Shown here: positions 1 to 64,000 of the stretch, one piece after another
Layout: every line of letters begins with the position of its first letter
Numbering within the stretch: position 1 is the stretch's first letter
Assembly: GCF_026262505.1 (NCBI RefSeq)
Contig: NC_067207.1
Coordinates: 12,802,082 to 12,866,081 of the forward strand
Source of the DNA: Trichomonas vaginalis G3
Lineage: Eukaryota > Parabasalia > Trichomonadida > Trichomonadidae
Direction of reading: 5' to 3'
Length of the DNA: 64,000 bases
Translations under genes and position numbers: made by a program
Notes under the pieces: model-generated
Database searches by the model: none
What the model was told of the DNA's origin: nothing
The model's input: only the letters and a program-made list of their open reading frames with translations

Positions 1-232
1 CAAGCTTAGATTGCTCGGCTTGGTTAGCAGCGGTGGCTGCATTGACGAAATCGTTGTCAACAGTCCAGCCATATTCAGCAGCTAAAGATTTATAGAATGG
101 TAACATATTATTTTTCTTGATTTCGCTCATTAAACTTGTAAAGTCTTCGTTTGATTTGGTGTGGGCATATTGTTCGTGAATATTTGCTATTTTTAAGTCT
201 GGAAATGAATCAAGAGGCGATGACTCACTCAT
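1..232 (-). CDS. RPN7: 26S proteasome regulatory subunit RPN7-like, N-terminal part (runs off window)
   Basis: Only the first 77 codons are in the window; the gene continues to the left of base 1. The ATG is at 230-232. The visible protein has a PDLKIA stretch, then a MLPFYKSL segment and an AEYGWTVD segment. This matches the order in the N-terminus of the RPN7/PSMD6 lid subunit (PDLRIAQ, then NNMAPYYEAL, then LDWQ.D). RPN7 is a PCI-domain scaffold of the 19S lid that helps join lid and base. The PCI domain itself lies outside the window. I saw no initiator motif in the bases upstream of the ATG. The family assignment rests on about 70 residues recognised by eye. Confidence 0.6.
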   Translation of the reverse strand, partial: MSESSPLDSFPDLKIANIHEQYAHTKSNEDFTSLMSEIKKNNMLPFYKSLAAEYGWTVDNDFVNAATAANQAEQSKL

Positions 233-793
233 TTTTAGATTTGAAAAATTTGAACATGTTTGTTCGACTAACTTCTGGAAAGTTTTCCGGAAATTTATGA
301 TTTTTGGCTGCAGCGTTTGAATACACTTTATGAACTACGTTTAATTTCCTTTATAACCAATCATAAAAATTTTGTTCAATCCCAAGCATCAAAAAAAATT
401 CAAACCAATCCAAATTGACTATGTAAAATTTCTTAAAATGCAATAACTATATCAATACTAAGAGCCTCGCTGTAAAATTCCAATAAATTAATTCTAAATC
501 TAAGCAAATTAATAAAAATATTGAAATATGTATGAGCAATTATAATTTATTCTCATAAAAACTAATATTTCTTCAGGATAGAAGAAAATGAATTAGATAA
601 AATTTTCATCAAAAATATATCTTGAAAATGAAGTCATTAATAGAAAATATGTATATATTTTCTTGTGTGTTTAGTAAAATTTCATGAATTAAGATGATTT
701 GAATTAAATAAAATTATATTTTTAACAATTTTTAGAAAAGAAATAATTAATAATTTTAAATTATAATGATAAAACATCTATATCTCTATTTAT
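233..793. other. intergenic, no gene seen
   Basis: AT-rich spacer between the start of the RPN7-like gene and the stop of the NOP9-like gene. Stops are dense in all frames and no repeat or RNA gene is apparent. Confidence 0.6.
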
Positions 794-2290
794 TCACTTA
801 TCATTGGCCGGAGCAACAGGATCGTCAACGAATTCCTTCATTGCCTTCTCAACCTTGGCCGCAGTAGTAATTTCGTGTTCCCACTGACCGCGTCTGTTCA
901 TGTAAGCGTCCACTCTCAAAGACCTCCACACATTCGGAGCTTTGTCCTTCATCTGAGCTTCAATCAGTCTTTCGCAGATATCTACCTTTGAATTCATGTC
1001 TCCAGCCTTGAAAGCGTCCTCAACAATGTAAGATCCGATTCTATTGGCTGAAATTTCTGGTAAAATTGGGAGCATTTTCCTGATAACTTTGTTTTTGGCT
1101 CCTGGTTTGATTGTTTGTGACTTCAGGAACTCTGTAATGATGTAAGACCCATTTTTATCGAGGCAGAGACCCTTAAATCTGTCATCTGTCATATCCAAAA
1201 TGGCTCCAACGATTGGATCAGCTTGTTTCTGCTCGAATCTGCATACGCTCTGCAGGATCATGGCTCCTGCCTTCTGGCTGCGTATTGACAATAAAGAATC
1301 AATGAGATTTCTGTTGTTTCTGTACTTATTCAATTCTTGGGCGATTTTGTCTTGGTTAAACTTCAATCTGGCGCAAGCACTGACAAGGGAATTGATGACT
1401 TCGGGGCGCTCGTCGAGTAAAGAGGCGAAATTCGGAAGTAATTGGTCGCATAATTCTGGAATGAAGTCTTTTGGTGTATTTTCGAGGAATCTCTGTAAAA
1501 CAAAGTTCGCTTGTCTATCTCTGGCACATTTCAAAGCGTCTGTCTTGAAAACATTGTCGAATAAGACTTTTTTAGGCTCATCAACGTTGAGTTTGAGGAT
1601 TTCTTCGATCAAATGTGATGAAGACTTGTCTCTGATCGAGTCAAATGTAAATGGAACTGATCTGGCAAGGTAATTGATGAGTTTTGGATATTTATCGCTT
1701 TCTAATGTGCAAATTGTTTGGAGAACAGCGGAAAAGTGGGGTGATCTGGTATAATCTGGTGTTTTCAGCATTGCTTGGATGATTTGGCGACATAATTTAT
1801 CGATATGTTGGTTCATTGACTTAAAACCACCATAATGAGTAATCAAAGAGCGAATAACATGGGATCCGTATCTATCCTCACTGAGATCTGGTGCATATGA
1901 CTTTAATTCTCCCAAAATTGAAGCAAATAATTCTTGGAAAGATGGTTTAAAGTCTTTGTTATCGATGAATTGTGCACACTGGATGAAAAGATTTTCAACA
2001 CTGTGTGATGCATTTGCATCAAAGCATAAATCTGACATATGTTTGCTAAAAGCGAGAAGAAGATGATGTAATGACTCAACAGGGCATTCAGCGATATACT
2101 TATCTAAAAATCGAGATGCTGTTTTGTGTGTTGCAACAAGAACTTCTTTTCCTTCGAGTTGTTGATTAATTGGACCAAAAAAATCGGCTGCAGCTTCTGT
2201 TCCTTTGACAGCTGCATAAGCTTCCATAGCGCGTGAGAAGAAATCAGCCTGTTCCTGATTTAAATGTGGTCTTTTCTCTCGCTCGTGCAT
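794..2290 (-). CDS. NOP9: NOP9-like pumilio-repeat RNA-binding protein (498 aa)
   Basis: The protein is built of degenerate Pumilio/PUF repeats. The clearest cores are DRYGSHVIRSL, DKNGSYIITEF and NRIGSYIVEDAF, each with the aromatic/Ser/His-Val-Ile pattern of PUF helix 2. The C-terminus has a VDAYMNRRGQWE segment, which is typical of NOP9, a nucleolar factor for 40S ribosome biogenesis that binds pre-18S rRNA. An open frame extends to a GTG at 2299, but the first ATG (2288-2290, MHEREK) is the likely start. A GGTGAC-type motif lies just upstream. The next gene on the same strand encodes bystin, another 40S biogenesis factor, although trichomonad genes are normally transcribed singly. A generic PUF protein is the alternative. 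Confidence 0.75.
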   Translation of the reverse strand: MHEREKRPHLNQEQADFFSRAMEAYAAVKGTEAAADFFGPINQQLEGKEVLVATHKTASRFLDKYIAECPVESLHHLLLAFSKHMSDLCFDANASHSVENLFIQCAQFIDNKDFKPSFQELFASILGELKSYAPDLSEDRYGSHVIRSLITHYGGFKSMNQHIDKLCRQIIQAMLKTPDYTRSPHFSAVLQTICTLESDKYPKLINYLARSVPFTFDSIRDKSSSHLIEEILKLNVDEPKKVLFDNVFKTDALKCARDRQANFVLQRFLENTPKDFIPELCDQLLPNFASLLDERPEVINSLVSACARLKFNQDKIAQELNKYRNNRNLIDSLLSIRSQKAGAMILQSVCRFEQKQADPIVGAILDMTDDRFKGLCLDKNGSYIITEFLKSQTIKPGAKNKVIRKMLPILPEISANRIGSYIVEDAFKAGDMNSKVDICERLIEAQMKDKAPNVWRSLRVDAYMNRRGQWEHEITTAAKVEKAMKEFVDDPVAPANDK

Positions 2291-2293
2291 TTT

Positions 2294-2309
2294 TGTCACC
2301 TTTTAAAAA
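2294..2309 (-). promoter_or_regulatory. GGTGACA core-promoter-like motif upstream of NOP9-like gene
   Basis: Read on the minus strand, a TTTAAAAGGTGACAAA stretch ends 3-4 bases before the ATG. Nearly the same string precedes the importin-like gene at 55941-55957. No TCA(C/T)(A/T) initiator is present at either gene. Confidence 0.4.
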
Positions 2310-2619
2310 GACATTTTTGATTCTTTCAAAAATAAAATTTTGTTGAAATATGAATGTACTATTTATAGTGATGCTAATTGATTTCCAAATTTTTTTCAAA
2401 TAAAATAATTTGATGAGAAAAAATGTTGATATGAATCTGAAAATTTGAATTTTGAAAAAAATTTGGAAGATTTTTGGAAAATTATATCAACAGAATAGTT
2501 TTATTTTATGTATAGTTATTATATTATTCAGTAATTTTAGGTAATTTTAAGATTTTTATGAAATATTTTTTTAAAAAAGAACAAATTTCATTTATCTCTA
2601 AATAAAATATAAGTATTCT
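2310..2619. other. intergenic, no gene seen
   Basis: Very AT-rich spacer between two minus-strand genes. I see no open frame or repeat. Confidence 0.6.
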
Positions 2620-3816
2620 TTATTCTAATGCAGCAATTGGTAACTGATCTACCGCTCCTTCTTCGCGAGTTGGAGATTTCATGATGATTTCTCTAATTTC
2701 TGGGGTTATACCAGATTTGTGCTGCTTCTGGAGCAAATCACCAACCATGATTTCCTTTTGTTCCTGAGTTAAGTCCCTTGCGTAATGTTTTGCGAAATCT
2801 TTAAGAGCTTTGTGCCAAATTACTGGCTGTTGCTCTGTTTCTGCTGCAAACTGCATGAAGTATCCGTATACAGCATCAACAGCTCTGATTGCAAGTACTT
2901 TTCCTTTTTGGACGAATCTGATAACGAAAATTGTTCTTGGAAGTGTAATTGGCTTTCCTTCGCATAGCCAAACAAGGAAGGAGTTGACGAGATCGTTCGG
3001 GAGCTTAACTCTGTTGACCATGGCTGAGATGACTCTAGCATCTTTTGGAGAACAATTATCTTGAGCGGCCAATGGCATCATTAAGGCTAAAATGAATGGC
3101 TTTGGACGACGAGCAGCTGCTACAAGGGCATCCCAAACGTTTCTTGGGAGCTTCTTGTTGTCATCAAGTAAGTTTTTGATATATTCAAGTAAAACTTCGC
3201 GATAGAATTTGTTGCAACGTGCTTCAGAGGATGTCTGAGCGAATAATGTTGTAACTTCCTTGATTGCATTGGCAGACCAGTTTTCTGGCTCTGAATATTG
3301 CAAAAGTTCGAACCAATCTGGAATATTCTGAGATGCAATGACATTAATAGCCTTTGGAAGCTTTCCACTCTTGTAGTTTCTAAGTAAAACACCAAGCTTT
3401 TGATAGATTTCAACGACACTTTGATCGGATATATGTGCTGTTTTTTCTAATGTAGAATTTAATTTGTTTGATGTTTGGACGACATCGGCCTTGAAAAGTT
3501 CGAATAATTGTTTAGCTTCTTCGTCATTTTCTTCAACATCAACGACAATTTCATTTTCAGAATCATCTTCATCCTCTTCTGCTTCTGGAAGAGCGATTTC
3601 TACATCCTCAACGACCTTATCTTCTTCAAGTTGATCTAAAGCAGTGTTTAAGATTTTCTTTGTCATATCAGATCCAAGTGAATGTTGAGTAATAACTTTC
3701 TGTTTTTGACGACTTTGTTTTGGAACGACGAATGGGTTCTGCTGTTCAGCAATATCTTCAACAAGTGACTTTTCATGATTTGGGGCCTTCTCAACCTTCA
3801 AAGCTTTTAAACTCAT
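2620..3816 (-). CDS. ENP1: bystin / ENP1, 40S ribosome biogenesis factor (398 aa)
   Basis: After an acidic low-complexity N-terminal third (about 60-110) comes the bystin domain: KSGKLPKAINVI, then the PDWFELLQYSEPENW region, ATLFAQ-like helices, LPRNVWDAL, a PKPFILALMMPLA helix and LPRTIFVIRFV. This is the conserved order of bystin (YRSGKLPKAF; EPE.W; helical C-terminus). Bystin/ENP1 binds the pre-40S particle head in the nucleus and is needed for 18S rRNA maturation. The frame is open to a TTG at 3843, but the first ATG at 3814-3816 (MSLKALK) is supported by an initiator motif 20 bases upstream. The length is close to that of other bystins. Confidence 0.92.
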   Translation of the reverse strand: MSLKALKVEKAPNHEKSLVEDIAEQQNPFVVPKQSRQKQKVITQHSLGSDMTKKILNTALDQLEEDKVVEDVEIALPEAEEDEDDSENEIVVDVEENDEEAKQLFELFKADVVQTSNKLNSTLEKTAHISDQSVVEIYQKLGVLLRNYKSGKLPKAINVIASQNIPDWFELLQYSEPENWSANAIKEVTTLFAQTSSEARCNKFYREVLLEYIKNLLDDNKKLPRNVWDALVAAARRPKPFILALMMPLAAQDNCSPKDARVISAMVNRVKLPNDLVNSFLVWLCEGKPITLPRTIFVIRFVQKGKVLAIRAVDAVYGYFMQFAAETEQQPVIWHKALKDFAKHYARDLTQEQKEIMVGDLLQKQHKSGITPEIREIIMKSPTREEGAVDQLPIAALE

Positions 3817-3833
3817 CCGGATTTTATAAAGCC

Positions 3834-3838
3834 AATGA
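3834..3838 (-). promoter_or_regulatory. initiator (Inr) TCATT for bystin gene
   Basis: TCATT on the minus strand fits the trichomonad Inr TCA(+1)(C/T)(A/T). Transcription from the A would give a leader of about 20 bases before the ATG at 3816, the usual short trichomonad leader. Confidence 0.55.
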
Positions 3839-4291
3839 GACAAAATTTTTACAGGAAATCAAAATACACAGGTAAAATAATAGTAAATTTATATGTTTTA
3901 AAGTTTAAAAACTATTTTCCGCTTAATTTAAAGTCCTAAGATCAAAGATTCAAGTCCATGAAAAATAACCCCTTTGAATATTCTAAAATCATTCTTTAAA
4001 CACAATTTCATAGCTCCTAAAGTTAACGTTTATAAGGTTGAAATAGTGTAACTTTGATAAATAAAAAACAATTATTGAAATATAAGAATTTTAGAAAGAA
4101 AGTTTTTAAAAATACATAACACAAGGGTGTTTGAAAGCAAGAATTGGCATCTTTTATAAATTAAATTATGACATCAAAATGATAAAAATGCCAACTAGTC
4201 AAACACATAAATTGCATAATACAGAAGCACCGCAGTGAGATCCACTTCGTGGAAAATGAAATGTCAGACAATTGAAAATAGAAATGGAGAA
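3839..4291. other. intergenic, no gene seen
   Basis: AT-rich spacer between the bystin gene and the small gene at 4292. No coding signal was seen. Confidence 0.6.
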
Positions 4292-4651
4292 TCAAAAGCT
4301 TTCCATGACTGGAAATGGCCATGCACCTTTCATTTGGTTGTCAAGACTTTCAACAACAGATTTGTCTTGAGAAATTTTTGAACAATCCTGATAAATTTTT
4401 GAGAAATAGGCCGAATGTTTGATATCTTGAAAAGTTATTGTGAATTCGCGCTCCGGTGTTTTAATATTATAAGTGAAATTATCATTATAACGGGTTATTA
4501 TAGATCTACTTAGATCAATATCATACTTGGACCAAAGGGATTTCATAGATTCATTTATTATTAGATGAGTAAGCCCTTTTCTGTTATCAATTGTTAAAAA
4601 AAATATGTTTCGATCTTTTCCGATCGCAACAGTGGCCGGAGCTTTCTCCAT
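4292..4651 (-). CDS. hypothetical protein (119 aa)
   Basis: A complete ATG-to-stop frame. The protein has no signal peptide or membrane segment and no motif I recognise. It alternates short beta-like stretches (IFFLTIDN, REFTITFQD) with polar helices. It sits in the same orientation as its neighbours with about 260 bases on one side and 475 on the other, and no initiator motif was seen. At this length in AT-rich DNA an open frame is suggestive but not proof of a gene. Confidence 0.5.
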   Translation of the reverse strand: MEKAPATVAIGKDRNIFFLTIDNRKGLTHLIINESMKSLWSKYDIDLSRSIITRYNDNFTYNIKTPEREFTITFQDIKHSAYFSKIYQDCSKISQDKSVVESLDNQMKGAWPFPVMESF

Positions 4652-4910
4652 AAAATTTTCAATGTCAATTTTTTAAAATTTCCTCTGAAAAGTTAGATAA
4701 AATATTAACTATGCGACCAATAAAAGGTTTAATCCCTTCAATTGTAAAACATTGAGACAGACATAAGTTTATTTATGATATGGAAAATGGTCCAAGCAGA
4801 TAACTTTTGCTCCGGCAAATTTATTTTGCATGTCCGTTAATTTAAAAGCATGAGAAAAAACTATGGGAAATTAATATTATTGAAACAATGAGTTTAGTAA
4901 TAGATCTAGT

Positions 4911-5552
4911 TCAAATAAGTAAGCAGCATCCGCCTTTGCCTTCATCAGTTTCCTTAAGTGTGAAAAGCTTTGGATCATAGGCAGTGTCTTCTTCTGTTGG
5001 ACGGTCCTTGAAGAGGTAATAGAACTTCTTAAAGTTGACCTTCTTGAATTCTTTGCCTAATTTATTATCAAAGTTCTTTAACATGGTTGATTCAGAATAT
5101 GGGAGGCCTAAGAGGTATTTCATTTTAACAATTTGTTTTCTTGTAACCTTCTGGTCACGGTCTGTGTCGAGAACACGGAAGTAAACTTTAAGTTCGAAGC
5201 CTTGGAGATAACCAGAGAGGCCTTTCACGCAGTGAAGGCATTGCTTCTGGGTAACAAAACCTTCATTATTAATATCTAAAGAATCGTAAAGGAAGTTTGT
5301 ACATCTTTCGCTAAATTCTTTGACACCGATAAATTTGAGTGGACGTGGATGATCAGGATCCTCATCTTCCTTAATATCTGCATCTTCATTATCAATATAT
5401 GGTCTGGAGGCCATTGATGATTCCCAGTTCTCGATCATAAAGGCTTGAATGAACTCATGGAACTTCTTCTTCTTGAGAATATTCTTTCCATCAGGATCGA
5501 ATCTAGCCCAGATTTCATTGAAGTTAGCAATCTTAGATTTATCGATAGGCAT
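4911..5552 (-). CDS. EF-hand calcium-binding protein with CaaX-like C-terminus (213 aa)
   Basis: Two EF-hand-like loops are visible in the second half: SLDINNEGFVT (about 91-101) and VLDTDRDQKVT (about 127-137), each followed by a helix. The N-terminus (FNEIWARFDPDGKN, about 11-24) resembles the EF-like segment after S6 in voltage-gated Ca2+/Na+ channels (F.E.W..FDPD), but no channel pore is present. The protein ends CCLLI, and the last four residues CLLI fit a prenylation box, so membrane anchoring is likely. A calcium sensor role is inferred from the loops. The outer Maverick begins 299 bases upstream of this ATG, so its promoter region may be affected. Confidence 0.7.
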   Translation of the reverse strand: MPIDKSKIANFNEIWARFDPDGKNILKKKKFHEFIQAFMIENWESSMASRPYIDNEDADIKEDEDPDHPRPLKFIGVKEFSERCTNFLYDSLDINNEGFVTQKQCLHCVKGLSGYLQGFELKVYFRVLDTDRDQKVTRKQIVKMKYLLGLPYSESTMLKNFDNKLGKEFKKVNFKKFYYLFKDRPTEEDTAYDPKLFTLKETDEGKGGCCLLI

Positions 5553-5851
5553 CGAAGAGAAAAATAAACAACCGATTTATATAACATTTTTGAATGACTA
5601 CAGAAAAATTGAGGAAGTTAAATAATCAAAACCTCTCTATTTCAAAAAGCAAATTTGAAATTCTCGATAAAGTTTGGAAGCTCATTTGTACAGTCACATG
5701 ATATAAAGCGACACTATTCTTATGAAAACTAATTAGTTTTGAAAAAACAACGATTAATTGAAAAATTAGTAGGAAAATATCATGCCATATAAAACATCAT
5801 CGATAATTTAACATTCTCGATTTTTTTATTTCTACTTTTTCACAAGATTGT

Positions 5852-6046
5852 AGTAGTAGGGTATGAAGGGTTTAGTGACTTTTTTTGTAATCGTAAGAAT
5901 TCACACAATATTGACCGATTTTGTAAGTAATTTTCATACAATCGATAAAATAAATGTATGATTCTTACGCTTTTTATTCTTACGTTTTGAAGTAAATCAT
6001 GATTTAAAAATTCATGTCTTACATTTTTGAATAATTTATTTTTTTA
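5852..6046 (+). repeat. left terminal inverted repeat of outer Maverick
   Basis: Bases 5852-6033 match the inverse of 42751-42932 without a difference that I can see. A further 13 bases (6034-6046) match the inverse of 41466-41478, across the 1,270-bp insertion in the right repeat. The original repeat was therefore about 195 bp. Confidence 0.92.
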
Positions 6047-6404
6047 TTTTGTATGAAATGAACGTCAAAACTAACAACGTTAAAAAATTAGGATTCACAA
6101 ACGAGGAAATAAAGGATATATTAGAGGAGGCGGGTTATGAAGTTGATAAATATTATTTAAGAAATTGTAAAAAATTTGCCGAGTTATTAAATGATTTAGA
6201 TTATGATGGAAAAATGAATAAAGATGATGTTATAAATTTCTTATATCCCACATCTGAAGAAGAAAAACCTAAAGAACCTGATGTTTTCCCTGAATATTAT
6301 GAAGAACGGATTAAAGATGATGAATACGATGAAAATGAAAGACTGAAAAAAATAAGAGATGAAATAGATGAAAAAATTAAGGAATTAAGAGAAGTTGAAA
6401 AATA

Positions 6405-7702
6405 TAGGGTGTCCAAAGGTGTGTTTAGCACAAACCTGAATACTGCGAATAGAAATAAACAAGTTACATATATATAAAGTTTATTTAAATATAATCACCA
6501 TTGGATTCAATCACGCGTTCGCAGCGATCGATCCAGGCTTGAAAGACACGCTTTAAATCATCATGAGAAAATTGCTCAAATTGCTCTCTTACAAAATTTT
6601 CAAGATCATCTGGACTCGCGAATTCGCGTCCTTCAGCTCTTTTTTAGCGTGCCGAATAAATAAAAGTCAGAGGGTGCAATATCAGGTGAATAAATTGGGT
6701 TTGGAACAACTTTGACATTGTTTTCCAACAAGTATTCATTACCTTATGACTTTTGTGAACTCTTGAATTATCAAAATGAATTGCAAACTTTTGTTTTTTG
6801 TTGTTTGGATTTCTCAAACTCATCAGAATTGATAATTTGAGTAAGAACATTGTCAATTAGATACTGAGCATTCATCGTATTAGGTTTTGAAGAATATCAA
6901 TTGCGATGATGCCATTCACGCCCCAAAAAACCGACAACATCATCATTGGTGTGTCAATTTTTTTCTTCGGGAATGTTTGCGGATCTTCATCCTTCGGGAT
7001 CCACATGATTTTGGCTTCTGTTGCATATTGAAACAAGACTCATCCCCTGTTACTAAAAAGCGAAACTTCTTGGATTGATACGCACGCAATATAGAGAGGA
7101 GCTCTTTCGAAGATTGGACTCTAGATTTTTTTGAACTGAATTAAGGTTGTGCGGAACCCAACGTGTATACGCTAGTTTGTAGTTCAAATAATTGTGCAGA
7201 TAATAACTGACTGTTGTACGTGGTATCTTTGTCATCTCCTCTATCCTTCTGAGTGATGCTCTTGGGTCTTCATCTAGCGCTTGAAGAATTGCTTTGATTT
7301 TTCTTTGATCCGGCGATTTTTTGTCAATTTTTATGATGGGCGCCTTTTTGGTCATGAAGTGATACATCCTAACATGATACGTCACAGTGGAATAGCTAGG
7401 AGCATCCATACTGAAGCATTTTACCAATGTCTCGTAGATTTTTTACAGTCTTTGCATTTTTTTGCAAGAGCGAGGATGTTTTCTTTATGATTCATTAAAA
7501 AAATGAAAAAAATCCCGCCAAAATTTCCCGCGAAACCGCCTCTTGTCTCAAAATTCATTTTATATCCCGGCATGGCGCCAAAATACAACTTACTCATCAT
7601 ATACATATATTCATATTTTTGATTATATATTTATAATCAGCATATATCTCCTTTAATAGTCTCATATAGAGCGCTGTGCTAAACGCACCTTTGGACACCC
7701 TA
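6405..7702 (-). mobile_element. Tvmar1-type mariner copy 1 (1,298 bp)
   Basis: Ends are TAGGGTGTCCAAAGGTG.. and its inverse, flanked by TA duplications at 6403-6404 and 7703-7704. The terminal repeats are imperfect over about 28 bases. The transposase reads on the minus strand. The element sits inside the reading frame of the outer Maverick gene at 6058-8464. Confidence 0.92.
6486..7606 (-). pseudogene. mariner transposase, copy 1, several frameshifts
   Basis: Compared with copy 3 the frame is broken at several places: a shortened A-run after the codons for KCKDC (near 7440), the A7 run shared by all copies (near 7125-7131), and further indels near 6640-6650 and 6730. The D,D34D catalytic region is present only in pieces. 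The N-terminal helix-turn-helix region (IEEMTKIPRTTVSYYL) is still readable. It cannot encode a full transposase. Confidence 0.88.
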
Positions 7703-8513
7703 TATAATGAAAATGAAGTAGAGGGTTTAATGAATATCCCAGCTTCAGAATCAGAAGTTCAGAAATCTCATGAAGAAAGATATAAAAATTATGTCTCAGA
7801 ATCAACACAAAATTTATTAGATGGTGAAATAGACGAAACACTTTCAGAAGAAGGTACTAAATTTATTCGTAAACATAAGTTACAATTTATTGATAATGAA
7901 GGATACCCCTGTATCCTACTTTCACCACCTTTAGATTCTGAGAAATTCAAAAAAGCTCTTAAAAACGTGACATATGCAACTAATACGATTAAGAAAGAAG
8001 ATCATGATATTTACACAAATTATTATTTAAATAAATGCACAGGTGTTGATAAAGTTTTTGATTTATTAGATAAAATATCAAAAGAAACCATTGGAACATA
8101 TAAAATTTTGTGTGATTGCGGTTTCATTATTGAAGATACCAATAATGTTTCATATGAAAGAACAGCACCGAAGGAAGATGAAGTTGAAAGGTCTATACCA
8201 TTCGTTATTAAGAATATAAAAGATATGAAAACGTATAAGCATTATATTTATTCATTTATTTCAGAAAAAATGGAAGCAACCCATAAAACATCTTCTCATC
8301 ATTTTATAGCTATTCATGCATTCCTTTTCAAAGTTGTGAAATTAAATAAGACAGGAATTAGATTTAATGTATCAGGGTACGCATTCTTGAGTAAATTAAA
8401 ATGTATTCGTCACGTCGCAGATGATAAAAATTTATGTGTTCTTAATTCATTTTATGGGCTTTAAAAAATAAACTTTATTTTTATTTATTTTTTAATTTTT
8501 TATTCTTACATAA

Positions 8514-11463
8514 ATGAACAAAAACGGAACAGCTAAAATGAATGATAATCAAATTAGAGCAGAAGGTAGAAGGTTATTTAAACGCTTCTATAACATTCCT
8601 GATGGTGTTAATCCTAAAACTCGTAGAAGCTATTTAAATGAAGCAATAGATGCATATGAAGGGTTTGACATTTCATCAGAAAGTGAGAGATTAGCGAGAA
8701 TGTTAAATGTTAATATTGATTTCTATTATTGTGATCCTCAACCAGAAGACGTGGACATAAATAAGGTAGACTTTCCATTAGTGGATTCAATAATGATAGA
8801 TCCAGAATTTGAAACAGTAAATATTTTATTAACACAGAGTCCATGTGGAAAACTTCACGCTGACAGAATAACAGACGTTGAAGCACTCACCGGCTATAAA
8901 GTTTGTCCATATTGTAAAGAAGAAGTTTATTCTATCCGTGATGATCCAGAAAGGAAAAACCAAAGAAGATTTTTAAAGCATTGTGAGAAATGTAAAGAAA
9001 ATAATGGAAGATTAATTCAAGACATTCAATTGCAAAAGACCCAGCAACCATATGCACCACATATTACGAAACAGAAGATATATCAGTGGTTATTAGCTCA
9101 CAATTTGCAGAAATATTATAAACCGACAAGATATTATATTACTTTTGACTTTGAAACATTAGAGACTAAAGAAGAATTACAACTTTCTGAGTGTGCAACT
9201 TTGAACGCTTACTTAAAACCATTCATGGTATCATCAACGGTTAAATTAAATGATAAAACATATACGAGGAATTTTTGCTTAACTTCGAGTGATTCTTTTA
9301 TTTCTGATTGGATTGAGTTTTTATTTTCAACCTGTTCATTAGTTGCTAAATCAAACATTGAACAATATGAAGAATTAATGAAGCCGCAAACGGCGGGGCC
9401 TTTGTCCCATACATTAAATGAAAAACAGAAGGAAGCATTTAAAGAACTTCTAGATGAGGAATTCAATAAAGTGAATATCATAGGTTTTAATTCGGGAAAG
9501 TTTGATTTAAATTTAATTCTTCGTGATTTAAACACTGCAAAATGGAAAATAAAATCAATGCTGGGTTCATCTTCTCAATTTAAGCAAATCATTGTAAAGA
9601 AAACAAACGCTCCATATGAATTGAGATTTATTGACATCAGAAATTATATAGCGGGTGGACATTAGACCAATTCACTCAAGATTTCGGAAACAATAAATCA
9701 CGTGTTAAATCCTTTTTCCCTTATCAATTCATCACGTGGGAAAATTACGAAGAAGAATTATATAAAGAGGAACCATTCACGAAAGATTCATTTTATTCAG
9801 CATTAACTCAAGAAACTATATCAGATAGTGATTATCAAATATATCTCAATGATGCTAAAAATTTTAAGAATAAATTAGAATATTTTATTCATTATTGCAA
9901 TAAAGATGTTGAAATTATGATTGACCCAATCGATAAAATTATTGAAGAAACATTTGTTTATAAAATTGATATGCTTCATAATCTTTCTTTATCATCGAAT
10001 GCTTCAATGATTCGTTACGCTTTAGCATATAAAGACTTTAATCCTAATGAAAAATATCCTGAGGAAGAGATAGAATCAAGTTTTGAATTAACGAAAAAGT
10101 ATTGGAAATATAAAATTGAATCATATAAGAAACAAGATGAAAAAGCAGAAGAAGAGATACTAAAAATAATGTTTCAATGGATGATTTTCAATACTATCAC
10201 GATTTAATCCTTTCATCTAAATGCAAAATGTGTGGTAAAGCGTTTACATATGCAAATAAACCAACATTGGATAGAATAGATAATGAAAAACCACATACCA
10301 AAGAAAATTGTCAGTTAATGTGTTGTTATTGCAATGTCGTGAAATCAAATAAAGATGAAGATGTTCAACGTTTAAGAATCAATTTAAGAAATTATGCATT
10401 AAAAAATAATTTACCAATGACTTTAGATTCAGTTGAAGCTTATCACATTCTCCGTAATGGAATTACTGGTGGTTTATCAAATGTTCAACATAGAGTAAAT
10501 CTTAAAGGAATCACGCACATTAATAAACTTGCATATAATCCAGAAACTAAAACTGTATCAAATGAGGACACCACCAACATTATGACTCATTTCGTTGGTG
10601 TTGATTTTAATTCATTATATCCTTCATCATTTTCATCTAATCCTCATGATTTCATTCAATATACTGACCATAAAATGTATATGCCGGGAAGATTGAATGG
10701 TGTTATCATTTGTGATACAGCAACAAAGAAAGCAAAAGCATTGGGAATTATTAGAAAGAAAAATACTTTATTCGTGGCTGAAGTAAAGGGTCACATTGAT
10801 GAAAAATACATTAATGATTACATAAACTTTTTACCGATAATAAGAAACTTAGATATTATCACAGATGAAAAAACAATTGGTAGTTTTATGTATAATTACA
10901 TGAAATTAAACAATCTACCAGTTGACCAGAAACAGAGGAAATTAACTCAGTTAGCATCAACACACAACCAATATCAACCATTTTCTTCTTATTATCTTTG
11001 GTATCTAATAGACAGATTTCATTTTATCATCGATGATATTCAATCAATTTTAACATTTACGAAAAACACTTGTTTTAATGAATTTGCGAACAAATTTATG
11101 AACGAAAGACAAAAGGCTGAATTAGAAGGAAATAAAGGAAAAAGTTTATTTTGCAAGATTTCACTTAATGGATCATATGGTTACGATGCAATGAATACGC
11201 AAAATTACGCAAAGACTAAAATAATGAATGCACAGAAGGCACGCGTTGCATGTATGTCAAATAAGTTTAAAAACATAAGAGAAATAGGTGAGGATACATA
11301 TCAAGTGATGCTTAAAGATAGATTTTATAGATGTGATACATGTTTACAAGAGGCATTCTTCACTTTAGATAACGCAAAATACTGGTATTTAGTTTTCATT
11401 TATGATTTTATGTATAAATGCATGGATGTTAATCGTTTTCATTTCATCAGCTGGATTTGTTGA
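8514..11463 (+). pseudogene. PolB: protein-primed family B DNA polymerase of outer Maverick, frameshifted and truncated, with HNH insert
   Basis: Three frames carry one polymerase. 8514-9665 has Exo I (ITFDFETLE) and Exo II (IIGFNSGKFDLN). A frameshift near 9650 leads into 9660-10207 with Exo III (YCNKDVEIM). A second shift near 10190 leads into 10177-11463 with motif A (VGVDFNSLYPSS) and motif B (KISLNGSYGY). Motif C (DTDS) and the rest of the palm and thumb are missing: the frame stops soon after NRFHFIS. Between Exo III and motif A lies an HNH-nuclease-like block: two CxxC pairs around LDRIDN and HTKENC (about 10217-10350). The first ATG has a TTTATTTTTAT stretch upstream. The gene replicated the element by protein priming; this copy cannot. 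Confidence 0.88.
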
Positions 11464-11518
11464 GTTCATTGATTCGAAATAATATTGATAATTGACATTT
11501 TTTATTACGATTAAAAAT

Positions 11519-11998
11519 ATGGTAAAGCATTATTTTCCAGTGATAAATAAAACTAGAATAAGATTACCTCAAGAATTCATAAATTCAACGAATAAGAAAT
11601 TCATTCATGTTATAAATTTTAGTGTTTTCAGAAAATATGAGTCAATGTCATATTCATCAACAGGTTATATTTCACTTCATTCAAATTTAGTTCAATCAAA
11701 CCCATATAATGACCATTTCATAAGATTTTCAGATGGTATTAAAAATGTAATTGATAGATTAAAATATGAACAGATTGACAATATCGAATTTTTGGAATTT
11801 TGGTTTAAATATCCCGATGGAAAAAAGATTGAAGTTAAAGATAAAGCTGATACTATAACAAAAACAATTACAATGACCGATCCGGATAGTGGGGAACAAA
11901 AAGAAATAAAACAAACGATAGAAACTGGTGAAAGGTCAATTATTATTGATTATGATTCAAAGGATTATTATTCGATAATGTTAATGCTTGAATATTAA
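11519..11998 (+). CDS. conserved Maverick beta-rich protein, possible minor capsid protein (159 aa)
   Basis: The first ATG is at 11519; the frame is open to a TTG at 11492. The protein has alternating short hydrophobic and polar stretches that suggest beta strands, and a C-terminus (SKDYYSIMLMLEY) that parallels the ends of inner Maverick proteins at 39000-39164 (GKDGLIIEMILIAY) and 21902-22759. Polintons usually encode a single-jelly-roll penton (minor capsid) protein next to the capsid block; assigning this role here is inference. It lies directly after the broken PolB and is convergent with the minus-strand block that starts at 12020. Confidence 0.5.
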   Translation: MVKHYFPVINKTRIRLPQEFINSTNKKFIHVINFSVFRKYESMSYSSTGYISLHSNLVQSNPYNDHFIRFSDGIKNVIDRLKYEQIDNIEFLEFWFKYPDGKKIEVKDKADTITKTITMTDPDSGEQKEIKQTIETGERSIIIDYDSKDYYSIMLMLEY

Positions 11999-12019
11999 AT
12001 AGCCTTAACAAAGAATTTT

Positions 12020-12334
12020 TCAAGTGATTTTATATTCATCAACTATTTTATTATAAATATCATTATATGTTAAATGAAGTTCAGTTGTTGTTCCGTTCTT
12101 TGATATCTTAATTGTGCTAATATCCTTTATAGGATTTATTTTTGCAACTGTTCCGCAGCATGAAACCTCATCATCTATGAAAAATTGAATCTTAACGTCT
12201 GAATCTTGAACATCACAAAGAATGGCGATAATGTGAATTAATGATTCATAAGGTAAAATAATTAAACCGGATTGATCAATTAAATTTATTATTGAATCAT
12301 AGTTATTAATTATTATATCACGGTAAATTTTCAT
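12020..12334 (-). CDS. conserved Maverick small protein with ECCG-like motif (104 aa)
   Basis: Complete ATG frame. It aligns by eye with the C-terminal half of the inner Maverick protein at 36342-36956: an LI..S.LIIL.YESL helix, then DDEVSCCGTV against DPEIECCGQT, then I.DISTIKI against IGNIRII. Shared CC-G and spacing in two separate elements argue that it is a real, selected gene. In the inner element this region is fused to a low-complexity N-terminus, which here could be the separate frame at 12352-12660. The function is unknown. Confidence 0.6.
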   Translation of the reverse strand: MKIYRDIIINNYDSIINLIDQSGLIILPYESLIHIIAILCDVQDSDVKIQFFIDDEVSCCGTVAKINPIKDISTIKISKNGTTTELHLTYNDIYNKIVDEYKIT

Positions 12335-12351
12335 TAATTCAGAATTAATGT

Positions 12352-12660
12352 CTATTTTATATGGGTTCTCGATGTTTGACGAAAGAGGTGGGGGTATGTT
12401 GGATAAGTGGGAATTTCAACAGGTTCTTTACCGGGTTCAGATAAAATGATTGGGTCTCCATCTTCTTTATTTTGCTCCTCCTCCTTTTTCGGTAAGTCAC
12501 GAGTTAATAAATTTGGTTGAGTTGCTGACCTTGTTAATTCAGGGCTAACATTAACTTTAACATTTTGAATAATTCGTGATTTATCATCATTTACGTTATA
12601 ACCAACCGTAATCTCTGCTTTTGCGTTAGTGTTCTTTTGACTAGTGAAACGTCTTCTCAT
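12352..12660 (-). CDS. small Maverick protein, disordered (102 aa)
   Basis: ATG at 12658-12660 with a TTTTTTATTCG stretch upstream. The product starts MRRRF, is rich in Pro, Glu, Lys and Asn, and shows no domain. It is 17 bases upstream of the 104-aa gene at 12020-12334, in another frame. The inner Maverick has one 204-aa gene (36342-36956) with a similar basic start, a polar N-terminus and the ECCG half, so this pair may be one gene split by a frameshift. Confidence 0.5.
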   Translation of the reverse strand: MRRRFTSQKNTNAKAEITVGYNVNDDKSRIIQNVKVNVSPELTRSATQPNLLTRDLPKKEEEQNKEDGDPIILSEPGKEPVEIPTYPTYPHLFRQTSRTHIK

Positions 12661-12717
12661 TTATAATCGAATAAAAAATATATTTAAACTTTTATTTTGC
12701 CGGAAGTTTTGAATCTA

Positions 12718-13590
12718 TTATTCCTGTATTTGTTCTTGAAGTTGATTTTTAGCTGGTTCATTGTAATTAATAGACCTAATATATTCATTAATTGCATTCT
12801 TATAATCATCTGATTTCTCAAATTTTCTTTTATCTGATTCCTTAACTAAATCATAAGTTAAACCTCGTTGCTGATATAATGGTTTCTTAATTAAATCTTT
12901 GAATGCTTGAGATAAAGCACCTGATGCAATTCTTGCTACTATAATTGGTTGGAATTGATGTTTAAGTTCATCTTTAACATTTGCGAAAACTGGATCGAAT
13001 AAAGCAACTTTAAAGAATTTCTTAGCTGAAATTTCAGGTCTAATATTTGCATATCGACCATCAAACTGGTTAGAATATCGTGGTAATCCATCCGGTCCCT
13101 CTTCAATAGCATTTAATTCTTCATTGAAATAAGAATATGGATTATAACGGTATGAATTAATTGGACCATTTTCACCTTCTCCAATGTATTGTTTAACAGC
13201 TTTTCCATTTTCATCAAATTGCATAGGATAACGTTCATTATATGCTTTACGTTTAGGATAATCAGTTATAGTTAATTTGTAACCATGTATGACTTTAATA
13301 TTACCTTGACCATCAGTAACGAAAACTTCATTTATACCATCAGGTTTTCCATTTGGACCCGTAATGTCTGCTTCGTGTGCTTCCCAATTTGGACCTTGAC
13401 GTTTGGCATATGCTTGAGCTTCTGGTAATGTTAAAACGTTTCTCATTTGTTTAACATCTTTTTGAAGACCAGCAACAATATGAACTAATTCTTTCATTCC
13501 ATCAGGAACTTTCATAGTTCTATTATATGCACCCTTTTTGTTTGTTCCTTGTTTTAATGGAACCTGTAGAAGATTTGCTATTTCTGTCAT
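12718..13590 (-). CDS. conserved-looking Maverick protein of unknown function (290 aa)
   Basis: Intact ATG-to-stop frame in the capsid/ATPase block. The N-terminal 60 residues are helical. The middle (about 70-190) is rich in Gly, Pro and Asn ([25 protein letters not shown]). A helical stretch near 200-240 ([19 protein letters not shown]) follows. I do not recognise the family. The position between capsid and ATPase genes, 40 bases downstream of the ATPase start side, suggests a virion or assembly role; that is inference from neighbours only. Confidence 0.7.
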
Positions 13591-13630
13591 GTTTAATTAT
13601 AAATAAAAAATAAAAATTAATTATAAAAAG

Positions 13631-14458
13631 TTAATCAAATTTAACACTTCCTTTATTTAAATCAACTATTATTTTCCCATGTTCACCTAATTGCTGATAT
13701 TGTGTGTAAAGTTCATTAATGCTCATTGGTAAATTCACTTGATAAAGCATAACGTTCAACTGTTGACGACTAAACCCGCTGAAAATGAAAAGTGTTGATA
13801 GATTTGATTTAATGTTTGTGCTTAATGCTTTGAAATATTGAACAGCCATAAAGAATGAACACTGAATGTGTCGACATTGAGTTAATAACTGATTAAAATA
13901 TGATTTCTCATTTGTTATTAGTTTTGATTTCACCGCATCATCTAGAAAAATGAGTGAATGCAAAAATTCTCTATCAAAATTTGAAATAGAAAGTGTTTCA
14001 AATAATTCATCCCGTTGTTTATCAATAATTTTATCCTCTAATCCTTGCTTCTTGATTGTATTATATAATTCTTTATACATTAAAAAGTTTTTTAAATAAT
14101 CTTCTGCTTCTTCTTGTGATAAATAAATAATTGGAATTTTGATTAAATGCTTTAAAGATTCAAATGTATCATCTGAAGGTGAACCTGAACGGTTGATATA
14201 AATTAACACATGTGAATAGGGGGAAGTGTTAGCAATAATGATAATTTGTTTTAATATCGTTAATGTTTTACCTTTATTCTGTTTACCAATTGCTGCAGTG
14301 ATTGAATTTAAATAACATTCAGAATATGGAATTTTCATTAATTTTTCCTTAGATAGAGCATTTCTATTATCACTCAATGCTTCATTAATCATATCATCTA
14401 TGTATGTATTATATACTCCTGCTAATTCTTCATAAGGGGTGGATGAATTTAAATCCAT
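13631..14458 (-). CDS. A32-like packaging ATPase (FtsK/HerA superfamily) of outer Maverick (275 aa)
   Basis: Walker A is GKQNKGKT (about residues 58-65) and Walker B is SLIFLDDA (about 166-173). A polar stretch near 195-200 (CRHIQCSFFMAVQ) sits where the sensor or glutamine motif is expected. This is the usual Polinton genome-packaging motor, which pumps the linear DNA into the capsid. The frame is intact, unlike PolB and capsid in the same element. It sits 24 bases downstream of the capsid gene. The inner Maverick carries a diverged homologue at 37381-38268. Confidence 0.85.
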   Translation of the reverse strand: MDLNSSTPYEELAGVYNTYIDDMINEALSDNRNALSKEKLMKIPYSECYLNSITAAIGKQNKGKTLTILKQIIIIANTSPYSHVLIYINRSGSPSDDTFESLKHLIKIPIIYLSQEEAEDYLKNFLMYKELYNTIKKQGLEDKIIDKQRDELFETLSISNFDREFLHSLIFLDDAVKSKLITNEKSYFNQLLTQCRHIQCSFFMAVQYFKALSTNIKSNLSTLFIFSGFSRQQLNVMLYQVNLPMSINELYTQYQQLGEHGKIIVDLNKGSVKFD

Positions 14459-14482
14459 TTAATCAAAAATAAATTTATAATT

Positions 14483-16123
14483 TTAAACATTTCTATTCAT
14501 CAATATTTCATCATATGAACTTCTATACTGTGGTGGTGTACCTGTTGGATGATATTTCAAACCTTCATCCGGTGTCCATGTCCAATATGTAGTCCTAGTA
14601 AACCAAACCTGAGGAGGATTTGTCACCTTTGAACAGTAAGTGTCATTTTCACCCTGAATGATTGGATAAGCTTTCACTTGTACTGTAACTTGTGAGTTGA
14701 AAGTTTCTAATCCATCAAAGAATATACCCGCTCCATCACGTTGAACTGGAATAGTGCATAAGAATGAAGTTTGGTCTTTCCATGTTCTAGCTAATGGCGT
14801 GCCATCATCTGCATTCAGTGGTCTAGTTAATGAGTCCTCGTATTCTTCTGTGCATTCATACACTCCATCTAAATCAGAAGCTTGAAGCATACGTGTAAAG
14901 AATATGTCGCCCACTGTGGTCATCGCTTGATCGGGGAAGTTTCTGGAATCTATAGTGACCTGAAGACCTCGAAGCATTGGATTTTCTAAAACTGTTCTTT
15001 GCATTGCATTCTTCGGAAATGCTAACACAACATCTGTAACATTATGAAGAGCGTATGAGAAATCTGAGCTAATACCTTCAGGAGTGATGCAACCTCCATT
15101 TAGTGAACGAACGTCAATATGTTGAGCTGGAATCATGAATGGATCTTCCTTACTGAATAAACGTGGTATTGCTTTAACTGATTCTTCAATTAAACCGTAT
15201 CCTGGTGTAATGCATTTATCCTCTAAAACTTCCATCTTTGTGCATGAAATAATAACGTCATCAACTGTTGCGTCAGCAGATGTAGCGGCTAAGCTTGTAA
15301 TTAATTTGGCAGGAAGTCCAATTTGTTGGAATTTGCGATCATATTTATAAACATGATTCATAATCTTTTCATAATTTTCATCAGTTATCTTTTCATAAAC
15401 GTAATTTTTGTAAATCAGCAACTCTTAACGGGTCAACCTGACAAAATACTAAAGTATCCCTGAAAACATAATATTTAAGAATGATATCACCAAATGATTT
15501 AGGATAATCATCGAACGCCTGAAATGCTAACAAATCATTTACCGGAATAATCATATCAAAAGTGACATCAACTTCTTCATTTGCTTTCTTGAAAACTTCT
15601 GAAGGGTCAATATATTTACCACATACTGAGTTATCATATTTTTGAACATTATTATATAACGAATGAACAAACTTTTTAACTTTCCTTTCTGATTTTGGTT
15701 TATATGTTGCAAATGCGAAAGATTCATGGGCGCAATCCATCTGAAGATAACCGGCATCACCTCTTTCGTTTCTACTTCTAATTGTTTAAAGCTTTGATTT
15801 GATGATTTGTAACCAACGAATAAACGCATGCATTTAAAAGCGGCATCACATGTGAAAGCTTTATTTGAAACTAGAGTTGCTTTAACTTTGCGTTTAATAT
15901 ATGTGTCACCTAATTGGTTCACATCATGAGCCGGATTTGTAATTCTTAAATGAGTTTGTTTATCATCAAAATATGGAGCATCAGAGTCATAGCATGAACT
16001 TTCAAGTTCTCTATAATATCTTCTACCGTCATTCTTTGCGAATATTTCATTTATCTTTTTGAATGAATGAAACACATTTCCATTAATCGGTTTAGTGTTT
16101 GGCACCAAATAGTTAGTCGTCAT
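14483..16123 (-). pseudogene. major capsid protein of outer Maverick, two frameshifts
   Basis: Three overlapping minus-strand frames make one protein of about 545 residues: 16123 to about 15740 (starts MTTNYLVPNT), about 15757 to about 15420, and about 15420 to 14483. The last frame has no ATG at its start. The changes of frame occur near 15740-15760 and 15420. The length and position upstream of the ATPase match the inner Maverick capsid protein (524 aa). The C-terminal part is beta-rich with Pro- and Thr-rich loops, as in double-jelly-roll capsid proteins. The call rests on position and length plus these features, not on a signature motif. Confidence 0.68.
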
Positions 16124-16192
16124 TTATTAATAAATAAAAAATCAAAATTAAAAGATGAAAATGAATTTTTAATTTTAATGAAATAATCAACT

Positions 16193-16408
16193 ATGGCTGC
16201 AGGTATATTTAAGAAACTGTGGGATAGAGTAAAAAGAGGAGCGAGTAAAGTTTGGGAAACATTGAAGAAGGGGGCAAATTGGATATTTAAGAATAAAGAA
16301 GCAATTAGTGACGTTGCTGAATCAATAACACCAAAAGCTGCCCCAATAAGAGAAGTTTTAAATAAAGGAGAAAAAGTTTATCAAAGACTACAACCGATAC
16401 TAAGATAA
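16193..16408 (+). CDS. small amphipathic protein, pVI-like candidate (71 aa)
   Basis: Starts MAAGIFKKLWDRVKRG, followed by a basic amphipathic helix with Trp residues. The start is shared with the convergent gene at 16469-16705 (MAAGFFKKLWDG). It resembles the N-terminal amphipathic helix of adenovirus protein VI, a minor capsid protein that acts on membranes; the resemblance is in composition and pattern only. It is divergent from the capsid gene with about 70 bases between the ATGs. Confidence 0.55.
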   Translation: MAAGIFKKLWDRVKRGASKVWETLKKGANWIFKNKEAISDVAESITPKAAPIREVLNKGEKVYQRLQPILR

Positions 16409-16421
16409 AAATAATTTTAAG

Positions 16422-16451
16422 CCGCTAAGCGGTGAGATGATCCATAGGATC
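16422..16451. repeat. two small GC-rich hairpins between convergent genes
   Basis: CCGCTAAGCGG (16422-16432) is followed by GATCCATAGGATC (16439-16451). They lie between the stop codons of two convergent small genes. They belong to a set of short palindromes with 1-3 base loops seen elsewhere in both Mavericks and may mark transcript ends. Confidence 0.6.
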
Positions 16452-16468
16452 TCATATTTATTTTTCCA

Positions 16469-16705
16469 CTATCTACCTCCTATTTTATTAAGTATTCCTT
16501 CAGCTATTCCACCAACTGCGTTACCTGCTTGTGCTCCCATCACCGGATTACCTACAGTAGAACCTAATACCCCACCTATGATAGTTCCTGCCGTTTTCGC
16601 TACTGGTGCCAAAAAGTTTGCAACGGGTTTAATAATATTTTTATGAACCCAACCCGCAGCTTTCTTAATTCCATCCCATAATTTTTTAAAGAATCCCGCC
16701 GCCAT
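16469..16705 (-). CDS. small amphipathic, Gly-rich hydrophobic protein (78 aa)
   Basis: Starts MAAGFFKKLWDGIKK, giving an amphipathic N-terminal helix, and continues into a hydrophobic Gly/Ala/Val stretch (TIIGGVLGSTVGNPV and AGNAVGGIAEGI). It looks like a membrane-active or membrane-inserted peptide. It is a likely paralogue of 16193-16408 in opposite orientation. Tvmar1 copy 2 begins 13 bases upstream of its ATG and so has displaced its promoter. Confidence 0.6.
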   Translation of the reverse strand: MAAGFFKKLWDGIKKAAGWVHKNIIKPVANFLAPVAKTAGTIIGGVLGSTVGNPVMGAQAGNAVGGIAEGILNKIGGR

Positions 16706-16718
16706 TTCTGATTTAATA

Positions 16719-18020
16719 TAGGGTGTCCAAAGGTGCGTTTAGCACAGCGCTCTATATGAGACTATTAAAGGAGATATATGCTGATTATAAATATATAATC
16801 AAAAATATGAATATATGTATATGATGAGTAAGTTGTATTTTGGCGCCATGCCGGGATATAAAATGAATTTTGAGACAAGAGGCGGTTTCGCGGGAAATTT
16901 TGGCGGGATTTTTTTCATTTTTTTAATGAATCATAAAGAAAACATCCTCGCTCTTGCAAAAAATGCAAAGACTGTAAAAAAATCTACGAGACATTGGTAA
17001 AATGCTTCGGTATGGATGCTCCTAGCTATTCCACTGTAACGTATCATGTTAGGATGTATCACTTCATGAACAAAAAGGCGCCCATCATAAAAATTGACAA
17101 AAAATCGCCGGATCAAAGAAAAATCAAAGCAATTCTTCAAGCGCTAGATGAAGACCCAAGAGCATCACTCAGAAGGATAGAGGAGATGACAAAGATACCA
17201 CGTACAACAGTCAGTTATTATCTGCACAATTATTTGAACTACAAACTAGCGTATACACGTTGGGTTCCGCACAACCTTAATTCAGTTCAAAAAAATCTAG
17301 AGTCCAATCTTCGAAAGAGCTCCTCTCTATATTGCGTGCGTATCAATCCAAGAAGTTTCGCTTTTTAGTAACAGGGGATGAGTCTTGGTTTCAATATGCA
17401 ACAGAAGCCAAAATCATGTGGATCCCGAAGGATGAAGATCCGCAAACATTCCCGAAGAAAAAAAATTGACACACCAATGATGATGTTGTCGGTTTTTTGG
17501 GGCGTGAATGGCATCATCGCAATTGATATTCTTCAAAAACCTAATATGATGAATGCTCAGTATCTAATTGACAATGTTCTTACTCAAATTATCAATTCTG
17601 ATGAGTTTGAGAAATCCAAACAACAAAAACAAAAGTTTGCAATTCATTTTGATAATTCAAGAGTTCACAAAAGTCATAAGGTAATGAATTACTTGGTGGA
17701 AAACAATGTCAAAGTTGTTCCAAACCCAATTTATTCACCTGATATTGCACCCTCTGACTTTTATTTATTCGGCACGCTAAAAAGAGAGCTGAAGGACACG
17801 AATTCGCGAGTCCAGATGATCTTGAAAATTTTGTAAGAGAGCAATTTGAGCAATTTTCTCATGATGATTTAAAGCGTGTCTTTCAAGCCTGGATCGATCG
17901 CTGCGAACGCGTGATTGAATCCAATGGTGATTATATTTAAATAAACTTTATATATATGTAACTTGTTTATTTCTATTCGCAGTATTCAGGTTTGTGCTAA
18001 ACACACCTTTGGACACCCTA
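16719..18020 (+). mobile_element. Tvmar1-type mariner copy 2 (1,302 bp)
   Basis: TAGGGTGTCC ends, TA duplications at 16717-16718 and 18021-18022, transposase on the plus strand. It is inserted between outer Maverick genes, 47 bases left of the inner Maverick. Confidence 0.92.
16815..17940 (+). pseudogene. mariner transposase, copy 2, frameshifted
   Basis: The frame is lost at an A-run before ATGCAAAG (six As where copies 1 and 3 have seven; 16958-16963), at the shared A7 run (17289-17295), and near 17780 where an AAAAA run is one base shorter than in copy 3. The catalytic pieces (FLVTGDESW-type, HFDNSRVHKS, SPDIAPSD) are all present across the frames. Confidence 0.88.
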
Positions 18021-18067
18021 TATTAATTAAAAAAATATATTTTATCACTTATATTCTAATTTTTATT

Positions 18068-18742
18068 AGTTAGTATACATATCATGGGTACTGAGGCACT
18101 GCGCGTCTCCTTACCCCTGATATGTGAATTTGACACTTTACGAAACCGTTAACATATATTTTACAACACAACGACAACACTAACTTAACCTTAAATATTT
18201 ACAAAGCCACCAACCACTTCACCTCACTAATGTTTTCACAAACGACTTCACTACTGTAAAAATAAACGTTCTCACTTACAAAAGTATTGCAGCGCTTCCC
18301 ATTGCTGTGCTTCACATAACAGCTCATAATCTTCTGACTCACTTTCTTCTTCATATAGGTCAAAATCACTGTCATAGTTTATACCTGTAAGTTTTGACAA
18401 AGCTAATGAAACACGTTTACCGTTTGTATCGTATGCTTGTATAAACTTTCCATTATGCTTGTAGTCATAAACGCTCAAACTAACTTTACCCTTTCTCCCT
18501 CGTATCTGATAGAATGTATTTTCACGAGGAACGAAGAACAAATTCTTGAACTCATGACCGTTGTAGTTTGTTATCTCAATAGTTTTCGTCATTTATATAA
18601 AAATAAACTTAAAAATAAAATAAAAAATAAACTTAAAAATTAATGATATCACCACCCTCACACGTATGAAAACATAGCGCAAAAATAAATTTAGGTGAAG
18701 CGGTGAGATCTCACCTCTTTTTTCACCTGTTTTTTCACCCTA
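18068..18742 (+). repeat. left terminal inverted repeat of inner Maverick (675 bp)
   Basis: Matches the inverse of 39920-40593 throughout; one run of six Ts is five on the right. It contains a complete 106-aa gene and one copy of the palindrome GGTGAGATCTCACC (18702-18715). Confidence 0.93.
18272..18592 (-). CDS. terminal-repeat-encoded protein, left copy (106 aa)
   Basis: ATG at 18590-18592 preceded by TTTATTTTTATATAA. The product has a beta-rich first half (FKNLFFVPRENTFYQIRGR, KVSLSVYD) and an acidic tail (YEEESESEDYE). An identical protein is encoded at 40069-40389 in the other terminal repeat, so the element has two copies, both reading outwards. I know no homologue. Its place at the ends might suggest binding to the termini, but nothing in the sequence proves it. 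Confidence 0.75.
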   Translation of the reverse strand: MTKTIEITNYNGHEFKNLFFVPRENTFYQIRGRKGKVSLSVYDYKHNGKFIQAYDTNGKRVSLALSKLTGINYDSDFDLYEEESESEDYELLCEAQQWEALQYFCK

Positions 18743-18771
18743 GCCGCTTTGCGGCTCTGACCCTTTGGGTC
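18742..18771. repeat. paired small hairpins just inside left terminal repeat
   Basis: AGCCGCTTTGCGGCT (18742-18756) and GACCCTTTGGGTC (18759-18771), each with a TTT loop. They lie downstream of the stop of the 78-aa gene at 18788 (minus strand), so they may be a 3' end signal. Confidence 0.6.
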
Positions 18772-18787
18772 TGTTGAATTCATTACT

Positions 18788-19024
18788 TTATAACTCTCTT
18801 CCTTTCTCCAACTCTTCTAACTTCTTCCTAAGTTCAGCAATGTTGTCCTCATGAAGTTTAATCTTTCTCAAAATTCCTTCTCTATCTAATGGTTGCTTTA
18901 TCTTTCTAAACTGAACTCTACCATCCTTCATAGTATGAATGTAAAAACCTTCCGGAATAGTTCCTGATTTAATGTATTCTACCAAAAACTTTTGTTTCAT
19001 TGCTTCAGTGACTTTAGTCGTCAT
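18788..19024 (-). CDS. small Maverick protein with GFY-KDG-R-K motif and coiled coil (78 aa)
   Basis: The first ATG is at 19022-19024 (MTTKV); the frame is open to a TTG at 19033. The motif IPEGFYIHTMKDGRVQFRKI is followed by a charged heptad-like helix (IAELRKKLEELEKG). The same motif with a similar downstream region occurs at 21146-21571 (HPFYYVSQSKDGKIYVRK) and, weaker, in the outer Maverick protein at 40608-40976 (KVDGFKISKIKGVVSLKSI). It is therefore a small conserved module of unknown role. Confidence 0.6.
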   Translation of the reverse strand: MTTKVTEAMKQKFLVEYIKSGTIPEGFYIHTMKDGRVQFRKIKQPLDREGILRKIKLHEDNIAELRKKLEELEKGREL

Positions 19025-19072
19025 TTCAATCAAATAAAAATTTTAATATTAAATAAAAATAACGTTATTTTT

Positions 19073-19513
19073 TCAGTAAGGAAACGCAGGAGTTTTACGA
19101 TTTATTTGAGGAGTAGGTTCTGGTTTAAATGTTGGAGTCGGTTTAGGAGTTGACTTTTGAACAGGAGTTTGTACTTCCATAGGTTCAGGAGTCATTGAAG
19201 GTTTTGCTTGTGAAGGTGTCGGAGTTTGTTTAACTTCAGCTACTTCAGTATTATTTACAACATTTGCTTTATTTCTTTTCAACATCATTACTGCTCCTGC
19301 TGTAGCTAGCAAACCTAGTGGGAGACCATATCTTATATAAGGACTTGACCAAATGCTATTTTTGGCAGGAGCTGGTGGAACACCTAACCTTGGTGAAACT
19401 GCTCTTTGCCATTGTGCAGCTCGTAAGAAATATTCAATAGGTGCTCCATAATCGTTTGGTAAAGTTTGTTTCATAGATGGTGAAGGTTCACGAGAGCTTG
19501 ATGAAGAACTCAT
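19073..19513 (-). CDS. Pro-rich protein with one membrane segment (146 aa)
   Basis: Ser-rich start, then a hydrophobic helix near residues 61-78 (YGLPLGLLATAGAVMML) followed by KRNK, then a Pro/Thr/Lys-rich tail. This layout suggests a single-pass membrane or virion-membrane protein with a disordered tail. It is 30 bases downstream of the major capsid gene on the same strand. I do not recognise a family. Confidence 0.65.
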   Translation of the reverse strand: MSSSSSSREPSPSMKQTLPNDYGAPIEYFLRAAQWQRAVSPRLGVPPAPAKNSIWSSPYIRYGLPLGLLATAGAVMMLKRNKANVVNNTEVAEVKQTPTPSQAKPSMTPEPMEVQTPVQKSTPKPTPTFKPEPTPQINRKTPAFPY

Positions 19514-19543
19514 TTATAAGCTTTAAAAATAAACGTTCATCCT

Positions 19544-21118
19544 TTATTCCTCACTGTCGTCCGTAGCTAAGTTATAGTCATCTAATCTTATTATGGGGAT
19601 TCCATTAGCACGCACCTGAATGGCAAAGCAACAATCCCTCATAAATCCAATAAGTGGCTTTGGTACATTTTCAGTTGCTAGTTCAATAGGTCCTTTAACA
19701 GACAATTTGTATGTTATTGGAGCAGTAGATGTTTGACCTTGCTGGAAGCAAAAGTCCACTTCTGTTGGAAAACCACATAAGAAATGTGTGTTGTCATAAC
19801 TATCCCATTTATGTTCCACACTACCATCATCCACCAATGACCTCATAACATCTTCATTAAATCCTATCATATCATTGTTTGTATTGCAAGCGTTCGCAAC
19901 CATTTCATAAAATACAGGTCCATATGATTTTTCGGGTTCTGCAGGCATATTTCCATAAGCTCCCATGGAAAGCTGAAGATATTTAAACTTAGGGTTCTCA
20001 AAATTAACATAATAGTTGTCTTTCTTTCTAAATAGTGCCCAAATACTTTTAACATTAATAGGCGTATAAGCTGCTGTAAATGTTGCACTTGAACTATCTG
20101 TATTCTTTGAGAATGAACCGTCCATAGGAATCCAATCCATAACTTTAACAGGAAAACATAAAGCCTCGTTTGTATAATGTTCTACAAGTTCTGTATAAAT
20201 GTTAGGGTCTAAAGAGAATGACTTTGGATGAATGAAACATTCATTAAAATCCATCTTTGTTCGAAATAGTTGCTGGGTTACAGTTGTAATAGTAACTGTT
20301 CCACTAGCTTCTACTGCCTTCGTTATCATAGTGAATGGTTCATTCCATGGAACAAATTTATTTGTCGGTGGATTTGAATCTGAAGCAAATGCAACTTTAA
20401 GAGTTGGATTGAAAGCAATGATATCATTTACAGATATAGATGTGCATTGTAAGGCGTCGCTACTGAACTTTACTTTAAGCTGAATGTTTCCTGCAAAAGC
20501 TGGAATAAATCGAATAGCTTCTAATGGAAGGAATCTTCTAACAGGAATTCTTAAACGAAGCTTAAAATCAAATGATTTTCCTGCTGTAATTGGACCACTA
20601 ACAATTTGTCCTGTTCTGCATGTTCCCGAATGACTCCATACATCTTCATGTCGAGTCTTTGAGAAAACATCTACTTTCTTTATTTGTTCGGTAGTTTGTG
20701 AGTTTGAAGTTATATATGCTTCTTCTCTTGCGTTGTCTTGAGAATATACGATACGACCATTTGCAAGGATTTGATATCCAGCAACTGCATAGAAAGCGTC
20801 ATCGAAACCAATCCAAAATCCTGGTGGGTTTGTTTTATTGGAACCTGAACCAATTTCTTTATCTACAATAAATTGACCTTCCATTTTATACGTAATGAAT
20901 GTATTGTAAAGGTCCAACATATTTTCACCAGGAGGTGAGAGATTGAATGTTACCCATGTGTTATCTTTAGCAGTTCCAGGTTGTGATGGAATCTTTGCGT
21001 CAGAATATTTTCTATTAGTGTCACCAATTTGAACTGCATTGTCTATGATATCGAAATATGAGCGAATCTGATGAATATGCTCTGCTGGAGTAAATTCGTT
21101 TAACTGTTCGTTCTGCAT
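19544..21118 (-). CDS. major capsid protein of inner Maverick (524 aa)
   Basis: Intact frame from ATG 21116-21118. The protein is beta-rich with many Pro/Gly/Asn loops and has no membrane segment. Features that fit a double-jelly-roll Polinton capsid protein are its length and a segment RRFLPLEAIRFIPAFAGN at about 196-213 between two beta-rich halves. The position next to a Pro-rich membrane protein also fits. The outer Maverick has a broken counterpart at 14483-16123. It would assemble into the icosahedral shell. The assignment is by length, composition and context; a structure prediction would settle it. Confidence 0.7.
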   Translation of the reverse strand: MQNEQLNEFTPAEHIHQIRSYFDIIDNAVQIGDTNRKYSDAKIPSQPGTAKDNTWVTFNLSPPGENMLDLYNTFITYKMEGQFIVDKEIGSGSNKTNPPGFWIGFDDAFYAVAGYQILANGRIVYSQDNAREEAYITSNSQTTEQIKKVDVFSKTRHEDVWSHSGTCRTGQIVSGPITAGKSFDFKLRLRIPVRRFLPLEAIRFIPAFAGNIQLKVKFSSDALQCTSISVNDIIAFNPTLKVAFASDSNPPTNKFVPWNEPFTMITKAVEASGTVTITTVTQQLFRTKMDFNECFIHPKSFSLDPNIYTELVEHYTNEALCFPVKVMDWIPMDGSFSKNTDSSSATFTAAYTPINVKSIWALFRKKDNYYVNFENPKFKYLQLSMGAYGNMPAEPEKSYGPVFYEMVANACNTNNDMIGFNEDVMRSLVDDGSVEHKWDSYDNTHFLCGFPTEVDFCFQQGQTSTAPITYKLSVKGPIELATENVPKPLIGFMRDCCFAIQVRANGIPIIRLDDYNLATDDSEE

Positions 21119-21145
21119 GTATTTACTTCGGATAAAAATATCTAT

Positions 21146-21571
21146 TTACTTCATTATTCTCACTCTTCTTCTTGGCATTCGTGGTGGAAGTTGTTTCTTG
21201 ACATTTTCAATGAACTGTACATTCTCTTTTGTCTCAACTTCTTTCACTGGCGGGTCAGGGTTCTTTGACTCGGTTTGTTTTTCAATGAAATTCACAAACT
21301 TTGCAATAAGCTCTTGGTTCGTTATTGAAAGTACATCTGGCTTCTTTTCTTCTTGTTCTATTGACTTTTCAGTTTGAATAGAAGGCTTAACATGGGCTTC
21401 ACCCTTGCCATACACCTTAATGTTGTCGCTTTCTGCATTCGCTAATGGAACCTTTCTTTTTCTTACGTATATTTTACCATCTTTACTCTGACTTACGTAA
21501 TAGAAAGGATGTTGTATTCCTCTGGCGTCATTTAATATAATAGACTCTCGCTCTGATTTTGACAAGCTCAT
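21146..21571 (-). CDS. small Maverick protein with FYY-KDG-YVRKRK motif (141 aa)
   Basis: ATG at 21569-21571. The N-terminal HPFYYVSQSKDGKIYVRKRK (about 20-39) matches the motif of 18788-19024. The middle is disordered and charged, and the C-terminus is basic (PPRMPRRRVRIMK). The basic tail could bind DNA. It lies 27 bases upstream of the capsid gene on the same strand and is divergent from 21617-21877, with 45 bases between start codons. Confidence 0.6.
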   Translation of the reverse strand: MSLSKSERESIILNDARGIQHPFYYVSQSKDGKIYVRKRKVPLANAESDNIKVYGKGEAHVKPSIQTEKSIEQEEKKPDVLSITNQELIAKFVNFIEKQTESKNPDPPVKEVETKENVQFIENVKKQLPPRMPRRRVRIMK

Positions 21572-21616
21572 TTTACATCGGTTAAAGTTTTAATTTTGTT
21601 TTTTATCTGCAGTCAA

Positions 21617-21877
21617 ATGACTCAGACAAGCCCTACGGACAAGACCCAAGGGGTCATAGATGTTGAAGCATTGAAGAAAGAAATTCGTGAGCAAATTTTA
21701 TCCGAACTGAAGGAACAAAAACAAGAACAAAAGCCAGAGAGACCAAAGAGAAAACTTAGTGAAAAACAACTTGCTGCATTAGCTGCTGGAAGACAAAAGA
21801 ACCCACGTTTGCTGGCGAAGAAAGCTAGAGAAGAAGCTGAAGCAAAAGCTAAAGAAGCTGAAGCAAAGAAAGAGTAA
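21617..21877 (+). CDS. small Lys/Ala/Glu-rich helical protein (86 aa)
   Basis: The first ATG is at 21617 (MTQTSP); an upstream TTG at 21596 extends the frame but is unlikely. The product is almost entirely helical and charged (ALKKEIREQILSELKEQ, REEAEAKAKEAEAKKE), with a basic patch PKRKLSEKQ. It could be a coiled coil or a DNA-associated core protein. The following gene starts 24 bases after its stop. Confidence 0.6.
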   Translation: MTQTSPTDKTQGVIDVEALKKEIREQILSELKEQKQEQKPERPKRKLSEKQLAALAAGRQKNPRLLAKKAREEAEAKAKEAEAKKE

Positions 21878-21901
21878 ATGGTTTATTTTTATCCGAATTA
21901 A

Positions 21902-22759
21902 ATGTATAGACAAATACCTTTATCTGTTGCGTTCAGTAGTGAAAACCCTGACGTCAAAATAAAGGGGAACAGAGTAACGTTTAAGTTTCCAACAGACTGG
22001 ATTGTGAACATAAATGAAGAGAAGTACATTGGCATAACATCTATGTATATAACACGTGCTTTCAGAAAGGTTGACTTTATACTTCAAGTCGAGATAGAAA
22101 ATGACGAACAGTCTTTAAGCGCCCAAAACATTCACATATACAAATACTTTAAAGACGATACAACATTGTTGCAATGTATGATTTCATTTAATGAGATGTT
22201 CGAGAAAAAGTTCAACATTGAAGTACAAACTTTACAGCCTTTACGTGAGTTTCTTGCACAACTGAAGGAAGAAGGTAGTCGGCCACAACTTATAGACTTT
22301 CATTATGAATTTAATGAAAATGAAGATGGAACTCATGACTGTCAATTCATTGTATTCTCACCATTCAATGAAGTCGCTAAAGAGAAAGAAAATCCATTAC
22401 GTATAAGATTTCAAATCTCTGAACCAAATGATGACTTCAAAAATGTTTTCAATTATTATGCAATGCTTCCGAGGAAAAATGAATTTTCAAAGATTGTAAC
22501 ACCTGGCATTTGGGATAGAAAGCAAGCTATATTATATTCAAACTTAAGTAAGGGAGTTGAAAATGAGTTCATTGGTCATACAAGAACTTCACCACTGCCA
22601 AATCCTAAGTATTACAAGCTTACTGGCTTCAATCGTGAGTTTTGGATAGACATGTTCTCCACTCATGACCATAAAGCACCTGTTTTGCTACCTCCAGACC
22701 ATAAGGACTGTCTCTACATTGAAGCACAACTCTTAAACTCTACCATCGCAGTATTGTAA
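21902..22759 (+). CDS. Maverick beta-rich protein, possible minor capsid/penton protein (285 aa)
   Basis: ATG at 21902 after TTTATTTTTATCCG. The N-terminal part contains FPTDWIVNINEEKYIG and SMYITRAF. The C-terminus (HKDCLYIEAQLLNSTIAVL) parallels the ends of 35351-36115 (CLYIES and PVRMTVEVDF) and 39000-39164. I group these as a paralogous beta-rich family and suggest minor capsid roles because Polintons need a penton protein and none other is visible. No signature motif proves it. Confidence 0.55.
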   Translation: MYRQIPLSVAFSSENPDVKIKGNRVTFKFPTDWIVNINEEKYIGITSMYITRAFRKVDFILQVEIENDEQSLSAQNIHIYKYFKDDTTLLQCMISFNEMFEKKFNIEVQTLQPLREFLAQLKEEGSRPQLIDFHYEFNENEDGTHDCQFIVFSPFNEVAKEKENPLRIRFQISEPNDDFKNVFNYYAMLPRKNEFSKIVTPGIWDRKQAILYSNLSKGVENEFIGHTRTSPLPNPKYYKLTGFNREFWIDMFSTHDHKAPVLLPPDHKDCLYIEAQLLNSTIAVL

Positions 22760-22839
22760 ATGACCTCATGGCTTCGCCCTTGCCGCTAGCGGCTTATTTT
22801 TATCACGAATGACCTCATTGCTGACAAAAATAAATGACC
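22760..22839. repeat. ATGACCTCA repeats and hairpins between convergent genes
   Basis: ATGACCTCA occurs three times in about 80 bases (from 22761, 22809 and 22834). Between the first two are GGCTTCGCC (22770-22778) and the perfect palindrome GCCGCTAGCGGC (22782-22793). This is the meeting point of the plus-strand gene at 21902 and the minus-strand PolB block. Confidence 0.55.
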
Positions 22840-22977
22840 TCAGAACTTCAACTTACGAATAAAGCTTGTTTTAGTCTGAATAGAAAAGTTAAACTTCTCT
22901 TCAAATGCAGGTGTAGCAGACTTACATAAGTCGAATGCAATCTCTTGACCGTCATAAAGTGCTTTATATAACTTCAT
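22840..22977 (-). CDS. small protein overlapping PolB stop (45 aa)
   Basis: Its ATG overlaps the PolB stop codon as ATGA (22974-22977). The product is 45 residues (starts MKLYKALYDG, ends FIRKLKF) with a mixed hydrophobic and charged composition. The overlap resembles translational coupling seen in compact viral genomes. It is too short to be certain. Confidence 0.4.
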   Translation of the reverse strand: MKLYKALYDGQEIAFDLCKSATPAFEEKFNFSIQTKTSFIRKLKF

Positions 22978-25900
22978 AAACTGAACTCAGAGTCTTTGTC
23001 AAATTTTCCTTGCGGAACCATTAAACCTTTATCTTCATCATAGAAACACTGAACAGAGTCAGGAAACATTTCATTAGCGGTTAAAGCAATAACATCTTGC
23101 TTCACGCCTTTCATTCTGCAGTGAAATGCAACTTCATTTAAATCATTCGTGAGTAAGTCTATGTAAGTCTTCTTTCCACAAAATATTGACTTGTATGCTA
23201 AACTTTGTTTTCCAGGTGTGATTTCTGCAAAGTCGCTATGAAATTGACCAAGGTTTTTACCAATGAGAACTCTTCCATAACGTTTCTCAAACTCTTCAGC
23301 TAAACGAGGGATATCTTCATTGTAGAGATGCATACTGTCGGTATCGCTATAAAAGATGTCCATTCCTAAGTCCTCAGCAGTACAGAATACTTCACACATT
23401 ATTCTCTTCGACATAGACAGAATGTTAACACCAAGTGGACAGAAGTTAAAGTGTCTGCAAATACTTTTCGTTAGCTTGAAAATAGTTTTATCTGAACCAT
23501 CCAAACCTTCGAACTTCACTATATGGTTGTAGTTTCTGATGGCATATCTTATAGCATCTTTGTCATTTACTATGGTTATTTTTGACTCAATAGGAGATAG
23601 AATAGTTTTGCCATAAATACTGTTCAGAATGAGCTTTATATTTTCTTGCAAAGGATTTCCTTCTTTCTTATACTTTAACCTTAACTCAAACAACTTCTTT
23701 ACTTCATCTCTTATTCTAATATCTCTGTTTCCATCGTAATAGTATCCTTGCAACACTTCACATTTGACACCTTGATATTTTATGAGGTCTTGTAATGTTA
23801 TATGGTCAACATACATTAAACAGCAAGTGTTTGAACTTCTGGGAACATTAAGTTCTGGATTTAGTTCAGGGTCACAAACTATTAAAGGAAAGTGTCTATG
23901 TATTCCAATCTCTGTTATCTTAATGAGAACAAAGAAGCCAGACATAAACTTTTCACCAATGGGTTCCTTTTGGTCGTCATCAAATAAATGTCTCATGAGA
24001 TACTCTGTGCTTAACATTTCTTTCTTCATAACCTTTGGAATACCTTCTAAAGTATAAAGTCTTGCTATAGCGGATGGATATAATGAAACAGCGTCGAAAT
24101 CAGCAATGAGTTTCTTTTCGCTCTTTTGTTTAATGTTATCTGACAACATACATCTTCCACCTTGAATGCATCTCGAAATAAATTCTCTTGGTTTATTTGA
24201 GAGGTCATATAAATTTCCATTCGGGAAGTACACTCTGTTCTCAAACAATTTGTTAGCAATAGAACAAATACTAACGTAGTCATAAACGTTTAAATCAAAT
24301 TCTTTCAATATGTCATTGCGGAACTTAACAAAACCTTCTCTTAAAATTCTTACATCTTGTTTGCAATAAAATGAGCTATATTTTTCTAAATCGAAGTGGT
24401 TCTCATCTATTCTGCAACCTTTGATGGAATCTATGTTCTTCATGAACGTATCTGCATCCTTGACAAACTTACATGCTTCAGAAATGACACCAGTTCTGTT
24501 GTCATTTGCTAACAAAACACTGCTGTAGTAGTTGTATGGAAATACTTCTTTCGGTCCTGTTTGTAAGTTAAACATAGCAGGAAATAGTTTAAGCTTCTTA
24601 TTTATAACACTGTAAGAGTCTTTTATAATAATTGCCCTTCCTTTATATAAGCCAGTTATTTGCATTGTTCGTGAACCTTTAATGATGGGAGTTCCTTTCA
24701 CTTCTGTCATGTGTCTTAAGATGAAGTTTATATCATAACTGAGGTTATGGAAATATATTAAACTCTTGTCAGGAAGTCGCTCCAAAAATTCTGTTGCACA
24801 GTTCTGACCCCAAATGCTTTCACTCACTGAACCATCTTCATTGTCGTAACATATGTTAAAAGCTTTATGAAAGCCATCGGTACTACACTCAAAGTCAGCA
24901 AAGAAAACGTGCTCAGGAATGAACTTGCACTTATTTTTATTTACTTCTTTTGACTCTGCTTTCTTCTTCAGTTGTACACAATACTTTGGAGCATATGTCA
25001 AATCTTTAAATGGTGCAAGGTTCTGTTTATATAAGTCAGTCGTATATGTGAAAAGTTCTCCATAAGAAATAGGTTCGAAATATTTGCACTCCCACAATGT
25101 TTTCATAACATCCCATAGCGGTGTTGTTCTATCATAACGAATTACATATTTATCTTCTCTCTTTGTATAAATCTTCATTTGTTTCTCAATGTTCATTCCA
25201 CCACAAGCTTTGAGAATTTCTATATAGTTGCGAATGAAATATGTTGTCATTGGTAATCTTTCGTTTAGCATGTAGTGGTCTTCAACAAGAAGTAAGTCAA
25301 TAGTTCTAACAGTTTCACATTCTTTTGGTATGTATCTCTTTATTTCATTATGTCTTGAGTCATTGAAATAACCAATGGTAACATTAAATGCTATACCTGT
25401 TGCGTCAGAAATTTCTTGTACTTTACTTTGAGGAAAGTCTCTAACACGAATGACTTCTCTCATGTGGTCAATAGTCTCTCCATCTACTCCAGCCTGAATG
25501 CAAGCATAAACGAAACAATTGTCTTCTGTCATAAGTGTTGCAGTTCTTTTGTTCAGTTCATTGAAGATTTGGTAGCGTTCAAGATTTATAGGTAATGTGC
25601 AAAGATACTTCCAGAACTGACCGCTTCTCTTCTTATAAAACTTCTTTTCACCATTATCTTTCCAAAAGCTTTCTATAAGTGCTGGGTTTCCTGTTTGCTT
25701 AAGAGCTTCCAAAATGGCTTTCTGGTCATTTGTCAGTGTGCTTTCATCTCTATATGGTCTCTTTTTTGGTTTGCCTTTCTTTACATCTGACATCGTTAAG
25801 CCTTCATATTCTGTTAAATCATACATCTTTATTTCGGTAAGATTCTTTATGTTTGTCAAGAAGAAGTCATAGTGCATTTCAACAATACCTGCAGCATTTG

Positions 25901-26729
25901 CTTCTATCTCTGATATAAAGTTCTCCTTCAAGAGCTGATGTAGTAATGTTCCAATATTATTGAGGTTTAACGTAGAACATTCATACTTTCCACCAAGTTT
26001 ATAACATACCATCCATCTCTGTTGTGAGTTTATTTTAATCTTCTCTAAGAGTCTCATGAAAACCTTACCGAAATGTTTGTGTAAGTAGTCTCTGTTTGGT
26101 TCATCTAAAGCTTCGATGTTAAAGTCAATGAGTCTATTGCCTGACTTCACATTTCTCTTCCTATTCTCTTCATCTTTCTTTAACCATCTCTCACCTTCTT
26201 TTGGTTTGTCGTCAATGGAACGAATGACATCGTTAGCTTTGCGAACTTGTTCTATAGCGCTCTTAAACATCTCTCTTCTCTGTTGTTTCAGTGTGTCGTC
26301 TCTTCTTCTTGTTTCACCAACGTTCGCATTTGTTATGTCAAACATTTCTTGACGAACATCATGCGAAAGAGCTTTACGAGTATGACCAACGTTCGCATTT
26401 GTTATGTCAAACATTTCTTGACGAACATCATGCGAAAGAGCTTTACGAGTATGACCAACGTTCGCATTTGTTATGTCAAACATTTCTCTTCTTACTTCAT
26501 GAGGTACTGAACGTCTATGATATAAGTCAATAGCAACGTCATTTAAAGGAAATGTTTTGTTATTAATGTAATCATGAATTCTATCATAACTTATTGCACC
26601 ATTATAGTCTTTAATGAAGTCAGTGAGTGCTTTTTTGTTTGTTGCGTAATGCTTTGCAACATCTATATTAGCTTCTGTAAGAAGTTGTTTTATTTCCGAG
26701 TGTTCTAACTTAGACAACTTCCGATACAT
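22974..26729 (-). CDS. PolB: protein-primed family B DNA polymerase with OTU-like N-terminal region (1251 aa)
   Basis: All polymerase landmarks are present. Exo I is FFADFECST (about 609-617), Exo II is YFHNLSYDINF (about 664), and Exo III is YCKQDVRIL (about 790). Motif A is DFDAVSLYPSA (about 880), motif B is LNSIYGKT (about 1036), motif C is YSDTDS (about 1128), and the KKxY-type motif is CGKKTY (about 1185). It copies the linear element from protein-primed ends. The N-terminal 600 residues hold three tandem 23-residue repeats (about 81-140) and a region with EDNCFVYA (about 403) and VEDHYML (about 484), an OTU-like Cys/His pattern. Intact from ATG 26727-26729 to the stop. The outer element encodes related regions in two genes. 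Confidence 0.95.
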   Translation of the reverse strand: MYRKLSKLEHSEIKQLLTEANIDVAKHYATNKKALTDFIKDYNGAISYDRIHDYINNKTFPLNDVAIDLYHRRSVPHEVRREMFDITNANVGHTRKALSHDVRQEMFDITNANVGHTRKALSHDVRQEMFDITNANVGETRRRDDTLKQQRREMFKSAIEQVRKANDVIRSIDDKPKEGERWLKKDEENRKRNVKSGNRLIDFNIEALDEPNRDYLHKHFGKVFMRLLEKIKINSQQRWMVCYKLGGKYECSTLNLNNIGTLLHQLLKENFISEIEANAAGIVEMHYDFFLTNIKNLTEIKMYDLTEYEGLTMSDVKKGKPKKRPYRDESTLTNDQKAILEALKQTGNPALIESFWKDNGEKKFYKKRSGQFWKYLCTLPINLERYQIFNELNKRTATLMTEDNCFVYACIQAGVDGETIDHMREVIRVRDFPQSKVQEISDATGIAFNVTIGYFNDSRHNEIKRYIPKECETVRTIDLLLVEDHYMLNERLPMTTYFIRNYIEILKACGGMNIEKQMKIYTKREDKYVIRYDRTTPLWDVMKTLWECKYFEPISYGELFTYTTDLYKQNLAPFKDLTYAPKYCVQLKKKAESKEVNKNKCKFIPEHVFFADFECSTDGFHKAFNICYDNEDGSVSESIWGQNCATEFLERLPDKSLIYFHNLSYDINFILRHMTEVKGTPIIKGSRTMQITGLYKGRAIIIKDSYSVINKKLKLFPAMFNLQTGPKEVFPYNYYSSVLLANDNRTGVISEACKFVKDADTFMKNIDSIKGCRIDENHFDLEKYSSFYCKQDVRILREGFVKFRNDILKEFDLNVYDYVSICSIANKLFENRVYFPNGNLYDLSNKPREFISRCIQGGRCMLSDNIKQKSEKKLIADFDAVSLYPSAIARLYTLEGIPKVMKKEMLSTEYLMRHLFDDDQKEPIGEKFMSGFFVLIKITEIGIHRHFPLIVCDPELNPELNVPRSSNTCCLMYVDHITLQDLIKYQGVKCEVLQGYYYDGNRDIRIRDEVKKLFELRLKYKKEGNPLQENIKLILNSIYGKTILSPIESKITIVNDKDAIRYAIRNYNHIVKFEGLDGSDKTIFKLTKSICRHFNFCPLGVNILSMSKRIMCEVFCTAEDLGMDIFYSDTDSMHLYNEDIPRLAEEFEKRYGRVLIGKNLGQFHSDFAEITPGKQSLAYKSIFCGKKTYIDLLTNDLNEVAFHCRMKGVKQDVIALTANEMFPDSVQCFYDEDKGLMVPQGKFDKDSEFSL
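26316..26487 (-). repeat. 69-bp tandem repeat in PolB N-terminal coding region
   Basis: Units start at 26316, 26385 and 26454 (period 69). The first two are almost identical and the third is partial. They encode 23-residue repeats with the core REMFDITNANVG. Near identity at the DNA level shows recent expansion in frame. Confidence 0.9.
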
Positions 26730-26820
26730 CTTTAGTAGGAAATAAAAAAAATATTTTTGAAAAAATTAGATTAGATTTTTTTTAAGTTATTTTTCAAAAT
26801 AATTTAATATTTTTATTATA

Positions 26821-27294
26821 ATGAAACACATGCAAGATTGCAAGTTCTTTTCATACAATGCTCTCGCTAATGCCATCAAGAATGAGTTCAATAATGCTTC
26901 AAACGTTAATGTTATCTTTAACAAGAAGTTTGTGAAAGAATCTAAGTTTGGTCAGTATGTCAGACCATTAGCTATCGTCATTGACCGCAAACGTTATACT
27001 TCACAAGAGTTAGCAGTAGTTTTGAAACAAAAGAGTTTCTTCGTGAATGTCAAAGATACTCATTATACTGTCATAAAGAACTCTAACATTGACTTCTTCA
27101 GTATTGCTATGAATCTTTCCGAACAGAAAGAATATAAGAAGGGTGAAACAAATGTGAAATATTATCCTTCATCTCTGAAGACAATAACGAACAAAGATGT
27201 TATACAGAAATTCTTACCAAAGGTTGAAGAAGCTTCAATTGACATTGACGAAGGAAGTGAAATGGTTGAAGAAATTGACCCTGAAGCTATTTAA
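26821..27294 (+). CDS. conserved Maverick protein, acidic C-terminus (157 aa)
   Basis: Divergent from PolB, 91 bases between start codons. It aligns with the outer Maverick protein at 40981-41454: a KFGQYVRPLAIVIDRK segment against KFNIKPIAFAFDGK, FVNVKDTHY against ITNIKDKWF, and KYYPSSLKTI against KYHPCKILEL, with acidic tails in both. Two independent elements keeping it argues for a core function. A position next to PolB could suggest a replication accessory or terminal protein, but that is only a suggestion. Confidence 0.65.
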   Translation: MKHMQDCKFFSYNALANAIKNEFNNASNVNVIFNKKFVKESKFGQYVRPLAIVIDRKRYTSQELAVVLKQKSFFVNVKDTHYTVIKNSNIDFFSIAMNLSEQKEYKKGETNVKYYPSSLKTITNKDVIQKFLPKVEEASIDIDEGSEMVEEIDPEAI

Positions 27295-27312
27295 GCAAAA
27301 ATATATTTTTGG

Positions 27313-27528
27313 TTAGTCTTCATATGGATATTTTACAACAATTCCCCAATGTATAAACTTTTCATACGCTTTTTCATAAGCTTTATATACCTTCAGAAAT
27401 TTTGCATAATCTTTAGAAGCATTTAGATATTGTTTAAATGCTTTGTATGTCTTCATAAATTTTGCATAATCTTTTACATGCTGTTCGTTCTCCTCTTCTG
27501 TCATGAGTTCCGAATATTCTAAATTCAT
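27313..27528 (-). CDS. small Tyr/Lys-rich helical protein (71 aa)
   Basis: ATG at 27526-27528. The product has three similar helical blocks containing KDYAKF or KVYKAYEKAYEKF, so it arose by internal duplication. No known family. It is convergent with 26821-27294, 18 bases apart. Confidence 0.5.
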   Translation of the reverse strand: MNLEYSELMTEEENEQHVKDYAKFMKTYKAFKQYLNASKDYAKFLKVYKAYEKAYEKFIHWGIVVKYPYED

Positions 27529-27582
27529 GTTCTTTCATATGAGATAAAATTTTATAAAAAAAAATAAAATTAGCTTAGATTT

Positions 27583-27710
27583 TCATTCTTCCTCTTTGAA
27601 GTTATCGAAATACTCTGTTATTTTTTCCTTTCAGTAGGTAAGTCTTCTTTGAATGTAAGTATTGTACAACCTTTGATATTATAGTGTGTTTGAGGAAGTA
27701 TTTTTGACAT
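27583..27710 (-). pseudogene. small gene with apparent frameshift
   Basis: The ATG at 27708-27710 begins MSKILPQTHYN.. and stops after about 30 codons at an A-rich run. The other frame continues ITEYFDNFKEEE to a stop at 27583. One base difference in the A-run would join them. It lies 3 bases downstream of the KilA-N remnant. Confidence 0.35.
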
Positions 27711-27713
27711 TTT

Positions 27714-28466
27714 TTATTTCATTTGGGTCATTGAAATCGGTAAGTTTTCACGATAGAACCAGTTTCTGTCAGATTTGTAAATCTTAGCAAGGTCGTAAAA
27801 GCTTTTGTTGTTTCTTCTACTAAATGCAACATAACCATATCTCTGTCTTCTTCATTTTCCATCTCTTCAGTATAAATCATATACTTATAGTTCTTTTCCT
27901 TTCCTTTTGGTACTGAACGCGGTATTCTTTTCTGTATGCTTTTGTCTTTGGATTCAATGCTTGTTCTCTAGCTCTTTTCACGTTCTTGTCTATGAATTTC
28001 GTCAAGAAGTTGTAAACATGCCATGCATAACGAGGAGAAGCCCACATTGCAACAGCATTTACAAGAAGTCTATGTACATACCAACCTCTTAAATTTATTG
28101 GCAAATTTTTACGATTTTCATGTGTTTTATGCAAGGCCGATAAAAGTCGGTCTAGAGAAATTTCACTGTTTTCATGAGTTTTAGGCGACCCCGAAGGAAG
28201 TCGGTCTCGCTGTTCTTCACTGTTTTCAGAAAAAAGTCGTCTCGCTGTGCTTCACTCAAAAGTTCTTGTGTGCTTTGGTTTTTGAACCAGTCGTCTGCGT
28301 GTTTAGTGTCTGGAGCAAAACATGCTGTCAAAATACTTTGCATTTGGTACATATCGTCTTTGACCGAACGAATGAGACGGAGTTGTTTGTTAAACTGTAT
28401 GTACTCATATTCTTCATTTATGGCTTCATGAACGATAGCAGTTGTTGTGTTCTCTGATGTTGTCAT
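27714..28466 (-). pseudogene. KilA-N-domain gene, broken by frameshifts and inserted repeats
   Basis: The first part (28466 down to about 28250; ATG 28464-28466) has MYQMQSILTACF and DDWFKNQSTQELL, the N-terminal half of a KilA-N/MSV199-like domain. The second part (28134 down to about 27920) has LRGWYVHRLLVNAVAMW and SPRYAWHVYNFL, the typical G.YVH..LA...A.W.SP.FA core. A further frame ends with FSRRNNKSFYDLAK. Between the first two parts (about 28130-28260) are three imperfect direct repeats with the core CGAGACCGACTT and a hairpin. These shift the frame. KilA-N proteins are DNA-binding proteins of large DNA viruses and phages. Confidence 0.7.
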
Positions 28467-28573
28467 TACTGTCTTTACATACAAAATAAAAAAATAAATA
28501 AAAATAAAATTAGCGTTATTTTTTCTGAGATAAACACTATTTCTTCACAACATTAAATTTTATCCTGTATGAA

Positions 28574-28948
28574 ATGACTTTAAAAAGATTATTGACTGAC
28601 TTCGAATACTATCTCATTGACGCACTGACAGACCCTCAAAACTGTGTTGAAAGTTCTTTAAGCTTTAAGATTGAAGGTACGACGCATTTTGTCTTCACTT
28701 ACGTATTGAAAGAATATGACCGTTATCATAACGAAGTGAATCAAACACTAATAAAATTTGTAGATAAAAAATTGGTTAACAATGAATATTTTAAACGTGA
28801 AGACCCAAACACTGCTGGAGATGATGAAGAATACAGACAAGCTATTGAAAAAAATAACGCAAGATTAGATGCAATAGAAAAGAATTTTAATGAATGTCTT
28901 ACAAACACGTATGAATATCTTATGCGGTGGGAAGCTAGATGGAAATAA
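28574..28948 (+). CDS. hypothetical Maverick protein (124 aa)
   Basis: ATG at 28574 inside GTATGAAATGAC, the same start context as 6058 and 36991. The C-terminal half is helical and charged (EYRQAIEKNNARLDAIEKNF). No recognised domain. It is divergent from the KilA-N remnant, about 110 bases apart. Confidence 0.55.
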   Translation: MTLKRLLTDFEYYLIDALTDPQNCVESSLSFKIEGTTHFVFTYVLKEYDRYHNEVNQTLIKFVDKKLVNNEYFKREDPNTAGDDEEYRQAIEKNNARLDAIEKNFNECLTNTYEYLMRWEARWK

Positions 28949-28989
28949 ATTTACGTCAAATATGCAATTTATAAAATCTTATGTCGACA

Positions 28990-29062
28990 GGCTACGTAGC
29001 ACAGTGGTCTAAGGTGGTGTTATGGAGGGGTCAGAGTCTGTGGTTCGAACCGCGACAGCGCC
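28990..29062 (+). tRNA. tRNA-like sequence (degenerate or unusual)
   Basis: There is an A box TAGCACAGTGG with a D stem CAC/GTG, and a B box GGTTCGAAC about 45 bases later. The D-loop GTGGTCTAAGG resembles leucine tRNAs. The acceptor and anticodon stems do not pair well and the T stem needs a 6-base loop, so this may be a decayed tRNA or a tRNA mimic. It lies 41 bases after the stop of the 124-aa gene. Confidence 0.35.
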
Positions 29063-29127
29063 GTATTTTCTTATTTTCTTTGTTTGTCTTGTTTGTCGTG
29101 AATAAAAAGTGTCATAAAAGTGCTCTA

Positions 29128-29203
29128 TCTTCCACGGGAATAAATAAAAAATTTACTTTATTTCTTCTTTATTTCTTCTTTATTTCTTTATTCCCGTGGA
29201 AGA
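29128..29203. repeat. long hairpin, 17-bp perfect arms
   Basis: TCTTCCACGGGAATAAA (29128-29144) pairs perfectly with 29187-29203 around a 42-base loop made of TTATTTCTTCT repeats. A fragment CTCGTGGAAG recurs at about 29282. It follows the tRNA-like sequence. No gene is supported between 28949 and 29311. Confidence 0.75.
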
Positions 29204-29311
29204 AGGGTTTTGCTGTTTTTTCTCAGCCGAAATCAATGATTTTTTCATTTTTGGAATCCTTAGCGAATGAGGAATCTTTTCTCTCGTGGAAGCTTTGAAC
29301 AAAAATATAAT

Positions 29312-29851
29312 TTAGGTGAAGAGGTGAGATCTCACCTGTTTTTTCACCCCAGTTTTTTCACCCTTGAACTTTTTATAACATTCGGTCATAACTTCATCAA
29401 TTTCATTTAAATCACGATTTAAAAACTCATTGACTTCATCTTCAACCGTGTCATCTTGTAATAAGAATATTTTCTTTAGTTTCATGTCAACATCCCGAAC
29501 AGCACAAAGGATAAAATCATATTCATTTCTTCCGTTAAACATACTTTTTCTTTCTCGTTCATCGTTAAATAAATTATTGAAAATATAAACAGCGGTGTAA
29601 AAGTTATGTACTGTGTTAAATGTTGAAGCTTCACCTATTTTAGATTTTAGGATTCTTTTAGTAAGTAAATTGTTATCGTTCTTTCTCTTTTCCTTATCGT
29701 TCATGTCGAATCTGTCGAACCACATATCCTGTATTTCATCGAATTTACGAACTATAGAATCCGTCATTTCCCTGGTTAATGAGGGGTAATCATTATTAAT
29801 TTTTTCATATAATTTGTCCATATGATTTTCATCGACGTTTCCGGAAAGCAT
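29312..29851 (-). CDS. hypothetical Maverick protein (179 aa), C-terminus encoded by palindrome repeat
   Basis: ATG at 29849-29851. The protein is mostly helical and charged (TDSIVRKFDEIQDMWFDRF) with no recognised domain. The last 17 residues are encoded by the GGTGAAAAAAC / GGTGAGATCTCACC repeat at 29312-29360, so the repeat either was inserted at the gene end or supplies its 3' end. Confidence 0.6.
   Translation of the reverse strand: MLSGNVDENHMDKLYEKINNDYPSLTREMTDSIVRKFDEIQDMWFDRFDMNDKEKRKNDNNLLTKRILKSKIGEASTFNTVHNFYTAVYIFNNLFNDERERKSMFNGRNEYDFILCAVRDVDMKLKKIFLLQDDTVEDEVNEFLNRDLNEIDEVMTECYKKFKGEKTGVKKQVRSHLFT
29313..29360 (+). repeat. GGTGAGATCTCACC palindrome cassette
   Basis: The perfect 14-bp palindrome (29323-29336) is preceded by TTTAGGTGAAGA and followed by GTTTTTTCACC. 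This cassette recurs at 29874-29935, twice in 30953-31125, and in both terminal repeats. Confidence 0.85.
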
Positions 29852-29873
29852 TTAATTAAAGCAAAAATAATGT

Positions 29874-29935
29874 TTAGGTGAAGAGGTGAGATCTCACCTG
29901 TTTTTTCACCTTTTTTCACCCCAGTTTTTTCACAA
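29874..29935 (+). repeat. GGTGAGATCTCACC palindrome cassette between two minus-strand genes
   Basis: The palindrome is at 29885-29898, followed by three TTTTTTCACC units. It spans the space between the start of the 179-aa gene and the stop of the 320-aa gene. Confidence 0.85.
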
Positions 29936-30892
29936 GCGTTTTACATGAATTGTACGATGTATATTTGAAATCCTAAACAATTTCGTAGCTTCTATTTCTT
30001 CTGTCAGTATGTCAAAAGTTTTAACAATACCGAAGGTTTCTTTATACTTCTTCTTGACGTCAGATAGAAGGAAATCTTCTGCTGTTGGATAGTTTTTGTT
30101 CAGAAATTCTAACATGTTCATTTTATCTTCTACTGGCTTTTCTGCTTCTTTCTTTAAGTCTGCATAGTCGTTTCTCATTCTTTCTATCTCTTTGACTGAG
30201 TAGTTATATTTCCTAATTGCTGCCTTACATTTTGAACATTGCGGGTTCATTTTTGCGTTATACATTGAAATAAAACCAGCTAAAACAACTAAGGCGTCAA
30301 TGCTTTTCATCTCAAACATAGCGGGTCTTATTTGTTCGTTCCATACTTTGCCTCTTCTATCTTTATCTCTTATTTCCCAAACACATTTTGCAACTAATGA
30401 AACAAAGTTATCGTAAGTCTTAAACTCCTCAGATTTATATATGTCAGAAATGTTTTTATATACCATGTCGCAATCTTTGTCCATAACCTTATGGTTGCAA
30501 TGAAAACCAAGGAATTCATAATTTACTTTACGTATGAACTTCTTTATTTCTACTGAGTCAGTTGGTTTCACTTCAATTTCGTCGAATTCAGGAATAGTGA
30601 GTTTTTGTTGTTGGATTTCAGGCAATTTGGGTAAATGGTCAATAATGTCCTGCATTTCATAAAGATATTCTTCATTTTCTTCATCTTTCGCACTACAGTC
30701 TAAATTACTTGTTAAAAGTTCTTGCTTTATCTTCTGGATTTTTGTTTCAAAAGTATATGAAGAAGGAATGAAGTTTTTCATCTCTACTAACATTGACGTA
30801 GGATTCATGACTAACGAGTTTGGTGCTGTTGTTGTGGACAGAGTCCCGCCGTTCGCGGCTTGAATTGTTGTTGTGCCGATTGTTGAAATCAT
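29930..30892 (-). CDS. hypothetical Maverick protein with CxxC pair (320 aa)
   Basis: ATG at 30890-30892 preceded by TTTTGTATAAAAG. The protein is polar and helical. CSKCKAAIRKY (about 221-231) offers one CxxC, and HCNHKVMDKDCDMVY (about 131-145) could supply further metal ligands. A coiled coil follows (KEIERMRNDYADLKKEAE). I do not recognise the family. The stop lies in the palindrome cassette at 29874-29935. Confidence 0.6.
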   Translation of the reverse strand: MISTIGTTTIQAANGGTLSTTTAPNSLVMNPTSMLVEMKNFIPSSYTFETKIQKIKQELLTSNLDCSAKDEENEEYLYEMQDIIDHLPKLPEIQQQKLTIPEFDEIEVKPTDSVEIKKFIRKVNYEFLGFHCNHKVMDKDCDMVYKNISDIYKSEEFKTYDNFVSLVAKCVWEIRDKDRRGKVWNEQIRPAMFEMKSIDALVVLAGFISMYNAKMNPQCSKCKAAIRKYNYSVKEIERMRNDYADLKKEAEKPVEDKMNMLEFLNKNYPTAEDFLLSDVKKKYKETFGIVKTFDILTEEIEATKLFRISNIHRTIHVKRL

Positions 30893-30952
30893 ATCTTTTA
30901 TACAAAATAAAAAAATAAAAAAAAATAAAACTAACTTTATTTTTTATTTCGG

Positions 30953-31125
30953 GAAAATTCATGAAAATTCAAGAGGTGAAAAAGAGGTGAAAAAACAGGT
31001 GAGATCTCACCTCTTCACCTAAACATTATTTTTGGTCTTTTGTGAAAATTCATGAAAATTCAAGAGGTGAAAAAGAGGTGAAAAAACAGGTGAGATCTCA
31101 CCTCTTCACCTAAACATTATTTTTG
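30953..31125 (-). repeat. two tandem 91-bp units with GGTGAGATCTCACC palindromes
   Basis: Units start at 30953 and 31044 and are nearly identical, each with GAAAATTCATG at one end and the palindrome (30998-31011; 31089-31102) at the other. Orientation is opposite to the two copies at 29.3 and 29.9 kb. They fill the gap between the integrase stop and the 320-aa gene. Confidence 0.88.
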
Positions 31126-31150
31126 TCTGATTTACATCTAATGAAAAAGT

Positions 31151-32236
31151 TTAGAAGAATTTTCTTATTCTTTCTGGCATATTTTTGTCTTTCCAGTACT
31201 CCCGCTCTAATGGTCCCAGATGTGTTGGCTTCGACTCTCTCAAGTTCTTAGATGGTATAACATCTTCAACGCCTCCTTCATATCTTACTTTATAAGTGTC
31301 ATCGTTTGTGTTATAGCCAAGTATTTCAATAACCACTCCTCGCTTTGCTTCGTCAATGGTTTCAGCAAGTTTGCCATTACTACTTTCGACTAATTTATGT
31401 CGAGGATAAAACGCAATAGAGTCGTCGGCAGCTTTTATAAGATATCCATTACCTTGCGTAGAGTCTACGATATAATAATTTCGACTTAACCTTAAACGTT
31501 TCTTTGTCAACGGTTTGTCGTCAAGAACTACACGAACTTTTGTTCCAGGAATGAGGGTAAATTGTGTTGAATTTCTGATATTTTGTGTTTGGCTTCGTTT
31601 CTTTTGTATATACTTTTCTTCTTGTTGTTGTGTCATTGAATTTGGTGTATGTCCTGTTGTAGAATGTGTTGAGGAATTATATACTTCGAGAAAATGTTTC
31701 ATTGTTTCTTCGGTAAAGTCTCGCTCTTGGTTTAAATCTCTGAGAGTCCTTATGAAGCGGTTTATGATGCCGAGTATGTTATGGTTATGGTCTTCAGTAG
31801 TGTAGTGAGTTATGTTATGCTTAATGAGAAATTCTGTGATTTCATTGCTGAGGTATGCACTGTCTTGGTCTGATGTTAAAGTACTTGGGTTATGTTCTGC
31901 TACAAACTTTTGTAAAACTCTTAACACTTCACGAGTTCCTTTATTTTTCATTGGATATGCATATGCTTTACGAGTGTTAACATTTATGAAGATGAGGAAT
32001 GGTTTATGTCCTCCTTTTCTGCTTTGAATGAGAGTGTCAAATTGGTATGCGTCAGGAGTGTTGGAGTAAATTGGTAAAAAGTAGTCGTAAGGGTTTATTT
32101 TTGTTTGATGTACAACATTTTTGTCAAAGAACCTTTTCACTTCAGCTCTGTTAGTAAATCCCCGACTCTTTGCAGCTTCATTGAACTTCTTAAATGACCT
32201 CCATGGATGTTGTTCGAATACTTCTTTCAAGCTCAT
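31151..32236 (-). CDS. retroviral-type (rve) integrase of inner Maverick, with Asn at the catalytic Glu position (361 aa)
   Basis: The core domain has AYQFDTLIQ (D67), TSDQDSAYLS (D123) and NILGIINRFIRTL, where N159 falls exactly 36 residues after D123, the D,D35E position of the catalytic Glu. The C-terminus has a chromo/SH3-like stretch (DTYKVRYEGGVEDVIPS, about 314-330). The enzyme inserts linear Maverick DNA and makes the 5-6 bp duplication. ATG at 32234-32236, 19 bases from the stop of the fibre gene. Whether this protein is active with Asn is unknown; the codon AAC is one base from GAC (Asp). Confidence 0.9.
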   Translation of the reverse strand: MSLKEVFEQHPWRSFKKFNEAAKSRGFTNRAEVKRFFDKNVVHQTKINPYDYFLPIYSNTPDAYQFDTLIQSRKGGHKPFLIFINVNTRKAYAYPMKNKGTREVLRVLQKFVAEHNPSTLTSDQDSAYLSNEITEFLIKHNITHYTTEDHNHNILGIINRFIRTLRDLNQERDFTEETMKHFLEVYNSSTHSTTGHTPNSMTQQQEEKYIQKKRSQTQNIRNSTQFTLIPGTKVRVVLDDKPLTKKRLRLSRNYYIVDSTQGNGYLIKAADDSIAFYPRHKLVESSNGKLAETIDEAKRGVVIEILGYNTNDDTYKVRYEGGVEDVIPSKNLRESKPTHLGPLEREYWKDKNMPERIRKFF

Positions 32237-32255
32237 TTATGTAAAGTTAAAGAGT

Positions 32256-35200
32256 TTAACCAACTCGTATCCAAGCGTGCATTGTTATATAAGGAGGCAT
32301 ATAATCTTTTCCATTACCTGCTGGGTCTGTAATACCAGCTACAACATGTGTATGATTTCCTGCGGTTCCACAGAAAATACCTGTGCTTGAATCTACTGGG
32401 TCAGTTGAAATATCATATCTATGCATTCCCTGTCTATCCGAACCCGCTGCAAGATTTGTATAACCTCTTTTTGTTATTGAATGTGAATGGTTTCCTTCCA
32501 CAGATGTTCTTCCACTGAACCTATGCATATGTGAAGGAAGGTTTTCAATACCTATTTTCTTTGAACCTCCCATCTTCATTGACTGCGTATTAGTGTAGAA
32601 TGGAAAACTGTCAACTATTTCATACCATCTACCACCAAATAAAGTGTTTGGATTTATTGGATTCATAGACGTATAAACAGCTCCTATAGGATATATTAAA
32701 TCATATATGCTCATAACTCTATAAACATATTCTAAAGAACTTATGTCATTAAATACCATTTGGAATGTATCTCCCGGATGAAATGTTGCATTTGTTCCAC
32801 TTTTATAATGTAATGTTAGTTCAATAGAATTATCCAAGAAAAATTCAAAAGTATCTGGTTGAAGACCTCTAACAAATTCAAATGGAGTTGCTGGTTCACC
32901 ATTTATAATTTCTGTTGTAAATGTCATTGTATCTGGTTTCGAAAATTTCTTTGTTAGTTCTGCATCCACATAAGTTTTATCTGCTTTCTTATCTAACATT
33001 GTTGGTAGTTCATGTGCTTCAAAGTTTCTGGCATGACTTTCAATGTTCCTGCAACTCTTATCTAAACTGTTAAGAGTATCTTTTACGCTTGTACTTGGAT
33101 TTTCTAATGGTGCACTTGAACCAAGGTCAAAGTTCAATATTATGTCGTCTGCTCTAACAGTAGTGAAGGATTTATGTGTATGGTTCTTGTCAGCTTTACT
33201 GTCTAATGTAGCTTGAAGTTCATTTATATCGGAGATGTTGTGTTTATGAGATTTCAAAACTTTGTTCGTTGCTTCGAGTTCAACTTTGTCAGCTTTACTT
33301 TTAATAGCATCTTCAAACGTTATTTTTGCCTTAACTCTCAAAGTAAATCTTGGTTCAACTAATACACCGTTAACATTGAAAGTAGAGGCATAAATTTCAC
33401 CGGTATAACCAAATGCTTCTGGTGCTTTAGCTACATCATACTGTACAGTACAGCTTATGTCATAACCTTTAGCACGAATGTATTTATATCTTCTTTCATT
33501 AACATTTTTTGTCTTCGCTTCATCACTTCGTGTTAAATATCCATGGTAGTCCGTTATAATCTGTTCGTCTGAAGTTATATAATGAACATGGTTCTTGTCC
33601 GCTTTACTATTTAATGTAGCTTGAAGTTCATTTATATCGGAGATATTGTGTTTATGAGATTTCAAAACTTTGTTCATTGCGTCAAGTTCATTTTTGTCCG
33701 CTTTACTATTTAATGTAGCTTGAAGTTCATTTATATCGGAGATATTGTGTTTATGTTCTTTATCTGCTTTTTCGGCTAATTTCTCTTCTATCTCATTTAT
33801 TTCAAGTTCATGCCTACCACCACCTCCCGAAGAAGTATTTTTCTTCAGCTCTTGAAGAACGTCCACTTCACCATCTTTGGTGTCAATAATGAGACTTTGT
33901 GTTAAAACCTTTCCTGTCTTAATGGATGTTTGTAAAACTTCTTCTTCACCGTGTTCGGGGTCATGGTCGTCATCATATCTTGTGAAATCAGAGATGTTGT
34001 CATACATTAAACATATCTGTCTCAAAAGTTCTGCTATTTGAAACTGGAACGAAAGATATACAGAACTTTCATCATCTCCTAAAGTCAAGTCTGCTTTCTT
34101 AAGTATTTCTTGAATGTATGCAATGAGAACAGAGTACCTTGGAAAATATTCGAACAATATTTCATTAGCTGTTGGTTTTGGTGGTTCTTCTGGAGTTTCT
34201 GTTGTTTCAGTTCCTTCTGTAGGTTCTGTTGGAGTTTCTGCATCTCTTGACTTCAATGCTCTTGCTCTCAAAGACCTAAATGTTAGAGCACCGGGTTTTA
34301 CAAAGGACTTTATAAATGCTTTAATAGTTCCTGGTAAGTTATTGTTAGCATTAAGTAAGTTCCTTATGCTTCCATCATGTACGTCCATAGCACTATGTAA
34401 AAAATCTATACTTTTCTTGTAGTCAGCAATAGACTGACTGTGATTTTTTAAAGATTTGTCAATACCTTTAAGCCAATCTTCATGCATGTCTGATACTGAG
34501 CCAAGAATATCATTTGCTTCCTTTAGTGTATTTTGTGCTTGTCGTAAAGTATCCAATCCCGTACGTGCATTGTTTGCTATACGTCTTACAGTATCTATTT
34601 GACTCCTTGTTTCTTGCATCCAACCAGATAAAGTTTTAATAGTATCCGAACCATTTGAAATGAAGTTCAAAGCATTTTTAACGTCATTTAAAGCTTCTTC
34701 ACCAAGTACTGCCCATATCTTTCCGATTTGGTATTGAAGAACTCCATATGAAGCAGCTGTTAAACCAGTATTTATAAGGTCCCATATCCATGATTTAGCA
34801 GTTTTTCCATCCTTTCCATCCTTTCCATCCAAACCGTTTTCGCCTTGAGGTCCTTGTATTCCTTGTATTCCTTGTATTCCTTGTGGTCCTTGAGGTCCGG
34901 TGTCACCCTTCTCTCCTTTCAGTTCATCTTTATGTTCGTTATAATATTCTAATGTCATAAGGTGTACATCATTACTGCTACCAGCAACGCCAAGAATTTG
35001 TTTCTCATTCATGACTAAATTCTTTAGGCATTTAATGTTGTCGTCAAATCGAAAGCTCTTTAACAATTCAATGAGAACATTTAATACTTTCACTAATGAG
35101 GCATCTACTGTAGAATTTATATATTGCACCGTTCCATCATTTATGATAGGAACCTTGCTTGTTGTAATGAATGGGTCATAAGTGTTAAAAGTATCGAAAT

Positions 35201-35333
35201 CAATGACTTTTTTAGTTTTTCCATCGTCAATGACTAAATCATTGCCTTCAATGGTTAAAGTTGAGTTTTCGTTTACTAGTTCATGTGCTCTTCTTGCTTC
35301 ATTTGTTTCATACGCATATGCAGCAATAGTCAT
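32256..35333 (-). CDS. phage-like fibre with collagen-like stalk and tail-collar C-terminus (1025 aa)
   Basis: Order: N-terminal region (1-138); at least twelve Gly-X-Y triplets (140-177, cores GEKGDTGPQG and GKDGKDG); a helical stalk (about 180-350); a low-complexity Thr/Pro/Glu link (about 365-395); then four copies of a module with core HKHNISDINELQATL between about 530 and 720. The C-terminus has YPIGAVYTS, LFGGRWYEI, MGGSKKIGIENLPSHMH and NGKDYMPPYITMHAWIR, the order seen in phage tail-collar/receptor-binding tips. Trimeric attachment fibres of this type are known from phages. In a Maverick it suggests a capsid spike. ATG at 35331-35333, divergent from 35351 by only 17 bases. Confidence 0.85.
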   Translation of the reverse strand: MTIAAYAYETNEARRAHELVNENSTLTIEGNDLVIDDGKTKKVIDFDTFNTYDPFITTSKVPIINDGTVQYINSTVDASLVKVLNVLIELLKSFRFDDNIKCLKNLVMNEKQILGVAGSSNDVHLMTLEYYNEHKDELKGEKGDTGPQGPQGIQGIQGIQGPQGENGLDGKDGKDGKTAKSWIWDLINTGLTAASYGVLQYQIGKIWAVLGEEALNDVKNALNFISNGSDTIKTLSGWMQETRSQIDTVRRIANNARTGLDTLRQAQNTLKEANDILGSVSDMHEDWLKGIDKSLKNHSQSIADYKKSIDFLHSAMDVHDGSIRNLLNANNNLPGTIKAFIKSFVKPGALTFRSLRARALKSRDAETPTEPTEGTETTETPEEPPKPTANEILFEYFPRYSVLIAYIQEILKKADLTLGDDESSVYLSFQFQIAELLRQICLMYDNISDFTRYDDDHDPEHGEEEVLQTSIKTGKVLTQSLIIDTKDGEVDVLQELKKNTSSGGGGRHELEINEIEEKLAEKADKEHKHNISDINELQATLNSKADKNELDAMNKVLKSHKHNISDINELQATLNSKADKNHVHYITSDEQIITDYHGYLTRSDEAKTKNVNERRYKYIRAKGYDISCTVQYDVAKAPEAFGYTGEIYASTFNVNGVLVEPRFTLRVKAKITFEDAIKSKADKVELEATNKVLKSHKHNISDINELQATLDSKADKNHTHKSFTTVRADDIILNFDLGSSAPLENPSTSVKDTLNSLDKSCRNIESHARNFEAHELPTMLDKKADKTYVDAELTKKFSKPDTMTFTTEIINGEPATPFEFVRGLQPDTFEFFLDNSIELTLHYKSGTNATFHPGDTFQMVFNDISSLEYVYRVMSIYDLIYPIGAVYTSMNPINPNTLFGGRWYEIVDSFPFYTNTQSMKMGGSKKIGIENLPSHMHRFSGRTSVEGNHSHSITKRGYTNLAAGSDRQGMHRYDISTDPVDSSTGIFCGTAGNHTHVVAGITDPAGNGKDYMPPYITMHAWIRVG

Positions 35334-35350
35334 ATTTTAATGAGAATAAA

Positions 35351-36115
35351 ATGTTGTTCTATTTGCAAAGTACAGACCCAAACGAATATGGAACAGTAAA
35401 GCTTCAAACAAACTTAGGTCTTCAGAATGAAGCACTTGCTTTCAGAGTTGTTGACTTCAATACTATCGCAACTTTTGTCATAACAGATGAAACAGATTTC
35501 ATGGAGTTTGAAATAGATGACAAAAGAAGTTTTATAACATTTCCTAACAGAGCAGAGTATAGAATAGATAAAATTGCTGGAGTCATAGGTACTCTCATAA
35601 ATGAAGAAACTATTGACAACATAGATGTCGAACTCTCTTCTGAGGGAACATTGAAGTTCAGTAGCAAGAAAGAGTTCAAGATAACACGAATGAGTCATAG
35701 AGTTCAACTTCTTTTGGGTGCATACCATATGACATTTCCTTTGAAAAGTGTTGACAAAACGATTGAGATGAAATCTGTTCCATACGTATGTTATGGTAAT
35801 TGTTTGTACATTGAGTCTAAAATAGCTAATGTCACAGGTATTTCAGGAGTTAATAGTAAAGGTTCAGTAGAATATAAGTCTTTCTGTTATGCAGTCAATT
35901 CAATGTTCATTCCAAACGTTCCTGTCATAGCAACTCATTTAGGTAAATGGATTCGCATTAGTCCTCATAATTTGAAAGACATGCAATTCAGACTTGTTGA
36001 CTTTCAAGGAGAGCCTGTAGAACTGAAGGCACCAGTGCGAATGACTGTTGAAGTTGACTTTTTAGAAAATATTAAATGCAACAGCTTACAAGAGAACTCA
36101 GAGCTAAAAATATAA
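35351..36115 (+). CDS. Maverick beta-rich protein, possible minor capsid protein (254 aa)
   Basis: ATG at 35351. Strand-rich protein with FYLQSTDPNEYGTV at the start, NCLYIESKIANV (about 157) and LKAPVRMTVEVDF near the end. The end matches the pattern of 21902-22759 and 39000-39164. It shares a 17-base divergent promoter with the fibre gene and overlaps the next gene by 40 bases. A capsid vertex or fibre-base role would fit its place beside the fibre, by inference. Confidence 0.55.
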   Translation: MLFYLQSTDPNEYGTVKLQTNLGLQNEALAFRVVDFNTIATFVITDETDFMEFEIDDKRSFITFPNRAEYRIDKIAGVIGTLINEETIDNIDVELSSEGTLKFSSKKEFKITRMSHRVQLLLGAYHMTFPLKSVDKTIEMKSVPYVCYGNCLYIESKIANVTGISGVNSKGSVEYKSFCYAVNSMFIPNVPVIATHLGKWIRISPHNLKDMQFRLVDFQGEPVELKAPVRMTVEVDFLENIKCNSLQENSELKI

Positions 36116-36345
36116 AGTATGAATGTTATGTATTAGGTCATGAACTTTGGTTGTTGCTGTTTGATGAAACAAATGAGTTAGTTATGTCAGTCAAGAGAAC
36201 AGAAAAAGGCGTCAAAGGCGCCGAGCGCAAAGCGCTATATTGTGTTAGTGAAAACTGCACCAAGTCAATAAGATTAGGTTTGCATTATGAAGATGAGTTC
36301 GATACTGTTGAAGAAGTTTTGGATAGATATTACAAATTGCTTTAA
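36076..36345 (+). CDS. small Maverick protein containing hairpin-derived insert (89 aa)
   Basis: ATG at 36076 inside the 3' end of the previous gene. The coding sequence contains GGCGCC and AGCGCAAAGCGCT (36218-36236), a GC-rich hairpin unlike the surrounding AT-rich DNA, translated as GAERKALY. No known domain. The stop overlaps by 4 bases the stop of the convergent gene at 36342. Confidence 0.55.
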   Translation: MQQLTRELRAKNIKYECYVLGHELWLLLFDETNELVMSVKRTEKGVKGAERKALYCVSENCTKSIRLGLHYEDEFDTVEEVLDRYYKLL

Positions 36346-36956
36346 TTTACTAAAACATATTTCAAGCAAAGTTTATATTCTGTTGAAAGTTTTGTATATT
36401 CATTCGAATATTTATACTTAAACTCAACTCCTGTAGTTCCTGGTGTTTCAATGATGCGGATGTTACCTATTTTCATGAATGGTGGCGTTTGACCACAGCA
36501 TTCGATTTCAGGGTCGAGATAGTCAATGACACATTGCTTCCCTGTTATTCGTGATATAACATTTTCAAGGTCCTCCTTTGTTAGAATTATTTGGTTCTTA
36601 CTTATAAGATTTGTCAAAAGCTTCTTATCGTCTTTGAGTAAAATTGTTTGGTATAACTGAAGAAGGTAATGGTCTACGTTATCTGAAGGATTTGTTTGAA
36701 CATTTATGTAAGGGTTGTCGTTGGCTTCTCTTGAAAGAATTTGGTCCAGTGGTGGATACTCTAACTTAACATCTGATGTAGCGTTAGCGTTTGAAGCTGT
36801 GTTTAAATTCACGGATTTCAGCTCTGGTTCTGGTTCTTTCAAACACTCTGAACTATAGTTCTTTATGACAATATTGTTTGTCGTTCGTGAGTCAACATTT
36901 GATGTTGGTTCAATTGGAACATTAACGGCACCAGCTAAGATGGATTTGCTTCTCAT
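36342..36956 (-). CDS. conserved Maverick protein with ECCG motif (204 aa)
   Basis: The N-terminal 70 residues are polar and probably disordered. The C-terminal half contains LTNLISKNQIILTKEDL, DPEIECCGQTPP and KIGNIRIIET. That half matches the outer Maverick protein at 12020-12334. ATG at 36954-36956, with TATATGAAATGAG as start context. Divergent from 36991 with 34 bases between ATGs. The function is unknown. Confidence 0.65.
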   Translation of the reverse strand: MRSKSILAGAVNVPIEPTSNVDSRTTNNIVIKNYSSECLKEPEPELKSVNLNTASNANATSDVKLEYPPLDQILSREANDNPYINVQTNPSDNVDHYLLQLYQTILLKDDKKLLTNLISKNQIILTKEDLENVISRITGKQCVIDYLDPEIECCGQTPPFMKIGNIRIIETPGTTGVEFKYKYSNEYTKLSTEYKLCLKYVLVN

Positions 36957-36990
36957 TTCATATAGAATAAAAACCTTTTATATGTATGAA

Positions 36991-37242
36991 ATGAACAATA
37001 TACTCGACAAGGGTTTGAATGTAAAGCTAACGAATGAAAATATTGTTGAATTCACTGAGACAGGAGCTGTGTATAAAGATGTAGAACTACTGAACAAAAG
37101 AGCTAAGGGAAGAAGCAGGAACATGAACAAAGGGTGGAAGCCTATAAAAATTTATGTCAATGATGGCTCAGGAGGTTCAAACATAAAGTATGCAGAAAGT
37201 TATAGAGTTTATGCTCTCAAGGGAGAGAAAGCCTTCATTTAA
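36991..37242 (+). CDS. small Maverick protein (83 aa)
   Basis: I chose the ATG at 36991 because its context GTATGAAATGAAC equals that of the outer Maverick gene at 6058; an ATG at 36982 would add three residues. The product is basic in the middle (LLNKRAKGRSRNMNKG). An overlapping frame from 37190 to 37384 could be its continuation after a frameshift, or chance. No known domain. Confidence 0.5.
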   Translation: MNNILDKGLNVKLTNENIVEFTETGAVYKDVELLNKRAKGRSRNMNKGWKPIKIYVNDGSGGSNIKYAESYRVYALKGEKAFI

Positions 37243-37380
37243 GAACAGCTATTCTAACACATATCCTCAAAAGCTAACGGATGGAGAAGTGGATGATATG
37301 AATGACAGCAAAAATATTAACAGAAATGGCGACAGAGATGCATGGAATTTGTTTACCATCAGTCAATTGAAGGTTAAACT

Positions 37381-38268
37381 TTAAAACAATGTTGGTCGTT
37401 CCCATGGAATATTTTTGACTTTAATGGTATTAGTCATGATATGAATCTCAAGGTATGAACGAGGAGAGATGAGAGACTTATATGCTTCCCAAATTTCTTC
37501 AAAAGGTAATGTTATACCTGACTGTTTCCAAATGAGTTCAATATCATAGCGTGAGAAACCTTGAAAGATAACGAAGTCAGTTATGAGACGTTTTATGTTT
37601 AAAGCTAAAAACCTCCATGTTTGCATAAGTATTGCTACAGTTAAATGGTAATGTCTGACTTTAGTAATGATATTAGCTAATGGTGAGTCTGGTTTTGACA
37701 CTAAACCTTTACCAGCGAAGTCGTCGCAAACGAGCAGAGTGTTTGAAGGATATTTTTTGAAGGGGTATTTTGAAAGTTTTGATAGAATGTAGTTTGTCAG
37801 TCGTTTCATATCGTAAACTCCTGAGTACTGACGTAAGTGGTGTTTGTCAATAATTCTTTCCATCTCCTCAGAAGTCTTTTGCATTCCTGACTGTATAAAT
37901 TCAACGATGGCATAATATTTCCTCTTACGTCGAATGTAACGTTGAAGAAATTCAATGAGTTCACTGTCTGGAACTTTAACGACAGAGGCTTGAACTTTTG
38001 ACATAAATGTTTTCGCTGTTGAATCCATAGAGTCTGAAGTTGCTGATATAATGATTTGGTCATAGTAAGAGTCGTTTCCTAAACGCTCTGTTATGAGTAT
38101 ATGACGAATTAAATTAAATGTCTTACCTGAACCCATCTTTCCACAATAGAAATAAACGCCATTTGAACAGAACTCATAGTCCTTACTGAAAGGAAGAATG
38201 AGAGAAGAGTTAAGTTTGTCTGTAGTTTCATTCATGTCTTCATCTACGTCATGTATTAAATGCTTCAT
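37381..38268 (-). CDS. A32-like packaging ATPase of inner Maverick (295 aa)
   Basis: Walker A GKMGSGKT (about 42-49) sits just after the strand GVYFYC. Walker B is LLVCDDFAG (about 178-186). A polar segment LTVAILMQTWR (about 210) occupies the sensor position. Intact from ATG 38266-38268. It is the DNA-packaging motor of the inner element, homologous to 13631-14458. It is divergent from 38285 with only 16 bases between start codons. Confidence 0.88.
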   Translation of the reverse strand: MKHLIHDVDEDMNETTDKLNSSLILPFSKDYEFCSNGVYFYCGKMGSGKTFNLIRHILITERLGNDSYYDQIIISATSDSMDSTAKTFMSKVQASVVKVPDSELIEFLQRYIRRKRKYYAIVEFIQSGMQKTSEEMERIIDKHHLRQYSGVYDMKRLTNYILSKLSKYPFKKYPSNTLLVCDDFAGKGLVSKPDSPLANIITKVRHYHLTVAILMQTWRFLALNIKRLITDFVIFQGFSRYDIELIWKQSGITLPFEEIWEAYKSLISPRSYLEIHIMTNTIKVKNIPWERPTLF

Positions 38269-38284
38269 TTTATCTCCATTAAAA

Positions 38285-38962
38285 ATGCAAGTCAGAAATA
38301 TTCAGAACATAGCACCGAGTCTAACTGACAAGAGTATAAAGATATACTATGAACACGTTATGATGAAACCAACCAAAATTCAAGAAAGTCAGTATACTTA
38401 TGAATATCCAAGGCACTGGGTAGAGTATGTAGGAGGTGAGAAAGCTATTGAAATCAGACAGGTTCGAAGTATTCCAGCAGGAAGAACAATATTATTGAAG
38501 AACTTTAATGTTTTGAGATATAATGATGAAACAAAGAAGCAAGATAGTTTTCCTGTTGCTGTGTATGTGAACCTAGACACAGGAGATGACATGAAAGTTT
38601 TTAACACAAAGCTTCAAACGGTAGTGAGAGAACAACTGACTGCGGAAGGACATCCATTACCTTCAGAAGTTACCATAGCATATAATTTTGAAACAAACTC
38701 AATAGATTTTAAAGTCATCTCTGCAAAGAAGTCAGGATTTACATTTAATGAAGCAGATGTATATTCGAATGAAAACTTCAAAGCTATTGCATGGTTAGAT
38801 AATGACGATTGCTTTAAGAAAATATTTAAATACAGTGACTCAACGATGTCAATAGATGACCTTCGTGGAATGTTACCATCGACGTTTACAGTTGAAGGCT
38901 CAGCAGGATTGCTTACAAATTGTCAATTGGTGGTATTTGGTCTCGTGAGAACATTGTTATAA
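38285..38962 (+). CDS. Maverick beta-rich protein, possible minor capsid protein (225 aa)
   Basis: ATG at 38285; the frame is open further upstream inside the ATPase gene but that part is not needed. Strand-rich: YEYPRHWVEYVGGEKAIEIRQ resembles the PTDWIVNINEEKYIG region of 21902-22759. It heads a compact plus-strand set of four genes up to 39902. A penton-like role is an inference from the paralogue group and from lying beside the ATPase. Confidence 0.5.
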   Translation: MQVRNIQNIAPSLTDKSIKIYYEHVMMKPTKIQESQYTYEYPRHWVEYVGGEKAIEIRQVRSIPAGRTILLKNFNVLRYNDETKKQDSFPVAVYVNLDTGDDMKVFNTKLQTVVREQLTAEGHPLPSEVTIAYNFETNSIDFKVISAKKSGFTFNEADVYSNENFKAIAWLDNDDCFKKIFKYSDSTMSIDDLRGMLPSTFTVEGSAGLLTNCQLVVFGLVRTLL

Positions 38963-38999
38963 AATCCAGTATAAGTGAATTTGCTGAAGAATCTATATT

Positions 39000-39164
39000 A
39001 TGTCTTTCAAACTACATGTATTCGCCGCCAAGCATTATAGTATAACAAACTTTGTCAGTAAGTTTAACATAAGACTTGTCGAACCTTCTTCAATGAAAGA
39101 TGTTGTGCTACCTAAAGATGGAAAGGATGGACTCATTATTGAAATGATTTTAATAGCATATTAA
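39000..39164 (+). CDS. very small Maverick protein (54 aa)
   Basis: ATG at 39000, stop TAA at 39162-39164 followed at once by the next ATG (TAAATG). The end (LPKDGKDGLIIEMILIAY) parallels the C-terminus of the outer gene 11519-11998 and of 21902-22759, so it may be the detached last strands of the preceding jelly-roll-like protein. Confidence 0.5.
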   Translation: MSFKLHVFAAKHYSITNFVSKFNIRLVEPSSMKDVVLPKDGKDGLIIEMILIAY

Positions 39165-39389
39165 ATGAGCTTGTTCTTGAAGGTCATTCATGATGAAATA
39201 ACTGTTGTAGAAGATGTTAGCAATTGTTCAGATATTTTGAAGCGTATAGATGAGATAAGAAATAAGTTAGATAGACCGCAAAGCGGTGAGGGCGAAGCCT
39301 GTGAGAACGCTTATGTTTCATTGACTTTCTCCAGTAACGAGAACTTTTATGAGATAATATTGAAGAGAGATGATTTTAATATGGTGTAA
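39165..39389 (+). CDS. small Maverick protein with hairpin-derived insert (74 aa)
   Basis: Begins directly after the TAA of the previous gene and ends directly before the next ATG. The coding sequence contains ACCGCAAAGCGGT (39275-39287) and GGCGAAGCC (39291-39299), two adjacent GC-rich hairpins, translated as RPQSGEGEAC. No known domain. Confidence 0.5.
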   Translation: MSLFLKVIHDEITVVEDVSNCSDILKRIDEIRNKLDRPQSGEGEACENAYVSLTFSSNENFYEIILKRDDFNMV

Positions 39390-39902
39390 ATGGTAGCTTG
39401 GGCAGCTTTAGGCGCAATGGGAACAAAAGCATTAGCATTTGGAGCAAAAGCACTTGGAGCTTATGACGCAGTAAATAAAATGAGTGGAGGAAGGGTTTCG
39501 AAGACATTAGATGCAAATAAAGGGAAGATTGGAGGCTGGGTTGCAAAGAAGTTAAGATTAAATAAAATAGGGCTCATAAATAAAGCATCCAATTTGGTTG
39601 CGACTGAGTCAGAAAATGCTTTAGGAAAGGACGATGAGTTTGCAAAACACGCAAAAGACTTTAATGACCAGATGAAAGGTGAAACAATGCATTTAAATAG
39701 AGTCGATGGAACTCTTCCTCCATCAGTAGTTCTTCCGTATGGTCCCTATGGAATGTATGGAAACCCTTACGAAAGACCATTTAACCCATTGACTGGTGGA
39801 AGTAACTGGTATCATTACGGCCGAAGAAGAAAGACAGTCAAGTTGGAGACAGACGTGAAGAAAGCAACTAAAAAGAAACCAAGGAAGAGAGTTATAAAGT
39901 AA
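39390..39902 (+). CDS. Maverick protein with hydrophobic N-terminus and basic tail (170 aa)
   Basis: ATG at 39390 follows a TAA without spacer. An Ala/Gly-rich hydrophobic N-terminus (AALGAMGTKALAFGAKALG), an amphipathic basic region (GGWVAKKLRLNKIG), a Pro/Tyr/Gly-rich loop (YGPYGMYGNPYERPF) and a basic C-terminus (KKPRKR). This layout fits a minor core or membrane-acting capsid protein like adenovirus pVI or pX in composition; no homology is shown. Confidence 0.55.
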   Translation: MVAWAALGAMGTKALAFGAKALGAYDAVNKMSGGRVSKTLDANKGKIGGWVAKKLRLNKIGLINKASNLVATESENALGKDDEFAKHAKDFNDQMKGETMHLNRVDGTLPPSVVLPYGPYGMYGNPYERPFNPLTGGSNWYHYGRRRKTVKLETDVKKATKKKPRKRVIK

Positions 39903-39919
39903 TGAATTCAAGGGGAAAA

Positions 39920-40593
39920 TAGGGTGAAAAACAGGTGAAAAAAGAGGTGAGATCTCACCGCTTCACCTAAATTTATTTTTGCGCTATGTTTTCATACGTG
40001 TGAGGGTGGTGATATCATTAATTTTTAAGTTTATTTTTTATTTTATTTTTAAGTTTATTTTTATATAAATGACGAAAACTATTGAGATAACAAACTACAA
40101 CGGTCATGAGTTCAAGAATTTGTTCTTCGTTCCTCGTGAAAATACATTCTATCAGATACGAGGGAGAAAGGGTAAAGTTAGTTTGAGCGTTTATGACTAC
40201 AAGCATAATGGAAAGTTTATACAAGCATACGATACAAACGGTAAACGTGTTTCATTAGCTTTGTCAAAACTTACAGGTATAAACTATGACAGTGATTTTG
40301 ACCTATATGAAGAAGAAAGTGAGTCAGAAGATTATGAGCTGTTATGTGAAGCACAGCAATGGGAAGCGCTGCAATACTTTTGTAAGTGAGAACGTTTATT
40401 TTTACAGTAGTGAAGTCGTTTGTGAAAACATTAGTGAGGTGAAGTGGTTGGTGGCTTTGTAAATATTTAAGGTTAAGTTAGTGTTGTCGTTGTGTTGTAA
40501 AATATATGTTAACGGTTTCGTAAAGTGTCAAATTCACATATCAGGGGTAAGGAGACGCGCAGTGCCTCAGTACCCATGATATGTATACTAACT
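39920..40593 (-). repeat. right terminal inverted repeat of inner Maverick (674 bp)
   Basis: Inverse of 18068-18742. It contains a GGTGAGATCTCACC palindrome (39946-39959) and the second copy of the 106-aa gene. Confidence 0.93.
40069..40389 (+). CDS. terminal-repeat-encoded protein, right copy (106 aa)
   Basis: Protein identical to that at 18272-18592. It reads outward toward the right end from an ATG preceded by TTTATTTTTATATAA. Its promoter and whole gene are inside the repeat, so both copies should be expressed alike. Confidence 0.75.
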   Translation: MTKTIEITNYNGHEFKNLFFVPRENTFYQIRGRKGKVSLSVYDYKHNGKFIQAYDTNGKRVSLALSKLTGINYDSDFDLYEEESESEDYELLCEAQQWEALQYFCK

Positions 40594-40607
40594 TTATTTA
40601 ATGATAA

Positions 40608-40976
40608 ATGAAACCGATTTTAAAAATAAATGAAACAGAGGAGGAAGAAATAAATGAAAGTGAAAATGTTCAACAAAAAATAAACGTTGTTAAACCAATT
40701 ACTGAAATAAAAATTTTTTCATCTGTTGAAGAATTTAATGACTATTATGCTAATAATAAAAAATTATTTGAAGAATTGACAACATGTAAATTGAATAAAA
40801 TGTTTAAAGTTGATGGATTCAAAATTTCAAAAATAAAAGGAGTGGTTAGTTTGAAATCTATTCCTCAATCAAGAATCACCTCATTAATGAAAATAGATGA
40901 TTTAACAAAAAGAATAGAAGAGATTGAAGAAAGAATGAATCAAATAATTGATTTCATAAATTCAAATAATCATTAG
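40608..40976 (+). CDS. outer Maverick small protein with coiled-coil tail (122 aa)
   Basis: ATG at 40608, only 14 bases from the end of the inner Maverick, which has therefore replaced its upstream region. Acidic start, then LNKMFKVDGFKISKIKG (about 63-79), then a coiled coil (LTKRIEEIEERMNQIIDF). The motif-plus-coil layout resembles the inner gene 18788-19024. It is convergent with 40981-41454, four bases apart. Confidence 0.6.
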   Translation: MKPILKINETEEEEINESENVQQKINVVKPITEIKIFSSVEEFNDYYANNKKLFEELTTCKLNKMFKVDGFKISKIKGVVSLKSIPQSRITSLMKIDDLTKRIEEIEERMNQIIDFINSNNH

Positions 40977-40980
40977 TTTC

Positions 40981-41454
40981 TTAAAGTTCAATGTTGAACT
41001 CATCAAATTCTTCTTCATCATTACCATTACCTTTAGCGAGTTTATTTACTCTTTCAACTTTATCTTTTGATAGTCTTTCGTTTAATTTTTTCTGAAGTTT
41101 TTCGTTACCAAGTTCTAAAATTTTACATGGATGATATTTAAACCCGTTAAATTCTTTTTCCTCAGTTTTAATCATTAATCTACAAAGAACTTTAGTGAGG
41201 TGGTTTTGTTGTTTAAACCATTTATCCTTAATATTTGTTATAAATTCAATATCCGGAATTAATTCCCAAATTTTTGAATTTTCGATTAATTTACCATCAA
41301 ATGCAAAAGCAATAGGTTTAATATTAAACTTACCTTTATAAAATAAACTTTGTATGCAATCATCAAAATAAACGTCTACTTGTTTAACCTGGGTGAGAAT
41401 TGGTGAAAGTTTATCCATTAATTGATTCACAGTCACGAATTTTGATTCACTCAT
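40981..41454 (-). CDS. conserved Maverick protein, outer copy (157 aa)
   Basis: Homologue of 26821-27294 (see the KFNIKPIAFAFDGK, ITNIKDKWF and KYHPCKILEL segments), same length, with an acidic end (NDEEEFDEF). The frame is intact although the element is otherwise damaged. In the outer element it sits at the far right end, whereas its homologue in the inner element is beside PolB. Confidence 0.65.
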   Translation of the reverse strand: MSESKFVTVNQLMDKLSPILTQVKQVDVYFDDCIQSLFYKGKFNIKPIAFAFDGKLIENSKIWELIPDIEFITNIKDKWFKQQNHLTKVLCRLMIKTEEKEFNGFKYHPCKILELGNEKLQKKLNERLSKDKVERVNKLAKGNGNDEEEFDEFNIEL

Positions 41455-41480
41455 TTCTTACGAATTAAAAAAATAAATTA

Positions 41481-42750
41481 CCCAGATTTTCCTTACTTTT
41501 ACCACCCCTCTAAAGCTGGGGACACCGCCTATCGTTGGGAGTAGCTATTAAATAGAACCACCAAGGGTATTTTTCGAACTGTTGGTGTAGTGTAGTGGAA
41601 ACATCTGACATAATGATTCGTTATGCCAAGGTTTGATTCCCATTTAGCTAATTTTTTTCTTTTTTGGATCATGAATTTTTTTTTGGGTCACTATAAGATT
41701 TGTTTCATGTTCTAAATCTGCTGCATATGTAATCTATTTTTATTTACCTATTTTTTAAAAATCTATTGGATTGCCAAATTTGAATATATTTAAAATCATA
41801 AAAATCCAAAAAAACTATAAATATATGTTTTATACATAGTGCCGATACTCAAATATCAGATTACTTAGATCCATGAATAATATCCGAATTTTTTTTCTTA
41901 AAATTAAACTTCAAAACTTCTTGCAATCTTATTCTTAATCAATTGTAAATTTTTAAAACCATTTTTTAAAATAATTTTGCGTAAATTTTATTCTCATGTT
42001 GTTTTAATCGAAAATTGATACATTTTCAAAAAAATAATATTGACTTATGAAATTCATTTTTAAGGTGAAATAGTATTGTTTTTATTAAAGTATATGAATA
42101 ATATATAAAAAATTAATGAATAATATAAGCAGATTTTTAGTTTACAAAACAAATATGAGCAATGCAATTTCAAACTTTTGCTGGCAATTTCGATATTGCT
42201 CAAGTTTGTAGTATTTGTGATACCTATAACATCGGCTTAATCAAAATTCGATTTTTCTTATGAGTTATTGAGAAAATTTGATTGCAATGAGAAGGATTTC
42301 GACGTTTTTGATAAACTAAGAGCTGAGCTTTAGGGGTTCAGTTCATTTATGGCTGTAGTTTGATGCGTAGATCTCTTTTTTATTGTAAATTCTTTCAGCA
42401 TGGAGATCGAGAATGAATCTTTTGAGAACTTTATGAGTTTTTACACCCGTAAAGAGGTCCTTCGAGGAAAGATAGTCCAGACTACATGAAGATGTGGGTT
42501 AACCAAAAAAATCCGATGGTTTCCCCATATTCATGTAGATCTTCGAAAAAATGAGCACCAAAAAAGCCAAAAAAATAGGCTTTTTATTGGATTTGTACAC
42601 TAGATCAATAATCTATTTAGGATCTGACACTCTTTTTAGCCAGAGATATGAGGTCCTTTCTAGGAAAACGATCTATTCATCCATAAAAAAATGAATTATC
42701 GTTTTCCCCAGAAATTACATGGGGAGTGGTAAAAGTAAGGAAAATCTGGG
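41481..42750. mobile_element. 1,270-bp noncoding element with 25-bp inverted ends and TA duplication
   Basis: Both ends read CCCAGATTTTCCTTACTTTT then ACCAC as inverted repeats, flanked by TA at 41479-41480 and 42751-42752. Removing the element and one TA restores the terminal repeat of the outer Maverick, which continues at 41466-41478. It has no open frame over 60 codons that I would support, and contains a tRNA-like segment. The TA duplication fits a non-autonomous Tc1/mariner-type element, although its ends are unlike Tvmar1. Confidence 0.85.
41581..41655 (+). other. tRNA-like segment (A and B box) in the 1,270-bp element
   Basis: A box TAGTGTAGTGG followed by a possible 4-bp D stem, a hairpin CATAA-TGATTCG-TTATG, and a B box GGTTTGATTCC. 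The acceptor stem does not pair and the T stem is poor, so it is not a working tRNA as read. It could be a pol III promoter or a tRNA-derived part. Confidence 0.4.
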
Positions 42751-42932
42751 TATTCAAAAATGTAAGACATGAATTTTTAAATCATGATTTACTTCAAAAC
42801 GTAAGAATAAAAAGCGTAAGAATCATACATTTATTTTATCGATTGTATGAAAATTACTTACAAAATCGGTCAATATTGTGTGAATTCTTACGATTACAAA
42901 AAAAGTCACTAAACCCTTCATACCCTACTACT
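42751..42932 (-). repeat. right terminal inverted repeat of outer Maverick (182 bp, outer part)
   Basis: Inverse of 5852-6033 with no difference that I found. Its inner 13 bases were separated by the 1,270-bp element and now lie at 41466-41478. Confidence 0.92.
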
Positions 42933-42938
42933 GATTGT

Positions 42939-45729
42939 GAGAATCATACGTTAAGAAGATTTAATGTACATCAAAATATTTGCATTATGGATTCCAATCT
43001 TAATTAAATAAAAAAAGAACTTTTCCTAAGATTATATTTTTATATCAAAGATTAAATAGAGCACTGTCAACTTTAATATAAGAATAAAAAATCATATTTT
43101 CTCATTGAGTTTTTCTTATCCGATAGAAATTTTGAGTCCAAACACTAGGAAGATTTCAATTAATCGTCTTTCAGAAGCTAGGAGATCTTTGATAATTTGT
43201 TGTTAATTAAATATACTTGATTCATTCTCGGCCATGGAGAAATTGTAATCCAGATCTATGCGTGTATCTTTGGACATATAAAGTCGATCGTTTTTTCCTA
43301 TAAAAAAATCTGCCTCCTAGAATTTTGGTTTTTTCCCCTCAAAATTTGGCAAATCTGGTAGACTTGGGTATACCCCCATCCATAAAAGCTCACATTTCTG
43401 ACACCTAAGTGTCAAATGAGCTTAAGGCGCTGGACTTCTTTAAGGTCCTTACTTGTCCTTCAAGCTAATGAATCAGTATCCAAAGTGGTACTAATTCATA
43501 TGGTTATTCAAGAAACTTCGGAGAAATAATTTAGATAATTTCACAAAAACTCAAGAATTTCCTTTCAAATCAGCAACACACCTCTTGTTCCAGAAACAAA
43601 TATTATTCCTAGCATCAGATCTTGATTTATGTTGGTAGTTGAAATTTCGAAATACAAAACCAGAGTTTTCGAACTGTTACTACATAAATAACTTTTTTTC
43701 CATGAAAAAATGTCATTTCTGTTGTTGCTGCTCGAAAATGAAACTCTTGATTCAAATTTTATATTAAAATTACCAAAATCAAAAAACATCGAGTTAAGCA
43801 TATTATCAAGGATAATCTTTAATACTCCAAGATATCAAACTTAACAGACATGAAATTTTTATAAATTATTGTAATTTTTACCTTTTTGAAATGGATTAAA
43901 CAATTGTTTCTATAATCATTTATTTACCTATTCTTTTTACATCTTATTGATATGATTGTTTCATAACTTTTCAGATTTAATTACACAATTTCGATCTGAA
44001 TTTCAACCCCATATAATGACTCAGGCTATCTTATATAATTTTTCCAACTACATATTAGTTTTAAATATAACCTATATGGTTTCATGCAAATTAATGTTTA
44101 ATTTTTTAAATTTAATTTCAAATTTTTTTTTAGCTTTTTGCACTTAATAATAGTGCTTTAGATAAATTAAATCCTATTGGCAGATTTCATTTTTGTTTTT
44201 GTCAAACTTTTACGATTAAAAAATCAATTTATAGTGATTTTTTACAAAATTTTTAAATAACCGCTAAAAAAAATTTAAATTTTCTTCTGTGTCCTTGACC
44301 ACTTCACATTTTTGGTATCCTTTTATTGATTTGAATTTTTTTTTGGAGTGACATCAACACAAGAAAATAAGAAATATCGATGCCTCAATGTAGTACTAAA
44401 CACACAGATGCAAACATCATACGAAAAACAAAAACTTATTCCAACATTACCAAATCTTTCAACAAACTAAGAATAAATACGCAATAATAACATACCAAAC
44501 GATTACACATATACAAGATTATATATAAACAACTCACAAACCATTACTTAAACGAAGACAGAAAGGAAATTCAAACAGATTACAAAAAGGAAGACCTGAA
44601 GAAAGACTGAAACACAAGGAAAGTGATAGAAAAGCAAGTAGAAGACAAGACCAGCTAAAGAAGTACAGAAGAGAGAAAAAGTTCGATACGACTGGAAGAT
44701 TAATTCACTGTTTCTCAGTCTCCTAGCCAAGTTGAAGACTCAGAACAAACACTACAAGTATGTTGATTATGTATTATATCTACTTATATGGTTGTTATAG
44801 GAATAAAATCTTTTTTTATGCTTTAAATTTAACTTTTTTTATCCTCATTGAATGTCAAAAATTTTTGAATAGTTTACACTTTTTGGCGGGCTTACATTTT
44901 TTCTTTTATTTCTTGTTAAATAAAATTAGCATCTAATAACAAATTAATTTTTCATATAATATGGATTTTTTTTGTTATCCTAGAATTTGACAGCTTACAA
45001 AATATGCTTATTTTTATGATATTTAGAATGCTCATTAGATGAACAATCTATATTCCCAATATCAGAGAATTTTTGTTTTTCTCACCTTTCTGACATAGGA
45101 AAAGGGTAAATTTTTAGCAAAAAACGATTGACTTTAAATTAAAATTAATTTTCTACTGAATAATCGTGATCTTTGATGCAACATACAGGCTTCAATCAAA
45201 TGGATTACACATATGGCACAAATCTATGATTATTTTCCATACTTTTTATTTGATTTATAAATATTTTCGTATCGATTTTAAATTTTATCAATCTCCTTTA
45301 ATATATGATTTCTTCTGCAAATTAAATTCACATATGATATTGTTTCACATGAAAATTTTTCATTTGAATGAAGATTTTTTATGGGGAAAAGATTAAATTA
45401 TATAATATCATATGATATTTATTCTTTATAAAATTCAATTGTTCTCAAATATTAAATTCATTTTTTCCGTCTTTACAATTCCAATTTGTATAGCTGTTAA
45501 ATAAAGAAGAAAATTCAATAATTTTTTCGTATCAATGTAAAGCGTGAAAATATTTTCCTCTCAATTTGATTATTTTGTTGCTTATAGATTCAACTAATAT
45601 TGTTAATCATATTATTCACCCTCGATTCTGATTACAAAAAATAATTGATAACAACAGACCATCGTCGAATTAATACTAATTTAACAATTTAGATCATTAT
45701 TACGTATTAATAATTTTTTTGCCAAAAGT
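42939..45729. other. 2.8-kb gene-poor stretch
   Basis: Very AT-rich and full of stops. A patch at about 44540-44720 is purine-rich on the plus strand with a 60-codon frame lacking an ATG (ends with HCFSVS-type residues); it may be a relic. No RNA gene or intact repeat was recognised. Confidence 0.55.
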
Positions 45730-45734
45730 TCACA
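45730..45734 (+). promoter_or_regulatory. initiator TCACA for the pseudokinase gene
   Basis: Fits TCA(C/T)(A/T), with the A 23 bases upstream of the ATG at 45755. Confidence 0.5.
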
Positions 45735-45754
45735 ATTTTTCAATATTCAAAAAA

Positions 45755-46720
45755 ATGGATGAAAATGAAACATCTTTTCTGCTTTCCCGTGGAATACAAG
45801 TTTTAAGTCTTATTAGTAATAATGGCTACAGTCAAATCTTTACCGCTTCCTCAGATAGATATCCTAATGGTATTGCTTTGAAAAGAATCATTGCCACCAA
45901 AGTTAATTTCGATGTTTTACAAAGACTCAACACAATGGATGATTCAAAAATTGTAACTGTACATGAATTTATTAGATTTAATCAATTTGTTTTTATTGTC
46001 ATGGAATACTGCAGATATGATATTGAAAAATTCATTAGAAACGGACTCAAAGTTGAAACTACAGATCTTTCTAGATACATAAAACTAACTATTGAAGCTG
46101 TGATATCTTGTCACATCTTTAGTATCTTTGGTCTGAATATTAAACCATCAAATTTCTTGATTGATCAATTCGGACGCCTTAAAATATCAGATTTCTATTA
46201 TTTACCCGAAATCCGCACTCACTACAACTCTCAGACAATTACACAAATCAACAGATATTCTGCCCCTGAAATTCTTCATCGTATAGAGATGGGCAATGAA
46301 AAGTCAGATGTTTGGTCACTTGGAGCAACAATATATTATATGGCAACTGGTAAATCCCCATTCAATAATCAAGATAGCTTAGAATTAATAAATACAATAA
46401 ATAGAGCGGATTATGATAAAGACCAAATATTTGATCCTTTCCTAAAAGAAGTTATATCATATTGCTTGCAACCAAATCCCTTAAATCGGAAGATGCTTTC
46501 TGAACTCCTCAATTGTGACTATTTTAAGCAGGCTGACAAGTCATTAACTGCCTGTTCTTCCTTCTCTAAGAATTCTTTCGTTATACCAAATCTTAAGTCT
46601 ATTATCATCGCAAAGCCACCTTGCCGCACAATTTTGCATTCTAAGCTAAGGATCAAGTCACACAGTGTTGCTCCATCAAGAATGCCTCACGGACATCTTC
46701 CTTCAATCATTGCAAAGTGA
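45755..46720 (+). CDS. protein pseudokinase (321 aa)
   Basis: Kinase fold with altered catalytic parts. The ATP-binding Lys is kept (IALKRI), the glycine loop is degenerate (NNGYSQIF), the HRD loop reads GLNIKPSNFLI so the catalytic Asp is Asn, and DFG is DFY (KISDFYYLPE). SAPEILHR and DVWSLGATIYYMATGKSPF are standard. The C-terminal 50 residues are polar. Loss of the HRD Asp argues against phosphotransfer, so a scaffold or regulatory role is likely. The frame is open to a TTG at 45719, but ATG 45755 with the initiator is preferred. Confidence 0.85.
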   Translation: MDENETSFLLSRGIQVLSLISNNGYSQIFTASSDRYPNGIALKRIIATKVNFDVLQRLNTMDDSKIVTVHEFIRFNQFVFIVMEYCRYDIEKFIRNGLKVETTDLSRYIKLTIEAVISCHIFSIFGLNIKPSNFLIDQFGRLKISDFYYLPEIRTHYNSQTITQINRYSAPEILHRIEMGNEKSDVWSLGATIYYMATGKSPFNNQDSLELINTINRADYDKDQIFDPFLKEVISYCLQPNPLNRKMLSELLNCDYFKQADKSLTACSSFSKNSFVIPNLKSIIIAKPPCRTILHSKLRIKSHSVAPSRMPHGHLPSIIAK

Positions 46721-47388
46721 AATAATTTATTTTATTCATCTTTATCATGATATTTGAATTTTTCTATGTATTAAACATTCTGATTTTAGATAATTTTGTT
46801 AGTGAATACTTCGCTATTGATATAATTTGATTTCGAAATTTGAATATTTTAGAAATATTGTTAGTCAATGAAATCCACTCATTTTTGAAATATCAATTCA
46901 TAGGGAAGCATATATGTTTCAGATTAGATAGAGGTTACTCAGTATAATTTGATTTCATAATTATTTTGTTTCAAATAACAAAACAGTCATAACACCGAAC
47001 ACCATTAAGCCACAGAAAAATCTAATATGCATCTAGCTTCTAATATATTGAAATCAATCATTCGGATTCAGATACATTTGGTTGATTCATCAATTTGTAA
47101 ACTTCTAGATACAAACTCGACAAAAATGATTTAGTTAGGATTGAGATGAAATTGTTTTAAGAATATAATTGAAAAATGAATAATAATGTATATACCGAAA
47201 TCGTTTAATATAAAAATACAAACATAATAATATGAACATAAATGATTGTGAAAGGGGCGTGTAGCAAATATTAAAATAAAATGCCAAAATAAGTAGAATC
47301 AAATATTCTGCGAATAATCATATGCAACGTAAGAATACATATGCAGAGATAGTGAATATAGAATAATTAAATGATAATAAAAATTGTA
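46721..47388. other. intergenic, no gene seen
   Basis: AT-rich spacer between the pseudokinase stop and the stop of the 112-aa gene. No open frame or repeat. Confidence 0.6.
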
Positions 47389-47727
47389 TTATTGGTTGGG
47401 GAAATTTTGATGGTATAAGAATGGGATACTATTAGCCTGTGTCATAACGTCAGTGCTATACTGAGGACCAATAACAGCTGGGGGCATTGCTTCATCAAAT
47501 TGATACATTTGTTGAGGCATTTGCTGAGGATATCCCATCTGTTGATCAACGTACATATTTGGATGCATCGGTTGTCTATAGTCATCAACGCCAGCATTTT
47601 GATCTGTAGAAACAATTAAATGATGGATACTTTCCAAAGATATTTGAGCTATTTCAGCTTGAAGAGGACTAGATTCAACAGCTTTGATTATCTGGTCTCC
47701 AATTTCTTTAAGCTTTTGGAGAGACAT
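47389..47727 (-). CDS. hypothetical Met/Gln/Pro-rich protein (112 aa)
   Basis: ATG at 47725-47727. A helical N-terminal half (LKEIGDQIIKAVE) and a C-terminal low-complexity part rich in Met, Gln, Pro and Tyr (YPQQMPQQMYQFDEAMPP). No domain recognised. It is divergent from the CDK8-like kinase with 59 bases between ATGs. Confidence 0.55.
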   Translation of the reverse strand: MSLQKLKEIGDQIIKAVESSPLQAEIAQISLESIHHLIVSTDQNAGVDDYRQPMHPNMYVDQQMGYPQQMPQQMYQFDEAMPPAVIGPQYSTDVMTQANSIPFLYHQNFPNQ

Positions 47728-47750
47728 TTTTTATACAAAACACTAAATTG

Positions 47751-47755
47751 TCACT
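47751..47755 (+). promoter_or_regulatory. initiator TCACT for the CDK8-like kinase gene
   Basis: Fits TCA(C/T)(A/T); the A is 34 bases upstream of the ATG at 47787. Confidence 0.4.
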
Positions 47756-47786
47756 TTTGGAAATCCAACAATTTTCAATTAATACA

Positions 47787-48806
47787 ATGAACATCATAGA
47801 TCATAGTAAAGAGAACATGATTGGGAAAGGAACATATGGCGAGGCGTACAGAATTGTTGGCCCCCTTGGAGAAGATCTATGCAAAAAGACTTCCAAAAAT
47901 ATTCAATCGGACAAACACATTCCAGTCGTGCCAATAAGAGAAATTTGCTTGTTAAGTGAACCTAAGTATCGACATATCATACATGCAAAGAATGTAACTC
48001 TCGAACAATTATATCCGAACATATTTACCTTAAATTTTCATTATGACTATGGTGCCATTGATGTATATAAGCTATGCAATTACTTTATCAATAAACAAAG
48101 AACTCTCGAACATATAACTGCAAAATCAATATTATTTCAACTATTACTTGCTCTAAATCATCTGCATTCGCATGGAATCATTCACTGCGATATCAGTCCA
48201 GCTAATCTAATTATAATGCCACGAAATTACGAAAGACCCGGAATTCTAAAATTAATAGATTTTGGTCTTTCCAGAACAGATGAATGGAAAGGTCAAGATA
48301 AGAGTACAATAGTAGTTACAATATGGTATCGGTCACCAGAATTACTCCTTGACGATAAAAAATACACAGTAGCCGTTGATATTTGGGCCGCTGGTTGTAT
48401 TTTCGCAGAATTGCTAACAGGACAAGTAATTTTTCATTCTGAGACACGTTCACAGAACAGTAACGAATTCTGCAGCAAGCAAATGATTGCAATTTTATCA
48501 ATAATGGGAAATTTCAAAGCTACAGATCTTCCACCGTATGCAACAACATATATGGCTGAATTCAATAATTTAAACAGAACACATTTCGAATCTCAATTCG
48601 AAAAAAAATTTGCGTATATCGATAAAGATGCACGAGATTTACTAAGAGAGATGCTATGTATCAATCCAAATAACAGAATTAGCGCTTATAACGCACTAAG
48701 ACATCCATATTTCAGCAAAGATCCCGTTCCTATCATGAATATTACGAGTCTTTTCTCGGATTCTGAATGGGCAGATTTAGAAAGTAATGCTTCTCGAAAG
48801 CGTTGA
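47787..48806 (+). CDS. CMGC protein kinase, CDK8-like (339 aa)
   Basis: Glycine loop IGKGTYGEAYRI, C-helix REICLLSEP, catalytic loop IIHCDISPANLII, DFG in KLIDFGLSR, and the CDK8-type activation segment VTIWYRSPELLL followed by VDIWAAGCIFAELLTG. CDK8 phosphorylates RNA polymerase II and transcription factors as part of Mediator. The catalytic loop is unusual: Cys for the Arg of HRD, and Ser for the catalytic-loop Lys (ISPAN instead of LKPAN). Activity may be reduced. ATG 47787 is preferred over a TTG at 47748. Confidence 0.85.
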   Translation: MNIIDHSKENMIGKGTYGEAYRIVGPLGEDLCKKTSKNIQSDKHIPVVPIREICLLSEPKYRHIIHAKNVTLEQLYPNIFTLNFHYDYGAIDVYKLCNYFINKQRTLEHITAKSILFQLLLALNHLHSHGIIHCDISPANLIIMPRNYERPGILKLIDFGLSRTDEWKGQDKSTIVVTIWYRSPELLLDDKKYTVAVDIWAAGCIFAELLTGQVIFHSETRSQNSNEFCSKQMIAILSIMGNFKATDLPPYATTYMAEFNNLNRTHFESQFEKKFAYIDKDARDLLREMLCINPNNRISAYNALRHPYFSKDPVPIMNITSLFSDSEWADLESNASRKR

Positions 48807-49299
48807 ATAATTACTTCATTTTATATTAGTTTCTTATTTTTTATGTTTTGTATTATATTATTTTTAATAAATTATCTATTTGTCATGCTTAATTTTAACA
48901 AGCAAGAATTTACAAGATAATTCTAACACATAAACAATAAATAGACCTCAAGTGAGGAGATTTTACGTATGAAAAGGATTTTAATATTGAGATTTTAAAA
49001 TTTAAATCATAGAGATTAAAAGAAAACATAGATAATGTTTATTACAAACAAAAAACAAGAATATTAAAATATAAGAAGAAAATAATTTCATTGATAGTAA
49101 TGAATGATCAATCGTACTAATATAAATCCATTAAAAAACAACACAGACTTCAAACTTCCCTCATTAATACAAAATTCGAAATATTTGTAACATTTTTTTT
49201 GAAATAGATACTGTAAATAAGTATCTATTATCATTTGAATGATGTAATGCTGTGTGGCGAAGGATTAACGATAGAAACAGAATAAATTCTAAGATTAAG
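48807..49299. other. intergenic, no gene seen
   Basis: AT-rich spacer between convergent genes, without an open frame or repeat. Confidence 0.6.
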
Positions 49300-49989
49300 T
49301 TATGAATTTTGATTTATATAGTTTTGTAAGAGGACAATTGTAAAAGGAGATAGTTGATTCATGAAAAAGTTAGCCTTTCCGCGAAATACAGACTTGTTAT
49401 CAAAAATCGAAATAATATCTGTAGCTTTAATGATTTCCTCATCAGATTTTAGGTTTGATAAGTAAGAATGAATCATTCTTAAATCTTCTTGCGTTATTTG
49501 AAGGAATTGATCATTCGGGATATTTTGATCTTGAATTTTTTGCTGATTTGTGCAATCATTGGATGTAGATTTAGGTTCTATTTCATATGTAGTATTTGGC
49601 ATTATTTTTAATAAATCATTAATTCGATTTGATATTTTTATTAAGTCGGATTGTCTAGATTTTTTGGTTTTTTCCATCTCACTAAAAAGCTTTTTTGTAA
49701 CAGAGCGCTGTATTGTAATGATTGCTTTTCCTAAAAGTGTTTCCTTTCCGATTAAACGTAATATCTGAGAAAAATATGAATTTATATCATTACGTAAATG
49801 AGCCATGGATGGATATCGATTACATTCAAGATTTACAATTATTGTATCGAAATCTAATTTTAATTGAAATAAATCGTGGTATTTTTTTAACATTGAAAGT
49901 ATTTCCTTGTGAAACTCAGCGCTTTTAAATTCCTTCAACAAGGATATAGTAGTTAGTCGTTGTTTAATACTCATTGAATCTGTATACAT
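49300..49989 (-). CDS. bromodomain-like protein (229 aa), tentative
   Basis: Residues about 23-75 (FHKEILSMLKKYHDLF, LDFDTIIVNLECNRYPSM, LRNDINSYFSQIL) follow the pattern of a bromodomain: a helix, then DL.TI...L....Y.S...F..D...F. The usual Asn that contacts acetyl-lysine is not clear. Residues about 165-205 could be a NET-like helical region. If correct it reads acetylated histones. ATG at 49987-49989 with an initiator 12 bases upstream. Confidence 0.5.
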   Translation of the reverse strand: MYTDSMSIKQRLTTISLLKEFKSAEFHKEILSMLKKYHDLFQLKLDFDTIIVNLECNRYPSMAHLRNDINSYFSQILRLIGKETLLGKAIITIQRSVTKKLFSEMEKTKKSRQSDLIKISNRINDLLKIMPNTTYEIEPKSTSNDCTNQQKIQDQNIPNDQFLQITQEDLRMIHSYLSNLKSDEEIIKATDIISIFDNKSVFRGKANFFMNQLSPFTIVLLQNYINQNS

Positions 49990-49998
49990 TTATTGAAA

Positions 49999-50003
49999 AA
50001 TGA
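49999..50003 (-). promoter_or_regulatory. initiator TCATT for the bromodomain-like gene
   Basis: TCATT on the minus strand, the A at 50001, 12 bases before the ATG at 49989. Confidence 0.5.
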
Positions 50004-50999
50004 TGATTTTCCCGTACATCTGTTTGCCATTGCTCAAGCTTATATAAAATAGAATAAGATAATATTAAAGCGTACAGTATTCTAGCTCATGAGAATATTT
50101 GTTTCATACTAAAGTCTTTTTATTTAACTAATTTAATACTTATTAGCTACACTTGATAATGGATATGCTAATTTTTCTTAATTGGCAATTCTTTTAATTT
50201 TGCAATTTAGAATACTACGAGAATAACTGTCTCCTAATTGTAAGAATAATGGATAAGATCTGAGTTCCATTTTGCACTTTATGCGTTCATAATAACAAGA
50301 TTCATTCAAAATTCAATAATTAAACATATTATTTCAGTAATGCAACTCATACTTTAAGATAAACTGTCGAATTCTGCTATATCTAATATCAAATAATTAA
50401 AGAAACGGAGTTTTGAAATTTTTCCTAATCGAGACAACCTTGTTTTCCAAAAAAATTTGGAAATAGAATAGCAAAAACATATTACGATATCAAATTCATT
50501 TATTCAGTTTCTAACCAACTTTCAAAACATGTGAAAAAGTTTCATTTATATTATAAAATATATGAATAAGTTATAAAGAAAAGATTGATTTGATTCATCC
50601 ATAAAAATTTATCGTTGTCAAAATATCAAGCTTCGTCCTTCACTATTTGATTTCAAAATCATTTATATTTTTAACCGTTTATAGAATCAATGATATTTGA
50701 TAATAATATATTTCGATAAACGAATCGATTTAAAAAATTCAAAATGAAACTCTCAGATCACAATCGCAAATACCAACGTAGCATGAAGATTATGAATATA
50801 TAATTCCGATTTATAATATTTCAAAATTGAATCAAATTCATAAAAAGTAAAGCGTAAATCTCACAAAAAGCGATTCTTTCTGTTTAACTAGTTATCATTT
50901 TATCAAATGGTATGTTAGTGATACATAACATGTGTCATTTTTATTCACTTTCTATCCTCTAAAAAAAAATAAGTTTACTTTTTTATTTTAATAAATCTT
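50004..50999. other. 1-kb intergenic stretch, no gene seen
   Basis: AT-rich with dense stops. It separates the divergent starts of the bromodomain-like gene and the GP63-like gene. Confidence 0.6.
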
Positions 51000-53114
51000 A
51001 TGTTTTCTGCTTTTCTTTTCAGTGTTGCTCTTTCTAAAGATGATGAGGAAATCAAATGGGAAAGTTTCAAACTTACATTTGATTTGTCCCAGTTAACTTC
51101 AGATAAATCAGGCTACAATTGCACTAATCCAAATTTACCAGTATTTTGGAATGGAACTAACCACACGTGCACAGGCGTATATCAACCAAACGCTACTAAG
51201 TTACACAATTTAAAAATGACTCTAGACAATATCTCTTCATTCATGGGATCTTTCATTCGTGCACCAAAGCCTCCTGCTTCAATCGAAATCAAAGATGTTG
51301 AAGGCGTTACTAAAAATATGACAAGGACAGATGAAAGTGGCTCTCATTTAGTTATTTCTGTTATTGTCCGTCCATTTATGATTCGTGATCAAAACAATGT
51401 TAATAGAATGTTTGGCTTGATAACAAATAAAGATTCAGAAACACACCGCCCAATAGCAGGTATTCTTGGCATTGATCAAGCATATTTTGATGATTTTGAA
51501 AAGGACACTTCCAATGAAACATATCATAATTATTATTACCAAAAGTTCCTAGGGCTTACATTCCGTATCATGGGTCTTGATAGCTCTTGCTTTGACGAAT
51601 ACCACCCATATGACTCTAATGAACCACACGATAAAGGCGGTAATACATGCAATGTCACAAACCAGTACAACAAGACATTCAAGTACCTTAAGACGCCATT
51701 TGCCCAGACCTTCTTCACAAACCACTACAAGAATGAACGTGCAGATCCAAACAACCAAGATTGCTATGGTATCGAATTGGATGACTTTGCCGACCGTGAT
51801 GACCTATTTAATCTTAGCCAGGTCTACTCTTCACCTGTATCCAGAATTTTCTATTCCGATATCAGTGCCTACGCCGACTTCTACACATTATCAGATAGGT
51901 ACAAAATGAACTTAAACAAGCGTATCACAGATGTCACCATCATGATGCTTAGAGATACTGGCTTTTATCAGATCAACTACCTTAAGGGCTCTCCTCTTAT
52001 TTGGGGTAACTCTGAAACAGGTGTTACTTTCGACAACTTCGCTACAGGTTCACCAAGGAACTGGCAACCTGGTTCATACTATATTTCAAGCGAACAAGCA
52101 AAATACCAAATTCCAAGCTTTGACTTCAAGATGAAACTTGATCGTAGCAACATCCATTCATCATTGGCTACATGCCCTAATAATCAGACTCTAGATTTCT
52201 GCTATGCTCAGGAATGGTACCAGGGACCAAACAAGGATGGCATGAATATCGATACTTCTAATAGAGCTTTCGATTTCATTTATCAGCCCAAGTTCATGCC
52301 AGAATCGAAACCACTTGAAGATGATGAGGCTTTCATTAAAATTCTCGAGGGCACGATTGATAGTAAACCATTCAAATACAAATGCAACGAAAATGGCTCA
52401 GTTACATTGTCTCCAACCTCTTCAACTGGTTTTAATTACACGTGCGATTCCTCAGGTGTAATATTCACATACAGTACTAATAATAATCATATGACTACAA
52501 AAGCCGAATGCCCAGATCCAAAGGTTTTCTGCAAGACATTGAACCTTTATTTGAGTCATTTCACAAGCGAAACTAACCCACTCAAGGAAAAGGAAATCGA
52601 AACTAACAACAATACCCTTACAATTGTTCTCGCTGTCGTTATCCCTGTTGTTATTATTATCATCCTCATCATCGTCGGTGTTGTTATCCTTTCCCGCTAT
52701 AGAATCGCAAAGAAGCGTCGTCAGCAGGAAGATTTCAACCGTCTCAAGGCTATCGCTGCTTCCGTCAAGAACCGTAAGAGATCAGCCACATCTGCCACAA
52801 CAGGCAAGAAGCCACCGCCACCAGTTGCTGGAGGAGGCGAAGGCGGACCAAAGAAGCGTATGAGAGCTTCTACAACAGCAGCCGCTCCAAAGTCCTTCAC
52901 AGATGCACCACCAGATCCAAACGAGAAGAAGGAAGAAAAGACCGCTAAGGGAGACAAGCTCAACCAGATTTTATTCATTGAGCAGCTCGAAAAGAACAGA
53001 GAAGCTAACCAGAAGAAGGAGGCCGAGGAGAAGCCACAAGATATAGAGAACGCTAAGCCAACTGATGACCTTCTCCCAGCTGGCGAAACAAGACCAAGAA
53101 AGAATTCTCTCTAA
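51000..53114 (+). CDS. GP63/leishmanolysin-like surface protein lacking the zinc motif (704 aa)
   Basis: A short hydrophobic start (MFSAFLFSVALS) looks like a signal peptide. The ectodomain follows the leishmanolysin layout: RPIAGILGIDQAYF, then a helix where HExxH is expected but which reads QKFLGLTFRIMGLD (about 180-193), then a Cys-containing region, then VTIMMLRDTGFYQINY and SPLIWGN, which match the late M8 segment (L.D.GWY..NY, WG). About 15 N-glycosylation sites are visible. A membrane helix is at about 539-565, followed by a basic, Lys/Pro/Ala-rich cytoplasmic tail of 140 residues. Without the zinc ligands it is probably not a protease but a surface adhesion or receptor-like member of the family. 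Confidence 0.75.
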   Translation: MFSAFLFSVALSKDDEEIKWESFKLTFDLSQLTSDKSGYNCTNPNLPVFWNGTNHTCTGVYQPNATKLHNLKMTLDNISSFMGSFIRAPKPPASIEIKDVEGVTKNMTRTDESGSHLVISVIVRPFMIRDQNNVNRMFGLITNKDSETHRPIAGILGIDQAYFDDFEKDTSNETYHNYYYQKFLGLTFRIMGLDSSCFDEYHPYDSNEPHDKGGNTCNVTNQYNKTFKYLKTPFAQTFFTNHYKNERADPNNQDCYGIELDDFADRDDLFNLSQVYSSPVSRIFYSDISAYADFYTLSDRYKMNLNKRITDVTIMMLRDTGFYQINYLKGSPLIWGNSETGVTFDNFATGSPRNWQPGSYYISSEQAKYQIPSFDFKMKLDRSNIHSSLATCPNNQTLDFCYAQEWYQGPNKDGMNIDTSNRAFDFIYQPKFMPESKPLEDDEAFIKILEGTIDSKPFKYKCNENGSVTLSPTSSTGFNYTCDSSGVIFTYSTNNNHMTTKAECPDPKVFCKTLNLYLSHFTSETNPLKEKEIETNNNTLTIVLAVVIPVVIIIILIIVGVVILSRYRIAKKRRQQEDFNRLKAIAASVKNRKRSATSATTGKKPPPPVAGGGEGGPKKRMRASTTAAAPKSFTDAPPDPNEKKEEKTAKGDKLNQILFIEQLEKNREANQKKEAEEKPQDIENAKPTDDLLPAGETRPRKNSL

Positions 53115-53481
53115 GCCTTTTTTACATTTTGAATTTTCATTCCTGAATTTTAAATTAAAAAAAAAAACTCTTTTCTTTTTTTAACATATGTCTGATATAC
53201 TTCTACATTTCATTGTAATATACAAATAGGATCAGAAAAGATTTAATTTTCGGATCATAAACTGTGTTAATTCATCATCGGAATAGGACCAATCGACTTT
53301 GTTTAAGAAACAGCTCTTGAATCCAGGTCAATATCATAGTACCATCGCAAATAAATTAGTTGACAGTTAGATAATTCGATTAAATACGATGATTCCTTAA
53401 ACAGGCATGCAACATTCTTAGAAAAAATGAGAAAAATAAAGAATATTTGCAGATAATATCAAATAATATTTCTAAATAACT
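53115..53481. other. intergenic, no gene seen
   Basis: AT-rich spacer between convergent genes; a poly-A run at about 53157-53167 follows the GP63-like stop. Confidence 0.6.
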
Positions 53482-55938
53482 TTATTGGGAAAGATTGAGA
53501 GTCTTGAATAGCTTTTCAGCATCACCCTTAGACTCATCATTAGAGATAGCATCCATAAACAAATTAACTATACCTTGTTCTTCGTCCTGGTTAATAATTT
53601 CCATAACAGCTTCAGGAGAAAGGGTTGACATGGTCAAAGCCAGTCTCAGAAGTTCTGTTCTAGACTGTTTGAACAACGGAGGGAAGTTTGAGAAGTATGT
53701 TAAAATATCAGCACCGATATCAAAGACTCCAAGCGCTGCTTCTGGGTCAATCTTCTGGTAGACGTTAGACATTGTCTTGGAGAGTGTGTTTGCAATGATT
53801 TCGGCCTCGCCCTGGTCGTTGTTCGCCTCAACGTTCAACGTTTTCGCGAAAACGCGGAGATAAGGTATCAATGCTTCGATAGAAGATGAAACACTATCGA
53901 AGGAGACCTGAGAAAGCGTGGAAAGAAGGTTCAAAAAGGCACGTCGATTATTTGGCATCGTAGATAAATTCGAAAGATAAGCCACAATCACGTTAATGAA
54001 CCTTCCCTTATCGCCAACATCGAATCCCGCGTTGATAAGCATGTCAAGAGCGTACGTTGCGTTATAAAGTGCATCTGGATCGCATTGGTCGGGATCTGAA
54101 CCGAGAACCTCATCGTAGATGGAAACTGTCTCCTCTAAATAAGGCGAAAAGTGGTTTCCGATTGCTCTTGCGACCGCTGCAATTGGGAGTAATGCGTCAT
54201 TTAAGTATTGGTCGCCTGTTTGAAGGGCCTTAACGAATAGAGGGAGAAGTGTTTCCGCACTCTGAAGTATCTGGCTCCTGTAGTCATCTCTGTAGCAAAA
54301 TACTTGTATTGTTTCTGCGAGTTGGTGGCAAATCCAGAAGTTTTCGCCGGACTCGAGGGTATTTGCGTATAATTCTATGACGGTTGGGAGGACAGAGACT
54401 CCTGCATCAGCAGATCCGTATTGAATAATGTCGTTAAACGAGTCGAATGGGTTCTTGTAGAGTCCTTCTGATATGGACGTTGCATGCTCGAGTATTGCCT
54501 CTAGTATTTGCTCTGTACTCGTGAAGCCTTCCACTTGAGTTAAAACTTTCATCAGCTGGCAGACTTCAGAAGCGACAAGGACGTTCTCATCTGTAATAAG
54601 CTCGAGGAACCCGATACTGTCGTTGGCCAGTTTGATGACAGATTCCTTGAATGTGTTTTCATTCTTGAATTTTTCGGAATTTGCCATAGTTTCTATACCT
54701 TTTCTTATGCAATGCAATGCGCGTTGTCTAACACATGGGGATTCATCAGTAACTAATTCATTTAATGCTTCAAGGTATTTCGATGAAAAAGTGACATATG
54801 TTGTATTACAAATAGTTGAGGCCAAGAGTTTCAGAGCGACATCCTTTTCAGCGAAGGAATCGCTGACTATACCAGTGTTAATAAGAGTCTCTAAAGTACC
54901 TATCATGTTATCGCAGTTAAGGCTAATTACGACTTTTACAGCTTTGAATGCAGCAATTGCAGGAGTCCACATATCTGGAGTGATGCATTCGTTAGTATCG
55001 ATTGTAGAAAGAATTCCTACGAGTGAAGCTAAGATTACTTCCGCGTTATTTGCAATAGTTTCTAATTGCATCTCGCGATCATTGTATTCTAGGTCTGCTA
55101 TTGTGTTAATAAGCATGCAGGCTTGCATGAGAGTATTTTCTTCCTTGATTTCTTGTAATACTTTGCAGCATGTCAGTACTAAATGTTCTGAAACTTCTGC
55201 AACGATAGAAGGAGTGATATCTGCCAGTCTGTTCCAACATTCGAGTGATGGTCTGATCGAAACATCGTTCTCAAGCAGAGCAAGGAATACAGAAACGACT
55301 CCTGTTGAAAATTCTGGATCTGCAAGTAATTCAACGATTGATTCGACTGTTGCGATGAGTGTATCGAGAACTACAACTGAGGCCTCGAGGTTGTCTGTTG
55401 ATGTGAAGTGTCCAAACACTCCTGTGATGAGATTTTGAATTTCTTCGTCTGAAGGATCGTATCCAACGAGAATTATGTTGATTGCTTTGCACACTGGATC
55501 TAAATCTTGTGGATTTTCACCTTGCTGAAGTAAAGATGAGAGTCTGTTGAGTAATGAATTTTCGAAATTGCGATGTACGTATAAACTGCCTATTTTGCCA
55601 AGTAAAACAGCAGGATGATGTCTGTATACTGGATCCATTGTGGTCATGAGTTCAAAGCATAAATCTATTAATTCATTTACGTTGTTTTCTGTAAATACAT
55701 TAAATGGATGTAATTCTTCTTGTTCTGGAAGTTTTGAGATATTTGGGAAGTAATTGCCTGCAATTACGCATGCATTTCCTTTGATTTTGGCTGATACTGA
55801 ATCTTGTTTCAAGATTTCAATGATACTTGTTATAAAAAGGAGAGGATTTTCCTCAGCTAGCTTAGTTAGCTGCTCCTGGCTTTGAAGAATGTGGGTGGCA
55901 TCAAGCTGGCTCAGAAGAGTCAGAAGGGTCTCCGCCAT
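53482..55938 (-). CDS. importin-beta / karyopherin-like HEAT-repeat protein (818 aa)
   Basis: Almost entirely helical with HEAT-type pairs. The start (LLSQLDATHILQSQEQL) resembles the first HEAT of importin beta (N-terminal helix then ...AE..L). KIKGNACVIAGNYF matches the second (R..AG..LKN). Internal signs are ESIVELLADPEF, SLECWNRLADI (EFW..I pattern) and SPCVRQRALHCI. The family length is about 850-870 residues. It would carry cargo through nuclear pores under Ran control. ATG at 55936-55938 with a GGTGACA motif just upstream. Confidence 0.75.
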   Translation of the reverse strand: MAETLLTLLSQLDATHILQSQEQLTKLAEENPLLFITSIIEILKQDSVSAKIKGNACVIAGNYFPNISKLPEQEELHPFNVFTENNVNELIDLCFELMTTMDPVYRHHPAVLLGKIGSLYVHRNFENSLLNRLSSLLQQGENPQDLDPVCKAINIILVGYDPSDEEIQNLITGVFGHFTSTDNLEASVVVLDTLIATVESIVELLADPEFSTGVVSVFLALLENDVSIRPSLECWNRLADITPSIVAEVSEHLVLTCCKVLQEIKEENTLMQACMLINTIADLEYNDREMQLETIANNAEVILASLVGILSTIDTNECITPDMWTPAIAAFKAVKVVISLNCDNMIGTLETLINTGIVSDSFAEKDVALKLLASTICNTTYVTFSSKYLEALNELVTDESPCVRQRALHCIRKGIETMANSEKFKNENTFKESVIKLANDSIGFLELITDENVLVASEVCQLMKVLTQVEGFTSTEQILEAILEHATSISEGLYKNPFDSFNDIIQYGSADAGVSVLPTVIELYANTLESGENFWICHQLAETIQVFCYRDDYRSQILQSAETLLPLFVKALQTGDQYLNDALLPIAAVARAIGNHFSPYLEETVSIYDEVLGSDPDQCDPDALYNATYALDMLINAGFDVGDKGRFINVIVAYLSNLSTMPNNRRAFLNLLSTLSQVSFDSVSSSIEALIPYLRVFAKTLNVEANNDQGEAEIIANTLSKTMSNVYQKIDPEAALGVFDIGADILTYFSNFPPLFKQSRTELLRLALTMSTLSPEAVMEIINQDEEQGIVNLFMDAISNDESKGDAEKLFKTLNLSQ

Positions 55939-55940
55939 CT

Positions 55941-55957
55941 TGTCACCTTTTTTAAAA
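55941..55957 (-). promoter_or_regulatory. GGTGACA core-promoter-like motif upstream of importin-like gene
   Basis: On the minus strand TTTTAAAAAAGGTGACA ends 2 bases before the ATG. It matches the motif upstream of the NOP9-like gene in sequence and spacing. Confidence 0.4.
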
Positions 55958-56664
55958 TTTCAAGAATACACGAATTTTTGTTATAGGTAAAATTATAACC
56001 AAATGATATTATTTTGCATATATTGTTTAATTGCATCTTAAATCTGGGTTTTAGTCTAAAAATCTTGGATCATAATTTTATTTTGAGGTTCAAAACAGGC
56101 AATATCTAATCACATTAATTTCACTACTAAAAATAGAAATATTTATCGGTTGATGATATATTCATTTGTGGATAAAATTCTTATGGATATCAAATCAATC
56201 ATTGGATTGTCTTAAATTCAATGATAGAAAGTCAATTGACCAATATAAACATATATACTCTTGGATGAAAAAACAGATTGAAAAAGAGCATAAGTTGATT
56301 TGAAAATTTCTTTGCTTAATGGATGACCTGAAAATTGCGATTAGCGACAGAAATATTCAGTATGCAAGAATGTTTCAATGAAATTCCTTAGAGTATTATT
56401 TAGAACCAATTTTCGCCAAGAAAGCATCATACAAACAAGGAATAGAGCTTACATCCTTAATAGTGAAAGATCAGTAGATGCGTAAGTGAGATAAATATCT
56501 TATCATCTGAAATTCAAGGAAAATTTTAGCAATTTACGATGTAACCAGAGAAATATCATAATATTTAGATTCCTTATGTGAATCATCATATTTATGCTAT
56601 ACGTGGAGCTACAAATGAGTAAAATATATTTTTTGCCAACGGTTTTAAGCTATCGGCAAATTTA
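55958..56664. other. intergenic, no gene seen
   Basis: AT-rich spacer between the divergent importin-like and ankyrin genes; no repeat or RNA gene. Confidence 0.6.
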
Positions 56665-57834
56665 ATGAGCCAAGGCTTTATTTTTAATTACGAATACATT
56701 GCGGCACACATTAAAGATTATATCGATGCGGACAAGTTGTTTTCTACTTTCGAAACAAACGACATCAAAAAAAATCATGAAATTTACAACCCTGACAACA
56801 AATGACTTCATTACTGTTATAAAGCAATCTCGTTCTTCTATCAAAGCAAACGAATTATATATCTGTACTCGAAATGCAAATATTTCTGTCCAGAATTTTG
56901 AAGATATCGTTTCAATTTTGAAATCACTCCAGAAATACATGAAACTTAGAATACTTGATGGAGTTATTAATTTTTTATTACAAACCCATAAAGAAATATC
57001 TGCTTCATCAGAGATAATACAGAATTCTCAATCAGAAGAATCATTTCAAAATCAACCACCAAAAAGTGACAAAGAAATTGAATTACTTAATTCCCAACTC
57101 AGTCAAATTAATGAAGAGAACAGTAATGAGAGAGAAATTCTTGCAGAAATTTCAGAACTTAAGAAATCTAATGATTTTGAACGAGTTTACAACTTACTTG
57201 ATAAGCTTTCATCCCAAGGCAATCAAAAAATGATTTCAAAATCATGTGATGAAGGACTTTTGGAAAAGAAATTCCAAAAATCTCCAGATGATGATATAGA
57301 ACATGTGCTTCATGTAGCAACTGAAAAGGGTAATCTTGCGCTTGTTAAATCTCTTATTGAATATGGCCGCGACAAAGATTTAATGAGTTCTTATGGATGG
57401 ACTCCACTCATTTATGCATCATCTAATGGTCATCTTGAAGTTGTTAAATATCTAATCTCAGTTGGAGCTGATAAAGAAGCAAAGAATAAATGGGGAAATA
57501 CTCCACTTATTTATGCATCAAGATATAATAATCTTGAAGTTGTTAAATATCTTATCTCAGTTGGAGCTGATAAAGAAGCAAAGAATAAAAATGGATGTTC
57601 TCCACTCATTTTTGCATCAAAAGAAGGTCATCTTGAATTTGTTAAATATCTTATCTCAGTTGGAGCTAATAAAGAAACAAAGAATAAATCTGGAAATACT
57701 CCACTCATTATTGCATCAGGCAATGGTCATCTTGAATTTGTTAAATATCTTATCTCAGTTGGAGCTGATAAAGAAGCAAGGACTAATTTTGGACTTACTG
57801 CACTCTCATATGCAAAAAAGAATGTAAGAAAATA

Positions 57835-59137
57835 TAGGGTGTCCAAAGGTGTGTTTAGCACAAACCTGAATACTGCGAATAGAAATAAACAAGTTACATA
57901 TATATAAAGTTTATTTAAATATAATCACCATTGGATTCAATCACGCGTTCGCAGCGATCGATCCAGGCTTGAAAGACACGCTTTAAATCATCATGAGAAA
58001 ATTGCTCAAATTGCTCTCTTACAAAATTTTCAAGATCATCTGGACTCGCGAATTCGCGTCCTTCAGCTCTCTTTTTTAGCGTGCCGAATAAATAAAAGTC
58101 AGAGGGTGCAATATCAGGTGAATAAATTGGGTTTGGAACAACTTTGACATTGTTTTCCACCAAGTAATTCATTACCTTATGACTTTTGTGAACTCTTGAA
58201 TTATCAAAATGAATTGCAAACTTTTGTTTTTGTTGTTTGGATTTCTCAAACTCATCAGAATTGATAATTTGAGTAAGAACATTGTCAATTAGATACTGAG
58301 CATTCATCGTATTAGGTTTTTGAAGAATATCAATTGCGATGATGCCATTCACGCCCCAAAAAACCGACAACATCATCATTGGTGTGTCAATTTTTTTCTT
58401 CGGGAATGTTTGCGGATTTTCATCCTTCGGGATCCACATGATTTTGGCTTCTGTTGCATATTGAAACCAAGACTCGTCCCCTGTTACTAAAAAGCGAAAC
58501 TTCTTGGATTGATACGCACACAATATAGAGAGGAGCTCTTTCGAAGATTGGACTCTAGATTTTTTTGAACTGAATTAAGGTTGTGCGGAACCCAACGTGT
58601 ATACGCTAGTTTGTAGTTCAAATAATTGTGCAGATAATAACTGACTGTTGTACGTGGTATCTTTGTCATCTCCTCTATCCTTCTGAGTGATGCTCTTGGG
58701 TCTTCATCTAGCGCTTGAAGAATTGCTTTGATTTTTCTTTGATCCGGCGATTTTTTGTCAATTTTTATGATGGGCGCCTTTTTGTTCATGAAGTGATACA
58801 TCCTAACATGATACGTTACAGTGGAATAGCTAGGAGCATCCATACCGAAGCATTTTACCAATGTCTCGTAGATTTTTTTACAGTCTTTGCATTTTTTTGC
58901 AAGAGCGAGGATGTTTTCTTTATGATTCATTAAAAAAATGAAAAAAATCCCGCCAAAATTTCCCGCGAAACCGCCTCTTGTCTCAAAATTCATTTTATAT
59001 CCCGGCATGGCGCCAAAATACAACATACTCATCATATACATATATTCATATTTTTTATTATATATTTATAATCAGCATATATCTCCTTTAATAGTCTCAT
59101 ATAGAGCGCTGTGCTAAACGCACCTTTGGACACCCTA
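57835..59137 (-). mobile_element. Tvmar1-type mariner copy 3 (1,303 bp)
   Basis: TAGGGTGTCC ends, TA duplications at 57833-57834 and 59138-59139, transposase on the minus strand. The longest and least damaged of the three copies. Confidence 0.92.
57915..59041 (-). pseudogene. mariner transposase, copy 3, single frameshift
   Basis: The first frame (59041 to 58487) has the DNA-binding half with helix-turn-helix IEEMTKIPRTTVSYYL. The second (58523 to 57915) has the DDE core: VTGDESW, HFDNSRVHKS and YSPDIAPSDFYLF, with 34 residues between the last two Asp (D,D34D). They are joined at the run of seven As (58562-58568 as Ts), where a -1 change of frame would make one protein. A -1 shift on the A AAA AAT string is possible, or the lineage is simply dead. 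Confidence 0.88.
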
Positions 59138-59164
59138 TATCTAAAATCTATTGGAGTTAAATAA

Positions 59165-59662
59165 TTTATTATTATAAATCGCCGAATAACACCTAATACA
59201 GATGTTATACTTTTTTTTCTTTCTTTCTTTCTATTACAATAAAGACGAATTGTTTTTATGAGAACATATCAGAAAGTGGAAAGCATACCCTTAAAATACG
59301 AGTGCAAGTTTCCTCAAATTTTTTAAAAATAAAAATGTTTATTAATTCTAATTTATTGAAAGATATCTGTAGTAAAGAGAGAAAAATGGTAATTCTAATT
59401 TGCTTCTTACATCATTGATTTTTTGGAATCCAAACATCACTATGAGCAGTTGGCTTTTATCTGTGTATATTGAAAAATTTATACTCAAGTTCATCATACA
59501 TTTTTGAGCTTAAAACGATTATTCTAAATTCAATCTGGGTATTATTAATCTCAATATTATGTTATTGATGTTTGGTTAGTGTAATGATATTTTGTTGACA
59601 AAACATTTGAAAAATTTATATTTAATAAACATTTATTGTTTTCTGTTTTATTGTTGTTATTA
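59165..59662. other. intergenic, no gene seen
   Basis: AT-rich spacer with a CTTT run near 59215-59230. The first coding signal is the possible PDE tail that ends at 59663. Confidence 0.55.
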
Positions 59663-59738
59663 TTATTGTTGTTGTTGGTGTTGTGTTTGATCAGTCTTAG
59701 GTTTATCTGATGCAGCAGCAAGTGCAGCTTTCTGAAGT

Positions 59739-61055
59739 TCAAGTTCTTCTGCGTGTTTTCTCTTCCAAATTGAAAGACAAAGCTTGGCGCATGTTTACAT
59801 TTAAAGCAGGAACAGCTTTAACTGCAGCTTGGAACATAGGAAGTGTAACAAATGTGTAGAAATCAATTTGCGATTTAGCTTTATCTAAATGGCTTCTATC
59901 ATTCTTCAGGCAATAATCACACCATCTATCAACAAGTTCGAATGGACGAGAAACGTTTGAAATATCACCACACTTAAGAATCATATACAACAACATAACG
60001 CGGTGATCATGGCGTTGCGTTGTGAAATCACTGTCATCATAGATATCAATGAATCGCTTCAAAATCTCGAAATGGCGTGCCATGTCTGTTGCAAGGATGT
60101 ATTGGATGATCAATGACCAAATTTCGTTGCATTCGTCTTGGTTTAATGTGGCCAACAAATTTGTTTCTTCGTGTGACATAATTTGGATTGCAATTGAACA
60201 ATGGTGTGTTTCCATGACGGACTGGTTCTTGTAAAGAATACCAAGTGGTGTTTCAGCTTTAATGTTGTAGATATTAGTGAAACCATCATGATTTGCATCA
60301 CGACAAATTGCAGCAACAACTAAATTGAATTCAAATTTCGTGAAAACTTTTTCATGACCGGAAATCATGATCTGATAAGTAACAAATTGTGTGACATCAA
60401 CAGCATGACGCCAGTTATGATATGGAACTTTCTTGTACATACTTCGAATAGCATATAAGAATCTGAAAAACTTTTCATTCGTGATAATGGAAGAAATCGA
60501 ATCAGGAAGTTGTGCTGTTGTTGCTGTAGAGAGAAGCATTGATACTCTTGCACTTCCTGTCTTTCCTGGTTTAGTATGAGTGATTGGTCGACTTGAAATT
60601 GAGTCGAAACTGTCATCAGGATCATCTTTTCCAAGTTTGGAGTTGTTATTTGATTGTGCAGGGAAAAGAAGGTTGTAGATATCATCTGGTTGGAAGATTT
60701 TGTCTTCTCGATCTTGAACTTCTTTTTCTGCAAATGTTGTACCATTTGTTGCACCTTTTCCTACTTGATCTTTAACTTGGAATGATTTATCATCAGAGTT
60801 ATATATATAAAGAACAGCTCCTGATGCTCCCAATGTGTTCTTTGCATTCATGATGATTGATTTAAGTGTTTGGTCACTGGAATCTTCTTTAATTGCACTG
60901 GACATTTCTGTGAAGATTGTTAATTGTTTGGAAAGATCAAGTGACGCTTGATAAAGTTTAGCGTTATATAATGAAATACCACAGAAAACATTGAATGCTG
61001 TCATCATACGAATATCTTCGTCATCAAATAATAATTCTGACTTTTCCGATAGCAT
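59739..61055 (-). CDS. class I cyclic nucleotide phosphodiesterase with altered metal site (438 aa)
   Basis: The N-terminus (IRMMTAFNVFCGISLYNAKLY) is the end of a GAF domain, followed by a linker and the catalytic domain: YHNWRHAVDVTQF (about 213-225), CRDANHDGFTN (about 243-253) and LKCGDISNVSRPF (about 350-362). Class I PDEs have HDxxH here; this protein has RD..H, so one zinc-binding His is Arg. The enzyme would hydrolyse cAMP or cGMP; activity is doubtful. It ends RRRT, but another frame continues KHAEELELQKAALAAAS and a Gln-rich tail to a stop at 59663, so the true C-terminus may be frameshifted. ATG at 61053-61055 with an initiator. Confidence 0.8.
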   Translation of the reverse strand: MLSEKSELLFDDEDIRMMTAFNVFCGISLYNAKLYQASLDLSKQLTIFTEMSSAIKEDSSDQTLKSIIMNAKNTLGASGAVLYIYNSDDKSFQVKDQVGKGATNGTTFAEKEVQDREDKIFQPDDIYNLLFPAQSNNNSKLGKDDPDDSFDSISSRPITHTKPGKTGSARVSMLLSTATTAQLPDSISSIITNEKFFRFLYAIRSMYKKVPYHNWRHAVDVTQFVTYQIMISGHEKVFTKFEFNLVVAAICRDANHDGFTNIYNIKAETPLGILYKNQSVMETHHCSIAIQIMSHEETNLLATLNQDECNEIWSLIIQYILATDMARHFEILKRFIDIYDDSDFTTQRHDHRVMLLYMILKCGDISNVSRPFELVDRWCDYCLKNDRSHLDKAKSQIDFYTFVTLPMFQAAVKAVPALNVNMRQALSFNLEEKTRRRT

Positions 61056-61070
61056 TTATACAATTTTTTG

Positions 61071-61075
61071 AATGA
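61071..61075 (-). promoter_or_regulatory. initiator TCATT for the phosphodiesterase gene
   Basis: TCATT on the minus strand, the A at 61073, 18 bases before the ATG. It overlaps the start codon of the divergent mannosidase gene. Confidence 0.5.
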
Positions 61076-64000
61076 AACATGTGCAAGTTGGTATTATAAG
61101 TGATAAATCATTTGATTACAAGCAGCTTATCAAAGTTTTAACGAAGAACAACACAATGCATACTATCTACAATGCTTTAGAAGGACCTTTAGAAATTTCT
61201 TTCACTGAATTCAGTGATGAGTTAAAACATTCCTATAATTTGCTTTTATACATCATTGGTGGATCAAAAGATATTGTTAAAGATGTTGATAATTCAACCC
61301 TTTCCAAATTAAATTCGTGCGCTCAAAAAGCTATCGTGGTTGTAAACAATCATCATGAACAAAGCGAATTGTCATCACTCGAAACACAATTACAACCTGT
61401 TTTTGTCACAAATGTTTTTCTTCAAACTAATGAAGGAATTGATTCATTGCTTTATCTTATTTCTGAATTTACATTTGGTAAACCAAACATCATTTACGAT
61501 CCACAGAACATCTTAAGAAAGTTTAATAAGTATTTAGAAATTATCACACCAAAACGCGTTGTCGAATTCCATCCTGCTACAAATACTAAGGTTTGCACTA
61601 AGGCTAGTGCAAGTTTCCGTGTTCCTGCAAATGATAATTATGAATGGAAAGAATTTGATAATTCCAATGGATACGAATTTGGTGAAACCCGATATGACTG
61701 GTTTGCTTTCAGTGGAGATATCGAGATACCTTCATCTTACGATCCAACAAAGCATAATCTTCATGCAAAATTCAATATCAACAGAAATTACTTATGCAGA
61801 CCATGGGATGATGATTTTCCAGCTGGTCCTGAAGGTAGAATATGGCTGAATGGTGAAGCACTTGGTGCTATCGATGAATTCCATAACTCCCAAATTATAA
61901 AACAGGGAGGACACGTTGAAGTACGTATTTTCACTGGCCGTTGCACAGCATCTCACAATCTAACACAGTTTGGCCTTGAAATTACCGACAAAAATACAGA
62001 TGCTCTTTATTATAGATTAAAATTCATGACTGCACTCATCAAACAGCTTAAAGACACTAATACTGACAGAGCTAAACTCATCCATCTTGTCGATGCTGCT
62101 GTCAGAGAGCTCGATGTCCGAGATTTGAATGGACCAATTGGATTATTACCAGTAAGACGTCATGATCCACACGATATGGCCTTCTACTCTTCCGTTCCGA
62201 AGGCTCTTGAGATCCTCAGGAGCATCCACAACATCAGAGGAAGAGCAGAACCCGATGGACCATGCATTTCCATAATTGGCTACTCCCATTTGGACACTTG
62301 CTGGGAATGGCCATACTCCATTCTTCATTTTAAGAGCGCAAACACCGCTTCTTCAATGTTACACCTCATAGAAAATCCACCTGACGAATTTGATAATCCT
62401 GTCATGTGGAAATTCCTCGCCACAGCCAGCCAGCACTACAAATGGATGTCTGAGGATGATCCCACACTCTACTCCCGTGTTCTATCAGCGATTCATGATG
62501 GCAGATGGGTTGCAGATGGTGTAACATGGCTTGAACATGAAACAAATTTAATGAACGGCGAAAGTATGATCAGACAGTTCCTTTACGGCAAATCCTATTT
62601 CGAAGACATAATAGGACAAAAGCAGACAACACTTATATTACCAGATTGTTTCGGTTTCTCAGCGAGTTTGCCTCAAGTCATGAAGAATTTCGGCATCGAT
62701 TCATTTTTGACATCAAAAATTTCATGGTGCGAATACAACGATTTCCCTTACCACACATTTAATTGGAGAGGAAATGATGGCAGTGAAGTACTTGGCCACT
62801 TTGTTACTACTCCAAGCAGCTGGAGCTACCAGACATCAACATACACAGGAACAGCAACAATTCCTGAATTACTTGGAACATATGATTGCTACAAACAGAA
62901 GGATATCTGCAGACATAGTGCAATACATATGGCAGGAAATGGAGATGGTGGTGGTGGAATTACAGAAGAAATGATATGGAACTTCAATTTGATGAACGAG
63001 TTGCCAAGACTTGAAGGTGTTCCTGCTGTTAAATTCCCAACAATGTCCGAAATTTTCGATGAAATTCGCCGTAAAAAGGATAGTTTGCCAACATGGGATG
63101 ACGAATTATATTTGGAATATCATAGAGGAACACTAACATCACAAGAAGAGGTAAAGCGTCAAAACAGAAAGCTTGAATCTCATCTCAAGAATGCAGAGTT
63201 CATCTTGACTGTTCTCAAAGCCGTTTATAATTTCACCGGGGAAGTTGATTACCAGAAATCTCCGAAAAATTTGTGGGAAGAGGTATTATTGTATCAATTC
63301 CATGATGCATTGCCAGGAACAAGTGTTAATGAAGCAAACATGCAAATACTCACTAGAGGAACACAAACACTCCAAAAAGTTAAAGAAATTGAAAACTTTT
63401 TGGCTGAAAAATTATCTGAACAAGAAGATTCGAATTTGTTGATTTCCACTGTCTGCCCATTCTATGGATGGAAGTCCTGTGATAAAGTTCAGAGAGATGA
63501 GTTCAAAACAACATTCTATGAGAGAAATAAAGATGAATCTCATACAACATACGAGTTCTCATTTGATGATGTTGATACAACTGTCAAGAGCAAGTTCGAG
63601 TTTGACTTCCAGACAAAGACAGTTAAGAATGACAAGATGACAGTCGTTTTTAACGAAAAAGGCGGAATTAAATCTCTCAAAGTTGGCACTCGTCAGTTTA
63701 TCGAAGAAAATGATGACTGTCCATTCCATTTCTACGAAGATAGATCCATTAACTGGCCAGCCTGGGACATTCAGCTCTATCATAAAGAAATGGAACTCGA
63801 AAGTCCAGTTTTCACCTCTATTTCAGCCATAAACGACGACCAATTGGAAGTTACATGGGAAATCCCTGAAATTGGTGAAGCAAAGGCCGAAAAATCCGTC
63901 ATCAAACAAATTATTTCGATTAATGATACTACGATCGATATGAAAACCACTGTCAACTGGTCCCAACACGATAAACTCCTCAAGTACGTCCTCCCTACCA
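61072..64000 (+). CDS. GH38 class II alpha-mannosidase, MAN2C1-like (runs off window, 976 codons seen)
   Basis: One open frame from ATG 61072 to the window end. The catalytic domain has GYSHLDTCWEWP (about 403-414; HxD zinc ligands), WVADGVTWLEHETNL, GESMIRQFLYGKSYF, LILPDCFGFSASLPQ with the nucleophile Asp, and ISWCEYNDFPYHTFNW. This order and wording match cytosolic/vacuolar MAN2C1/Ams1-type enzymes, which trim free oligomannosides. A later FHDALPGTSV is also typical (QFHD.LPGTS). No signal peptide is seen. The start lies 16 bases from the divergent phosphodiesterase start. The C-terminus is outside the window. Confidence 0.92.
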   Translation, partial: MKHVQVGIISDKSFDYKQLIKVLTKNNTMHTIYNALEGPLEISFTEFSDELKHSYNLLLYIIGGSKDIVKDVDNSTLSKLNSCAQKAIVVVNNHHEQSELSSLETQLQPVFVTNVFLQTNEGIDSLLYLISEFTFGKPNIIYDPQNILRKFNKYLEIITPKRVVEFHPATNTKVCTKASASFRVPANDNYEWKEFDNSNGYEFGETRYDWFAFSGDIEIPSSYDPTKHNLHAKFNINRNYLCRPWDDDFPAGPEGRIWLNGEALGAIDEFHNSQIIKQGGHVEVRIFTGRCTASHNLTQFGLEITDKNTDALYYRLKFMTALIKQLKDTNTDRAKLIHLVDAAVRELDVRDLNGPIGLLPVRRHDPHDMAFYSSVPKALEILRSIHNIRGRAEPDGPCISIIGYSHLDTCWEWPYSILHFKSANTASSMLHLIENPPDEFDNPVMWKFLATASQHYKWMSEDDPTLYSRVLSAIHDGRWVADGVTWLEHETNLMNGESMIRQFLYGKSYFEDIIGQKQTTLILPDCFGFSASLPQVMKNFGIDSFLTSKISWCEYNDFPYHTFNWRGNDGSEVLGHFVTTPSSWSYQTSTYTGTATIPELLGTYDCYKQKDICRHSAIHMAGNGDGGGGITEEMIWNFNLMNELPRLEGVPAVKFPTMSEIFDEIRRKKDSLPTWDDELYLEYHRGTLTSQEEVKRQNRKLESHLKNAEFILTVLKAVYNFTGEVDYQKSPKNLWEEVLLYQFHDALPGTSVNEANMQILTRGTQTLQKVKEIENFLAEKLSEQEDSNLLISTVCPFYGWKSCDKVQRDEFKTTFYERNKDESHTTYEFSFDDVDTTVKSKFEFDFQTKTVKNDKMTVVFNEKGGIKSLKVGTRQFIEENDDCPFHFYEDRSINWPAWDIQLYHKEMELESPVFTSISAINDDQLEVTWEIPEIGEAKAEKSVIKQIISINDTTIDMKTTVNWSQHDKLLKYVLPT

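What the first reader, a model, noticed from the sequence alone, without database searches (positions are those of the whole stretch)
5852..42932. Maverick inside a Maverick, both with intact target duplications
The outer element (GATTGT duplication, 182-bp identical ends) holds a complete 22.5-kb inner element (TTATT duplication, 675/674-bp ends). They are different families: the terminal repeats, PolB and capsid differ strongly. This gives a relative order of events and two gene sets to compare in one locus.
Basis: seen in the sequence. Interest (0 to 1): 0.8.

Follow-up and report, generated by a model that had tools for sequence, protein, structure and literature searches.

The report
Nested Mavericks in Trichomonas vaginalis
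In the genome of the parasite Trichomonas vaginalis, which is packed with giant virus-like transposons, one such element jumped into an older, already decaying one; the structure is real and readable, but it is an ordinary event in this genome.

Summary
The nesting is real. The outer element (5852-42932) has identical 182-bp ends and a 6-bp duplication GATTGT. The inner element (18068-40593) has ends identical over 667 bp and a 5-bp duplication TTATT. Sister copies in the same genome show the unoccupied sites of the inner element, both mariners and a fourth transposon. The genome is Trichomonas vaginalis G3.

First, the outer element is not a second complete gene set: about 10.7 kb is its own DNA, and a deletion whose scar occurs only once in the genome removed the end of PolB, an integrase-like gene and a fibre gene; its PolB and capsid-like frames are broken. 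Second, nesting recurs here: ends of the two families number 706 and 1,089, a second nested pair was read in full and a third is supported by its ends. Nested Mavericks in this genome are in print (PMC7845603).

Least expected were two palindromic Mavericks with the polymerase half at both ends; in the one read in full I found no capsid or ATPase gene, and it has a normal 6-bp duplication.

The parts
5846..5851 (.). outer target-site duplication, left copy GATTGT
5852..6033 (+). outer terminal inverted repeat, left; 13 further bases match the right arm beyond the transposon that sits in it
   Evidence: 182/182 complementary to 42751-42932
6407..7700 (-). Tvmar1 mariner no. 1 inside outer element, flanked by TA; unoccupied site in sister copies
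8514..11460 (+). outer PolB in three overlapping open pieces (8514-9662, 9635-10204, 10141-11460), with an HNH/endonuclease VII-like domain, cut off before motif C
11447..11472 (.). deletion scar with about 24 bp of filler; two relatives carry about 4.8 kb and 9.8 kb here (PolB C-terminus, integrase-like gene, fibre gene in the first)
   Evidence: one hit in the genome at up to 3 mismatches
13631..14458 (-). outer packaging ATPase (Pox_A32-like), open frame
   Evidence: just under the curated cut-off; 22% identical to the inner ATPase, E 7e-17
14483..16123 (-). outer capsid-like gene, broken into pieces; one 546-aa frame in relative L040
16721..18018 (+). Tvmar1 mariner no. 2 inside outer element, flanked by TA; unoccupied site in sister copies
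18063..18067 (.). inner target-site duplication, left copy TTATT
   Evidence: unoccupied site in L035 and L040
18068..18734 (+). inner terminal inverted repeat, left (667 bp perfect)
19544..21118 (-). inner capsid-like protein, 524 aa, open frame
22974..26729 (-). inner PolB, 1251 aa, open frame
   Evidence: DNA_pol_B_2 E 2.9e-38
26821..27294 (+). inner DUF4108-like protein, open frame
   Evidence: E 4.5e-5, just under the curated cut-off
27585..28544 (-). inner KilA-N gene (limits approximate), broken here; one 323-aa frame in sister copy L046
29930..30892 (-). inner DUF3839 protein, open frame
   Evidence: E 7.5e-154
31151..32236 (-). inner integrase (rve), 361 aa, open frame
   Evidence: E 5.9e-11; 98% over 74% of its length to a named T. 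vaginalis G3 integrase
32256..35333 (-). inner fibre-like protein with collagen, phage tail repeats and Gp10_C domain
37381..38268 (-). inner packaging ATPase (Pox_A32-like)
   Evidence: E 3e-7
39390..39902 (+). inner DUF4107 protein
   Evidence: E 3.6e-71
39927..40593 (-). inner terminal inverted repeat, right
40594..40598 (.). inner target-site duplication, right copy TTATT
40981..41454 (-). outer DUF4108 protein, open frame
   Evidence: E 1.9e-61
41481..42750 (.). high-copy transposon, 1,270 bp, with CCCAGATTTTCC ends and TA target duplication, inside the right outer repeat; unoccupied site in L040
42751..42932 (-). outer terminal inverted repeat, right (part outside the transposon)
42933..42938 (.). 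outer target-site duplication, right copy GATTGT

Best explanation
This is a Maverick (Polinton) of one Trichomonas vaginalis family that integrated first with a 6-bp target duplication and was later hit by a Maverick of a second family, which integrated with a 5-bp duplication. Two Tvmar1 mariners and one more TA-targeting transposon also landed in the outer copy, and a deletion removed its PolB end, integrase-like gene and fibre gene. Shown here: the borders, the duplications, the unoccupied sites in sister copies, a deletion scar that occurs once in the genome, and recurrence of the same arrangement elsewhere in the genome. Inferred: each Maverick was copied as linear DNA, as expected of protein-primed PolB elements (recalled), and inserted by a retroviral-type integrase. 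Nesting then follows from how much of this genome is Maverick DNA. Not resolved: whether the deletion came before or after the integration of the outer element, and the order of the mariners and the fourth transposon relative to the inner element.
For: Borders and duplications. Unoccupied sites of the inner element and mariner 2 in L035 and L040, of mariner 1 in L034, L037 and L039, of the right-hand transposon in L040. Family-typical duplication length: outer family 12 of 14 pairs with an exact 6-bp match, plus the window and C1:4842836 and 4 of 4 long pairs tested; inner family 5 bp in 3 of 3 pairs (window included), in the nested copy, and in 3 of 5 pairs. A second nested pair, C1:4842836-4881948, has the inner-family element in the outer capsid-like gene with duplication TTAGT, and the window's own outer copy shows that site unoccupied. 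A third, C3:7433147-7498806 around C3:7451336-7473107, has both duplications intact. The deletion scar and the left outer/inner junction each occur once in the genome at up to 3 mismatches. Host genes (NOP9-like, Bystin, EF-hand on one side, kinases on the other) flank the outer element.
Against: No reads could be examined, so assembly error at single bases is not excluded. PMC10120064 (passages) warns that frame breaks in such repeats can be assembly artefacts, so the frame breaks in the outer PolB and capsid-like genes and in the inner KilA-N gene are less certain than the deletion. Some pairs lack the family-typical duplication: of 14 outer pairs 1 has none and 1 has only TTTTT; of 5 inner pairs, 1 has none and 1 matches over 6 bp. 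The third nested case was read only at its four ends, and about 26 kb of its 65.7 kb is accounted for by neither element. The outer integrase-like gene of relatives had no Pfam match at E 0.01 and rests on an alignment at 24% identity.
Confidence: 0.95

Rival explanations
1. Mis-assembly: two unrelated Mavericks were joined by the assembler, and the nested picture is false.
For: Highly repetitive genome with many near-identical copies; PMC10120064 reports assembly artefacts in such regions (passages).
Against: Both duplications are exact; the flanks of the inner element, with TTATT counted once, match the unoccupied site of sister copies; other nested copies with intact duplications exist. A mis-join would not be expected to produce these.
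Confidence: 0.02
2. The composite moved as one unit: the inner element entered the outer one while it was a free molecule, and the pair integrated together.
For: The outer ends are identical over 182 bp, as right after integration.
Against: The left outer/inner junction occurs once in the genome. The nested pairs use different outer copies, and the two that were read use different sites. 37 kb would also be long: 10 of the 12 facing pairs of outer ends outside the window span 15.9-21.3 kb, the others being the 39-kb nested copy and one of 5.5 kb. One such event that never spread further cannot be excluded.
Confidence: 0.04
3. The inner-family integrase prefers Maverick DNA or a feature of it, so nesting is targeted rather than random.
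For: Two inner-in-outer pairs read and a third supported by its ends.
Against: With about 353 inner-family and 545 outer-family copies estimated from end counts, roughly 19 inner-in-outer insertions are expected from uniform insertion alone (a rough figure that treats every end as half of a complete copy); Mavericks make up about 73 Mb of this genome (PMC7845603, passage). The number seen does not call for targeting, but I did not do a full census.
Confidence: 0.08

Closest known systems
Maverick/Polinton elements of Trichomonas vaginalis (PMC7845603; PMC10120064; passages read)
   Same: Large elements with terminal inverted repeats, PolB, retroviral-type integrase, KilA-N and structural-protein genes; very high copy number; nested, end-to-end fused and fragmentary copies noted in PMC7845603.
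   Different: Nothing in kind. This locus adds one fully bordered example with unoccupied sites. I did not have Repbase and give no published family name for either element.
Tvmar1 mariner of T. vaginalis
   Same: Three copies in the window carry both published end primers without mismatch; about 1.3 kb with TA on both sides.
   Different: The primer sites are 1,252-1,257 bp apart here, while PMC7845603 speaks of a 1,304-bp product (passage).
Polinton-like viruses with nested retrotransposons in cryptophytes (PMC12220804, passages read)
   Same: Integrated virus-like elements interrupted by later mobile elements, with 5-6 bp duplications.
   Different: There the inserts described in the passages I read are retrotransposon-like elements of about 4-9.5 kb, not another Maverick.

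Membership tests
Maverick/Polinton (inner element) | long terminal inverted repeats and 5-6 bp target duplication | tested here: met
   667 bp perfect, TTATT
Maverick/Polinton (inner element) | family B DNA polymerase | tested here: met
   1251 aa, DNA_pol_B_2 E 2.9e-38
Maverick/Polinton (inner element) | retroviral-type integrase | tested here: met
   rve E 5.9e-11; the third catalytic residue is Asn at the canonical Glu position
Maverick/Polinton (inner element) | packaging ATPase | tested here: met
   Pox_A32 E 3e-7, over the cut-off
Maverick/Polinton (inner element) | double jelly-roll major capsid protein | tested here: inconclusive
   524-aa protein, homologous by profile to the outer-family 546-aa protein (99.9%); no Pfam match, so not DUF4106; no PDB sequence match; structure job failed or was not accepted
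Maverick/Polinton (inner element) | cysteine protease | not tested
   no protease match among the inner proteins scanned, but not every open frame was scanned and no dedicated search was made
Maverick/Polinton (outer element) | terminal inverted repeats and target duplication | tested here: met
   182 bp perfect, GATTGT
Maverick/Polinton (outer element) | family B DNA polymerase | tested here: met
   present as broken pieces that end before motif C; DNA_pol_B_2 E 1e-5, just under the cut-off, and a phage polymerase family E 4.5e-9
Maverick/Polinton (outer element) | retroviral-type integrase | tested here: not met
   none found in the outer pieces scanned; the integrase-like gene of relative L039 lies in the stretch deleted here. 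The family appears to have it, this copy does not
Maverick/Polinton (outer element) | packaging ATPase | tested here: met
   Pox_A32 E 9.6e-5, just under the curated cut-off; 22% identical to the inner ATPase, E 7e-17
Maverick/Polinton (outer element) | double jelly-roll major capsid protein | tested here: inconclusive
   broken here; 546-aa frame in L040 has relatives in Streblomastix strix and matches the inner family by profile; no Pfam match that names a capsid; fold not obtained
Tvmar1 mariner | published end primers in an element of about 1.3 kb | tested here: met
   three copies, 0 mismatches, element length 1,294-1,299 bp between the TA flanks

The most novel reading that the evidence does not exclude
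T. vaginalis carries a recurrent palindromic form of the outer Maverick family: two inverted copies of the TIR-PolB-integrase half around a primase-helicase gene, without capsid or ATPase genes in the copy read in full, inserted with a normal 6-bp duplication. Such elements would be genomic fossils of recombination or fold-back on free linear replicating Maverick DNA, and would make the long-assumed extrachromosomal linear intermediate testable.
Probability: 0.3. Interest if true: 0.6.

Novelty: already known. Interest (0 to 1): 0.22.

Why it matters
As a nested pair it matters little beyond giving a clean relative order of events at one locus and showing that duplication length (mostly 5 bp in one family, mostly 6 bp in the other) tells two Maverick families apart. 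If the palindromic copies met on the way are a real recurrent form, they would give physical evidence on how Mavericks replicate before they integrate, which I understand to rest mostly on analogy with adenoviruses (recalled, not searched).

Tried and rejected
First guess rejected: I took the genome for a nematode from its size and chromosome number; the integrase search named Trichomonas vaginalis G3.

Rejected: that the frame breaks in the outer PolB are introns or a feature of the family. Relative L039 keeps one open 1076-residue frame across the same stretch (though it lacks the N-terminal part in that frame), and other relatives break at other places.

Rejected: that the primase-helicase gene marks a separate palindromic family. 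Its search listed 93 matches, the query copy included, the others at 96-98%, and one lies in a non-palindromic copy (C3:24482801).

Not settled: the capsid assignment. PMC10120064 (passages) names DUF4106 as the T. vaginalis major capsid protein. DUF4106 is abundant in this genome, but the capsid-like proteins of the window and of L040 did not match it or any Pfam family that names a capsid, and no listed hit of the capped search lies in the window. The assignment rests on relatives in Streblomastix strix, an organism that PMC10120064 places in the same capsid group, and on the profile match between the two families. No fold was obtained.

Literature: ten searches. Passages only were read of PMC7845603, PMC10120064, PMC6431247, PMC12220804, PMC12721341, PMC11071308, PMC12695648 and PMC3671162; all other papers were seen as listings. 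Pritham 2007 and Kapitonov and Jurka 2006 are known to me only as cited there and from recall.

Full report
What was checked. The four junctions of the finding are in the sequence where stated. The outer ends (5852-6033 and 42751-42932) are complementary over 182 of 182 bases and lie between two copies of GATTGT. The inner ends (18068-18734 and 39927-40593) are complementary over 667 of 667 bases and lie between two copies of TTATT. The outer repeat stops at 182 bases because a later 1,270-bp transposon (41481-42750) sits inside its right arm; beyond that insert the match goes on for 13 bases. The chance that given flanks match by accident is about 0.0004 for 6 bp and 0.0016 for 5 bp at this base composition.

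Which genome. The window lies in an assembly of 180.85 Mb in 86 contigs. The inner integrase is 98% identical, over 74% of its length, to a protein named Trichomonas vaginalis G3. Named T. vaginalis G3 proteins lie on contigs of 27,737,965, 34,657,175 and 40,211,917 bases, the lengths of contigs C3, C5 and C4 here. Three mariner copies in the window carry both published Tvmar1 end primers without mismatch (primers from a passage of PMC7845603). Host genes lie on both sides of the outer element.

Unoccupied sites. I fetched outer-family copies at C3:24482801, C3:23502282, C5:31141723 and C1:4842836 and an inner-family sister at C1:24114523, piecewise. Copies L035 and L040 read straight through the place where the inner element and mariner 2 sit in the window, with TTATT once. 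L034, L037 and L039 read through the mariner 1 site. L040 reads through the site of the fourth insert at 41481-42750, a high-copy transposon with a TA duplication. So four later insertions into one outer copy are shown directly.

The outer copy is damaged. After taking out the inner element, two mariners and the fourth insert, about 10.7 kb is its own DNA (10,675 bp with rounded borders; finer borders). Relatives carry about 4.8 kb (C5:31141723) or 9.8 kb (C3:24482801, which also holds a primase-helicase gene and a mariner) where the window has a scar of about 25 bp at 11447-11472. In relative L039 that stretch encodes PolB motif C and C-terminus, a 500-aa integrase-like protein and a 421-aa fibre-like protein. 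The scar occurs once in the genome at up to 3 mismatches. The PolB and capsid-like genes of the window's outer copy are also in pieces, where some relatives have longer frames. PMC10120064 (passages) cautions that frame breaks in such repeats can be assembly artefacts; the deletion is less open to that doubt.

The inner copy is nearly intact. PolB, integrase, ATPase, capsid-like, fibre, DUF3839, DUF4107 and DUF4108-like proteins have open frames. The KilA-N gene is in pieces here and in one 323-aa frame in the sister copy. The six aligned blocks against that sister are 96.7-99.8% identical, 4 of 6 above 99.5%, so this family moved recently.

Two families. The outer PolB piece compared, one of three, has no match to the inner PolB (E 0.39); the ATPases are 22% identical (E 7e-17), the DUF4108 proteins 21% (E 3e-6), and the capsid-like piece compared 26% over 115 residues (E 3e-6). 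Profiles of the two capsid-like families align over 497 columns with 99.9% probability and 19% identity, so they are remote relatives. Duplication length separates the families. Outer family: of 17 pairs, 3 were dropped because an end motif was not found or the ends did not face each other; of the remaining 14, 12 have an exact 6-bp match, 1 has only TTTTT and 1 has none; the window, C1:4842836 and 4 of 4 long pairs tested also have 6 bp. Inner family: 3 of 3 pairs, the window included, have 5 bp, as has the nested C1 copy; of 5 pairs, 3 have 5 bp, 1 matches over 6 and 1 has none.

Nesting is common here. Ends of the inner family count 706 (344 + 362; control 1) and of the outer family 1,089 (538 + 551; control 0). 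If each end is half a complete copy, uniform insertion would give about 19 inner-in-outer cases; this is rough and probably high. A second nested pair was read in full: C1:4842836-4881948, with the inner-family element inside the outer capsid-like gene, duplication TTAGT, and the window's own outer copy showing the unoccupied site. A third, C3:7433147-7498806 around C3:7451336-7473107, is supported by its four ends and both duplications; about 26 kb of it is still unexplained. Of 7 outer pairs longer than 26 kb in the list, I tested 4; all 4 have an exact 6-bp duplication, which fits single elements enlarged by later inserts, though the inserts were not read. The left outer/inner junction of the window occurs once in the genome, so there is no sign that this composite has spread as a unit.

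What is known. PMC7845603 (passages) gives about 5,000 Mavericks and 73 Mb in this genome and states that manual inspection found full-length, end-to-end fused, nested and fragmentary elements. The finding is therefore a clean example of a known thing.

Met on the way. The outer-family element C3:23502282-23520423 is a palindrome: arms of 7.7 kb, 99.2% identical, each with TIR, PolB and integrase-like gene, around a primase-helicase gene, with no match to the capsid and ATPase stretch of the outer family and a 6-bp duplication TTCACT. It was 1 of the 14 pairs. A second palindrome, C3:16040062-16058247, was picked because its primase gene is placed alike; two 120-base probes from its two halves both match the same PolB-side stretch of the outer family in inverted sense. 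Its duplication and the rest of it were not read, so two separate elements side by side are not excluded. In a non-palindromic copy, stretches on both sides of the primase gene match the same repeat at 80-85% in opposite sense, which offers a route by recombination between free molecules. I saw no report of such palindromes in the listings, but the 'end-to-end fusion' of PMC7845603 may be the same thing.

Noticed in passing
G000:C3:23502282-23520423 (L037, L038) and C3:16040062-16058247 (L086, L087): Palindromic outer-family Mavericks with the TIR-PolB half at both ends. The first, read in full, has 7.7-kb arms, a central primase-helicase gene and a 6-bp duplication; the second rests on two 120-base probes.
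   Followed up: partly
L037:8645-10000 continuing into L038:1-954: Primase-helicase gene (DUF5906 E 1.5e-21 in its second part); 93 listed genome matches, the query copy included, the others at 96-98%; repeats in opposite sense on both sides in a non-palindromic copy. Possibly the Mav1.6 primase of PMC7845603.
   Followed up: partly
window 31151-32236: The inner integrase has Asn at the canonical third catalytic position (DD35N), as have 16 of 16 homologues aligned with it; the outer relative has Asp there. The catalytic motif is recalled.
   Followed up: partly
window 10141-10450 and L039:2562-5789: An HNH/endonuclease VII-like domain lies inside the outer-family PolB between the third exonuclease motif and palm motif A. 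PMC11071308 mentions homing endonuclease insertions in polinton PolBs (passage); motif names are recalled.
   Followed up: partly
window 32256-35333 and L039:8055-9317: Fibre-like proteins with Gp10_C tails in both Maverick families, phage tail repeats and collagen in the inner one.
   Followed up: no
window 57837-59135: A third Tvmar1 copy cuts into the end of an ankyrin-repeat gene (56699-57907).
   Followed up: no
window 41481-42750: Transposon of 1,270 bp with TA duplication and no long open frame; 39 further matches at 98-99% in a capped list. Family name unknown to me.
   Followed up: no
G000:C1:8170354-8191543 (L060, L061): An outer-family pair with ends only 91% alike and no duplication: perhaps ends of two different elements.
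   Followed up: no
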